A stretch of 64,000 nt of DNA from Pocillopora verrucosa (lineage: Eukaryota > Cnidaria > Anthozoa > Scleractinia > Pocilloporidae), in NCBI RefSeq assembly GCF_036669915.1, contig NC_089317.1, positions 496,001 to 560,000 on the forward strand, read 5' to 3'. The position numbers were made by a program, and so were the translations under genes. This document shows positions 1-64,000 of this stretch, piece after piece; within the stretch, counting starts at the first letter, position 1, and every line of letters begins with the position of its first letter. The notes beneath the pieces were generated by a model. That model was not told the DNA's origin. It saw only the letters and a list, made by a program, of their open reading frames with translations, and searched no databases.

Positions 1-3000
1 GAAGAGATAAAGATGAAAGGCAAGGATGGAAACATAATCCCTCGAAAGAAGATCGAGCTCAAATCAGGGGATCGTGGTGACCCTAGTAAAGTGGAGGCGA
101 TCGTGGAGACTGGTTTAAATATCGAGTTCTTGAAGTGTGGTGTAACCATCATTGACTCCCCTGGAAGAAATGAAAATAAAGCGCTGGACAACTTGGTAAA
201 AAAGCAGCTGGAAAATCCCCTGGCGTTTGTTATTTACGTGGTGGATGGACATGATCTCTTTACTGAGCAGGTAAGGTTTTTGTTGTTAACACGATCGATT
301 CCTCGATTGGTTACAATTAGTATTTCCGGGTTGCATTAAGATCGAAACTATATCAAGTGCCATGTTCTGTGAGTCACTTGGACTGTGTCCTTTAAATATT
401 GAGTCATGAATCAGTAATTCGATTAGAGTAGTTTGTAAACACGAAGCTGATTAAAACAAAAGTTTGCTCTTTTCGAAATTAAACAGTCGTGGTTTAAATT
501 TACACGAAAATGCCGTGAAACGACAAGAACGTATACACCACAACATCAACATAGCTTTTACTCTGGTTCGCTTGCTGTTGCATTTATTACGAAATAAATT
601 CGGCATTCGGATTTGGCAACCCACGGCAATCACTGTCGACCGCACCCGCGAACGACAGTGATTGCCGTGGGTTGCCAAATCCAATTGCTGCAATCTGATT
701 GGCTACGCTATTCGCCTTATATAATGAGTAAAGAGAGTGCCTTACTAGTAATATTGTGGGATTGTAAACAAGGTAAAATAACGATTTGAGCTTGTTTTGT
801 TATAAAGTTTTGAATAATTAGCAAATTTATAATAAAACGGCTAGATTATTCGCCCTCTATTTCTGTGCGTGAAAAAGATCTAATAGTTGATAGTGATTTT
901 TCTTTACACAGTCTTATATATCGTCAATTAATACCAATTGTTATTTGTTTACTTGCCAGGATAGAGAGATCCTGAATGATATGACATCCACAGAGACCGA
1001 TTCATCGATTTTTTTCGTTGTTAGCAAAGTGGAACCAGAAGATCGTACCGAATCATCAGATGAGGACGATGAATCAAGCCGTCATGCAGCATCAGTGAAG
1101 GCGCGGGAAAAGCGAGAGTGGGAAAGAAAAGTACATGAAGATAAGAAGACACGGGTGTACCGGCGGCTTGTCACATACGGCCATTTTTCTTCTGAAGAGC
1201 CCATGAATCAAAACGAGAAATTCCATGGGTTGTCAGCTTGGCGCATTCATAAGTACCGCGCTGTGAAGAAGAAAAATCCCGAAGCTTCTTTCGAGGAGTT
1301 TACGGATTACACGGAAGCCTTTGAAAGATTTCAAAACAGCTTGAAAAAGTTCGCTGAAGAATCTCTTCGTGCAAGGGTCGAGTGTGTGTGCAAAACCCTC
1401 GTGCGTGTTCTATCCAGATGCCTGGATTTCTTCATTCAGAAAGCCAATGTTTTGAAAAGGGGAAAGAAGCAAATATTGAAGACGTTGGAAACACTTTTGC
1501 ACGAGGAACAGCAAGTTCACGAGAACATAATCCGCGATCTGCAGGACGAAAAGCGGGCCATGTATATACAAGAACTGCTCAGTGATGCCATAAATGGAGC
1601 TAAAGATGACATCCTAAAAGAGGCAGGAGATTTTGAATACGTTTTTAGCGCATTATCCATTCCGTCAAATGGCCATGTAAAAGAGAAAGCAGCTGTGACT
1701 TGCTGTCAGGACCAGATTAAGCGGATGGTGGTCAACAAACTCCAGGGAGAGATCAAGCAAACGTTAACAATGATTTTCCGCTCCAGAGATCTGTTCCTTG
1801 TTCACCTCAAAGACGACGTAGAGCAAATTCAAAGAGAAATTACCAGAGATAATGAAATTCCATCGGCAGCAATCGCTCTTGGCAAAAGCCTTCTTTCTTC
1901 TTACGAAGCTCAAATCACGCTTTCACAAGGCGACAGAGCTTTGTTCAGTTTCATAAAGAAATCAATCGGGTGGATTTACAAGGCGATTTGTAATCCGATC
2001 GACACACTTGTCAAGACCATCAGTGGAGAGGTTCCTGTTGGCTCGAAGAAATGGAAGACAAATGTTGCTTCAGATGTCCTCGCGAAAGTAGATCCATCTG
2101 ACATGGCTCAGAGAATCACCACCAGCTTGAAACAGCACTTTTGTGAATGCCATAAAGAGTTCACCGGTGAAATAGAAAAAGTCCAAGGACTGTTCGATCG
2201 CGGACAGACCATCAAGGATATGAAAAGAGAAACTGTTCTTGGCTTTGCTCCCAGTCTTGCATTTCTTGAGATGCTGGCGTACGGTGTCACGGACAGGTTC
2301 AAGTTTGGATTTCCAGCTAAAGGAGAGCGCATTGGGACTGGGGCACAGGGCGAGGTCTTCGCCTGTGACAACATTAAAACTCCAGAAGGAAGGCCCTGTG
2401 TTGTTAAGGTGGTAAGTGTCGCTTCAGAGGAGGTGCTCAAGGACTTGACCCTGGAACTTCATAATACCAGGTAATGTGCAATATCAAGATGGTAAAGTAA
2501 CGTAACGTTTTGAAATAGGTGCGAAACAACGCGCGGTCTCATTGGTCGATGGGTTCGTTTGGAGTTATCGATACAGATTCGCCCGTATTTTGAGAAATCA
2601 TTTCTGAAGGGCAAATGGGATTCCTTTTTTCCATGTTCACAGGGGTTTATCTGAACACTCGGAGGATTAAGGAAATTCTTGAAAGCTATTCAAGCCCTCG
2701 TCTTTTCTTATTCCAACAATTTACTGAAATGAACTTCTTGGTTTAAGAGCTCTCCACCATCCGAACATTCTACCAGTTATGTGCACCGTAGTGGAGTCCA
2801 ACCCAACTCGTGGCCTTTCTGTGCAACTTGTCTCGGAGCGAATGAGATGCGATCTTCATGATGGCTTAGCGGGTATACCCTCCCTGAGAAAGAGGCTTGA
2901 GATAGCTCTTGGCGTTGCCAAAGCCTTGCAGTATCTTCACGGAGAGGAGCTGATCCATCGCGATGTTAAAATGCAAAACGTCTTGGTGAGTACCGTCAGA

Positions 3001-3612
3001 CTGCCTGTTAGCCTTGATTGTAAAATAAATGGGGCTGTGGTGGGTGTTTACTATGTAAGGCTTTGCTTATGAAGAGTTCCATAAGAGGAGCCGATTATTG
3101 AACCAAAAGGGGACTTAGAAATAATAGTATTCTGAATTTATACAGCATATAAGTGGTACAATACATTTTTGGACCAGCAAATTCGATTTTCTCCTTTTCT
3201 CTCCTTTCAGTTGGACGAGAAAAACAACGCCAAGTTAACAGATCTGGGTCTCTGTAAACCCGAGGGTCTCATCAATAACTCGTTGGTTGGTACTCCTCTC
3301 AATATGGCGCCCGAAATGATGAAACAACAGTACGACAAATCCATTGATGTGTATGCGTTCGGTATGTTGCTCTGGCGAGTGTGCGAAGGTAAGGGCAACC
3401 TACCAAAGAATATACACCGCCACTTTAACCCTCTGGTTATGCTCGTGATGAATGCATATGACAACAAGACGCCAGAGAGATTGGACGTGTTTCCAGAACA
3501 ATGCTGGCAACTCATGGAAAGGTGCTGGAATCAGGATCCCGAAGCAAGGCCATCATTCGACATCGTGGTTGGGGACTTGGAAGCGTTCCTAGCGGAGATG
3601 CGGGATCAGTAG
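1..3612 (+). CDS. GTPase-kinase fusion, DSTYK family, array copy A (5' partial)
   Basis: Exons: 1-270 (continues upstream of the window), 960-2470, 2748-2985, 3211-3612; all introns GT/AG. The visible protein starts at the residue equivalent to 160 of copy B, so the P-loop lies outside the window, but the G3 motif DSPG is present. Exon 2 begins DREILNDM, carries FFVVSK (likely G4 region) and an acidic stretch, then a long charged helical region, and ends with the kinase N-lobe: glycine loop GTGAQGEVF and VVK lysine. Exon 3 supplies HRDVKMQN. Exon 4 supplies DLG (DFG position), APE and YDKSIDVYAFG, ending at a TAG. The C-lobe phrases LGLCKPEG, SLVGTP, MAPE and DVYAFG agree with DSTYK, a dual-specificity kinase. 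No frameshift is seen, so this copy looks functional. The family call is strong for the kinase; its cellular role here is unknown. Confidence 0.85.
611..680. repeat. Perfect hairpin in intron 1 of copy A
   Basis: Bases 611-638 are the exact reverse complement of 653-680: 28-bp arms and a 14-base loop. The arms contain ggcaacccacggcaatcac. Equivalent sites exist in copies B-D but with mismatches or a shortened loop. It may be a fold-back transposon remnant or a source of hairpin RNA. Confidence 0.9.
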
Positions 3613-4173
3613 TAGCCGTATGGGGCATAATTGATTCTGCGTCTATTAAAAAAAAACTTAATTCATCTTTTTTATTTGTACAAGAAACGAGACTAAGCAC
3701 TGATAACGCGATCCGTGCCTCGGTAACAGAAAAGAAACCACTCTCTGGTGCTGATTCTGCTGTTGTTAAAGCTTAAAAAGTCATAAATAAATTGGCATTA
3801 GAAGCAGGTTTTCCTTGTAACCCCACAGTAGAAAGTGAGGAATGAGCAACGCTAATTCGACGGGCGCACTTGCATAACATTGTGCCTTGGGTAAGAGCGC
3901 CTATTCAAGGTATACGGTATATCCAGCACACATTTTTTTGAGGTTCCACTTCTGTTTTGTCTATGAATTAACTCCCATTGTCCTTTCAAAGGCGGTTTGT
4001 TGTTCCAGTTGAAAAGTCGGGAGTATAGTATAGTATACAGCTTCCCTAAAGCCTACCAGGGGTAGTAGATCCAAAAGAGTTTTTCCACTAACATAGCCAA
4101 GCGTGCGGTGGTGGGGAAGGGAAGTTTGAGTTGGTTTGTTGAAGTATTCATTCAATTTTAAGTTAGCGAGCAC

Positions 4174-4386
4174 TTAACTCTTTAACTCTCGTGATTGATA
4201 AAGAGAGAACTTCTCCTTAAAATATCAGTACATTATCAAGAAGAAAAGTGATGAGAATAAAGCAGAATATAACTTGGTGGACTTTACACTGATCCAATAC
4301 TAAATTCTCTTAAGTAATACCAAAAGATTCTATGGCAGACAGTGAGAAGAAATACTAATCAGATCTTGGGAGTGAAAAGGTTTAAT
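4174..4386. repeat. Type-A short inverted-repeat element (MITE-like)
   Basis: About 210 bp, beginning ttaactctttaactctcgtg and ending gatcttgggagtgaaaagg. The ends are inverted relatives of each other, and the interior has the shared words tctccttA..atcagtaca and ccaatactaaattctc. No coding capacity. Relatives occur at 12285, 30829, 34038, 47841 and 55153. Confidence 0.7.
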
Positions 4387-5240
4387 AGTCGTGATACCAG
4401 AGCTTCACACAATGAAAAGCTCAAAGAATTTGATTTATTAGATTTGAATGGCAAGTTCCTGAGACAGAATACTTAGGGAGTGCATCCTTTTGCAAATTAT
4501 AATAGGTACACTTTTTAAACCAACTACATTCATCAACCACGCTAGATCATTTGCTAGTTTATTCAAAACAATAATTACGATGGCATATTTTGTCAACTTG
4601 TAACCTGATGAGAGGGTGGCCTTTAAATTTCAATCATCATCATCATCAGAACACTTCATAACATTTCAGAGGCTACCAGTTGATTTCATAAACTTGCTTG
4701 TCTACAGCAAGGCCTCAATGAAAACATTAAAAAAAAAAGAAATTAGGTGATGTGGTTGAGAAACAAAGAACAGATTTCTATCACAAACTACAAAGTGGTA
4801 ACAGCATTTAACTTTGCATTACATGCCCATGGTAAGTACTAAAACATGTTACAACCTAAAACCACTTAAAAACCACCTACAATCACCCACAACTTAAAGA
4901 ACTTTACAAAATGAACTATTAAGTTACAAAAAATAATGAAGTAAAATAACAAACTTGTAGTCAATCTATCCAGAACTGTTTGCAAGGCAATCTCGTATAA
5001 TTACGAGGCGCGTAATTATTCCTAAGGCTAATCACACATGAACCAGCAGTTCATGGCTAGGTAATTCAGAGAGGTCCAAGTCTTCTCATTGCTATTGTTC
5101 CAAGCTCATGAAATTACTTCGGCCACCAAAATTGTTCTTTTCTTTTTTTCACACAAGCATCAATGCCGACCATGAACATTTGTACTTGTGCTCAACTTTA
5201 CACAGTGGAACTGATTTGAACTCAGGAGTGATATTTGATA

Positions 5241-5397
5241 GTGTATTCTGATCGTCCAACTAAGGGTAGTCCTGAAAAAGAAAGGACTGTGTCAATAATA
5301 ATAAGTCTTTTTAGTGATGACTTCTCTCAAGGATGACGAAAATTCATTACTACTGACAACAGTCCTTCTCAGGGCTTCTCTGGACGATCGGAAGACA
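5241..5397. repeat. Inverted pair of Penelope-like tail sequences
   Basis: gatcgtccaactaagggtag...agtcctgaaa at 5249-5280 is an inverted relative of acagtccttctcagggcttc...ggacgatc at 5360-5390. The same motif, with direct similarity, forms the 3' tail of the GIY-YIG fragment at 34755-34810. Repeated at 13866-14025 and 28946-29100. Confidence 0.6.
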
Positions 5398-6877
5398 TGA
5401 TCATATCAATTCAGAATATGCGAATTGATGGGCTGTATAGTTTGGATGTGGGGGGGAGGAGGGTTGGGTTAGGTGTGGGTTGGAGGATGGAGATGTAAGA
5501 ACCGACTTAAGGCAATTAAAATCCTTTCCCAAAATTAAACCATATCCAAAATATGATAGTAATCAGTTTGATAATAATTATTATTTCATATCTTCTGTAT
5601 TTTCTGTTTTGTTCTGTTTGATTTTTTGTTACTATTCCAAAGAATATAATGCCTTAACTGTGGGAACGATTTTCGTAATGGAAACATAACTTCTAATAAT
5701 ACATAAACGAAATAAAGAGAGGCTGGTGACTTTTGGTTTTCGTCTGCATGATCAGTGACAGTTTAGAGTAAGTACCGAAGGTAGGTAAGGTTCTCTTACT
5801 AAAATGTCGGTTGTACTCTTAGCTCAATCTTAATGAAGTTTGGCTTCGTTTAACTCCCCTACAAAGCTTAAGTATTACTTAGTTTAGGCTCTCATTCCGC
5901 AACCAGTTGTAAATATATTTCCTCTTGCATGTTAATAGAGTGGCCAGACTGCAGACTTTCGTAATTCTGAAAACATGAACCACTTCAAATCAACATTTCC
6001 AATTTTCTCACCCTCACGGGAAGCCATTTCTTCACAGTGACGATCAGGCTGGATCTCATTCAGTATAAAGGTTTGCAAAGGGACTTGATACTGTACAGAC
6101 GAGCACGACAAACCACGCTTATTTCTAGAATTCACTTTGATTCCTGGTTCATTCAGATTCTCGCAAAAACTAGACAATAATAACATGTCTCGTGACATCC
6201 AGACATGCAAGGGAAGATTGGAGTGGACTCGGAATTTTCTGGTACGGATTTCTTTTTTCATTGACCTTCCCCTTCATTATAAATTTTTCTTTGTACACAA
6301 CTTTGCTATCATCAGCAACTTGTCTTTTTGTTTTTGTCTTTGCACTTTCTTTTTGTTTTTGTTTGTTTTTGTTTTTTTTTCCTGTTTTTCTTTTATATCA
6401 ATTTTACCAGTCAGAGCAGGGGATTCACTAGCAGAATTGAACTCAATTTTCATCTAATTCAACCAATACTGTCGGCCCTCGCAGCCGCCCAAGACGAGAT
6501 GAAAAGAGCAAGAACTTTCAAGCTAACTGTAACTGTAATAGATCGTTGACGGGAAATACTGGATAGCCAAGAACTTCCCAGATTATTTTTGATAGGTCTG
6601 TCATTTTCGTTTTGAATCGCTTGCGCTGTTGTCAACCTGGGGACCTTTTGTAAGATCCAACGAGTAACGTTCGAACTTAATAAGGAAATCTTCTAATGGA
6701 AAATTGAGAGTTTTTAAATCGTGTCATAACATTAGTTATAACATGATGTAACAATGAGGATTGGTATAGCAAGACAATGCGGACGGTGTGCTCCAGTCTT
6801 CTATCATACACGAGTCCGTACCAGATTTTTAAAATTTCATATAAGGTGATCGATCGATCTCGTCGAGTCGTCGAGCC

Positions 6878-9800
6878 ATGGCGCTTCAAGACGTGTTCGA
6901 GGATTTCAAGAAAAGCAAGGCTGTGCTGAAAAAAGTTCACCATGACACAGTAGAATACTTCGGTGAAATCGTTCGAAAGCTTTCCGATAAAGGCACTGCA
7001 GATATTGCAGAAGAACTTCGCTACAAAGCCTTAGCCGTGCAAGCTTCTCCAAACGAAGTTCAAGTAATGGTTCAAACAGCGGCAATGGCGGATGTTCATC
7101 TGGAGTTCGATAACGCCCTTGCTGAACTGCTTTACACAGCTAAGGAGAAGAAGAAAGTTACCGATTTGTTTGATCAGGAGCCGGCACTCATTTTTGTCGG
7201 GCAAACCAACTGCGGAAAAAGCTCCATAATCAACGAGCTCCTAGGTTGTAAAGCGCTTCCTACATCAGATCAACCGAGCACCGCGAGAATTGTTCGCGTT
7301 TGCCACGCCGAGGAGCCTTATTGTCGCCTGGTTGACATAGATGGTAAAACCTTAGAAGAGATAAAGATGAAAGGCAAGAATGGAAACATAATCCCTCGAA
7401 AGAAGATCGAGCTCAAATCAGAGGATCGTGGTGACCCTAGTAAAGTGGAGGCGATCGTGGAGACCGGTTTAAATATCGAGTTCTTGAAGTGTGGTGTAAC
7501 CATCATTGACTCCCCTGGAAGAAATGAAAATAAAGCGCTGGACAACTTGGTAAGAAAGCAGCTGGAAAATCCCCAGGCGTTTGTTATTTACGTGGTAGAT
7601 GGACATGATCTCTTTACTGAGCAGGTAAGGTTTTTGTTGTTAACACGATCGATTCCTCGATTGGTTACAATTAGTATTTCCGGGTTGTATTAAGATCAAA
7701 ACTATACCAAGTGCCATGTTCTGTGAGTCACTTGGACTGTGTCCTTTAAATATTGAGTCATGAATCAGTAATTGGATTAGAGTAGTTTGTAAATACGAAG
7801 CTTATCAAGGCAAAAGTTTGCTCTTTTCGAAATTAAACAGTCGTGGTTTAAATTTACACGAAAACGCCGTGCAACGACAAGAACGTATACACCACAACAT
7901 CAGCATAGCTTTTACTCTGGTTTGCTTGCTGTTGCATATTTTACGAAATAAATTCGGCATTCGGAATTGGCAACCCAAGGCAATCACTGTCACTGCGTGA
8001 TTGCTGTGGGTTGCTAAATCCAATTGCTGCAATCTGATTGGCTACGCTATTCGCCTTATATAATGAGTAAAGAGAGTGCCTTACTAGTAATATTGTGGGA
8101 TTGTAAACAAGGTAAATTAACTATTTGAGCTTGTTTTGTTATAAAGTTTTGAATAATTAGCAGATTTGTAATAAAACGATTAGATTATTCGCCCTCTATT
8201 TCTAAGCGTGAAAAAGATCTAATAGTTGATGGTGATTTTTCTCTACACAGTCTTATCATCAATTAATACCAATTGTTATTTGTCTCCTTGCCAGGATAGA
8301 GAGGTCCTCAATGAAATGACATCCACAGGGACCGATTCAACGATTTTTTTCGTTGTTAGCAAACTGGAACCAGAAGATCGTACCGAATCATCAGATGAGG
8401 ACGATGAATCAAGCCGTCATGCAGCATCAGTGAAGACGCGGAAAACTGAGCGAGAGCAGGAAAGAGAATTACAGGAAAGAAAGAAGACACGGGTGTACGA
8501 GCGGCTTGTCAAAAACGGCCATTTTTCTTCTCAACTACCCATGAATCAAAACGAGCAATTCCATGGGTTGTCAGCTTGGCGCATTAAGAAGTACCACGCT
8601 ATGAAGAAGAAAAATCCCAAAGCTTCTTTCGAGGAGTTTACGGATTACACGGAAGCCTTTGAAAGATTTCAAAACAGCTTGAAAAAGTTCGCTGAAGAAT
8701 CTCTTCGTGCAAGGGTCGAGTGTGTGTGCAAAACCCTCGTGCGTGTTCTATCCAGATGCCTGGATTTCTTCATTCAGAAAGCCAACGTTTTGAAAAGGGG
8801 AAAGAAGCAAATATTGAAGACGTTGGAAAGACTTTTGCACGAGGAACAGCAAGTTCACGAGAACATAATCCGCGATCTGCAGGACGAAAAGCGGGCCATA
8901 TATATACAAGAACTGCTCAGTGATGCCATAATTGGAGCTAGAGATGACATCCTAAAAGAGGCAGGAGATTTTGAATACGCTTTGACCGAATTTTCCATTC
9001 CGTCAAGTGGCCATGTAAAAGAGAAAGCAGCTGTGACTTGCTGTCAGGACCAGATTGAGCGGATGGTGGTCAACAAACTCCAGGGAGAGATCAATCAAAC
9101 GTTAACAATGATTTTCCGCTCCAGAGATCTGTTCCTTGTTCACCTCAAAGACGACGTAGAGCAAATTCAAAGAGAAATTACCAGAGATAATGAAATTCCA
9201 TCGGCAGCAATCGCTCTTGGCAAAAGCCTTCTTTCTTCTTACGAAGCTCAAATCACGTTTTCACAACACGACGGAACTTTTTCCCATTTCATAAAGAAAT
9301 CAATCGGGTGGTTTTACAAGGCGATTTGTAATCCGATCGGCACACTTACCAAGGCCATCAGTGGAGAGGTTCCTGTTGGCTCGAAGAAATGGAAGACAAA
9401 TGTTGCTTCAGATGTCCTCGCGAAAGTAGATCCATCTGACATGGCTCAGACAATCACCACCAGCTTGAAACAGCACTTTTGTGAATGCCATAAAGAGTTC
9501 ACCGGTGAAATAGAAAAAGTCCAAGGACTGTTCGATCGCGGACAGACCATCAAGGATATGCAGAGGGAAACTGTTCTTGGCTTTGCTCCCAGTCTTGCAC
9601 TTCTTGAGATGCTGGCATATGGTGTCATGGACAGGTTCAAGTTTGGTTTTCCAGCTAAAGGAGAGCGCATTGGGACCGGTGCACAGGGCGAGGTCTTCGC
9701 CTGTGATAACATTAAAACTCCAGAAGGAAGGCCCTGTGTTGTTAAGGTGGTAAGTGTCGCTTCAGAGGAGGTGCTCAAGGACTTGACCCTGGAACTTCAT

Positions 9801-10885
9801 AATACCAGGTAATGTGCAAGATCAAGATGGTAATTAGTTATCGATACAGATTCGCCCGTATTTTGAGAAATCATTTCTGAAGGGCAAATGGGATTCCTTT
9901 TTTCCATGTTGACAGGGGTTTATCTGAACACTCGGATGATTAAGGAAATTCTTGAAAGCTATTCAAGCCCTCGTCTTTTCTTATTCCAACAATTTACTAA
10001 AATGAACTTCTTGGTTTAAGAGCTCTCCACCATCCGAACATTCTACCAGTTATGTGCACCGTAGTGGAGTCCAACCCAACTCGTGGCCTTTCTGTGCAAC
10101 TTGTCTCGGAGCGAATGAGATGCGATCTTCATGATGGCTTAGCGGGTATACCCTCCCTGAGAAAGAGGCTTGAGATAGCTCTTGGCGTTGCCAAAGCCTT
10201 GCAGTATCTTCACGGAGAGGAGCTGATCCATCGCGATGTTAAAATGCAAAACGTCTTGGTGAGTACCGTCAGACTGCCTGTTAGCCTTGATTGTAAAATA
10301 AATGGAGCTGTGGTGGGTGTTTACTATGTAAGGCTTTGCTTATGAAGAGTTCCATAAGAGGAGCCGATTATTGAACCAAAAGGGGACTTAGAAATAATAG
10401 TATTCTGAATTTATACAGCATATAAGTGGTACAATACATTTTTGGACCAGCAAATTCGATTTTCTCCTTTTCTCTCCTTTCAGTTGGACGAGAAAAACAA
10501 CGCCAAGTTAACAGATCTGGGTCTCTGTAAACCCGAGGGTCTCATCAATAACTCGTTGGTTGGTACTCCTCTCAATATGGCGCCCGAAATGATGAAACAA
10601 CAGTACGACAAATCCATTGATGTGTACGCGTTCGGTATGTTGCTCTGGCGAGTGTGCGAAGGCCAGGGCAACCTACCAAAGAATATACACCGCCACTTTA
10701 ACCCTCTGGTTATGCTCGTGATGAATGCATGTGACAACAAGACACCAGAGAGATTGGACGTGTTTCCAGAACAATGCTGGCAACTCATGGAAAGGTGCTG
10801 GAATCAGGATCCCGAAGCAAGGCCATCATTCGACATCGTGGTTGGGGACTTGGAAGCGTTCCTAGCGGAGATGCAGGATCAGTAG
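6878..10885 (+). CDS. GTPase-kinase fusion, DSTYK family, array copy B (complete)
   Basis: Exons 6878-7624, 8295-9808, 10021-10258 and 10484-10885 give 966 residues. The start ATG sits in a strong context (gagccATGG), the same in copies C and D. Exon 1 is a dynamin-like GTPase domain: P-loop GQTNCGKS at about 108-115, a PST-type switch near 132-134, DSPG at 211-214. Exon 2 begins with FFVVSK in the G4 position and an acidic SSDEDDESS segment, then a long, probably coiled-coil region. The kinase has glycine loop GTGAQGEV at about 709, Lys about 733, HRD at 824-826, DLG at 844-846 and APE at 866-868, so all catalytic residues are present. Length is close to vertebrate DSTYK (about 930). The GTPase motifs are seen directly; coupling of GTPase and kinase activity is inference. 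Intron 2 is about 70 bp shorter than in A, C and D. Confidence 0.87.
7963..8018. repeat. Decayed intron hairpin, copy B
   Basis: This is the same site as the copy A hairpin, but the inner arms and loop are largely deleted and the outer arms carry mismatches (cccaagg against ctgtggg). Confidence 0.75.
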
Positions 10886-11242
10886 TAGCCGTATGGGGCA
10901 TAATTGATTCTGCATCTATTAAAAAAAAACTTAATTCATCTTTTTTATTTGTACAAGAAACGAGACTAAGCACTGATAACGCGATCCGTGCCTCTGTATA
11001 AACGAAAGCAACTCTACCTTCCGCTCAGCTGACGCTGAGCCATATTGTACCGAAAAAACGGGAATCCCCCCCCCACCCCTCACCCCTGGCATACTTAGAA
11101 AACATATGCAACGTCACCAATATGCGCACTACGGATAAGGAACTTAGTTGCGCAATTGCCTTTGATTACACGACTTCTCCAGTAATGTTGTGCTAATCTT
11201 GTGACTAAATTTTGTATTGTTAGCCCTTAGTAAAGAGTTTGT

Positions 11243-11389
11243 AATAAATTACTTGTGTAGTGTATTGCGTTACCTAAGCGTTACTATAGTCACGCTATAT
11301 CCTGTAAGACACGATCGGTACATGATTGTAAAAGTACATTCCTATGTAAAAGTAGTATTACTGATTCCTAGTATTGTATTGTGAATAAA
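11243..11389 (+). promoter_or_regulatory. Candidate poly(A) signals for copy B
   Basis: AATAAA occurs at 11243-11248 and at 11384-11389, about 360 and 500 bp after the stop codon. The same words follow copies C and D. Copy A lacks this block, so its transcript must end elsewhere. Confidence 0.45.
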
Positions 11390-12284
11390 GCTTGTTGATT
11401 CTTTAATAAAATTCAGTTGAGCAATAGCAATGAAAGGAGTAACTTGACTCAGCCTAGACGACACAACAACTTGTAAAGTTGGAACCTTCGAGCTGGAAGT
11501 GTGACGCCCTCTAACCGATTTAGTACCCTTCGGGCGACACATTACAGCTGAAGATCGATCACACGCCAGCTTCAAAAACACGGCACTTGTAATGTAGTTT
11601 CTCTACGTAGAGGCACAGACGGGAAAGTGGGGGCTTCTGCTGATAGTCTACCACAACTGAACCAGTTACCAATTTCCTCGAATGAGCGCTCGTTCGGCTA
11701 AATAGAGGGGGGGGGGCTTATTGAAAGGGGGTCCCTTACTGAGTGAGCGCAGAAACAGGAAAAAAATTAAAATCACTGAAAAAGCATATAAAGAACATTG
11801 CATGCATAAGGAGATAGAAATAACTGGAGGTGCTGTTGTTAAAGCTTAAAAAGTCATAAATAAAGTGGCATTAGAAGCAGGTTTTCCTTTTAACCCCACA
11901 GTAGAAAGTGAGGAATGAGCAACGCTAATTCGATGGGCGCACTTGCATAACATTGTGCCTTGGGTAAGAGCGCCTATTCAAGGTATACGGTATATCCAGC
12001 ACACATTTTTTTGAGGTTCCACTTCTGTTTTGTTCTATGAATTAACTCCCATTGTCCTTGTAAAGGCGGTTCGTTGTTCCAGCTGAAAAGTCGGGAAACA
12101 GAGTATAGTATAGACGGTTAAGAATATATGAAAGTCATATATAGTATACAGCTTCCCTAAAGCCTACCAGGGGTAGTAGATCTAAAAGAGTTTTTCCTCT
12201 AACATAACCAAGCGTGCAGTTGTGGGGAAGGGAAGTTTGAGTTGGTTTGTTGAAGTATTCATTCAATTTTAAGTTAGCGAGCAC

Positions 12285-12496
12285 TTAACCCTTTAACTCT
12301 CGTGATTGATAAAGAGAGAACTTCTCCTTACAATATCAGTACATTATCAAAAAGAAAAGTGATGAGAATAAAGCAGAATATAACTTGGTGGACTTTATAC
12401 TGATCCAATACTAAATTCTCCTAGGTAATACCAAAAGATTCTATGGCAGACAGTGAGAAGAAATACTAATCAGATCTTGGGAGTGAAAAGGTTAAA
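12285..12496. repeat. Type-A MITE-like element
   Basis: The same element in the same spacer position as 4174-4386, so it was present before the array expanded. Confidence 0.7.
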
Positions 12497-13060
12497 TAGT
12501 CGTGATACCAGAGCTTCACACAATGAAAAGCTCAAAGAGTTTGATTTATTAGATTTGAATGGCAAGTTCCAGAGACAGAATACTTAGGGAGTGCATCCTT
12601 TTGCAAATTATAATAGGTACACTTTTTAAACTAACTTCATTCATCAACCACGCTAGATCATTTGCTAGTTTATTCAAAACAATAATTACGATGGCATATT
12701 TTGTCAACTTGTAACCTGATGAGAGGGTGGCCTTTAAATTGTAATCATCATCATCATCAGGACACTTCATAACATTTCAGAGGCAACCAGTTGATTTAAT
12801 AAACTTGCTTGTCTACAGCAAGGCCTCAATGAAAACATAAAAAAAAAAGAAATTAGGTGATGTGGTTGAGAAACAAAGAACAGATTTCTACCACAAACTA
12901 CAAAGTGGTAACAGCATTGAACCTTGCATTACATACCCATGGTAAGTACTAAAACATGGAACCACCTAAAACCACCTAAAACCACCTACAACTTAAAGAA
13001 CTTTACAAAATGAACTATCAAGGTACAAAAAATAATGAAGTAAAATAACAAAACTCGTAG

Positions 13061-13597
13061 TCAAGACTGACTTGACTTGGCTTTTTCTACCCTGGGTACC
13101 AGCAGACGTTTTGGCCCCCGTCTAGAAAAAGTATGAGTAAGAATGGTCATTAAAATATTTTAAGTGAACTGTGCGTACCTTCGGGATCTTCCTTTGGCAC
13201 GAACGCCACCGTGCTGGCATTCATACAGCATGCAGTTGTACGAGTGGTGCCACTTATGCAATAGTGACTCACATTTTGCTCCAATTACATATCCGGTGCA
13301 GAGATTATAGATGGAGGAAAAGCCCTCCTTGGACCATTACGTAATCAAATGAAACGTGAGCCAAAACATCTACTTGTAAGTTCTTTAAGTCTTTCACTAC
13401 TGAGGTAATAAAAAATATAATTGGCATGCGCTCGCATTTCATTTCGTGAGATGGTTGATTCTACATGGGACCTGGGAGAGTAAGATTACTTTTCGACGTT
13501 TTACGCGGTGACTTTACGAGTAGATTGGTGAAGATCTCCAGATGAAATGTCGGACAATAAAAGATCACCCTGTCAAAAAGAGGCTTGTGCTATCCAG
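13061..13597. mobile_element. Insertion found only in the B-C spacer
   Basis: Flanking words gtagtcaa and ctatccagaa are adjacent at 4960-4975 and in the array tail, but are separated here by about 530 bp. The insert has no clear open frame or recognised ends. It is probably a non-autonomous transposon, judged only from its presence or absence. Confidence 0.5.
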
Positions 13598-14643
13598 AAG
13601 TGTTTGCAAGGCAATCTCGTATAATTACGAGGCGCGCAATTATTCCTAAGGCTAATCACACGTGAACCAGCAGTTCATGGCTAGGTAATTTAGAGAGGTC
13701 CAAGTCTTCTTATCGCCATTGTTCCAAGCTCATGAAATTACTTCGGCCACCAAAATTTTTCTTTTCTTTTTTTCACACAAGCATCAATGCCGACCATGAA
13801 CATTTGTACTTGTGCTCAACTTTATACAGTGGAACTGAATTGAACTCAGGAGTGATATTTGATAGTGTATTCTGATCATCCAACTAAGGGTAGTCCTGAA
13901 AAAGAAAGGACTGTGTCAATAATAATAAGTGACTTTAGTGATGACTTCTCTCAAGGATGACGAAAATTCACTACTACTGACAACAGTCTTTCTCAGGGCT
14001 TCTCTGGACGATCAGAAGACATGATCATATCAATTCAGAAGATGTGAATTGATGGGCTGTATAGTTTGGATGTGGGGGGGAGGAGGGTTGGGTTGGAGGA
14101 TGGAGATGTAAGAACCGACTTAAGGCAATTAAAATCCTTTCCCAAAATTAAACCATATCCAAAATACGATAGTAATCAGTTTGATAATAATTATTATTTC
14201 ATATCTTCTGTATTTTCCACCAAGAATTTAATTATCAAGAGGGCAGGTACCAACATGTGATTAACAACATGAAGAAATGCTGCTAAAAGATTTCAGCCAT
14301 AAACACTGAACTGTACTTAGGCTTCAGACAGGAACTTGAGCAGCAAAAGGTAATGAACAAAGAGAGGTAGCAAAGGACTTCACCTAAAGAGCAAGAGTGA
14401 GCAAGTGAGACACCTACATAGGCTGAAGTAAGTTGATCTCTGCACTGTCAGTCATTCAAAAAAATCAGCAGATAAGGGTTGACTTACAGAAGTTTTTGAA
14501 GTCTGTTTATGCACATTGCAGCTGACTTGAAGACAGTAACTTTATTGAATAATTTAAGCAGTTTGTGATATCATAATAAAATAAAATTTCTACATACACA
14601 GGTCATATTTTATGCTGTGTACTTAAAAATCCTTTACTGTTCC

Positions 14644-14856
14644 TTAACCCATTTCACCACATGTCAGTTCCCAAGGTCTCCACACTGTTCTCTATATGTT
14701 TTCCATTGTCCTGACAAGGAGAATTTGCTTAATAATCAATAGCTTCTTGGCCTTGTGATCATTTCCTTTATTCTCATGACCTTAATGTTTGATTTCGGGG
14801 TGATACTGGTAGAAGAAATTAGATGCTTATCACTCTCAGGGGTGAAATGGTTAACA
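14644..14856. repeat. Type-B short repeat element
   Basis: About 210 bp from ttaacccatttcaccacatg to caggggtgaaatggttaac, with inverted ends. Interior words include ccattgtcctgacaaggaga and atttcctttattctcatgac. Present again at 29734-29944 and, diverged, at 52319 and 55408. Confidence 0.68.
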
Positions 14857-15039
14857 GTTTTTATTGAAGTTGGACAAGACTTTATGAGAATTTATGAAAA
14901 AGTCATTAGTAATATTTTAAAAAATTATTTTTAAGTTACTTCAACCAAAATACTGTTTCAGTTAATTTATGCATTGTTAACACACAATGACTGAGGACAT
15001 TAGTGATATACTAGTTTGATGTTCAAGCTGTAGTGATCT

Positions 15040-15600
15040 GTTCCATTGTTTGTTACGTTAGTGTCTCGCGCAGAGTTTTTCCTGTGTTCTGTTTGATTGT
15101 TTGTTACGCTAGTGTGCCACGCACTGTTTTCTCTGTGTTCTGTTTGACTGTTTGTTACGTTAGTGTCTCGCGCAGAGTTTTTCCTGTGCTCTGTTGGATT
15201 GTTTGTTACGTTTGTGTCTCGCACACTGTTTTCTCTGGGTTGTGTTGGCTTGTTTGTTAGGCTGGAGTCTCGTGCATTGTTTTCTCTGTTCTGCTTGACT
15301 GTTTCTCATGTTAGTGTATCGAGCACTGTTTTCTTTGAGTTCTGTTAGATTGTTTGGTACTTTGGTGCCTCGCTCATCGTTTTCTCTGTACTATGTTTGT
15401 TGTTTGCGTCGTTAATTCCTCGCGCACTGTTTTCTTTGAGTTCTGTTTAATCGTTTGTTACGTTAGTGCCTCGCGCACAGTTTTTTCCTGTATTCTGTTG
15501 ACTGTTTATTACGTTGGTGTCTCGCGCATTGACTTTTCTGTGTTCTGTTTGACTGTTTGCTACGTTGGTGCCTCGCACACTATTTTCTTTGTGTTCTGTT
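15040..15600. repeat. 51-bp minisatellite, about 11 units
   Basis: Diverged units of about 51 bp share gtttgttacgttagtgtctc, then gcgca..gttttct and ctgtgttctgtttga. It lies between the downstream block of one unit and the upstream block of the next. Copies B and D keep only the final unit fragment upstream (5606-5640 and 21650-21690). Open frames across it (VCYVSVSR-type) are repeat artefacts. Confidence 0.85.
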
Positions 15601-16847
15601 TGATTTTTTGTTACTATTCCACAGAATATAATGCCTTAACTGTGGGAACGATTTTCGTAATGGAAACATAACTTCTAATAATACATAAACGAAATAAAGA
15701 GAGGCTGGTGACTTTTGGTTTTCGTCTGCATGATCAGTGACAGTTTAGAGTAAGTACCGAAGGTAGGTAAGGTTCTCTTACTAAAATGTCGGTTGTACTC
15801 TTAGCTCAATCTTAATGAAATTTGGCTTCGTTTGACTCCCCTACAAAGCTTAAGTATTACTTAGTTTAGGCTCTCATTCCGCAACCAGTTGCAAATATAT
15901 TTCCTTTTGCATGTTAATAGAGTGGCCAGACTGCAGACTTTCGTAATTCTGAAAACATGAACCACTTCAAATCAACATTTCCAATTTTCTCACCCTCACG
16001 GGAAGCCATTTCTTCACAGTGACGGTAAGGCTGGATCTCATTCAGTATAAAGGTTTGCAAAGGGACTTGATACTGTACAGACGAGCACGACAAACCAGGC
16101 TTATTTCTAGAATTCACTTTGATTCCTGATTTATTCAGATTCTCTAAAAAACTAGACAATAATAATAACATGTCTCGTGACATCCAGACATGCAAGAGAA
16201 GATTGGAGTGGACTCGGAATTTTCTGGTACGGATTTCTTTTTTCATTGACCTTCCCCTTCATTATAAATTTTTCTTTGTACACAACTTTGCTATCATCAG
16301 CAACTTGTCTTTTTGTTTTTGTCTTTGCTCTTTCTTTTTGTTTTTGTTTTTTTTTTCCTGTTTTTCTTTTATATCAATTTTACCAGTCAGAGCAGGGGAT
16401 TCACTAGCATAATTGAACTCAATTTTCATCTAATTCAACCAATACTGTCGGCCCTCGCCCAAGACGAGATGAAAAGAGCAAGAACTTTCAAGCTAACTGT
16501 AACTGTAATGGATCGTTGACGGGAAATACAGGATAGCCAAGAACTTCCCAGATTATTTTTGATAGGTCTGTCATTTTCGTTTTGAATCGCTTGCGCTGTT
16601 GTCAACCTGGGGACCTTTAGTAAGATCCAACGAGTAACGTTCAAACTTAATAAGGAAATCTTCTGATGGAAAATTGAGAGTTTTTAAATCATGTCATAAC
16701 AATTGTTATAACATGATGTAACAATGAGGATTGGTATAGCAAGACACTGCGGACGGTGTGCTCCAGTCTTCTATCATACACGAGTCCGTACCAGATTTTT
16801 AAAATTTCATATAAGGTGATCGATCGATCTCGTCGAGTCGTCGAGCC

Positions 16848-19800
16848 ATGGCGCTTCAAGACGTGTTCGAGGATTTCAAGAAAAGCAAGGCTGTGCTGAA
16901 AAAAGTTCACCATGACACAGTAGAATACTTCGGTGAAATCGTTCGAAAGCTTTCCGATAAAGGTACTGCAGATATTTCAGAAGAACTTCGCTACAAAGCC
17001 TCAGCCGTGCAAGCTTCTCCAGACGAAGTTCGAGTAATGGTTCAAACAGCGGCAATGGCGGATGTTCATCTGGAGTTCGATAACGCCCTTGCTGAGCTGC
17101 TTTACACAGCTAAGGAGAAGAAGAAAGTTACCGATTTGTTTGATCAGGAGCCGGCACTCATTTTTGTCGGGCAAACCAACTGCGGAAAAAGCTCCATAAT
17201 CAACGAGCTCCTAGGTTGTAAAGCGCTTCCCACATCAGATCGACCGAGCACCGCGAGAATTGTTCGCGTTTGCCACGCCGAGGAGCCCTATTGTCGCCTG
17301 GTTGACATAGATGGTAAAACCTTAGAAGAGATAAAGATGAAAGGCAAGGATGGAAACATAATCCCTCGAAAGAAGATCGAGCTCAAATCAGAGGATCGTG
17401 GTGACCCTAGTAAAGTGGGGGCGATCGTGGAGACCGGTTTAAATATCGAGTTCTTGAAGTGTGGTGTAACCATCATTGACTCCCCTGGAAGAAATGAAAC
17501 TAAAGCGCTGGACAACTTGGTAAAAAAGCAGCTGGAAAATCTCCAGGCGTTTGTTATTTACGTGGTGGATGGACATCATCTCTTTACTGAGCAGGTAAGG
17601 TTTTTGTTGTTAACACGATCGATTCCTCGATTGGTTACAATTAGTATTTCCGGGTTGTATTAAGATCGAAACTATACCAAGTGCCATGTTCTGTGAGTCA
17701 CTTGGACTGTGTCCTTTAAATATTGAGTCATGAATCAGTAATTCGATTAGAGTAGTTTGTAAATACGAAGCTTATCAAGGCAAAGTTTGCTCTTTTCGAA
17801 ATTAAACAGTCGTGGTTTAAATTTACACGAAAACGCCGTGCAACGACAAGAACGTATACACCACAACATCAGCATAGCTTTTACTCTGGTTTGCTTGCTG
17901 TTGCATTTATTACGAAATAAATTCGGCATTCGGAATTGGCAACCCAAGGCAATCACTGTCGTCCGCAGGTGCGGTCGACAGTGATTGCCGTGGGTTGCTA
18001 AATCCAATTGCTGCAATCTAATTGGCTACGCTATTCGCCTTATATAATGAGTAAAGAGAGTGCCTTACTAGTAATATTGTGGGATTGTAAACAAGGTAAA
18101 ATAACTATTTGAGCTTGTTTTGTTATAAAGTTTTGAATAATTAGCAAATTTATAATAAAACGATTAGATTATTCGCCCTCTATTTCTGTGCGTGAAAAAG
18201 ATCTAATAGTTGATGGTGATTTTTCTCTACACAGTCTTATCATCAATTAATACCAATTGTTATTTGTCTCCTTGCCAGGATAGAGAGGTCCTGAATGAAA
18301 TGACATCCACAGGGACCGATTCAACGTTTTTTTTCGTTGTTAGCAAAGTGGAACCAGAAGATCGTACCGAATCATCAGATGAGGACGGTGAATCAAGCCG
18401 TCATGCAGCATCAGTGAAGACGCGGAAAACTGAGCGAGAGCAGGAAAGAGAATTACAGGAAAGAAAGAAGACACGGGTGTACGAGCGGCTTGTCAAAAAC
18501 GGCCATTTTTCTTCTCAACAGCCCATGAATCAAAACGAGCAATTCCATGGGTTGTCAGCTTGGCGCATTAAGAAGTACCACGCTATGAAGAAGAAAAATC
18601 CCAAAGCTTCTTTCGAGGAGTTTACGGATTACACGGAAGCCTTTGAGAGATTTCAAAATAGCTTGAAAAAGTTCGCTGAAGAATCTCTTCGTGCAAGTGT
18701 CGAGTGTGCGTGCAAAACCCTCGTGCGTGTTCTATCCAGATGCCTGGATTTCTTCATTCAGAAAGCCAACCTCTTGAAAAGTGGAAAGAAGCAAATATTG
18801 AAGACGTTGGAAAGACTTTTGCGCGAGGAACAGCAAGTTCACGAGAACGTAATTCGCGATCTGCAGGACGAAAAGCGGGCGATATCTATACAAGAACTGC
18901 TCAGTGATGCCATAATTGGAGCTAGAGATGACATCCTAAAAGAGGCAGGAGATTTTGAATACGTTTTGACCGAATTTTCCATTCCGTCAAGTGGCCATGT
19001 AAAAGAGAAAGCAGCTGTGACTTGCTGTCAGGACCAGATTGAGCGGATGGTGGTCAACAAACTCCAGGGAGAGATCAATCAAACGTTAATAATGATTTTC
19101 CGCTCCAGAGATCTGTCCCTTGTTCACCTCAAAGACGACGTAGAGAAAATTCAAAGAGAAATTACCAGAGATAATGAACTTCCATCGGCAGCAATCGCTC
19201 TTGGCAAAAGCCTTGTTTCTTCTTACGAAGCTCAAATCACGTTTTCACAACGCCAAAGAGCTTTTTTTTGGAATCCGATCGACACACTTCCCAAGGCCAT
19301 CAGGGGAGAGATTCCTGTTGGCTCGAAGAAATGGAAGACAAATGTTGCTTCAGATGTCCTCGCGAAAGTAGATCCATCTGACATGGCTAAGACAATCACC
19401 ACCAGCTTGAAACAGCACTTTTGTAAATGCCATAAAGAGTTCACCGGTGAAATAGAAAAAGTCCAAGGACTGTTCGATCGCGGACAGACCATCAAGGATA
19501 TGCAGAGGGAAACTGTTCTTGGCTTTGCTCCCAGTCTTGCACTTCTTGAGATGCTGGCATATGGTGTCATGGACAGGTTCAAGTTTGGTTTTCCAGCTAA
19601 AGGAGAACGCATTGGGACCGGTGCACAGGGCGAGGTCTTCGCCTGTGACAACATTAAAACTCCAGAAGGAAGGCCCTGTGTTGTTAAGGTGGTAAGTGTC
19701 GCTTCAGAGGAGGTGCTCAAGGACTTGACCCTGGAACTTCATAATACCAGGTAATGTGCAATATCAAGATGGTAAGGTAACGTAACGTTTTGAAATAGGT

Positions 19801-20886
19801 GCGAAACAACGCGCGGTCTCATTGGTCGATGGGTTCGTTTGGAGTTATCGATACAGATTCGCCCGTATTTTGAGAAATCATTTCTTAAGGGCAAATGGGA
19901 TTCCTTTTTTCCATGTTGACAGGGGTTTATCTGAACACTCGGAGGATTAAGGAAATTCTTGAAAGCTATTCAAGCCCTCGTCTTTTCTTATTCCAACAAT
20001 TTACTGAAATGAACTTCTTGGTTTAAGAGCTCTCCACCATCCGAACATTCTACCAGTTATGTGCACCGTAGTGGAGTCCAACCCAACTCGTGGCCTTTCT
20101 GTGCAACTTGTCTCGGAGCGAATGAGATGCGATCTTCATGATGGCTTAGCGGGTATACCCTCCCTGAGAAAGAGGCTTGAGATAGCTCTTGGCGTTGCCA
20201 AAGCCTTACAGTATCTTCACGGAGAGGAGCTGATCCATCGTGATGTTAAAATGCAAAACGTCTTGGTGAGTACCGTCAGACTGCCTGTTAGCCTTGATTG
20301 TAAAATAAATGGGGCTGTGGTGGGTGTTTACTATGTAAGGCTTTGCTTATGAAGAGTTCCATAAGAGGAGCCGATTATTGAACCAAAAGGGGACTTAGAA
20401 ATAATAGTATTCTGAATTTATACAGCATATAAGTGGTACAATACATTTTTGGACCAGGAAATTCGATTATCTCCTTTTCTCTCCTTTCAGTTGGACGAGA
20501 AAAACAACGCCAAGTTAACAGGTATGGGTCTCTGTAAACCCGAGGGTCTCATCAATAACTCGTTGGTTGGTACTCCTCTCAATATGGCGCCCGAAATGAT
20601 GAAACAACAGTACGACAAATCCATTGATGTGTACGCGTTCGGTATGTTGCTCTGGCGAGTGTGCGAAGGCCAGGGCAACCTACCAAAGAATATACACCTT
20701 AACCCTCTGATCATGCTCGTGATGAATGCATGTGACAACAAGACACCAGAGAGATTGGACGTGTTTCCAGAACAATGCTGGCAACTCATGGAAAGGTGCT
20801 GGAATCAGGATCCCGAAGCAAGGCCATCATTCGACATCGTGGTTAGGGACCTGGAAGCGTTCCTAGCGAAGATGCGGGATCAGTAG
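16848..20886 (+). CDS. GTPase-kinase fusion, DSTYK family, array copy C (predicted pseudokinase)
   Basis: Exons 16848-17594, 18279-19750, 20028-20265 and 20491-20886 give 950 residues with an open frame throughout. The GTPase motifs match copy B (GQTNCGKS, DSPG), with changes such as ENKA to ETKA and GHDLF to GHHLF. The kinase keeps GTGAQGEVF, the VVK lysine and HRDVKMQN, but the DFG-equivalent DLG of the other copies reads GMG (about residue 830; bases 20521-20529). The lost Asp is the Mg-binding residue of protein kinases, so catalysis is predicted to be lost. It also lacks 14 residues of the variable segment in exon 2 (around 19260) and two residues at the IHRHFNP site. With the rest intact, this looks like a kept pseudokinase allele or member rather than a decayed pseudogene; expression is unknown. 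Confidence 0.85.
17935..18002. repeat. Intron hairpin, copy C
   Basis: Arms around tcactgtcg and cgacagtga are retained with a new short loop (tccgcaggtgcggt, itself partly self-complementary). A few mismatches lie in the outer arms. Confidence 0.8.
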
Positions 20887-22922
20887 TAGCCATATGGGGC
20901 ATAATTGATTCTGCATCTATTAAAAAAAAAAACTTAATTCATCTTTTTTATTTGTACAAGAAACGAGACTAAGCACTGATAACGCGATCCGTGCCTCGGT
21001 ATAAACGAAAGCAACTCTACCTTCCGCTCAGCTGACGCTGAGCCATATTGTACCGAAAAAACGGGAATGCCCCCCCCCACCCCTCACCCCTGGCATACTT
21101 AGAAAACATGCATACGTCACCAATATGCGCACTACGAATAAGGAACTTAGTTGCGCAATTGCCTTTGATTACACGACTTCTCCAGTAATGTTGTGCTAAT
21201 CTTGTGACTAAATTTTGTATTGTTAGCCCTTAGTAAAGAGTTTGTAATAAATTACTTGTGTAGTGTATTGCGTTACCTAAGCGTTACTATAGTCACGCTA
21301 TATCCTGAAAGACACGATCGGTACATGATTGTAAAAGTACATTCCTATGTAAAAGTAGTATTACTGATTCCTAGTATTGTATTGTGAATAAAGCTTGTTG
21401 ATTCTTTAATAAAATTCAGTTGAGCAATAGCAATGAAAGGAGTAACTTGACTGAGTCTAGACGACACAACAACTTGTAAAGTTGGAACCTTCGATGTGGG
21501 GGGGAGGAGGGTTGGGTTAGGTGTGGGTTGGAGGATGGAGATGTAAGAACCGACTTAAGGCAATTAAAATCCTTTCCCAAAATTAAACCATATCCAAAAT
21601 ATGATAGTAATCAGTTTGATAATAATTATTATTTCATATCTTCTGTATTTTCTGTTTTGTTCTGTTTGATTTTTTGTTACTATTCCAAAGAATATAATGC
21701 CTTAACTGTGGGAACGATTTTCGTAATGGAAACATAACTTCTAATAATACATAAACGAAATAAAGAGAGGCTGGTGACTTTTGGTTTTCGTCTGCATGAT
21801 CAGTGACAGTTTAGAGTAAGTACCGAAGGTAGGTAAGGTTCTCTTACTAAAATGTCGGTTGTACTCTTAGCTCAATCTTAATGAAGTTTGGCTTCGTTTA
21901 ACTCCCCTACAAAGCTTAAGTATTACTTAGTTTAGGCTCTCATTCCGCAACCAGTTGCAAATATATTTCCTCTTGCATGTTAATAGAGTGGCCAGACTGC
22001 AGACTTTCGTAATTCTGAAAACATGAACCACTTCAAATCAACATTTCCAATTTTCTCACCCTCACGGGAAGCCATTTCTTCACAGTGACGATCAGGCTGG
22101 ATCTCATTCAGTATAAAGGTTTGCAAAGGGACTTGATACTGTACAGACGAGCACGACAAACCACGCTTATTTCTAGAATTCACTATGATTCCTGGTTCAT
22201 TCAGATTCTCGCAAAAACTAGACAATAATAACATGTCTCGTGACATCCAGACATGCAAGGGAAGATTGGAGTGGACTCGGAATTTCCTGGTACGGATTTC
22301 GTTTTTCATTGAGCTTCCCCTTCATTATAAATGTTTCTTTGTACACAACTTTGCTATCATCAGCAACTTGTCTTTTTGTTTTTGTCTTTGCTCTTTCTTT
22401 TTGTTTTTGTTTGTTTTTGTTTGTTTTTCCTGTTTTTCTTTTATATCAATTTTACCAGTCAGAGCAGGGGATTCACTAGCAGAATTGAACTCAATTTTCA
22501 TCTAATTCAACCAATACTGTCGGCCCTCGCAGCCGCCCAAGACGAGATGAAAAGAGCAAGAACTTTCAAGCTAACTGTAACTGTAATAGATCGTTGACGG
22601 GAAATACTGGATAGCCAACTTCCCAGATTATTTTTGATAGGTCTGTCATTTTCGTTTTGAATCGCTTGCGCTGTTGTCAACCTGGGGACCTTTAGTAAGA
22701 TCCAACGAGTAACGTTCGAACTTAATAAGGAAATCTTCTGATGGAAAATTGAGAGTTTTTAAATCATGTCATAACATTAGTTATAACATGATGTAACAAT
22801 GAGGATTGGTATAGCAAGACACTGCGGACGGTGTGCTCCAGTCTTCTATCATACACGAGTCCGTACCAGATTTTTAATATTTCATCTAAAGTGATCGATC
22901 AATCTCGTCGAGTCGTCGAGCC
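20887..22922. other. Spacer between copies C and D (collapsed form)
   Basis: No gene recognised. The first 600 bp match the flank after copy B up to about 21493 (word aaccttcga). The sequence then jumps to the tgtgggggggagg block that lies near 5449 and 14071 in the other spacers. About 2.6 kb of spacer and the minisatellite are therefore missing. Confidence 0.82.
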
Positions 22923-25900
22923 ATGGCGCTTCAAGACGTGTTCGAGGATTTCAAGAAAAGCAAGGCTGTGCTGAAAAAAGTTCACGATGACACAGTAGAA
23001 TACTTCGGTGAAATCGTTCGAAAGCTTTCCGATAAAGGTGCTGCAGATATTGCAGAAGAACTTCGCTACAAAGCCTCAGCCGTGCAAGCTTCTCCAGACG
23101 AAGTTCGAGTAATGGTTCAAACAGCGGCAATGGCGGATGTTCATCTGGAGTTCGATAACGCCCTTGCTGAGCTGCTTTACACAGCCAAGGAGAAGAAGAA
23201 AGTTACCGATTTGTTTGATCAGGAGCCGGCACTCATTTTTGTCGGGCAAACCAACTGCGGAAAAAGCTCCATAATCAACGAGCTCCTAGGTTGTAAAGCG
23301 CTTCCTACATCAGATCAACCGAGCACCGCGAGAATTGTTCGCGTTTGCCACGCCGAGGAGCCTTATTGTCGCCTGGTTGACATAGACGGTAAAACCTTGG
23401 AAGAGATAAAGATGAAAGGCAAGGATGGAAACATAATCCCTCGAAAGAAGATCGAGCTCAAATCAGAGGATCGTGGTGACCCTAGTAAGGTGGGGGCGAT
23501 CGTGGAGACCGGTTTAAATATCGAGTTCTTGAAGTGTGGTGTAACCATCATTGACTCCCCTGGAAGAAATGAAAATAAAGCGCTGGACAACTTGGTAAGA
23601 AAGCAGCTGGAAAATCCCCAGGCGTTTGTTATTTACGTGGTGGATGGACATGATCTCTTTACTGAGCAGGTAAGGTTTTTGTTGTTAACACGATCGATTC
23701 CTCGATTGGTATTTCCGGGTTGTATTAAGATCGAAACTATACCAAGTGCCATGTTCTGTGAGTCACTTGGACTGTGTCCTTTAAATATTGAGTCATGAAT
23801 CAGTAATTGGATTAGAGTAGTTTGTAAATACGAAGCTTATCAAGGCAAAAGTTTGCTCTTTTCGAAATTAAACAGTCGTGGTTTAAATTTACACGAAAAC
23901 GCCGTGCAACGACAAGAACGTATACACCACAACATCAGCATAGCTTTTACTCTGGTTTGCTTGCTGTTGCATTTATTACGAAATAAATTCGGCATTCGGA
24001 ATTGGCAACCCAAGGCAATCACTGTCGTCCGCAGGTGCGGTCGACAGTGATTGCCGTGGGTTGCTAAATCCAATTGCTGCAATCTGATTGGCTACGCTAT
24101 TCGCCTGATATAATGAGTAAAGTGAGTGGCTTACTAGTAACATTGTGGGATTGTAAACAAGGTAAATTAACTATTTGAGCTTGTTTTGTTATAAAGTTTT
24201 GAATAATTAGCAGATTTATAATAAAACGATTAGATTATTCGCTCTCTATTTCTATGCGTGAAAAAGATCTAATAGTTGATAGTGATTTTTCTTTACACAG
24301 TCTTATATATCGTCAATTAATACCAATTGTTATTTGTCTCCTTGCCAGGATAGAGAGGTCCTGAATGAAATGACACCCGCAGGGACCGATTCATCGATTT
24401 TTTTCGTTGTTAGCAAACTGGAACCAGAAGATCGTACCGAATCGTCAGATGAGGACGACGAATCAGACGAGGACGATGAATCAAGCCGTCATGCAGCATC
24501 AGCGAAGGCACGGAAAATGCGAGAGAAGGAAAGAGAAGTACAGGAAAGAAAGAAGACAAGGGTGTACGAGCGGCTTGTCAAAAACGGCCATTTTTCTTCT
24601 CAACAGCCCATGAATCAAAACGAGCAATTCCATGGGTTGTCAGCTTGGCGCATTAAGAAGTACCACGCTATGAAGAAGAAAAATCCCAAAGCTTCTTTAG
24701 AGGAGTTTACGGATTACACGGAAGCCTTTGAGAGATTTCAAATTAGCTTGAAAAAGTTCGCTGAAGAATCTCTTCGTGCAAGGATCGAGTGTGGGTGCAA
24801 AACCCTCGTGCGTGTTCTATCCAGATGCCTGGATTTCTTCATTCAGAAAGCCAACGTCTTGAAAAGTGGAAAGAAGCAAATATTGAAGACGTTGGAAACA
24901 CTTTTGCGCCAGGAACAGCAAGTTCACGAGAACGTAATCCGCGATCTGCAGGACGAAAAGCTGGCGATATCTATACAAGAACTGCTCAGTGATGCCATAA
25001 TTGGAGCTAGAGATGACATCCTAAAAGAGGCAGGAGATTTTGAATACGTTTTGACCGAATTTTCCATTCCGTCAAGTGGCCATGTAAAAGAGAAAGCAGC
25101 TGTGACTTGCTGTCGGGACCAGATTGCGCGGATGGTGGTCAACAAACTCCAGGGAGAGATCAATCAAACGTTAACAATGATTTTCCGCTCCAGAGATCTG
25201 TTCCTTGTTCACCTCAAAGACGACGTAGAACAAATTCAAAGAGAAATTACCAGAGATAATGAAATTCCATCGGCAGCAATCGCTCTTGGCAAAAGCCTTG
25301 TTTCTTCTTATGAAGCTCAAATCACGTTTTCACAACGCCAAAGAGCTTTTTCCCGTTTCCTAAAGAAATCAATCGGGTGGTGTTTCAAGCTGATGAGGAA
25401 TCCGATCGACACATTTCCCGAGGCCATCAGGAGAAAGGTTCCTGTTGGTTCGAAGAAATGGAAGACAAATGTTGCTTCAGATGTCCTCGCGAAAGTAGAT
25501 CCATCTGACATGGCTCAGACAATCACCACCAGCTTGAAACAGCACTTTTGTAAATGTCATAAAGAGTTCACCGGTGAAATAGAAAAAGTCCAAGGACTGT
25601 TCGATCGCGGACAGACCATCAAGGATATGCAAAGGGAAATTGTTCTTGGCTCTGCTCCCAGTCTTGCATTTCTTGAGATGCTGGCATATGGTGTCATGGA
25701 CAGGTTCAAGTTTGGATTTCCAGCTAAAGGAGAGCGCATTGGGACTGGGGCACAGGGCGAGGTCTTCGCCTGTGACAACATTAAAACTCCAGAAGGAAGG
25801 CCCTGTGTTGTTAAGGTGGTAAGTGTCGCTTCAGAGGAGGTGCTCAAGGACTTGACCCTGGAACTTCATAATACCAGGTAATGTGCAATATCAAGATGGT

Positions 25901-27019
25901 AAAGTAACGTAACGTTTTGAAATAGGTGCGAAACAACGCGCGGTCTCATTGGTCGATGGGTTCGTTTGGAGTTATCGATACAGATTCGCCCGTATTTTGA
26001 GAAATCATTTCTGAAGGGCAAATGGGATTCCTTTTTTCCATGTTCACAGGGGTTTATCTGAACACTCGTAGGATTAAGGAAATTCTTGAAAGCTATTCAA
26101 GCCCTCGTCTTTTCTTATTCCAACAATTTACTAAAATGAACTTCTTGGTTTAAGAGCTCTCCACCATCCGAACATTCTACCAGTTATGTGCACCGTAGTG
26201 GAGTCCAACCCAACTCGTGGCCTTTCTGTGCAACTTGTCTCGGAGCGAATGAGATGCGATCTTCATGATGGCTTAGCGGGTATACCCTCCCTGAGAAAGA
26301 GGCTTGAGATAGCTCTTGGCGTTGCCAAAGCCTTGCAGTATCTTCACGGAGAGGAGCTGATCCATCGCGATGTTAAAATGCAAAACGTCTTGGTGAGTAC
26401 CGTCAGACTGCCTGTTAGCCTTGATTGTAAAATAAATGGGGCTGTGGTGGGTGTTTACTATGTAAGGCTTTCCTTATGAAGAGTTCCATAAGAGGAGCCG
26501 ATTATTGAACCAAAAGGGGACTTAGAAATAATAGTATTCTGAATTTATACAGCATATAAGTGGTACAATACATTTTTGGACCAGCAAATTCGATTTTATC
26601 CTTTTCTCTCCTTTCAGTTGGACGAGAAAAACAACGCCAAGTTAACAGATCTGGGTCTCTGTAAACCCGAGGGTCTCATCAATAACTCGTTGGTTGGTAC
26701 TCCTCTCAATATGGCGCCCGAAATGATGAAACAACAGTACGACAAATCCATTGATGTGTACGCGTTCGGCATGTTGCTCTGGCGAGTGTGCGAAGGCCAG
26801 GGCAACCTACCAAAGAATATACACCGCCACTTTAACCCTCTGGTTGTGCTCGTGATGAATGCATGTGACAACAAGACACCAGAGAGATTGGACGTGTTTC
26901 CAGAACAATGCTGGCAACTCATGGAAAGGTGCTGGAATCAGGATCCCGAAGCAAGGCCATCATTCGACATCGTGGTTAGGGACTTGGAAGCGTTCGTAGC
27001 GGAGATGCGGGATCAGTAG
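22923..27019 (+). CDS. GTPase-kinase fusion, DSTYK family, array copy D (complete)
   Basis: Exons 22923-23669, 24349-25877, 26155-26392 and 26618-27019 give 971 residues, the longest copy. The P-loop GQTNCGKS, DSPG, GTGAQGEVF, HRDVKMQN, DLG and MAPE are all intact. It carries a six-residue duplication in the acidic tract (DEDDESDEDDES) and its own version of the variable segment (RFLKKSIGWCFKLM). Exon 1 reads open past its donor to 23798 because intron 1 lacks 12 bp present in the other copies; I take the conserved GTAAGG donor at 23670 as real. The TATA-like catataag found about 40 bp upstream of the start in B and C is altered here (catctaaag). It is the last copy of the array. Confidence 0.87.
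24000..24069. repeat. Intron hairpin, copy D
   Basis: Nearly identical to the copy C hairpin, including the loop sequence, so C and D share a more recent common version of this intron than either does with A. Confidence 0.8.
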
Positions 27020-30000
27020 TAGCCGTATGGGGCATAATTGATTCTGCATCTATTAAAAAAAAAACTTAATTCATCTTTTTTATTTGTACAAGAAACGAGA
27101 CTAAGCACTGATAACGCGAACCGTGCCTCGGTATAAACGAAAGCAACTCTACCATCTGCTCAGCTGACGCTGAGCCATATTGTACCGAAAAAACGGGAAT
27201 CCCCCCCCCACCCCTCACCCCTGGCATACTTAGAAAACATGCATACGTCACCAATATGCGCACTACGAATAAGGAACTTAGTTCGTGCCTTTGATTACAC
27301 GACTTCTCCAGTAATGTTGTGCTAATCTTGTGACTAAATTTTGTATTAGCCCTTAGTAAAGAGTTTGTAATAAATTACTTGTGTAGTGTATTGCGTTACC
27401 TAAGCGTTACTATAGTCACGCTATATCCTGTAAGACACGATCGGTACATGATTGTAAAAGTACATTCCTATGTAAAAGTAGTATTACTGATTCCTAGTAT
27501 TGTATTGTGAATAAAGCTTGTTGATTCTTTAATAAAATTCAGTTGAGCAATAGCAATGAAAGGAGTAACTTGACTCAGTCTAGACGACACAACAACTTGT
27601 AAAGTTGGAACCTTCGAGCTGGAAGTGTGATGCCCTCTAACCGATTTAGTACCCTTCGGGCGACACATTACAGCTGACGATCGATCACACGCCTGCTTCA
27701 AAAACACGGCACTTGTACTGTAGTTTCTCTAAGTAGAGGCACAGACGGGAAAGTGGGGGCTTCTCCTGATAGTCTACCACAACTGAACCAGTTACCAATT
27801 TCATCGAATGAGCGCTCGCCCGGCTAAATAGAGGGGGGGCTTATTGAAAGGGGGTCCCTTACTGAGTGAGCGCAGAAACAGGAAAAAAACTAAAATCACT
27901 GAAAAAGCATATAAAGAACATTGCATGCATAAGGAGATAGAAATAACTGGAGGTGCTGTTGTTAAAGCTTAAAAAGTCATAAATAAAGTGGCATTAGAAG
28001 CAGGTTTTCCTTGTAACCCCACAGTAGAAAGTGAGGAATGAGCAACTCTAATTCGAAGGGGTACTTGCATAACATTGTGCCTTGGGTAAGAGCGCCTATT
28101 CAAGGTATACGGTATATCCAGCACACATTTTTTTGAGGTTCCACTTCTGTTTTGTTCTATGAATTAACTCCCATTGTCCTTTTAAAGGCGGTTTGTTATT
28201 CCAGTTGAAAAGTCGGGAAACAGAGTATAGTATACAGCTTCCCTAAAGCCCACCAGGGGTAGTAGATCCAAAAGAATAAAAAAAAAACAATAATTATGAT
28301 GGCATATTTTGTCAACTTTGTAACCTGATGAGAGGGTGGCCTTTAAATTGCAATCATCATCATCATCAGAACACTTCATAACATTTCAGAGGCTACCAGT
28401 TGATTTCATAAACTTGCTTGTCTACAGCAAGGCCTCAATGAAAACATAAAAAAAAAAGAAATTAGGTGATGTGGTTGAGAAACAAAGAACAGATTTCTAT
28501 CACAAACTACAAAGTGGTAACAGCATTTAACTTTGCATTACATGCCCATGGTAAGTACTAAAACATGTTACAACCTAAAGCCACCTAAAAACCACCTACA
28601 ACTTAAAGAACTTTACGAAATGAACTATTAAGTTACAAAAAATAATGAAGTAAAATAACAAACTTGTGGTCAATCTATCCAGAACTGTTTGCAAGGCAAT
28701 CTCGTATAATTACGAGGTGCGAAATTATTCTTAAGGCTAATCACACATGGACCAGCAGTTCATGGCTAGGTAATTTAAAGAGGTCCAAGTCTTCTTATTG
28801 CTATTGTTCCAAGCTCATGAAATTACTTCGGCCACCAAAATTTGTCTTTTCTTTTTTTCACACAAGCATCAATGCCAACCATGAATATTTGTATATGTAC
28901 TCATCTTTATACAGTACAACTGATTTGAACCCAGGAGTGACATTTGATATTCTGATCGTCCAAATAATAGTAGTCCTGAACAAGGAAGGACTTTGTCAGT
29001 AATAGTACGTGACTTTGGTGATGAATTCTGTTAAGGATGACGAAAATTCACTACTAGTGACAATAGTCCTTCTCAGGGCTTCTCTGAATGATCAGAAGAC
29101 ACGATCAAATCAACTTAGAAAATGTGAACTGATGGGGCAGTACAGATTGGATGTGGGGGGGAGGGGGAATGGGTTAGGTGTGAGTTGGAGGATGGAGATG
29201 TTAGAACCAACTTGAAGCAATTCAAATCCTTTATCAAAATTAAACCCTGCCTAAAATATGATAGGAATCACTTTGATAATAATTATTATTTCATATCTTC
29301 TGTATTTTCCACCAAGAATTTAATTATCAAGAGGACAGGTGCCAACATGTGATTAACAACATGAAGAAATGTTGTCAAAAGATTTCAGCCATAAACACTG
29401 AACTGTGCTTGGGCTTCAAACAGAACTTGAGCAGCAAAAAGTAATGAACAGAGAGAGGTAGTGAAGGACTTCACCCAGAGAGCAAGAGTAAACAAGTGAG
29501 GCACCTACATAGGCTGAAATAAGTTGATCTCTGCACTGTCAGCCAGCAAGAAAATCAGCAGATAAGAGTTGACTTACAGAAGTTTTTGAAGTCTGTTTAT
29601 GCACATTGCAGCTGACTTGAAGACAGTAACTTTATTGAATAATTTAAGCAGTTTGTGATATCATAATAAAACAAAATTTCTACATACACAGGTCATATTT
29701 TATGCTGTGTACTTAAAAATCCTTTACTGTTCCTTAACCCATTTCACCAAATGTCAGTTCCCAAGGTCTCCACACTGTTCTCTATATGTTTTCCATTGTC
29801 CTGACAAGGAGAATTTGCTTAATAATCAATAGCTTCTTGACCTTGCGATTATTTCCTTTATTCTCATGACCTTAATGTTTGATTTAGGGGTGATACTGGT
29901 AGAAGACATTAGATGCTTATCACTCTCAAGGGTGAAAGGTTAACAGTTTTTACCTGAAGTTGAACAAGACTTTTTGAGAATTTATGAAAAAGTCATTAGT

Positions 30001-30119
30001 AATATTTTAAAAAATTATTTTTAAGTTACTTCAACCAAAATACTGTTTCAGTTAATTTATGCACTGTTCATGCACAATGACTAAGGACAGTGATATACTA
30101 GTTTGACGTTCAAGCTGTA
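27020..30119. other. 3' tail of the array after copy D
   Basis: No gene recognised. It matches the spacer after copy B except that about 500 bp, including the type-A element, are replaced by an A-rich junction at about 28275-28290. It holds an inverted Penelope-tail pair (28946-29100) and a type-B element (29734-29944), and ends at 30119. No minisatellite or further promoter copy follows. Confidence 0.8.
29734..29944. repeat. Type-B short repeat element, array tail
   Basis: Orthologous position to 14644-14856 in the repeat unit, with minor changes. Confidence 0.68.
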
Positions 30120-30167
30120 GAGAATAATTTCGTGTTTAACACAAGCTTTTGTTTTGAGTACCACTAA

Positions 30168-32694
30168 TTATAAAGTCAAGCCAAGGAGAAAACCACCAGC
30201 AAAGCCTGTTGCTGCAGCTGTATTCCGTTTTACATATCTGTAGCCCTGAAAAGAAAAATAGTTTGAATAATGAGAACCATTTGTTTAAGAATTTAAGCAC
30301 TTATCTGACTGATATTGTATTGATATTGTAAGGAGAAATTCTGGCTTCGTCACTCATGGGAGTTAAAGGGTAAAGGCTCATCCGATATTTTTATCACCTC
30401 TCTTAACCTTCCCTTTGAATACTGATGCATTCATAAGACTATCACAAAATTTTTAAACAGTTTTGCCGTCATATTATTAGGTAGAGTTCACCAAAGGGCT
30501 ATAGAGAATTGATCTAATTGTCAAATGCAGAAAAAAAATTGAAAACACCAACCACAAAAAATTAAGTTCGAAATAAATAAAATTTCAACTTTAGGATTTT
30601 TTTCATACCCTGTTTGCGAGAGCAATAACTCCCTTTTCAATTTCTTCCTCATTTTGTTTCATCTTTTTTACTTCCTTTTTAACCTTTGTAGTAATCTTAT
30701 CTACATCCTTTTCCATTCTCTTCCAGTTAATGTTGATGTAACCAGCTCTGTGAGCAACCTACAAAGGTAAAAGGAAAGAGTTAATTTTTATCATAGCTGA
30801 ACTGCTGGTTAATATTGTGTGATTACACTGAACCCTTTAACTCCTATGAGTGACCAAGAGAGAATTTCTCCTTACAAAATCAATACAATATCAACCAGAA
30901 AAGTGATGGGAATAAAGAAAAATATCAATTTGGGGATAATTAGTAGATCCAATACTAAATTCTCTGAACTAACAAATGTAAGAATTGTATGGTTGACAGC
31001 AAGGAGAATTACAAATTTGATCTGGGAGTTAAAGAGTTAAGATAATAAATTGATTGTGAAGTTTGATCATTCCAGCAGAGTTGCTATAAAAAGGAGTTTT
31101 GACTGAGTTTTGACAACCAAAATAGAAATTATTTCCAGAGTCAAGTGATGAGTTGTTAGGGATGTTTTATAAATCTGGTTCCTGAAAACTGACTGGTCAG
31201 TTCTTCTGAGGTTTTATTAAGCAATAGACCTCAGATTCTGTTTACTGGTGTAATGGCTTATACAGGATGTTTGAGAACACGAGAAAAGTCTGTAAATCAC
31301 AATCTGTGGGTGAGTAGTTAAAAAATCTTTTTTAGTGTTTTACCAAGATCCAAATTGAGTTGATATGCTGGTAGACTGATATAAAGTGCAGTCCATTGCT
31401 TTTATAAAATAACTGTGGGTTTACCAGTGCAATCAATGATAGGTCTTGGACCAAGCAGCCTGCTTGTAGTGTTTAAGTTATAATACAATTGGCTGTACAA
31501 TTCTTAAAGTTTAAGTCAGTCATGATAGATCACTTTTGATTCTTTGATATTGTGTCACTGTTGTGTCCAAGCGGTTTCTAGGGAAGTTCAGGGAAGTGTG
31601 TTAAAGGTTAGTAAACCAGCTTTCCAAATTCTGTCAATGAAAGTAGTTTGCAAACCTGTATTAGAAGTATTCCTCCTCCAATGGCAGACAGTGTTAGTTT
31701 ACCAACTCTTTTACACACATACCCAGCAAACCTGCAATGACAGGAACGAAATCACTCTTTGAGCCAATGACCAGCTCTTAAACGTAACAATTCGAAAGCT
31801 TCTATTCACATATTAGAGTCTTCCTTAATCAGGAGCTTAACAAAGAACACAAATAAAGGAAATTACAAAGCACAATAATGAAATGTTCTCTCTTGTTACT
31901 GTACTCAAACCCTTCTTTCTACAATGCTGATTAAGCTTATTACTACATCAGCAGTTTTCCAATACAGGGAATGGAGGTGCTATCTTAATTCGACATAATG
32001 AGTAAATGTGCCTTTTTTTCTGAGAAATCATTTTAGAATGAGGCCATTAAGTCAGTCACGCTCAGTATTCTTTACATGAAACAATTTGTCCATCAGAATC
32101 TAAAGAATCACATGAAACGCAATCAAGTATCGACGTCCAGCTGCAATCTACATACCAGCCCGAAATTCCCCCGATACTAATTTGTTGAACAACTGGTCGC
32201 CCTGCTAAGTCCATAGTGATCAGTTGTTCTACTAAATTTCTCGATCCCGGAGTCTCGATCACTTCATAAACTTCACTTTCATCCTCCTCGTGATCACCTG
32301 AAAAGCAAGAAATAGCAAGTACAAATGTTATTTCTGATGATATTGTTATGTGTTGCTACAAATTTTAATTTAACCGAAGGAAGGTGTGAAGTTTGATCAG
32401 TCCCAAGTAGAATCCGAATTGTGTGAGAAAGAAATCTGATATCTTTCAAGATTTTCTTGACTTTTTCACTCGTTTGCAACTAAAAAAAAAGAGAGTCTCA
32501 GATTGTCTATCCAACACAAGAGTCACGCAAAGACATGCATACAGAGATGGTTAATTTGTTTACATCCAAACGCCGAGATGTTTCGCTGTTCGAACGTTCT
32601 GATAATAGTAACGTTAAGACTAACGGATGACTAAACAGATCACTGAAAATTAAGCCTTTTTAACCATAAAGATGAGGAACATACTTTGCGACAT
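30168..32694 (-). CDS. FUNDC1: FUNDC1-like outer mitochondrial membrane mitophagy receptor
   Basis: Exons on the minus strand: 32685-32694, 32156-32297, 31656-31731, 30609-30758, 30168-30245; all GT/AG and in phase, giving 151 residues (human 155). The first coding exon holds only MSQ plus one base. The short cytosolic N-terminus carries YEVI at 14-17, matching the LC3-interacting region (YEVL in human). Three hydrophobic stretches follow: about 39-56 (QISIGGISGWFAGYV), 62-78 (LTLSAIGGGILLIQ) and 136-151 ending GFAGGFLLGLTL, the family's typical C-terminus. Known family role: hypoxia-linked mitophagy by recruiting LC3 to the outer mitochondrial membrane. The Ser before the LIR Tyr in human (ULK1 site) is Val here. 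Introns contain a type-A element and a relict Penelope-like stretch (about 31060-31660). Confidence 0.9.
30829..31040. repeat. Type-A MITE-like element in a FUNDC1 intron
   Basis: Begins aaccctttaactcctatgag and ends gatctgggagttaaagagtt. This independent insertion outside the array confirms the element boundaries. Confidence 0.75.
31060..31660 (-). mobile_element. Relict Penelope-like fragment in FUNDC1 introns
   Basis: Strongly diverged relative of 34740-35400. Shared words include agagtcaagtgatgagttgt near 31140 (against 34855-34875) and gttagtaaaccagctttcca at 31608-31627 (against 35102-35121). No open frame remains. Confidence 0.5.
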
Positions 32695-33250
32695 TTTCTG
32701 CGACGAAATACTGATGAAATATTACCTAAATGTTAGGGCCAAAGTTCATCAAAGAAGGAACGACTCTATTAGGTGCTGAAATGTACTCATTGAAAAGGGC
32801 CTTTTATCCTTCGGTTTTTCCCTGGTTGTTTAAAAATAATTAGAACGGTACTCAACGACTAGAAAAATAATGTTTTCCCGATTAACTTTGTCAAAATAAT
32901 CAACAATTCATCTTAACGCAGATTTTATCAGTTTCGTTTGACAAAACCAAAGTGCCCTACGAAGAAAACAAAGAATGTCCCTATTTGACTTCGGTTTACA
33001 TGACGTAAAAGCGACCGGCCATATTGTGTCCAAGTCTCCATGGTAGTCGACATTTTCTATGTTTATTTATTGATCTGTGCAGAAAATTCATCAAATCCTG
33101 TAATATTCGTTTTTATTTCGGCTAAATATTGAACGAGGGTGGAGTTAATGCTTCTTGATGGCTTAAAAATTCTTCTTCGTGTGATAAATCGGTGTTGAAA
33201 GAGGAAAGTTCGATCTTCAAACATTCAACTTTGCAAATCCATCCGCCATC
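32695..33250. promoter_or_regulatory. Divergent promoter region, FUNDC1 / IFT81
   Basis: The 556 bp between the two start codons must contain both 5' UTRs and promoters. An imperfect RFX X-box-like word, GTCTCCATGGTAGT, lies at 33034-33047 (12 of 14 positions fit RYYNYYATRRNRAC), about 200 bp before the IFT81 start; RFX sites are typical of ciliary genes. A CRE-like tgacgtaa lies at 33001-33008. Both are motif reads only. Confidence 0.5.
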
Positions 33251-36200
33251 ATGAGTGAACAACTAAAATATATTGTGGATGAGCTGAACAAGGAACCTTT
33301 CAAGAAGAACTATAACCTCATAAGGTAACCGTTGAATTTTCCTTTCTAAAACAGCTTCGATAATAATGTCACTGCGTGGTTGGCAAGTAATTAAGCCTTG
33401 TAATAATTTTCAAAATTTAGCCTTCGTAATTTTTAAGCCATTTAAGTTTTCCAGACGACATGTCCTTACAAAATTTTCTGGTTTTCACATTTTAAAACCA
33501 GTGTTGTTTCTATTTGATTGTCTTTCATATTATGATTACGAACATTCAACCGAGGAAAAGACAACTTCAGTGATTGCAAGGAAAGATATGAAACACAACT
33601 TATATCTTAAATTGGAATCAGCCCCCCAAAAAACAGGCTTGTCAGAGTTTATGATGGATCTATCTAATGGGAAAGTACCTGATTCAAACTTGAATTTTAA
33701 CCCATAGGACTTTCATTTTCTTTCAGCTTTGATTCTCTGCAGCCACTACAGTTGCTTCAAGTACTGAATGATGTTTTTGCTGAAATAAATCCCCAGGTTG
33801 GTGATGTATGAGCCTCTTTAGCTGAGAAAAATTTTTACCCAGCAAACTTTCTAACAATATGCCTTTATGTTTTTCTTATTGAAATATTGCTCAAGATTAT
33901 TATTATTTGTTTGTCGACAGCACAAAATTGATCTTCGAGATGAAGAGCCAGAACAAATGGCAAAAAGAATGTTCACATTTTTGAGAATCTTGAAATTCAA
34001 GCCAAAAACAGAGTCTGGAAGCTTGTGAGTGATATTAATCCTTTCACCCCCAAGATCTCCTCAGTATTATTCTTACTGTCTGCCATATAATTCTTATGAT
34101 GTTGGTTTGGAGAATTTGGTATTGGATCAACTACTGATGATGAATCCCCTAGTTTACATTTTTCTCTATTTTCATCTCGTCTGCTTGATATTGTTGTAAT
34201 GTTGGTATAGGTAATAACATGATTTCTGTAATTCAGTGTTAATAAGCACAAGTGGTGTAAAAAGAAAATTTACAAGTGTTTACTAACACCAAATTGCAAG
34301 AAAAATCATGTTATTACTTGTTAAAATCATGTACATGAAAAAACATCACAGCGAGTCGAAACAAACAAAATTTTGAAAGTGTGGGTGCAATTTGTAATTT
34401 GCACTTGTTTTACAACTTTGCATGCATGTTGCATGATAATAGAATAATAATAATAATAATAAATAATAATAATAAATGATAATAATAAATAATAATAATA
34501 ATAATAATAAATGATAATAATAACAATAATAATAATAATAATAATAATAAAAATAGACTTGTTTTCAGCCAATCAAAAGTGCATAATTTTTTCATGTACA
34601 TTATTCTAAGGAAAAATTGTCTTAGTTGCTCATGGGAATTAAAGCATGAAATGATTTTTATCCTTTTTAAATTTCAAATCACTATCTATAAGGATTTTAA
34701 GGCATTTAATAATTTAATTCTCCTTACTGTCTACCATACAGTTCTTGTGTTGTAATAGTGTAGTTTGATCGTCCGGGTGTGTGTAGTCCTGAGAAGGACT
34801 GTTGTCGGAAGTGGTGACTGACGTTTCGACAACCTGAGTGGAAGTCATCATCAGAGTCAAGTGAAAGGTTGTTGTCAGTCGAATGTACTTAGTCCGGTTT
34901 GTGTACACTGATTGTTCAGTTTTGCCGTGATGTTATTGGCTGTAAGACTCAAGTGGTGTAGGTCAGTCGTGATTGGTCGGTTTGGGTCCGTTAGTGAAGT
35001 TAGGTCGTTCTGTTTGGTTCTTTTGTAATGTTAATGTTGTGGATGAGTTGTTTGTATGGTGCCAGTAGTGGTTGACACCTGTTGAGGGGAGTCTGTTCCA
35101 AGTTAGTAAACCAGCTTTCCAGGGTCAGTTGTTGAAAGTAGTTGGTGCTGTAGGTTAGGCATTGCACAGAGTCCCAGTCAATAGTGTGGTTCGTTAGTCG
35201 GTGATGTTCAGCAATGTGATTGTTGACATTGCCTTTCCTCGTCGCTCGTTTGTGTTCAGTCAGTCTGGTTGCGAGGTTCCTGCCAGTCTCACCGATGTAG
35301 GAGGCATGACAGTCGGAGCAATTGATCTTATATACTGCTCCTTGTCTGTTCCTTGGTTCGTCTCTGTCTTTGATGTTAGTCAATAACTGATGTAGTCTTA
35401 CAGCTTACTCACTTGAGTCTTACATGGGAGTTAAGGGTTAACCTATACTTATCACTGTAGATAAACCTAAGGCTAGCAAAATGACAATCCTTGGCTTTGA
35501 CGAATGTAGAAGCTCTTCAGATTCTAGACATTGAGTGTGACAAGAAAGTCAACCAATTTCAATAATAACATTTCTTATTTGTTGTCAAGAGAATTAGCAA
35601 TGCTGAGTTTTCCTTGGCATTCATTTTTACCAATAGAAACCAGAGTTACTTCTTTGTGGTAGCCCCTGATCTATCACCTTGAATTGCTGCAGTTGTAACA
35701 TACTTCTTTATAACAAATCATTCATCTCTTATTCTCTCTAAAAACCACACAGGAATGCCTTTCGTAATGGGCTCATTCAAGGTGACAAGTTGGTTATTTA
35801 CCCCATTCTTCAATGGCTCTTTGAAAATCTGGTAGAATTGAAGACCAGAGCTTATCTTGCGAGATATTTGGTAAAGTTAGAGATTCCTCCAGACCAACTG
35901 GCAGATCAAGAGTTAAATGAGTTAAATGAGAATGTAAGCATTATTTTTTTTACATTTCTTTTTTGCGAAATGCACCAGTAAGCATCTCCCTCTTCTATAA
36001 AGGCTGAGTGAGGCTTTATAATGAATATTTCTTTAAACAAGTTCTGTGTAGTGGGTCAAATCAAATGATCTACCAGATATCACTAACCATCATCATTTCT
36101 ACACTTACTTTTTACAACATATGCAATCACTTTTTTGCAATATATTGTCCCCTCCATGGATAGATAACAGTAAACAAGATATTTGGTTTGACCTTACTGT

Positions 36201-39200
36201 GCGACGTTCACTAGCATTAAAATCTTCACTGAATTTTTTTATTGATGTCAGTATTTAGAACTGATGGAACAGTTCAAAGATCTCCACAAGACAGTTGAAC
36301 AACTCAGGACATCTGGTCTATCAACTGGGGAAATAAAAAAGGTCAGTACTGTACAAAAACTTATAGGTTTGTTACATACATACATACACTTTAATTCAAC
36401 TCAAATTATCAGAGTAGCTCTGTTGAGCTCATATCTTTGAGAAAGAAAAATATTAAATCAATTAAATTATTAAAATACATTAATTAAAAGTACCCCCAAA
36501 AGTTCATTTTGTTATAAAGGGCTCTGTGTCTCCCATCTCATTATCATCATCATCATTGTCGCAGTTACTGTCAGCATCATTAAAATGATTTTAGTTGGTG
36601 TGCAGTGAATAACTTTTATTATTTCTTTCACTTTTAGGACATAGTAAACATGGAGGATGAAAAAGAACAACTGCAGAAGAGAATTGACAGAATGCAAAAA
36701 AAGGTAAAACCCAATTACCACAACTGATGTATGTTCTGTTTCCTATTTTACTGTGTTTTTACACAATCACACAGATAGGTCAGTGGTTTGCAAATCACTT
36801 ATCACTTCTCTCTTAAATAATTGGCTTGTTTCATTTGTAAATTCTTAAAACTAAGGGAAGTTTCAACACAGAGCTTATCTCATTTTAGGTGGAGAATGTG
36901 CGGAACTATGACAAGATGTTACTTGCTGCACGAAATTTGCGAGTTGAGAGAGAAAAGGAACACTCACTTGGTCAACAGAAGTTGGAGCAGAAGAACCAGG
37001 TAATCAGTTGTCTTAGGGAAAATAAGTGCATTAAAATATTGGATTGATGATATGTGTCTTGCATGTTTCAAGCCTAATATTTAGTGAAAAGATTTTTTAA
37101 AATTTGCTAATATTGCTCCCACTTTAAAGATACCTGACTCAAGGCATGTGCTACATGTAATGAACCATTTGACAGTGATTATTGGTGATCACAGCTAATA
37201 TAGTTGGGATATTATACTGGTACAGGGGTGTCACTCTTAACACTTACATCTATTTTTGTAATCTCATGAGTAAAGTCTAATTTAAACATTTTGTAAAACA
37301 TTCAACAGTATCTGCACTCAGACCAACGTTATCAGCGTATGCAACAACAGTTAAAAGATATGAGGACTCAGGGTGTTGGCACAACTGGGGCAGGTAATGA
37401 ACATTTTGAAGCTCTTATCTGAATTTGATTGATGATATTCTGTATTCATCCTTAGTTGACACTGAATTGAAATGGGAAACTTAATAGATATTGATTGAAA
37501 ATTTAAAATTGAGGTGTTTTATATTTTAAGTTTTGCATGGAATTAACAATTATGAAGTATTTCATCACCAGGCGAGAGTTTGGCTCAGTTTTGTGATGAA
37601 TTTTCATCATGATTCTTTTATATGCAGTCTTACATTTTAACTTGTAGATCTGATTAAGAGACTAGAAGAGGAGAACAAAGTTAATGCTTATCTCTGCCAA
37701 GAAAAACTGCCCAAGGTAATGGTCAGCCACAAATCTGCTAAGGAAAAACACTGTAACTGTTTTTTTATCTATTGTAATATTTAGGATATGGAGTAAGGTC
37801 ATCAAGGTGCTAACTTGAATTGGTTTCAGACTGATGTGTGATATATTTTATTTGAATCACAAGGAATTGGAAGGAAAAAAGAAGTATGCTCAGGATTTAC
37901 AAAAAGTGGCAGATGAACCAGCTATGGGTCAGGCTGATTTGGATGAACTCAACAAAAGGGTCAGAGGAAAATAATTTGGTTTTATTTAATAAGATACTTG
38001 AAGATGACAGAGAACTCCATTATTATTATTATTATTACTCAGACACTCTTCAAATGTGAAACAAAATGTTTAATGTTGTGTCTGATTGTGTTGTTTCATT
38101 TTTTTTATATATACATCAGATTAAACAACTCTCAGCAGAAATTAACACACTGATTGAAAAGAGAATGGTGAGGAATGATCCTATTGATGACAAGTTGTCT
38201 CTCTTCAGGCAGCAAGTAAGTTATTTCTTTTGAAAAATCCTCCAAACTTCACTATCTTATAGTTGTTATGGTTTGTTTAGTGTCATCAGATTCAAGGAAA
38301 AAATTTAATCGTGGGATCTTTGGGTAACATTAATGCATTTGTAAGAAAGAACATTATGCCAGTTTTGCATTGACAAATGTTAATATATTAGTTAAGTGCT
38401 ATACCAGTGTTCAACCAGAGAAATACTTGAACTAAATATTTGTAAGATTGCATGGATTCTTTTATTTATGAGATAACATTTTGTCCTTAAGGCTTCAATT
38501 ATTGGACGAAAGAAAGAGGCTGTTGCTGAAAAGCTTCAAGAAGCCATGGATGAGGTGAGATGCTGGTGAATTTTTGCTTTGTGACACAGTCAAACATTTA
38601 TAATTGTCTAACCCCAACTTTTTGTTTGATTTTAGCTGAGTAATGCAGAAAGTGATTTGCAGAAGAAGAAAGAGTTATTGAAAGAAAGTGAGGGATCAGA
38701 AGTGTTGAAAGGAGATGAGGTTAGTGACAAGACTGGAGAATTTTATGGTAAAAGGAAGAGGGAAGGGGACTGGAGATGAATGAAGAGGGAATTGGAAGAG
38801 GAGGATGTGACCATGGAAGGAAAGAGGGAATGGTGAAGGGAATAAAGAGGAACAGAGAAGAATGGAGAGGAGATTGGGAGGGGGAATTAGGATTGGCTAG
38901 GGGAAGAGGGGAAGGAATGGGTAGGGAATTGGAAGAGAAGTAAGAAGGGGTAAGGTTGGTAAGGGAGGGGGTATGGAGAGGTGTAATGAGGATGGATCAG
39001 GGGAGGAGGGGGTAGGAGGGGGGCAGGGAACAGGAAGGGAATGGGAAGGGAAAGTAAGCAGGGGTATTGGGTGGGAGATGGAGAATGGTGAGGAAATAGG
39101 GAGGGAGCAGGGAAATTTTAGATGACTGAGCCAAAGGAGGTTTAAAATTGACCTAATTTATAAGGAATTGAGAAGTGACAATTGTGATATCCTTTTTTAT

Positions 39201-42200
39201 TGTAGTTCAAAAGATATGTGAACAAGCTGAGAGGGAAAAGCACAGTCTATAAAAAGAAAAGACAAGAGGTACATGTGAAATATAATCTCTGTGATTCCTT
39301 CTTCACTGATATAACCTTAAAATACCTTTTGATAATTTTGGATCAGTCAGAGCTTATATTTTCTAAAATAATCTTTTGTCAAATTTGTGAATTACCAGTT
39401 GGCAGAACTTCGTGCAGAGTATGGGGTGTTAGCTAGGACAGAAGAAATACTGAAAGGCAAGGATGAGACATTTCAACATCAATTGGTAAGTGTTATTGTA
39501 CTTGGGAGCACTTTGTTCCTAACTTTTAAAAGCATCCCTCTCAGGAATAGAAGCGCATTGCTTTAATTCGGGCTTAAATAGAAATGCCTAATGTAGAGGT
39601 CCAGTAACAGTACTAGGTATCTGTTATGCTTAAGCATATTCTACGTTCTACTGCACAGGCAGTCACATGAAGTGTTGTATTTTTGGTGGAAGAGAGGGTT
39701 GGGGTGTTACTCCTTCTGATGGTGGATGGGTTCTTAGTCTTTCTTACTATTTAAGAAGGAAAATTACTACTTTTCTGAAATATCTAATCGGGAAAGTTTT
39801 TTCCCCTTTGAGGGCCACTCTTTTGTCAGACTATTAATCTACTTTGAATTTTTCCCATACAAAATTAGAGCATTTAAAATAGCAACTGAGTACTCTCTCC
39901 AACTTGTAAGACACCTTAATAAGTGGGTTGTTTTGTCTCGTCTTTAGTCTAATTTAGAGAACAAGAAGGGTGTGACAGGTTTCCATGAAACTCAAGAGGA
40001 ATTGGAAAAAGTTTCTGCCAAGAAAAGTGAGCTGGATGAACAGAAAGGGAAAACGCTGGAAGACATATCTGAACTGGTGAGGACACGAAGGCCACAGTAC
40101 TGTGCTTCTGTCAACAGCTGACATATCAGCCGAAGAGTGAATTAATTTCCATTTTGGGATGGAAAGTAGTCATATTTTTTTTCATGAGTTTCAATTTTTG
40201 CCGTCCATTGTTGATTAGAAAGTCCTCAACCTCGATCTATACTACCACAGAAGGTTAAACTTCGACCTGTGCGTTAATTCTTGAAAACGAAGAAGGAGCT
40301 TATAGAAACCTTGTGTTTGGAACTGGTTTTCCGCAACTTGTTTCTTCCGTCAAATTCCAAAAGCTTTTCTTAATCAAAATTTTACAGATGCAATCTGTGA
40401 AGTTATCTTTAAAGATTTGTTCGTATCTACTTTTCTTGAAATTCAGGGAGTACTGCTTTTAAAAGTATCAAAGTATGCAATTCATTCATGTCGCAATTTT
40501 TCCTTCTCAGGTTCGACAGTTAAATGCCACAATTGCAGACAAGAAGACTGCTCTGGCTCCAGTAATTAAAGAATTGAGACCAATGAGGCAGAAATGTCAG
40601 GTAATGAGACTGAACAATGACTTAATTCTCGTGACAGTAGCTGACTGACAGTGAGAAAAATTTTCTATTATTTTTCTGAGACTTTCATTGCTTATGGTAG
40701 GAGATGACCGGCGAATACGAAGAAAAGAGGGCAGCGTATGAGAATTTAGCAGCAGGACTGGAAAGCAATCTGTCTAAACTTGAGCACGTAAGTTTATTGC
40801 TTTTATTCCTCTTCTTTTCATTACTACACAGCGACAAATCATTTTGCCTGTGTACTGGTTTATATGTTTTGTGTTGTAAATACTGCTTTGTAAGTAATTA
40901 ATTTTTTCTGCATCATCAGGAGGTGCGAGCCCTGCGCGAGGAATTGACCCACGAGGAAGGACGTTATCACTATTTACATTGCATGTTGAAGGTTTGTCCT
41001 GGTTTGTTGATCTTTGATTACTGCTTTAGCTTCGTGTTACGTTCGAAAGTGGCTTTTATATTATAAGTTTGTGTGAGATGAGGGGACAGGAGAGAATAGA
41101 CAGTTGGATTGTGGATAGCTGTGTCAGAGGTCGCGCAAGTTTCACGCATGACGGTTATTTGCAAAAATATCTGTTTACTGTATCTCAGGGCATCTCCTCG
41201 TCTTGCACAGCTTTTTTTTCACCTGAAAAGCTGACAATAACATCTTATAAAAGCTAGAGTGGTGCACCTCTATTTCGACTGTAAGCTCCATAAGAGTTAG
41301 CATTTGTACTTATTTCTGCAAGTATTGCGTGACCAATCGAAAAGCGGCGGTAACGGGGAGCTACAGTGAGTGAAGAGACTTGGAATTAGTTCCATGTCCT
41401 TATGAAACTGTTTTATTCTTTAAACGTTAGGTACTCGAAGTGCAGCAGGGGCGAATCGATGACGAACTGAAGGCTTACCGCTCGGCGGATACTGCAGATC
41501 GCAAAAAATCTTTCAGGTAAAGATGTAATCTTTGTTTTTCGTGCAAATTTTGCTGTAACGCGCGTCACGGGTAACCTTGCAGATAACGGGTAAACTTGCA
41601 GATAACGGGTAAACTTGCAGATAACGGGTAAACTTGCAGATAACGGGTAAACTTGCAGATAACGGGTAAACTTGCAGATAACGGGTAAACTTGCAGATAA
41701 CAGGTAAACTTGCATATAACGGGTAAACTTGAATGTAACGGGTAAACTAGCAGATAACGGGTAAATATGCATATAACGGGTAAACTCGCATATAACGGGT
41801 AAACTTGCATATAACGGGTAAACTTGCATATAACGGGTAAACTTGCAGATGACGGATAAACTTGCAAATAACGGGTAAACTTGCAGATAACGGGTAAACT
41901 TGCAGATAACGGGCAAACTTGCATATAACGGGTAAACTTGCAGATAACGGGTAAACTTGCAGGTAACACGTAACAATCCGGTAAACTTTCCAGTTATCAA
42001 TACTCGTTATCATGGGTTTTCAAAGGGTTTGCATTTAGTGATTCACTGAGAAAAAAATTGTAGTCGATAAGTCTTTTAACAGTTGTGAGAATCTCTTTTA
42101 ATTCATTTTTTTTCTCTTTCCTTTTGTTTTTAGGGATCAGTTTACTAAGAAGATTCAAGAGCAAGAAAACTTGGGAAAGGTATTGAATAAAACGATAAGC

Positions 42201-42807
42201 TGTTATTTTCAGTTTTTTTTCCAGGTGAAATCAACGCATGCTTATTATTTCGCATTTGTTTTTCAGAGTCTTCGTGATAAACAGAAATCTGTCCGAGAGA
42301 GCCAGGCACCGAATATGAAACAGATGAAGATGTGGAGTGTAAGTACTTTTCTCATTCCCAGTAGGGGTACGGTAGGGAGTTAAGAGTTGCTTCTTTCCCT
42401 TTGGAATACTTCAATCTTTGGTCCTATTATTCCCCCTGACCGGCATCGATAAAACGTTTCAACTTTAAATCTTTTCTATTAGAACATATTGGGATCTTCC
42501 TTTGGTACAAATGAGGCTTTTCTGTTTGTGAGAGACGATGTCTTGCAACGTTGAGAGTGCTTGGTTTTACAATTAAGAGTTCGAAAAATCTACCTTTCAG
42601 CTTTAAAAAGAAAAAAAAAAACGCGGTTGCCTGGCCACGTCCAGAATACTACCAGCTAAATGTTTCGTTTTCCTACATCTGTCTTGTTAGGACCTTGCAA
42701 AGCTGTTGGAGTGCAAACGAAACTGTATGTTAAAACAACAGCAGGAGAATCAAAATGGCGGCGTAAACCAGCAGGGCCTGGATGGAGAAAACGTGTTGGT
42801 TCTCTAG
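33251..42807 (+). CDS. IFT81: Intraflagellar transport protein 81
   Basis: 23 coding exons: 33251-33324, 33727-33796, 33921-34024, 35753-35933, 36252-36341, 36638-36703, 36889-36999, 37309-37393, 37648-37715, 37864-37959, 38120-38215, 38492-38554, 38636-38719, 39206-39268, 39399-39485, 39948-40076, 40511-40600, 40701-40787, 40920-40991, 41431-41516, 42134-42179, 42267-42338, 42691-42807. They sum to 678 residues (human 676) in one frame. The N-terminus ([20 protein letters not shown]) is the calponin-homology-like domain, which with IFT74 binds tubulin in the family. The rest is coiled coil with family-typical stretches such as [28 protein letters not shown] and [13 protein letters not shown]. 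Role: IFT-B core subunit carrying cargo in cilia. The donor of exon 2 (GTTGGT) is weak but fits the protein alignment. A candidate AATAAA lies at 43355-43360. Confidence 0.96.
34038..34200. repeat. Type-A MITE-like element, truncated, in an IFT81 intron
   Basis: Opposite orientation, starting cctttcacccccaagatctc. The far end is lost near 34200. A second fragment lies at about 34620-34750. Confidence 0.6.
34440..34552. repeat. (ATA)n/(TAA)n microsatellite
   Basis: Near-pure aat/ata trinucleotide runs over about 113 bp within IFT81 intron 3. Frames across it encode only Ile/Tyr or Leu runs and are not genes. Confidence 0.95.
34740..35400 (-). mobile_element. 5'-truncated Penelope-like retroelement with GIY-YIG domain
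   Basis: In IFT81 intron 3. The minus strand encodes about 127 residues (35000-35383) with [25 protein letters not shown] and HIAEHH, the GIY-YIG nuclease pattern found at the C-terminus of Penelope-like element proteins. A stop lies just upstream, so the reverse transcriptase part is missing. The non-coding tail (about 34755-34870) contains tcgaaacgtcagtcacc and acaacagtccttctcaggac on the minus strand. It is a dead insertion. Confidence 0.8.
38750..39115 (+). repeat. Long purine tract in an IFT81 intron
   Basis: About 365 bp consisting almost only of A and G (gggaagagggggaagg type words, few pyrimidines) on the sense strand of intron 13. No coding or clear tandem period. Confidence 0.85.
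41563..41975. repeat. 19-bp minisatellite, about 21 units, in IFT81 intron 20
   Basis: Unit ataacgggtaaacttgcag, with a block of variant units carrying catat instead of cagat (41710-41840). It starts about 50 bp after the exon 20 donor at 41517. The unit length is not a multiple of three and the minus strand has no stop, so all three minus frames are open (up to 195 codons); these are artefacts. Confidence 0.95.
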
Positions 42808-43875
42808 GAAGCAGAGAAGTTTGGCTGCTCCTCGCTTTTCATCACAAGAAAAAAAAACCTTCTTTTATTGTTTTTTTTCAACTCCGCTACTCTTTGAAGA
42901 CGTCAACCTGTAAATTTGTAAATTTATCTATCATTTCATATGCGTTGCCGTAAGGATCTGCCCCAGTGCCCTTTCATCCTAGGGGTACCCCTAGGGATTC
43001 ATCTACCATAGAGGAACAAGACTACTTCCCTTCAGAATCCTTATACGTTTGGTCATGATAACGGAAGAGAAAAGGAGAGTTTTGTTGAGAAATTTCACAT
43101 AACTCTTCTCTTGAACAACCTTAATATTTCCTTAATCTACCGGTCGACCCTTCAAACTCCGTTTTGGCAATATCCAAATATTGCATTGTATCAAATCTTT
43201 GACTTAGTGTTACATGTGGAAAGTTACCCCTCTCAAGCGGGGCATCTTTGTATGGTCCATCACTTACAGGAAAAACTCGACATCCTTCCTACATGGCAGG
43301 TATAAGAAGTCGCATGGCATATATATGAAGTTATTTAATGATGTAGTGTGGAAAAATAAAAGTAAAAAATTCACCAAAATTAAGTCTAGTTACCAAGAAG
43401 TTGGTAAAGATGAATGCGGGCTTTAATTTGTAGGCCGGCCAAGACTGTTTCATATTTTAATATAAAACGTGAATATATTTGTCAATGAAAACATGGAGAT
43501 CGAGTTGTATTCTAATATGAGCGGAAATCATATGGGACGTCGAAAATGAAAAATATTGGTACTAGATAAGGATAAAACAGATGGAGAAACCCTTGAGTAC
43601 TCGTAGTGTTAAAAAAAATTGAACTTTTAATTTGGCGACCAAATGTTTCTTGATGATCTACTCTCTTTGTACATCTTAAACTGAAACTCAACACTCGCGC
43701 ACTCAATTATGTCTCGACATTTGACGTTTACATTTACAAGATAGTCTCATCAAGGCCTGTGTACGTTTAATTTATATTCTTCGGCAGTGTTCGTTCTATC
43801 TTCGTGGGCCCAATCTGTTGGCGTCTTGACCTCTTCGTATCGCGCTCTTTCTCGGGTGAAGAGTTTTAACACTCG
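42808..43875. other. Convergent 3' region, IFT81 / UBXN7
   Basis: Holds the 3' ends of both transcripts. An AATAAA at 43355-43360 could end the IFT81 mRNA. No further gene seen; short open frames here match nothing I recognise. Confidence 0.6.
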
Positions 43876-46800
43876 TCATCTCTCTTGAACAAAAACTGTT
43901 TCTTGCGGGAATAGTCCCGCAGCTTTAAGAGTCGTCCCGAAATCCAGGCTGGACAATTTCCTCCGTGGAAAGTTGGTGACGAGTTCGTAACGTTCATTGG
44001 GGTAACCCTCTTTCTGTACCAACAAGACGAGATCCTGTGAAAAAAATTGCTAAGTTACCGAATCAAGATCATTAATTAAGTCCGTCAGAATAAAACGTAC
44101 ATTAGAAACTTTTGTATCGACCTCCATAGGCGATGGTTTACGAAGCGACGAGAGAGAACACGGTTTATCCTACACACTGCACGGTGCACTTTGAACGCAC
44201 ACTGGTTTTCCCTTCTTCGAATGCAGTTGTACCCTTCAAAAATTCAAAGATGCGTCTTCAGATTTGAAAAGCGCAGCTTGTAGAAATAGACCGACAAAAA
44301 TTAGAGTAACCAGTTAAAGTGAAGGGAAAGCATCTACTCTGTGGGTTAATTTTTAACAAGCTTAAAATCTTGTCTTTGCTCAGACCTCACCTTTAAAGAC
44401 GACTCGGCACTCAGAGAGATGTGGGTACGAGAGCCATTCGGAAAACGGACCATAATATTACACATAGGTCCTGCAATGAAAAATACAGAACGGAAGTCAG
44501 TAAGTGGATGGCGGAATTGTTTAGCAAAGAAGAGGCGACGTGAAAAGTAGAAGCAAGAGCGCACGAATGTCCTTGATAAACTACTTTCCACCGCCGATGC
44601 ATAAGGTGCCTGGATTTTCAGGTTGCAGACAGAATGCAATCAGAACGCGGTTACGACGCGGTGATACTCATAAAGACGCCCCGTAATCGAATTTGCTAAA
44701 TGTGTTACCAATAAACATGCATCTTCCATTTCCATTCCTTATATGAGATCCTTTCTGAACGTAATCAGTGCGTGATCAGGACGCGAAGATATTCTTAAAA
44801 CGCGCAACTGTCGAAATTGTTATATACGTTAACATTAAACATGCATCTGCCATTTCCGCTTCTTCCATGAATTCACTTTCGGAACCCAATCAGGACGCGT
44901 TGTTGTCGAATCTTTACGTCAAAACTGAAAAATCTTTTTTCCTACGCATGAATATCTGCAATTTCTTTTCGTTAAGAATTCGTCAAGTCTGAATTAATGG
45001 GTAATTGAATTAATTAAGTAAACGCGTCGATGACTACTTCAATTAATTTTGCTGTGTTGACTGACCACTAAATTCTCAACACCAACAGGAAAAAAACGTA
45101 AGAACATTTGTAAGGAGATTTCAGTTCTCTATCAGTGCCTCTTACCAGCCTGCTCTTGTGTTCTCAGGTTTGAAGAGTTGTCTGTTTCCTTAGCTTCAGA
45201 TTCAGTTTCCCTAACTTCCTCTGTTTTCTCCAAATTATTTTGCGCACTTTCTTCCACTCCTGTGCTATTTTTCCTCTTTACTGAGTCATTACTTTTCAAG
45301 AGTTCACTTTCCGGCGATTCCTTCCCTTTGATACAAGTTCCTTCGCCATTATTGGAAGGCTCATCAAAGTTTATTCCTCTTTTCACATCTTTTTTATCAA
45401 CAGTACTTGAATTGTTTACATTCTTTGCTGGTGTTTTGTGTTCCTCGTCAGAATCTGAACCACTAAATTCTAAATCCTCAAAGTCTTCGTCATCATCCTC
45501 GCTGTTCTCGTCATTTTTGGTTTCAAATTTGGTGCACTGTAATGATGCTGCTATGGCAGCACGAAGCTGCGAATCTTCAGAGGCATCTACGATTGATTCC
45601 TAGAGATACACACAAAAAATTACAAAAAATAGACAGAAGGTTAAAGGCTTGGTTAAGTCCTATGAACCACGTGGCCCACCCTGTTGGAACCTACCTCAGT
45701 TTCTTTAGCATGAAGTTACCAGGAGAATTGCTTTTTCTAAATGGTGGTCTCATGATCAGTGTGCCAGTGAAAAGTGAGGGAAGTCTGGCAAAGTGTTGGA
45801 GGTGGGGAAAGCTGCAAAGGACTGTGGGGAGTAGCATTTCTACTAGTTATTTCACATAAAGGAAACTAGGACAAGCTCTGACAGTGTTGCTCAAGGGCTG
45901 ACTTAATCTTTTATCTGAATGGGATGTTAGTGTATTGTCAGAAATGCTCCACTGATATATCAAGTTTCATTAAGAGTTTTCCTTATACCCATCCTTACTC
46001 CTGGATGGAGAGAGACACTCTGAGGGTAAGAACACAACACACCAACCTAACCAAGGCTTTACCAGTTCGCTAAATGCTAAGCATTCATTCATTATCTCAA
46101 AGAGACAAAAAAAAAAAAAACACAAACAAACACAGAAAAAAACAACAATAAAAAACAGAAAATGGATTAGCATGTAATTAAACTGATAAAAAAAACTTCA
46201 TCAAGCAAATATCTTTGAATAACACCAAAGTCACTTACACTTCTTCTTTTCTTGGCTGGTGGAGTGTCTCCCTCAAGAGAAGGATGTTGTAAAAGAAATT
46301 CTGCCGCTAGAGGATATAATTGATGGAAAATTAGTGGAAAGATAAAAAATGGTTGAAAAGTATAGAAAAAGTATAAAAAGAGTTCCTTCCAAGAAATTGA
46401 GTAATTATTTAAACTTTAGAAACACATACCACATTCACAAAATGCCTGAGCATCCATGTAACCCCATTCTACCAGTTTCTCCCCTGGAAAGGATTGGTTG
46501 AATTAGAAAGTAAACTTTAAAATCTTTTTCTTTAACTCATTAATTATTGATAAGGTGATCATCCAACCAAGACATGCCAAATTTTGTCACGTGCATGTGG
46601 TTTGAAACAACAATGAAACACTAGAATGACATACTGTCCATGAGTTTCATACAAAAACAAACCCTTAAGTTTTATAAAGCATCAAACTCTAGTGAACTCA
46701 TTTCTTAATTTGAATATTTATAACACATACTTGAATACTTAAAACAAAGACACCAACATGAACAAACAACCTTTATCAACACACTCTCTCTCACAAGACA

Positions 46801-49756
46801 TTTCCTAAAGAAAACATCATCGCATTCACTCACTTATTTAAATTGCCCAAAACATGATAACATGGTTCACACCCTTTCTCAAAATGCAAATCACCATAAC
46901 AATACAATTTTTCATAACAACAAACTTGCCAGTAACATGTGAAAAATTCACGAATATTTCCATTTTCTTTTATTCCTGAGGCGCGATTGAGGAGCTATTT
47001 CAAAAACCAGTGTGAGGGTTTCATCAGAGTTTCCAAACACTCAAAAACAATGAAAGCATTTGACCTGCAGCCTCATGCTTTCCTAAGTTTTCTTGTGCTT
47101 GGAAACCCTGATGAAACCCTCGCACTCATTTTTTAAAATAGTACATCAAGAATGAATGATAAGTACGAGTTATCACAAACCAAAGTAAAGCTAACCTGTC
47201 CTAGGATCAAGAACAGCTAAAAAGGGATATTTTGTCACATGATAGAACTGGATAAAGCGATCTCCCTCATTACTGTCTCTATACACCTGAGGAAAGAATA
47301 GATTTTATTGATTAGTGCATTTTTTTCACCAAATCAATTACTTAACATAGTTTAAATATCAAAGAACACTGATTTAAAACTCCTTGATACATTTTTCCTT
47401 TAAAACTTGGGCAAAATTTAGGTTTCCCTGTGAAGAATAGCTGTCCATTATGTATTTATTGCAAAAGAGGTAGACCAAAATGAATGGCCAATATTTGAGA
47501 GAATTCACTTACAGATAAAAAATAGGTAAATATAACTGAGATTATGTTACCTGCCAAAGAACAAAGCGCTCCTTAATAATATTTCTCACTGCCTCATTAC
47601 TCCACACGTCCCTGTTTAACTGCTGACATGAAAATTCTCGCACATCCTGGACATTCACTAACAACCACTTACTATGATGCTGGCCATCAACTTTAGCCTA
47701 TCATTTATATAACAAGAAATGAGCACAACTAGGAAGAAATGAGAAAAGGGGAAATGATACCAACATCTTTCATTTTTCCTTTGTAAAAAAGGATTCATTT
47801 TCATTATTATGGTAATGGTTGATAAAACCAGGGTTTTTTCAACCCTTAAACTCCCATGAATGACCAAGATAGAATTTCTCCTCACAATGTCATTACAATA
47901 TCAAACAGATGAGTGATGAGAATAAAGAAAAATATAAATTAGGGGATTATGAGTTGATCCAATAACAAATTCTCCAAACTAACATTATAAGTATTGTATG
48001 GTAGAGAGTAAGGAGAATTACTCATGGGATCTTCGGAGTGGTGAAGAGTTCACTTAAAAGTGAAAATATATGAAATCACCAAAACCCTGAGTCTAATTTA
48101 CAGCTGAGGACCTTGTGGCAGGTTTTGGACCAGGACAATTATTCAACTTGCACAGAATCTTAATCTGTAATGAAGACTAGTTCTTGGAAAAAAAGAAAAA
48201 TGAAGACAAGAAGAGATTGGAAAAAATGCTGGGCTAACCTGAAAATATTGGAACAAATAAACTTACAGTCTCAAATGTTCCTTTGTGTAGGAGATCAATT
48301 GGTGGGCGGAATAAATCATGTAGTGTTTTCTTCTTTCCTGTCATAACAGAGGAAGTGCTAGCACTTTCTTGCTGTCCTACAAGACAATATAAATCCAATA
48401 TTAGAGTTTGTAAAAATAAATATAAATATCAATCCAATATTTATTTAAGCTATAAAAAATAAATGAAAACACTACTCCAGTATTTGTGCTATTACAAAAG
48501 AACATCAAGGAAAAGTCTGTTGGGGTTTGGTAGAGAAGGTGAAAAATGAAAACCAAGCATTTGTTCTCTCTAGCTGCTTACTTGCTTCAGCTTGAAAATC
48601 TCGGAATGCATCAAACACTGATTTAGCTTGTCGTTTTCTGGTTGGATATGCTGAAAAAAAATTTGGAAAGAAAAATAAATTAATGACTCATTAAATCAGA
48701 TAAATAAATAAATTTTGCTATACTCTTGCAACCTTCATGCATTATTTAAAAAAGTCATACCTTGAAATGGTTCCACTAAAATACCATGGGTCTGAGGAAT
48801 AGGAGCCCGTACATCATCAACATTTCTGATAAAATAATAATAATAACAATGTTAATCATAGTAAAAAATAAAGAAAAAATCTAAATATCTTGAGTTCTAA
48901 AAAGGACATTTATAATAACCAAGCATTTACTGCCTGTAATTTTAATTAAATAATAATAATAACAATAAATAATTTATAAATTTAATAACAATAATAATAA
49001 TAAATATAGAACAAATCTAAATATCTTGAGTTTTAAAAGGACATTTATAATAATCAAGCACTTATTGACTGTAATTCTAATTTCATGACAAAAACTGGTC
49101 CACATGTTTTGAAGCACATCAAAAAACTAATTTATTGGTGCAAACAAAATATTTTGTCACAGATAGGTGTTTAATGACATGAAATTTAATAATAAGACCT
49201 CTCGTGATCGATCGTTTTAAAGCAAAATGACTGAACGCACTACTCCAACCAAGTAATTTAGTAACACCAATGTGTCGTTGTATTCAGAACAAAACTTAGC
49301 AAAAAGAATTGAGATTATTGGGAAATTTTCATTTTACTGAGTAATCCATAATCTGTGAGGCTGCTAAGCTTGTAAGACATCAATTCTAAAAGTCGATTTG
49401 ACCGTGGGATAATTTTTTTAAGTTCCAGATAATGTCTTGATGAATTCTCACTAGAAACTGCTATGGTACGTAAAGTTAAGGCATCGGAGACAATATTTGA
49501 TAAAAATATTTCAAATCACAACTTACTGATGAGAATTACTTGAAGACCCAGCTGCAAAATTTAATCTGGTCGCGGAAGAACTAGCACCCGAGACTCCTGA
49601 TTCGGGAACCTCGCACGAATCTAAGTGCATTTCGATCGCCATTTCCAAGTTTCCATTACAAGCTTCCAGCATTGATCTTGCAATCTCTTTAGAGGCTCCT
49701 GTAACATTGACAAACTGTTCTATGACACTGGAGGTCACTTTCATTCTAGTCGCCAT
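43876..49756 (-). CDS. UBXN7: UBX domain-containing protein 7
   Basis: Minus-strand exons: 49527-49756, 48761-48825, 48582-48650, 48267-48376, 47551-47697, 47196-47286, 46430-46483, 46239-46306, 45146-45599, 44391-44470, 43876-44034; all GT/AG and in phase, 508 residues (human 489). Domains in order: UBA at about 8-48 (VIEQFVNVTGASKEIARSML), the DDVRAPIP and KSVFDAFRDFQ linker motifs, a thioredoxin-like UAS domain at about 140-255 (DLFRPPIDLLHKGTFET, LNRDVWSNEAVRNIIKERF), a UIM at about 281-300 (DASEDSQLRAAIAASLQ), an acidic/Ser-rich linker, and a C-terminal UBX domain from about 430 (GPMCNIMVRFPNGSRTH) ending QETVFVQER. Known role: p97/VCP adaptor linking ubiquitylated substrates and neddylated cullin ligases, e.g. 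the HIF1-alpha/CUL2 pathway. All domains look intact. Confidence 0.95.
46990..47145. repeat. Fold-back element in a UBXN7 intron
   Basis: The arm at about 46994-47040 (gtgagggtttcatcagagtt) pairs with the inverted arm at about 47092-47144 (aaccctgatgaaaccctcgc), leaving a loop of about 50 bp. Mismatches are few. Probably a small fold-back MITE. Confidence 0.75.
47841..48050. repeat. Type-A MITE-like element in a UBXN7 intron
   Basis: Begins aacccttaaactcccatgaa and ends near 48050 (gatcttcggagtggtgaaga). Full-length relative of 30829-31040. Confidence 0.72.
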
Positions 49757-50414
49757 CTTGAACTGTCCACCGAATGATCAGTCGAGCGCGGGAAACTTGT
49801 TCCACTGGGGTCTGGTAAAGTCGGAATTGTCTTCACGTTTCTTTATCTATGGTCAAAATTTTCCCCAGAAAATGAACAACTTAGTAATAGGTAAAACGAC
49901 TAACCTATACTTCAGCCTTTAATAACCCTTTTGAAAAGTTTCAAAGTGTTCTAGGGGGTATTTAGAATTTTTAACGTCACAAATTAAGTGTTGTTAAGTA
50001 TGGCAACCTTTCCCGACCCCCGCCCGGAGAGAAATTTGTTCTTTGGAGTGTAAAACCGAGGAGGTCTGAGGAGAAAGATTGGCGTCTTTTCACTCTGAGC
50101 TGTTTGCAATTAACCTTTGCATTCTTTCTATGAGAAAACGTCTCAGGGAGAGATATTAATTTATCTGAAATTAACCGTGATTGAGCATATATTAGTGGGG
50201 AATGTGATCGTATGTATTTATTTCGCTGTCGATCTAAACTTGTGTTTGTTATTAACTTTTTCACGGTTGCCTCGCGGGGAATTTGAAAATATGCCAACCT
50301 ATGTTTGGTTGTTTGATGATCAGTCAATATTATGGTCAAAAAATTTCGTGCGTTATGCTTCATGGCTAGAATTTGACGCTATCTGACCAAGATCTTCTGT
50401 GATTGCCGTGAAAT
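49757..50414. promoter_or_regulatory. Divergent promoter region, UBXN7 / DZIP1
   Basis: 658 bp separate the start codons. X-box half-sites are present (GGCAAC at 50002-50007, GTTGCC at 50266-50271), but no full RFX site is clear. Short open frames on both strands (for example 49977-50363 minus) match no family I know. Confidence 0.45.
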
Positions 50415-53400
50415 ATGGCGGAAGGTATGTTAAACGTAATCGATGTTGAACTTGAGTAGTTTTAGAATATTAAGTCAAAAAGCACTGATACATGTAAATT
50501 GGCATCCCAGATACGTACATAGATACAAACTTCAGTTATACAGTAATACAGTCGGCTAATTACTCTTCAAAATGTCTGAAGGAAGTCGTTAAGCTAATTG
50601 CTTTTTCTTGATCATGAGTGGTATGCTCGTTTTCCTTATAATATTAAGTCTTATTTATTCACAGTCCATAGCAGATTTATATCGATAAAGGATCTTTAGG
50701 AAGATTCATAAAGTTTGTTGTTGTTTGTGGTACAATTTTCCTCGAGCTTAAATTAATTTGGTACTCTGTGTTCCTATAGCTAAAAATTACCGCTACCGCT
50801 ATGTAAATATTTCCATAAATAAATCACTAGTGACTACTCGCGAAATGCCGCACAGGCCTATGCATATCGTCCAGTGCTGTTTTTTTCTTTTTTACGAATA
50901 CATATTACAATTTGTAGGAATGAATTTTTCGTTTGGAAGGCGACAAGAAAAGATTGACTGGAGGCGACTTGGTGAGAAACAATGAAAAGTGTCGAGATAT
51001 TTTTTGTTAAAAATGCAAATACTACAATAGTTTGGTGGATAGCTTAATATATGAAGTGTTTGCTGTGATGAATATGTTAATGTTGAGTGTATTTTGGTAT
51101 TTAAAATATTGTTGTCATTACAAACATGGCGCAAAAAGGTGAATTTTGACTAAACTAATTTTGTAACGTACCGGTAACCTGGTATGATTTCAATATATTT
51201 TTACAATGTGTACACTTATATTATAGTCTGAACAGGTAGAATTGTCCCCTGACCCAATTGTTTTAGTGTAAGCTGTACACTGTAAAGTGTTTTTGTAGCA
51301 TAAAGATTGTTCTGAATTCTTATTAGTGGATAATCCTGAAATTTTTTTTTCAGCGTCTGTGGATGTTGATAGGATTCTGAGGGAGATGGATGTGAAAACA
51401 TTACAAGATAACATAATGCATGTCACATTCAGCAACATTGAGGCAGAGCTGGTGAGTGTATTCAGTAGCAGAAAATTCATAATGCAACCTAATTTAAATT
51501 TCTTTAGGACTCTAGAGAATATGGAGTCAGTTTAATGTATGTTTAGGTGGCAAAATGGCCATAACCATTGGTGATTGCTTGAGTTGACTGTTTTGTCTAT
51601 GTATTGTGCAAAATATTTCCCCATCTGGCTCTCTTACTCATCCATGAAGCACAAAATTTTTCGCAAAAATTGATTTGATAGGGTTTTTTTTCACTCTTCA
51701 TATCTTATAGGGAATGCAGGCTATTGGTTTTGATCCAAATTACATCAAGTTGTTTCGACTGGCACAGCTTATTATTGAGTACCTTTTGGTGAGTTACATC
51801 ACAAACTAAGTTTCTTGTTATTAGCTTTCATTTGCTTCATTTGATTCCCTCCCATTGTCTTGGTAACTTGGACCTAAATTTCCAATTTATTTTCATGTTA
51901 GCACTCTCAGCAGTTTCTTTCGGCAAATCTTGAAGCAGAGAACAAGACTCTCCAGGAATCTTTGGAGGTAACTTAATTACTCTTACAAGTGCAATGTTAT
52001 AGGCTGGTAAGCGCATAGAGTTCAATTTTAATGCGCTATATAAGAACTTATTATTATTATTAAAACTCAATTCACACTACATAACTACTAGCTAACTTAA
52101 ACAGTATACAGGATTCATATTTTGTTCTTGGTTGTTAGTTTAATCTGGAATGTTTTAATCAAGCTCTGAGCAAGATAGCTCTATTTGTTCAGCCATTGCA
52201 ATAAGCAGGAAACACAGATATTCATACCTTTATCCAATGATTTATTCTTTGAGTCAAAATTTTATTGTAACACCCTAAATTTCATTTTTTTTTTACTCAA
52301 ATTATGACTTAAGGATAGGTTAACCCTCTGACCTCTTAGAGTGACTAACACCTAATTTCTCCTTACAATATCACCCCTGAATCACACATGTAAGTCACAA
52401 GAATAGAGGAAATGATCACCAACTGAAAAAGCTGTTAACTGTTAATCAAACTCTCCTTGTCAGTATCAGAAATTAACAGAGAACAGTAACAACACCCCCC
52501 CTAATGACATCAATATATTTTCAAAAAGAAAAAAAGAAAACTATTAACTAAAGCATCTTGTTTCATTTTAATTAACACCAAATTCTCAGAACTAAAATGA
52601 GATGAATTTTATGACAGAGAGTATTGAGAATTGATTTTTGGATCTTGGCAGTGAAAGGGTGAAATCAAACCATTGTAAGATCCTAATTTTCAAGAGAGTG
52701 TTCTGTGATAATTTTGAGCATTTTTTTTCCAATATAGACAACAGAAAGAGTAAAGAAAGAACTAGATGGGAAGAAAGAAGCTTATAAAAAGCTCAAGAAA
52801 GAATGTCAGAAACAAAAGCAGTGGATTGCAGAATACCAACTTCTGATCAGGGCTGGAGCAAGTGGTTCTCACAAGGTACAGAAAAAGAAGATGAAACTTT
52901 GATGAAATTTCCCTCATACAAAACTTGCCATGTCTTGTATCCCTCTATAGGTTTTCTTCCACTTTACTGTGAAAGTTAATGAAGAGGGCAACATGGATAA
53001 TTAGTGGGTCATCAGTAATTGACATGTGTCATTGCTTTTTTTGTAGTGCCCATATTGTGCTAAGTCATTTGTCAGCCATGAGTATGTCATAGCTCACCTC
53101 AGTAGACGGCATGGTGAACACACAAGCCAAGTCAATGGGATGGTGATCTCGACGGTGCCACCTGTCAAATCTGTTGGTGCTGTAACCATGGAAACAAAAC
53201 CTGGCATGACTGAAAAGGAGAAAAATGATTTAGAGGAAGAATTGCAAATGATCAAATTACGGTTGCAAAAGACAGAACGTGAACTGCAAGAGGAAAAGAA
53301 ATTAACACAGTCACAGGTAGGTGTTAAAGGCTGCAGCAACTGGGTGTCCTGTGCTTTGTTTCCGTGAAGCTGTGTCAGTGAGCTTTGTGTTTTTTGTTGA

Positions 53401-56400
53401 TCTTGAATCTTGAAATGGAAATTGTTGAGCTGAGTTTTCTTGCAGCATTATTGTGATTAGTGCATTCACCAGGTTAAATTTGCTTTGCTTTTGTTGTTTG
53501 TTTTTTTTTAACAGAGAGATAAATTGACAACAGAAAATCACAATATGGATGAACTTAGAGCAATGTTTGATCAATGGAAAGCTGGAGAGAAGGCTGAACA
53601 ACAGGTCTGATATTTCCTGTAACCTTGAACTCCTGAGATTTTATTCACAGGTTTCCCCTCCAGTTACTTTACATTTCCTGGTTAGTTTTCTTTCAAGAAT
53701 TTGATCAAATTGATGACACCCTTAAGTTGATAAAGTTCTCAATTCTCATCACCTGCTGGCTGGTTGACTTATTTAAAATGCGAGGAGAGGTTATATTTTT
53801 ATCACTTGAGTTACAAAGAGGCAACATTTTTTAATAATTTATTTGATGCAGTTTGTTTTTTCCTGGTTGATTGGACTAATTTTTCATCTCAACTGTAATC
53901 TTCCTACTGAAAGGAAACTATTTTTCACATACATGTTGTACAACATCTACATCATCTCTTCTGTCTTGGCAGGGGAGGGGATGGTTCTTAGTGGGGGGGA
54001 GGGGATGGGGAGGGGATGGTTCTGAGTGGGAGGGGAGGGGAGGGGAGGGTAGAGAAGAATGGTGGAGGTACTTGGTCAGTAACTAATGATAACAGTACTG
54101 TTATATATACATTTTTGAATTTATTTAATTACAAAAGAAAAAAACAAAACAAAATTAGAAAAAAAATACTGAGTTACAAAAGAGACACTACTTATGTCAC
54201 AATAGTTGTGCTAATTACAGTGATACTTTGTGATAATAGTTATAACTACTAAAGCATTGTTCTATTGCAGCGTGAAATAGCTGAATTAAAAAGGACTTTT
54301 GTGCAGGATATGAACAGCATGAGGGAGGAGAGGGATATGTTTTCAGATGTGAGTCACTAATTGCATGTTCATGTTCATGTGCTGGGCAAATAAGATGAAA
54401 AATATGAACTCAAAGTTAATACTCTGCTCTAGAATTTTAGTTTTTGTGGTAACTACATTTTATTGATTGGTTTTAATTTGACCTGTGTTTTTCTTCTGTT
54501 TTACATTATACAGAGAGTGACTGCATTACAAGAGCAGCTGAATAGCCGTGAGTAGGGGGAAAGTTATTTTTAACTTTGTGAGAAGCTGTATGTTTTTGTT
54601 TCTCTATTAGGATAATGTGGAATCTAAACTTGTTTGCAATTATCGTGTGAGATAATAATATACTTGGACCACCACAAAGTGTCCGATTTGTTGATCATAA
54701 ATGTTATTACAGACAGAAAATTGGATAGCACCAAGTCCTCTAACAAATGATTTGAAATATCCATTGACAAACACAAACAATTAATAGTTAGTGGTTTATG
54801 ACTTTTATATACAAATTAAAAATAAATTGGTTGACTTTTTTCCAGGAAAAAATTAACCTATCAGTCGATTTGACAGCTTGCGCAAATTACAATTACCCTC
54901 CTATTACACAGGCATAATGCATTGCATGTTCTATTCCACTGTTCAGTTTCAAGCATGTTCTGTACGCTGTCTTATCATTGTTGTTATTTAATCCAATTTG
55001 GGTATTTTCTTGTAAATTTTAATATTTTATCTATTTGGACCTTACTAAAGCAATGATCTTGTAAATTCTTCTGTGCAGAAAAGAAGACATCAATGATTGG
55101 GTCAATAATAGTAAGTTCTCCATTCTTTACCTAATGAAGGAGTTGGCAATTAAGCCTTTCACTCCCAAGATCTGATTAGTAATTCTCCTTACTATCTGCC
55201 ATACAATTCTTATGATGTTAGTTCAGAGAATTTGGTATTGGATCAACTAATAATCCCATGATCGATATTCTTCTCTATTCTCATCACCTGCCTGCTTGAT
55301 ATTGTATTGATATTGTAAGGAGAAATTCTGTCTTGGTCACTTGTGGGAGTGAAAGGGTTAAGCCAATTAAGCTGTAGTCAAATGATGTCATTGTGCAAAT
55401 AAACTGTTTACCCTTTGACCCCTGAGAGTGACTAGCACCCATGAATCAAACATCAAGATCATGAGAATAAGGGAAATGATCACCAACTGATGAGGCTCTT
55501 GATTGTTTGACAAATTCTCCTTGTTAGCATCTTAAGAAATGTATAGAGAACAGTATGGAGAATATACAAACTGATGTTATTGTGTTAAGGGTTAATCTGT
55601 TCACATGATGCTAACAAATCTGGTTGTCTCTATCATAAAAGGATCCCTTCCCCCCCCCCCCCCCCCAGCCTCACTTCTGGCAACAGTAAGCACATCATTG
55701 AAAACTGAATTATTTTCGACTTTGATAAGGCATTGCTTCTTTAGTACAATCTCTGCCTTCATGGTATTTCATTCACCTGTACAATTCCTTCTCATAATCA
55801 GCATGCCTTCTATTTTTTTTTCCTCTTCCTTTACAGAAAAATAGTAATATATTTCTACAGATTTCACTTCGGATCCATATTTACCAGCTTATGTGCATTT
55901 TTTCCTGTATAAGGATGAAGATGAAACTGATTCTCCAGCAAAGGCTAACAGAAGTGAAATGTCACAACAGTTTATGGCACAATTGGAGGATAAGGTCAGT
56001 GTAAGGTTTGTTATTTTTGGCTGGAATGATTGTGAGTTTTGACTTATGATTGGCTTGCTGGACCCTAGATTGGGAGGTCTGTGAGCAAGTTTAACCTGGG
56101 TGCACTGTGTTCACAGTGTTCTGCGAGGAAACACTTGACTTCCACAGTTCCCCTCTTCACCTACAACCGTTATCATCAGAGAAGTGCTGGAGTGTGGATT
56201 TTTATCAAAAATTTATTTTTTGGGGTATGAGCCACACACCCAGTGGTTCCTTCAAAATCTGGGACAAGCTCTGGTGGGGTGTGCCACAGGGTTGTTAACC
56301 AGGATTCACTCAAGATTAACTCACTGGAAATAATCAAGTCTAACTTATATACTGTAACACCATTTTTGGAATTTCCTTTTCAGGTTATCCAGATGCAGAC

Positions 56401-59400
56401 AGAAACACAACAGAATTTGCAGAAAGAAATGCAAAAAATGCACCAGAAATTTAAGGCCCGGGAAGATAAATCCAAGAAAGAACACAGGGAGGAAATGGGA
56501 CAGGTAATACAAGACTGGGCAAGGGGAGGGGAGGGGGAGGGGGGGGAGTAGTTCACCCCTGCAGAAAGAGTAAAAGGGATCTGGTAAACTGTGAAGACAA
56601 CATGGCAACAGTGTTTGACAAACCAGTAAATTGAAACAAAATTTCAATACTGCAATGTTTATTGTGATGTTTCAACATGTCTGCCTGTACCTTTAGTTTC
56701 AGGAAATGATGGGCCAGTATGAAGAAAATCTACAGAATGAAAGAATAGAGAAGAAACGGATGTCTGAAGACTATGAAAGCAAAATAGGGGGATTACAAAG
56801 AGTGAGAAACTTACTTGGCTGGTTCATGTATATAGCTTCTCTTTGTCTAACATTTGGAAATATGATCTGACTTTTTTAAGGTTGCAGTTTTCAAGTTGTT
56901 TATTTTCAGCCTCTTTTAATCTTTTCCATCTTCAGCTATCCCTGTTCCTTTTCGGTTGTAACTTTCCCTTTTTGGTTTGTTTTGTTTGTTTGTTTGTTTG
57001 TTTTGTTTGTTTGTTTTGTTTGTTTTTTATCTTAGCAAACCAATATTTTTTAGGGGCAAAGTTTCTAAAGAAACAGTTGTTCTGGGATGGTGGGAGAGCA
57101 TAACAAGATAATTTGTTTTATCAACTGAGTTGATAATGTTAAAAAGAGTCAAAGAGTTTGTAAGCTGATGTTTCAAGTGTTAACCCTTTGTCAGAACAAA
57201 TGATGAAGGGAAAACACTACAATATCATATTTTATAGTCTCCCTTTGAGTTGAAGATAGTTTTGCATGCCACAAAGAATGACACAAAATATTGTAAGAAC
57301 TCTCCCTTAACCTCCTAACCCCCAGGATCTAATTTGCAGATTTTTTCCTCTCTCTTATTATGGCTGTACATTTTATTAAGAATAGTTCAGATACTTTTGA
57401 TTTTATCAGGCTGTTACCCTGTTGCTGATAAGTTTATAATCCTCATCACTAGTTTGTTAGACAATGTCTTGATAACACATGGAGAAGATCCATGATAATC
57501 AATTCTAGTTGTTGAATGAGATGGACAGTGCATCCGTCCGTGATCAATTGATGACTGTGCGTGGTAGAATTTATTAGTGATAATCTTTGAAAATGTTTTA
57601 AAAACATATTTTTCAGGAAGTTCAAGAGCTAAGAAATGCACTGGATGCACAAAAGGTGAGCTGCTTAGGACTAATGTAAACAAACATTAAAACAAATATT
57701 CCCAATTAGTTTAATATGACAACTGACAGGAGGCAGAAGAGTTCGCTGTTCATAGCACGCAGTTAAGGAACTTGAACTTGCGGCAATTGGGAACAAATCC
57801 AATGACACACAGGGTGGAAGATTTGAATTCGAGACGCCCGAATCACTCATCCAAACTACCTACGTTATTTTTGCAACAAGTTTCTCCAACATAAAGGGGG
57901 GCTCTTTAAGCTACCTGTTTTAAAATGCAGAATTATTATAATTAAATTTTGTTTTATATTTTCTCACTTCAGGTGGAGACAGAGAAAGTCCAGTATTCTT
58001 TCAAAACCCAACCGCCACCATTACTTGGTACGTTCCCACGTTTTTATCCAGTCAAACAAACTCGAAAATTTTATTAATTATTTTGTTATCCAGAATACTG
58101 TTTGATTTGTAAACTGGTCGGTGCAGTGGTTTACGTCACAGGCTAGGGTTTCTCCGTAAGCATAGAAAACTGATACGTGAATTCTGATACTTTTTCATCC
58201 ACAGCTTCTACTCCTCCTGTGCCCGCTCCAAGACACATCGAGAAACCTGTGCAAGGTCCGTTATCTTAGTTCTACAGAGAATAATCAAAGATGGCGCCCC
58301 CTTGTGGGGCTTTCAGGGGGGAGGTGGGGGGGACTCCCTTCCCCTTGCACATAATGTCCCGAAGAGAGAGGTTTCACCCGAAAGTTGTAAATTTCGTATT
58401 TCTGCTCATCTAGCTAGTTGGGCTAGGGTTCAAACCCTCACCTCCCGATTTGGAGTTCAGAGCGTCTGACATTTTGACTGTCTGTTATTGTGTTATTTCA
58501 ACAGCTGAACCACCCGAAAGAGAGCGTGCCACTTCTCCCGACAAAAGCATTAAGACAGGTACTGAACAGTATTTGAGCGTTTGGTCATCCTTGCATAATC
58601 GAAAGTTTTTCAAAATCACGAAATTATGGTATCATATACATTGTGGCTTCGTGTGGCAGGATATTAGTTTTTCCTTTGGAAGCTTTATCAGCTTTCCTTT
58701 GGGAACTGTTAACGTTTGGTAAATCGTAAGACTTGAAATAAGATTATCTTTTAGTAAAAGAATTAATCGGTAGAAATCTCGGTTTGAGTCTTTGGTCCAG
58801 CCAGCCCTGCCGAACACGGAAAAAAGTGTTTCTTATAGATAAATGCTCCACCAATCGTGTTTTCTTGCTTGTTATAGTGTAACAGTTAAGATAAACTGAT
58901 CTTTCAATTTCTGCCGTAACGTTTGCCTAGAATTTTTCGACACTGACTCTTCGTAATCCGTGAGATAGAAATATAAAGAGACTTACATATTTTTGTGCTA
59001 CTAACTCTTTAGGAGCAGAATCAATCACGCTCTACGTGGCGACTAACCAAAAAAAGAGCGGCCAATATCGCTTATGGCGCCAAACAGCCGACGGATCTAA
59101 CGAATGGTCCAACAAGTACGCTCTTTCCGCCTTTATAAAACCCACAGGAAATTTCACTTACCCGGTGTACGTGTTTGCCGCAGGGGGGTCCCCTCACTGG
59201 CGGCAGTATGTATCGGATAAATCGTCACCTCCCAGCCCAGAGTATCGCCTGGATTACATGTTCTATTGTTCTCAGACATTCCTCCCTGGTACTCTGCAGT
59301 ATCATGTGTTGGAGGCCGGAAGTGTCCCCGTGATAAGATCGTATGTGTCTCGGACCAACAGTGTCCCGGGATGGAGACATAACGGATTGTCATTTTATGC

Positions 59401-62400
59401 TCCAAAATCAACTCTGGTCAGTGACAAAACGCGTGAGTATTGGGAACTACTGAAACATAGTTAAATGGAAGCAGCTCGAGGTAATTAGGCGCCACTCTAG
59501 CGACAAATCGAATGCAAAAGTAGAACCAATTGCGTCTTAGTCACTTCGGGTAGTCTGGACATTTCTTTTACTTCGAGTGTACTCAATAGTGCGCTTTTCG
59601 ATAGAGCGTCTGGAAAGAAAAACAAAGGTTTTCACATCGGCTAATCAAAAGATAGGAAAGTAGGGCAAGTTGCTAATGAGGTTTCAAAGAAGGAACAAGT
59701 AAGCGGTCCAAGCGCGGGAAAACGCGGACTAAGTCAAAAGAGTCACCGTTGTCAGAATCACATCAGCCAATCAGAACAAAGGAAAATATCGCAAGGAGCC
59801 AATGAGAATTCAGTCCAGAAACAGATAAGCGGTCCATGGGCGGGAAAACGCGGTTGACCAAGTCGTGGTAGAGTCAAGTTTAATTTTATTCGTTAATTTA
59901 ACGTTATTTTTGTGCATATCTCAAGGGTATGTAGATTCATGTATTCCAAGATGTCTCAGAAAAAAGAAAGCATCTTAATTTCTGCTTGATTTACATGTAA
60001 ACAGTAACTGCAATGAGCATGTTAAAAAATGGGTTCCCTCTATTTTCAGTGACAAGTATTTCTGCATCATTTGAATCTACTTTGACAGAGGACAAAGAGC
60101 AAGGTTTGTTTTTTCTCTATCCCTTAAATATATTCATGGAAGTCAAACGAAGGAACTAGTGGAGGAAAAGTTCCTTTGCAACGAGTTTCAGTCGTCTTTT
60201 ATCGTCAGGCCAAGTACGAGTTGAAGAGCTTTTCATTTCACCATGAAACCGTGAGAGATGTGAAAGTTACGAGGAAGGGAATTTACATGGGCATTAAACT
60301 TTTGGAATGGAATATCGCTAATATAAGTTATTTTCGTTCTCTCTGCATGTATTTCAGCCTCCTTTTTCAAACTAGAGCTGAATTACCTCTGGTGTGACTT
60401 AACCTTGATTTTCCTCAGTTCTTTATCTTTGCTTTGTTGTTTTATGCAATGACGAATTTCTTCCATTCTTTGGGGTTGACATACTACGCCGTCATCCCTT
60501 CTTGAAGCTGAATTGTTTACTGTCTATTGCAGACTTTGAACCCAGTGAATCTGAATCGGAAGAAGAGTCTCCAGTCCCTGTAGTACCAAAAGTGTAAGTA
60601 TGAATAATCTAGATTTGAAAACCTGTGAAAGGTATAAACCACTACGCACTGTGTAGTAAACAGTGCACATGAATGTATTGTTCAGTAGCTTTAATATGAA
60701 GCGTCACTCTTGCTTTCATCCGCTGACCCAAAAGTTAGAGCCAACTAGCAATTTCATCCATTTCATTTTTTTATTTGAACTTGTAAACTCTACGATAAAT
60801 TCACCTTCAAAATTAGCTTAGAGGGTTGTTCTCAATGCATTTGATGCCTTTATTTTCCCAAGTGAAGTTGAAGATGTTGATGCAAATGACAGCACGGGAA
60901 GTTATGATGACGTCAGAGAGATCACTTCGTAAGTTTCCTGTTCTGGCTTTTTAGTACTTTTGTTGGCTCATCATTTGAAGTATGGTGCGCGTCCGTGCTG
61001 GAATCCCGCGCTTTTTGACCGAGTGTCGTAAAACCAAAACCAAAGTAATCGCAACGGCCAATCGGAAGACAGGATAATACAGTAGAATTATTCTAATACA
61101 GTAGAACCGACCAAACTTCCTAAAGCGCGGGAAATTACGGGCGACCAAGTTGTGATTGGTGTTAGTTTTGCATCTGATTGGTCGAAAGAGTGGCATGAGT
61201 TTTTTAGACCAATCACAGAGCGAAGGAAAGCAAAAGTAATGCAGTCTCTGATCATTTTTGACACTCAATTACAAATTGCTCTCTTTCGTTTTCTTGTTCG
61301 CATCTTTAAGAAACGCAGAAAAGACTGATGGTTTAACCGATAATAGCGAGGGTTTTTTTACTGCATCAAATCAGTTTCAAATTTCGTTCTGCACAAAATG
61401 CTACAAGCAGTTTGAAATACACTTCCTTTTTTTGTGTAGTGCCTGTTATGTTTTAATCTCCTCTTTTATGTGTAAGTGACATGTACACCTATTCCACTGT
61501 ACTTTCAACAGTAGTGGAAGCTATGAAATGGCCCTACAATTATTTCTGTACGATCCATCAACTTTTGAGTGTCTTTAGTAAATATCTTTGTTAACGAAAG
61601 CCAAATTTTGACAAACATCTTTTTTTCCTCAGAGGCCTTTCCAGCTCTGAGTGGGTAAGTTTTTTTTTGTTTTTTTGTGCAGCCTTCTTTGTTTGTTGAA
61701 TTTGAAACTTAGTAGGACTGATTCTTATAACAATGTAACAAAAACGTTTATTTTGTTTGTTCGTTTGTTTGTGTGTGTGCTTTTTTATAGGGTACTACCA
61801 CTTTAGAAACAGTCGAGTTCCATCCAATTCCTCATAATCGGCTGATAACAAGTAAGAAGTTCTTGTATTCTTTCGGTCAGCGGTGCACTAACTATGCAAA
61901 TATCACGCGCTTAATCGTGTAATTTACCTAAATTAAACGTTATTTAACTTGCTTCTACATTTTCATAATTTAGTCGATCGCTATTTGTTGTTTTCCAAAT
62001 TCGTTTCAACCAATCAACTTAGAGGTGGCTTTGCAGTTTTTACAGTTTTAAAGCCAAAAGGAAAATAATCCGAAATTTGAATAAACAGTGTTTTTGTGGT
62101 AAGTGCAATTGGTTGACTTCTGACATATCGTCAACCATTTTTTTAAATTTTTCTTCCTTTTTCAGCTCGATTTAATCACAAATTCGATGAAGTACAGGCG
62201 TGTAGACAAGAAATTGCTCAGATATTGGACCAAAAACTTTCTAAGCAAGGCCTGTCTTCGGTAAGTAAAATTTGTTTTAGTGTTCAAGTCTTCGAAATTG
62301 CAAACGGAATTTAGGATTGCTTTTATATTGGGCGAAGGACTGATTTTAAAAACATGTGTTTGTTTCTTATTAAAGGAAAATCCAAGACTGTCTTCACAGA

Positions 62401-63744
62401 AAATGGAAGCCAAGATGGCGGCACTGAGAACAGAGAGACAAGCTAGGAGTAAGGTGAGTAGCATTTGTTACAGTGTAGACCATTAATTTTTGTTTTCTTC
62501 AAGGCCTTGTTTTCTCTCCCTAAGTTTTCCATAGATTTCATGTTGTCTCCATAATCTTTCTTCCAGAAAATTAAGAACTTCACCGCAGTTAGACAAAGGT
62601 AAGGGAGAACTTTTCGCCCTTTTTGTTGTTATAATGTTTAATGGAGACCCATGCAAGCTGCTAAATTGAATCGTCTTGTTTACGTGTTGCGGGCCTAGTT
62701 TTCACACTTTGATTTCTTTAGGTGTGTGGAAATGTTGGAAGAAATCGTAAAGAAGACCTACCGCAGTGGAACTTCCACAGGGAAACCAGGCTCATCAGGT
62801 TTGAGTGAAATTTTAAACTCGTTATGACTTCCACAATAAACCAACAGAACCCCCAACAATGCTGGGTAATATTTGGCAGGAAGGACATAAATAGTCTCGT
62901 GTAATTTTCGTTGTAGTTCCCGCGGGTCCAGGTTCCGATTACCGTTCCCACAAGGATAAACCTCCAACATTCAAGTCCACTGCAACTGCCGTCCGTACTT
63001 CCACTTCACTGCAGCAAGGCCGGAAGTCGCCAGCTTCGAGAGGAACCTTGGTATCTACTGGGTAAGATTTGAGCGAGCACAGCTGGTGACGCCCTTAACG
63101 ATGCGTCTGTTGCCTTGGTTCCTCTACTCTTTAAAAAATTTCTGTCAGAATTAGAATTGCTTCTTTCTGTTTTTGTCAGATCAACCAGTGGAGGTGACAT
63201 GACAGTTAGCGTTACTTCCGTCACGGACGGCTCTTTCTCTGGCACTTCCGTCGTGACAGAGCGGACACTGAGCGAGTCTGAAGAGGAAGTGAGCGTGACT
63301 GAAGGATCACAAGAGGAAGATCAAGAAGAAGACGAAGAGGAGTCCAATTGGGACTCAGAGGAGTGAGTACAACAAGAACTTGACCGCAACGTAGCTTGTT
63401 CGTTTTACTCCTGAATGCCCAAATTTTAACGTTTCTTCCTTCATGAAAACAGCTCACCTTAAGTTGACTCACGTCTTATTTCCCTAATTTACATTTCACT
63501 TCAGAAACGATTCGTTCAGAGGGAGGGAAGGAGGTGGAACAATTTCAAATATTTTTTGTCGAAATGTGGTGTTAGGCTTCCAAGTAATGATGCATGCTAT
63601 TGTTGACTTATTGGCGATTTTTGTTTTTTCATTGTTTGTGTTCGTTATAGAGAAGCCGTTAAACCACCCACCCAGCCGACACACAAAGTGGCAGTCCACA
63701 TTCCCTCGCAACAGGACGAAGAATCGGATTCAGATATTGAAGAG
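50415..63744 (+). CDS. DZIP1: DZIP1/DZIP1L-type ciliary zinc-finger protein (3' partial)
   Basis: 31 exons found: 50415-50424, 50918-50971, 51354-51451, 51711-51788, 51902-51967, 52738-52875, 53047-53316, 53515-53604, 54271-54348, 54514-54547, 55079-55110, 55914-55994, 56384-56503, 56697-56801, 57617-57655, 57973-58027, 58205-58255, 58505-58558, 59013-59432, 60050-60103, 60533-60593, 60863-60928, 61633-61654, 61791-61851, 62166-62260, 62376-62453, 62567-62598, 62722-62798, 62917-63061, 63180-63362, 63651-63744; 947 codons in one frame, continuing past the window. Residues 5-120 are the Dzip-like N domain (EKIDWRRL, REMDVKTLQDNI, LFRLAQLIIEYLL). A C2H2 finger (CPYCAKSF...H...RRH) is at about 149-170. 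Coiled coil follows to about 430, then Pro/Ser-rich linkers and an acidic C-terminal region. Family role: basal body and transition-zone assembly and Hedgehog/Gli control. DZIP1 and DZIP1L cannot be told apart here. Confidence 0.9.
52319..52665. repeat. Type-B element joined to a type-A-like fragment
   Basis: In a DZIP1 intron. Begins gttaaccctctgacctctta and has the shared interior aatagaggaaatgatcacca. After about 52500 it turns into a diverged type-A-like half ending ggatcttggcagtgaaaggg. Confidence 0.55.
53970..54056 (+). repeat. G-rich tandem repeat in a DZIP1 intron
   Basis: Imperfect units of ggggaggggatggttct type ending in repeated ggggag; several runs of four G, compatible with G-quadruplex formation. 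Confidence 0.8.
55153..55362. repeat. Type-A MITE-like element in a DZIP1 intron
   Basis: Reverse orientation, from cctttcactcccaagatctg to cttgtgggagtgaaagggtt. A type-B element follows at once. Confidence 0.75.
55408..55596. repeat. Type-B element in a DZIP1 intron
   Basis: Starts taccctttgacccctgagag and ends gtgttaagggtta; interior ataagggaaatgatcaccaa. Confidence 0.62.
56515..56551 (+). repeat. G-rich tract in a DZIP1 intron
   Basis: Consecutive runs of four to seven G separated by single A, just after the donor of exon 13 at 56504. A poly-C run lies at about 55650-55668 in another intron of the gene. Confidence 0.8.
57110..57260 (-). mobile_element. Degenerate Penelope-like tail
   Basis: The stretch gctgatgtttcaagtgttaa followed by ccctttgtcagaac and gatgaaggg resembles the conserved non-coding tail of cnidarian Penelope-like elements (gctgacgtttcg... 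type). No coding part is left. A diverged type-A-like repeat follows at about 57300-57570. Confidence 0.4.
59013..59432 (+). other. Extra 140-residue domain exon within the DZIP1-like gene
   Basis: Exon 19 of the model, 420 bp, flanked by a tttag acceptor and a GTGAGT donor and phase 1 at both ends, so skipping it keeps the frame. It is rich in aromatic residues and unlike the charged or low-complexity sequence around it. The residues fall into three units of about 45: SITLYVATN..., PVYVFAAGGSPHWRQYVS... and QYHVLEAGSVPVIRSYVS..., each ending near an aromatic-Ala word (LSAF, MFYC, FYAP). Known DZIP1 proteins do not, to my knowledge, have this. It could instead be an exon of a nested gene; I do not recognise a named family. 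Confidence 0.65.
59590..59880. repeat. Dispersed repeat, two internal subunits, DZIP1 intron
   Basis: Two similar subunits each carry aagcggtcca..gcgggaaaacgcgg and accaagtc/actaagtc, with ccaatcagaacaaagg and ccaatgagaattcag between them. A related copy lies at 60985-61235. Confidence 0.6.
60985..61235. repeat. Dispersed repeat, second copy, DZIP1 intron
   Basis: Shares aaagcgcgggaaattacggg, gaccaagttgtgattgg and ccaatcggaag words with 59590-59880. No coding capacity. Confidence 0.55.
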
Positions 63745-64000
63745 GTACGCCAGGTATTGAAAAAAAAAATTAGCGAGTGTAGTGGTGGTGTAGGGTACAA
63801 CTTGTACTGTGATGTGTAAGGGGCTAGATTGATAGAAAAAGACTTGGAGAGGACGAGAACGTGTAATGGTGGAGATGCGCGAGAGGTGAGCAAAGGACGC
63901 GCGTTGAAGACGATACGTAGGTGAGAGGACGCATGTAGAATACACGCGAGGGACAGACCTGCGAGTTTGAGGACGAGGCGATAAGTGTGGGAAGCACGCG
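63745..64000 (+). other. Downstream of the last recognised DZIP1 exon
   Basis: Taken as intron because a GTACGC donor follows exon 31. If unspliced, the frame would run on for about 24 codons to a TAA near 63820, so a terminal exon here cannot be excluded. Nothing else recognised. Confidence 0.4.

Follow-up and report, generated by a model that had tools for sequence, protein, structure and literature searches.

What kind of protein do the tandem reading frames at the start of this stretch encode, and how are they related to DSTYK, the dusty kinase (also RIP5 or SgK496), whose kinase domain theirs resembles? 'The window' below is the whole stretch analysed, 64,000 nucleotides of the coral Pocillopora verrucosa. 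It contains four tandem genes of four exons each, A to D, whose products run from a G domain through a long middle region to a C-terminal kinase:

1..3612 (+), copy A: exons 1-270 (the end of exon 1), 960-2470, 2748-2985 and 3211-3612; exon 1 starts upstream of the window
6878..10885 (+), copy B: exons 6878-7624, 8295-9808, 10021-10258 and 10484-10885; 966 aa
16848..20886 (+), copy C: exons 16848-17594, 18279-19750, 20028-20265 and 20491-20886; 950 aa
22923..27019 (+), copy D: exons 22923-23669, 24349-25877, 26155-26392 and 26618-27019; 971 aa

Read together with the upstream flank, copy A also gives a complete model (965 aa). The spliced models of B, C and D have GT..AG at all internal junctions and a single stop codon, which is terminal. 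The same contig carries two further, diverged copies at a distance of 24 Mb, making six in total at two sites. The tandem run of at least four copies described in the first-pass annotation stands. High identity among the copies (94-100% for exons of the other window copies against B), and gene models that lack transcript support, might suggest that neighbouring exons have been misjoined, or that the array is an assembly echo of a single locus. The window copies differ, however, by distinct substitutions and in-frame indels, and the repeat units are unequal in length (~7.3, 10.0 and 6.1 kb); for these reasons the array is not one locus assembled repeatedly. The distant copies speak against an echo, too, and with the family multi-copy at two sites, the suspicion of an assembly artefact finds no footing within the animal's own genome. 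Three things indicate that exon 1 is joined to the kinase exons: the open reading frame, the match in intron positions and phases with this genome's DSTYK gene (on contig C14), which has the same exon order, and full-length colinearity with that gene; by homology, the proposed join is upheld. We reject both forms of artefact as largely refuted already, and very improbable.

In copy B, the Pfam model Dynamin_N matches residues 105-271 (E 2.1e-21, with a score of 77 bits where the cut-off is 27) across profile positions 2-166 of 168, and Pkinase matches residues 705-950 (E 2e-38). Both lie well above their Pfam cut-offs within one open gene model, bearing out the fusion of a dynamin-type GTPase to a DSTYK-type kinase. 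The best solved chain for the G domain is the bacterial dynamin-like protein (PDB 2j68; 4.3e-7); mitofusin chains match weakly (E 0.08 and above), as does the Roc model (E 0.12). The bacterial protein and the mitofusins thus have a dynamin-family G domain in common with the window proteins, but neither is known to carry a C-terminal kinase. LRRK1 and LRRK2, the ROCO kinases, do combine GTPase and kinase in one chain (PMC10492769), but they use a ROC domain where the window proteins use Dynamin_N. The middle exon matches nothing among the Pfam models or solved chains, and presumably forms a helical stalk. The principal sites are these:

7199..7222 (+), copy B, residues 108-115: G1 (P-loop), GQTNCGKS
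7508..7519 (+), copy B, residues 211-214: G3, DSPG
8355..8369 (+), copy B, residues 270-274: G4 position, altered, VSKLE
9234..9389 (+), copy B, residues 563-614: hypervariable segment, 52 residues
10229..10237 (+), copy B, residues 824-826: HRD of the kinase
10514..10522 (+), copy B, residues 844-846: DLG, at the DFG position of the kinase
20521..20529 (+), copy C: GMG replacing DLG, at the DFG position
1896-2051 (copy A), 19218-19331 (copy C) and 25303-25458 (copy D): hypervariable segment, by alignment

None of the six copies has lost G1 or G3: DSPG is invariant, and the P-loop reads GQTNCGKS except in copy F, where it is GETNCGKS (in copy A, DSPG lies inside the window and the P-loop in the upstream flank). 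B, C and D each have both motifs, as had been reported. The broader claim of an intact nucleotide-binding site holds for G1 and G3 only: the usual G4 motif is (N/T)KxD, and here it reads SKLE or SKVE, which makes the specificity for GTP uncertain. Conceivably, then, the GTPase is inactive as such, and has become a nucleotide-binding scaffold or acquired a different base specificity. Families III and IV of the same wider group have NKVD or NKWD at this position, and DSTYK shows that a dead G domain is tolerated in the lineage. Against this, G1 and G3 persist in six of six copies and purifying selection acts on the G domain (dN/dS 0.34); we regard loss of activity as less likely than not.

The kinase is under purifying selection as well (dN/dS 0.24), with 11% of its columns varying among the six copies. 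It is of the DSTYK type in B, C and D, but the assignment of DSTYK hallmarks to all three needs qualification, for copy C has GMG in place of DLG and, judged by its sequence, is probably a dead kinase. Between these two conserved enzymes, the hypervariable segment varies at 32 of its 52 columns among the six copies, with a dN/dS of about 1.5-1.60, gapped columns being skipped and the bounds of the segment having been chosen after its variability was seen. By simple counts, amino-acid change in the segment is not significantly above neutrality (p 0.14). Amphipathic-helix scoring gave the segment only moderate moments (0.23-0.50) and placed the strongest hydrophobic windows elsewhere, at residues 390-415, and we discarded it as proof that the segment binds membranes.

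Are these genes, then, the coral's DSTYK? They are not. The DSTYK ortholog of this genome is a single gene, the one on C14, which is 51% identical over 846 aligned positions to a provisional human DSTYK sequence used for comparison; copy B is 28% identical to the same sequence over 897 positions. Window genes and DSTYK also fall into separate groups in both of the trees described below, rather than pairing as one-to-one orthologs. They are nonetheless relatives of DSTYK. Copy B and the C14 protein are colinear over their full lengths (26% over 898 aligned positions; E 2e-86), and all three window introns occur at homologous places in the C14 gene, with phases 0, 2 and 0 (the C14 model has one extra). 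The copy B kinase is 42% identical to the provisional human DSTYK kinase (213 bits, where the best solved kinase reaches 84), and the best genome match to exon 4 beyond the six copies is C14 DSTYK (48%). The N-terminal half of copy B likewise matches that of the provisional human sequence, at E 4e-24 and 94 bits, whereas 200 shuffles never exceeded 25.4 bits. From these sequence comparisons, we take the window genes to be expanded paralogs of DSTYK: alike in full-length colinearity, intron places and phases, and type of kinase, and different in that G1 and G3 are gone from DSTYK, which in this genome is represented by one gene on another contig, whereas the window genes have kept both, number six, and possess a hypervariable segment.

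The decay of DSTYK is evident in the coral itself. The C14 protein has GQTCFAKV at the P-loop and CSPS at the G3 position, and its first two exons match no Pfam model at E 0.01. The first-pass annotation had envisaged an ancestral or cnidarian DSTYK that was a two-enzyme protein. Since the C14 motifs are degenerate, the intact site is evidence about the common ancestor and the paralog branch, and not about cnidarian DSTYK. The annotation's remark that vertebrate DSTYK is described by its kinase alone agrees with a figure legend in PMC8490499, where the rest of the protein is labelled as low complexity or without known function. PMC9573974 and PMC10492769 place DSTYK itself outside RIPK1-5.

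The genome appears, on sequence grounds, to hold further fusions of this kind. Of 40 places that match the last window kinase exon (18 of them taken as short stretches), 27 have a Dynamin_N match upstream on the same strand within 12 kb, a pairing for which there is no shuffled control. The G-domain tree (built leaving out L032, L037, L019 and the minus-strand G domain of L018, and with the C4 cluster as seven loci) and the kinase tree (L035 dropped) give the same order of families with moderate support. The kinase tree joins the window kinase with DSTYK (80/96), and the other key forks have 83/74 and 89/76; long branches are present, one family III row groups elsewhere than with its family, and by AU tests (p 0.46 and 0.21) the tested groups are not established as clades. 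Three states coexist in this one genome: a degenerate GTPase with an intact kinase (DSTYK), both largely intact (the window genes), and, in a third family, an intact GTPase joined to a kinase whose DFG motif is changed. Scans of viral contigs and prokaryote genomes found no relatives. In a phage collection, one sequence weakly matched part of the G domain (29.6%). PADLOC matches to mad6 (kinase; 5.6e-52) and LeoA (G domain; 7e-10) were set aside as the resemblance expected among kinases and among dynamins at large, and not read as placing these proteins in a defence system.

Our best reading is that DSTYK belongs to an overlooked dynamin-kinase superfamily and has lost its GTPase; it may have been overlooked because the G domain of DSTYK, the member that has been studied, is too decayed for Pfam to detect. 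In the titles and abstract openings of literature pairing the two subjects (InterPro, UniProt and subscription papers lying outside this scope), a link between DSTYK and dynamins is absent. We think it rather probable that the window genes and DSTYK descend from one ancestral dynamin-kinase fusion, that DSTYK lost its nucleotide motifs, and that GTP-driven assembly on membranes controls the kinase. With slightly less assurance, though still on the favourable side, we suppose that the superfamily is an ancient one of animals, that the membrane roles of DSTYK come from its own dynamin-like body, and that the expanded members are variable membrane sensors.

How might such proteins work? We infer GTP binding and hydrolysis, assembly, membrane binding, kinase control, and the role of the segment. 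GTP-loaded G domains would pair and the stalks assemble on a membrane that, by analogy with DSTYK, may be that of the late endosome or lysosome. Assembly would gather the C-terminal kinases and switch or position them, and the gathered kinases would phosphorylate membrane-bound substrates. The hypervariable segment of the stalk could set the membrane or target, as dynamins have a membrane- or target-binding tip there. This scheme fits published roles of DSTYK at late endosomes and vacuoles: DSTYK resides on late endosomes and lysosomes, and its overexpression produces large fused vesicles (PMC6981171); it regulates membrane fusion with the vacuole (PMC7012607); and kinase-dead DSTYK is still located at LAMP1 (PMC11933320). 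In zebrafish, vacuole fusion needs the kinase activity itself, and the explanation preferred by the authors is an effector that becomes phosphorylated, or control of transcription (PMC7012607), so those data do not require a membrane role for the front half of DSTYK.

For what purpose the copies multiplied can be read in two ways, both of which we hold tentatively. The proteins may be intracellular sensors of pathogens or damage, in which the G domain and variable segment detect a damaged membrane or one that encloses a pathogen, and the kinase passes on the signal; they would then be analogues of Mx, GBP and IRG that carry a kinase. These are likewise large GTPases in expanded clusters, and the Mx stalk loop evolves fast, but none is known to carry a kinase. 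Going by Pfam, they are not close relatives: the listing for copy B at E up to 10 has 14 families, and GBP, IRG, Dynamin_M and GED are missing from it (HMMER filters drop most weak matches). The clustered expansion on contig C6 and the fast-diverging segment beside conserved enzymes suit a sensor, as do the statements in PMC11933320 that DSTYK phosphorylates STING at Ser366 and that mice deficient in DSTYK show greater susceptibility to a DNA virus. But change in the segment is not clearly above neutral, a flexible loop under relaxed constraint would give the same picture, and gene families of all functions commonly have tandem copies. An immune role is conjectural but plausible, on the strength of the segment, the clustering and the part DSTYK plays with STING; it is compatible with the superfamily reading, differing in purpose only. 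No less possible, the proteins may be housekeeping kinases of membrane traffic (endosome or vacuole fusion), kept in several copies for dosage or tissue-specific use. This would accord with the published vacuole and lysosome roles of DSTYK (PMC7012607, PMC6981171) and with the near-identity of the kinases, but rapid divergence of the segment, and loss of kinase motifs in copy C and family III, are ill-suited to mere dosage.

Returning to the superfamily reading, its significance lies chiefly with DSTYK, a human disease gene implicated in urinary tract malformations and spastic paraplegia SPG23 (PMC8490499). The first ~650 residues of DSTYK are without known function, and a dynamin-derived body is a direct and testable answer: the comparison suggests that the front half is a worn-out membrane-shaping GTPase. 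The effector through which DSTYK controls vacuole fusion is not named in the eLife study (PMC7012607). As a pseudo-GTPase, DSTYK may itself be what tethers or shapes membranes, and if the superfamily reading is true, its roles in fusion and at late endosomes need no unknown effector. The window proteins, with G1 and G3 intact, offer a form in which either enzyme, GTPase or kinase, can be disabled without the other.

The plus strand of the window carries four tandem copies, A to D, of one four-exon gene, matched exon by exon, with exons 94–100% identical to those of copy B, our 966-aa reference for residue numbers; the first-pass annotation had proposed at least four near-identical copies in a row. 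Every internal splice junction is GT..AG, the frames are open, and each model has a single, terminal stop. Copy A starts upstream of the window, and its model is complete once the flank is included. The units are spaced by about 7.3, 10.0 and 6.1 kb, and their flanks are homologous but broken by indels. An assembly echo of one locus was considered and rejected, for unequal spacing and indel-interrupted flanks fit unequal crossing-over instead. The window contains, besides the other copies:

6878–10885, plus: copy B
15033–15614: tandem repeat, 51 bp × 11.5 copies, between copies B and C
35003–35404, minus: GIY-YIG endonuclease fragment (Pfam 5.7e-5, marginally above cut-off), probably a mobile-element remnant
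41567–41967: tandem repeat, 19 bp × 21 copies
45132–45599 and 49523–49777, minus: look-alike exons of what we take to be a UBXN7-type gene; sole Pfam hint, a weak UIM (E 0.037, under cut-off)
51299–51535 and 53047–53367, plus: look-alike exons, presumably of a DZIP1-type zinc-finger gene

A GTPase joined to a kinase, as proposed earlier, is what the open, GT..AG-spliced model of copy B encodes: Dynamin_N (Pfam E 2.1e-21, residues 105–271, profile positions 2–166 of 168) and Pkinase (E 2e-38, residues 705–950). The remaining Pfam models above cut-off, one GTPase and one kinase model, both overlap. Among solved chains, the bacterial dynamin-like protein 2j68 comes nearest to exon 1 (E 4.3e-7); for the middle exon none matched, with E up to 10 allowed. 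The exon 1/2 junction falls inside the G domain, so placed that the P-loop, GQTNCGKS (G1), and DSPG (G3), both present as claimed, lie in exon 1, and the G4 position, SKLE or SKVE, lies in exon 2. By its sequence this G4 is altered, because two other families in the genome have NKVD or NKWD there. The glycine loop, lysine, HRD and DLG of the kinase are all intact in copies A, B and D; in copy C, which is probably kinase-dead, GMG replaces DLG. The copy B kinase reaches 175 bits with the PADLOC mad6 profile, exceeding its 133 bits with Pfam Pkinase; bacterial relatives of this type of kinase might be traced from there.

In the 353 Mb assembly (52 contigs; all genome-wide counts are minimum figures), where the window occupies C6:496001–560000, at least six close copies match the copy B middle exon: the four in the window and two, E and F, at 24.71 and 24.74 Mb of the same contig, C6, which are 81 and 83% identical and have complete open models. 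Distant matches occur at C6:24.73 Mb and on contig C14. The C14 gene model (931 aa, five exons) is 51% identical to human DSTYK over 846 aligned positions, and 60, 73 and 76% identical in its third to fifth exons (human sequence, here and below, a working copy rather than a database entry); we identify it from sequence comparison as the DSTYK ortholog. At its P-loop it has GQTCFAKV and at the G3 position CSPS, and exons 1 and 2 match nothing in Pfam at E 0.01. Human DSTYK has GQDCNVKC at the P-loop, and with E up to 10 allowed Dynamin_N does not match it. Even so, copy B and human DSTYK can be aligned over their N-terminal halves (94 bits, E 4e-24, 22% identity; maximum of 200 shuffles, 25.4 bits), and so the dynamin relation of DSTYK becomes visible by way of window-type genes.

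At least two fusion families, III and IV, exist beyond DSTYK and the window family. The clusters (L-numbers are loci) are:

C6:24.68–24.74 Mb: family III, dynamin–kinase fusions (L019, L022–L025)
C6:17.3–19.1 Mb: large family IV cluster, dynamin–kinase fusions (L035, L039, L040–L051, L056, L057)
C4:14.99–15.15 Mb: Dynamin_N GTPases (L026–L032)

Family III GTPases have an intact G1, DSPG and NKVD, except that the minus-strand member has DAPG, and no G1 exon was found for it. The kinases keep the catalytic Asp (HED, YED or HVD), with NLA or NVS for DFG, and most cluster members have an acidic, aspartate-rich linker. Two family IV members read at length have GETS(S/A)GKS and NKWD; one of them has HRD, the other HGD, and some kinases of this family look intact. 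Contig C4 has none of the 40 kinase-exon matches.

The last kinase exon of the window genes matches at least 40 places in the genome. Twenty-seven of the 40 have a Dynamin_N match upstream on the same strand, no more than 12 kb away; conversely, 28 of 65 Dynamin_N places are followed by a kinase place in this way. The count was made without a shuffled control, and one G domain is common to two kinase places. Among the 13 kinase places that lack a Dynamin_N match is C14 DSTYK, with a G domain that Pfam does not see. All three window introns coincide in place and phase (0, 2, 0) with introns of the C14 model, which has four. In the kinase C-lobe exon tree, the window genes, DSTYK and three family III rows group together (80/96), with family IV outside, and the G-domain tree repeats this family order (83/74 inside 89/76), the C4 GTPases excepted. 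Support values are moderate, there are some long branches, and one divergent family III row lies outside its group; by AU tests (p 0.46 and 0.21) the tested groups are not rejected, but neither are they established as clades. Since the two trees agree and the intron positions are shared, we infer one dynamin–kinase fusion, not many.

Within sites (pairs A–B, C–D and E–F), dN/dS is 0.63 for residues 1–100, 0.34 for the G domain, 1.33 for the linker, 0.64 for each part of the stalk (the long middle region), 1.60 for the hypervariable stalk segment, residues 563–614, and 0.24 for the kinase. Comparison of the two genomic sites gives, in the same order, 0.95, 0.28, 0.65, 0.48 and 1.11 (stalk parts), 1.45 and 0.32. 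Compared with the kinase by N and S counts (Fisher), the linker differs (p 0.00008), the G domain does not (p 0.56), and the segment differs (p 0.0003), its bounds having been chosen after its variability was seen, so that tests of it are biased in its favour. By simple counts the segment is not above neutrality (p 0.14); when omega is left free, a codon model improves on omega 1 by 2.5 log-likelihood units, a deviation that could be either way. Copy C has a 14-codon deletion here. In the stalk alignment, the segment is about level with a long hydrophobic, paddle-like stretch of two family IV members. By comparison with dynamin-like proteins, the family IV stretch may correspond to their membrane paddle.

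Automatic annotation of any kind would show which Pfam domains the window genes combine. In a paper on DSTYK variants, a figure legend treats everything outside the kinase as low complexity or as having no known function (PMC8490499), in keeping with the earlier remark that vertebrate DSTYK is described by its kinase only. Among the openly available papers listed for DSTYK together with dynamin, GTPase or GTP-binding, no title or opening of an abstract describes a dynamin-like domain. The new element, in our view, is the tie to DSTYK through shared intron positions and concordant trees.

By analogy with DSTYK, GTP would control the assembly of the window proteins on membranes, and this assembly would switch the kinase; we infer all steps from nucleotide binding on. 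Published work places DSTYK at late endosomes and lysosomes, with large fused vesicles on overexpression (PMC6981171). Kinase-dead DSTYK retains co-localisation with LAMP1, and its location is thus independent of the kinase; active DSTYK phosphorylates STING Ser366 at the LAMP1 site (PMC11933320). In Hydra, a DSTYK homologue (ortholog or paralog) is tabulated with day–night expression that it shares with Nematostella (PMC6407280). DSTYK also regulates vacuole fusion, for which zebrafish need its kinase activity; the authors propose a phosphorylated effector, though they could identify none, or transcriptional control (PMC7012607). A dynamin-derived body fits what is published on DSTYK at these membranes.
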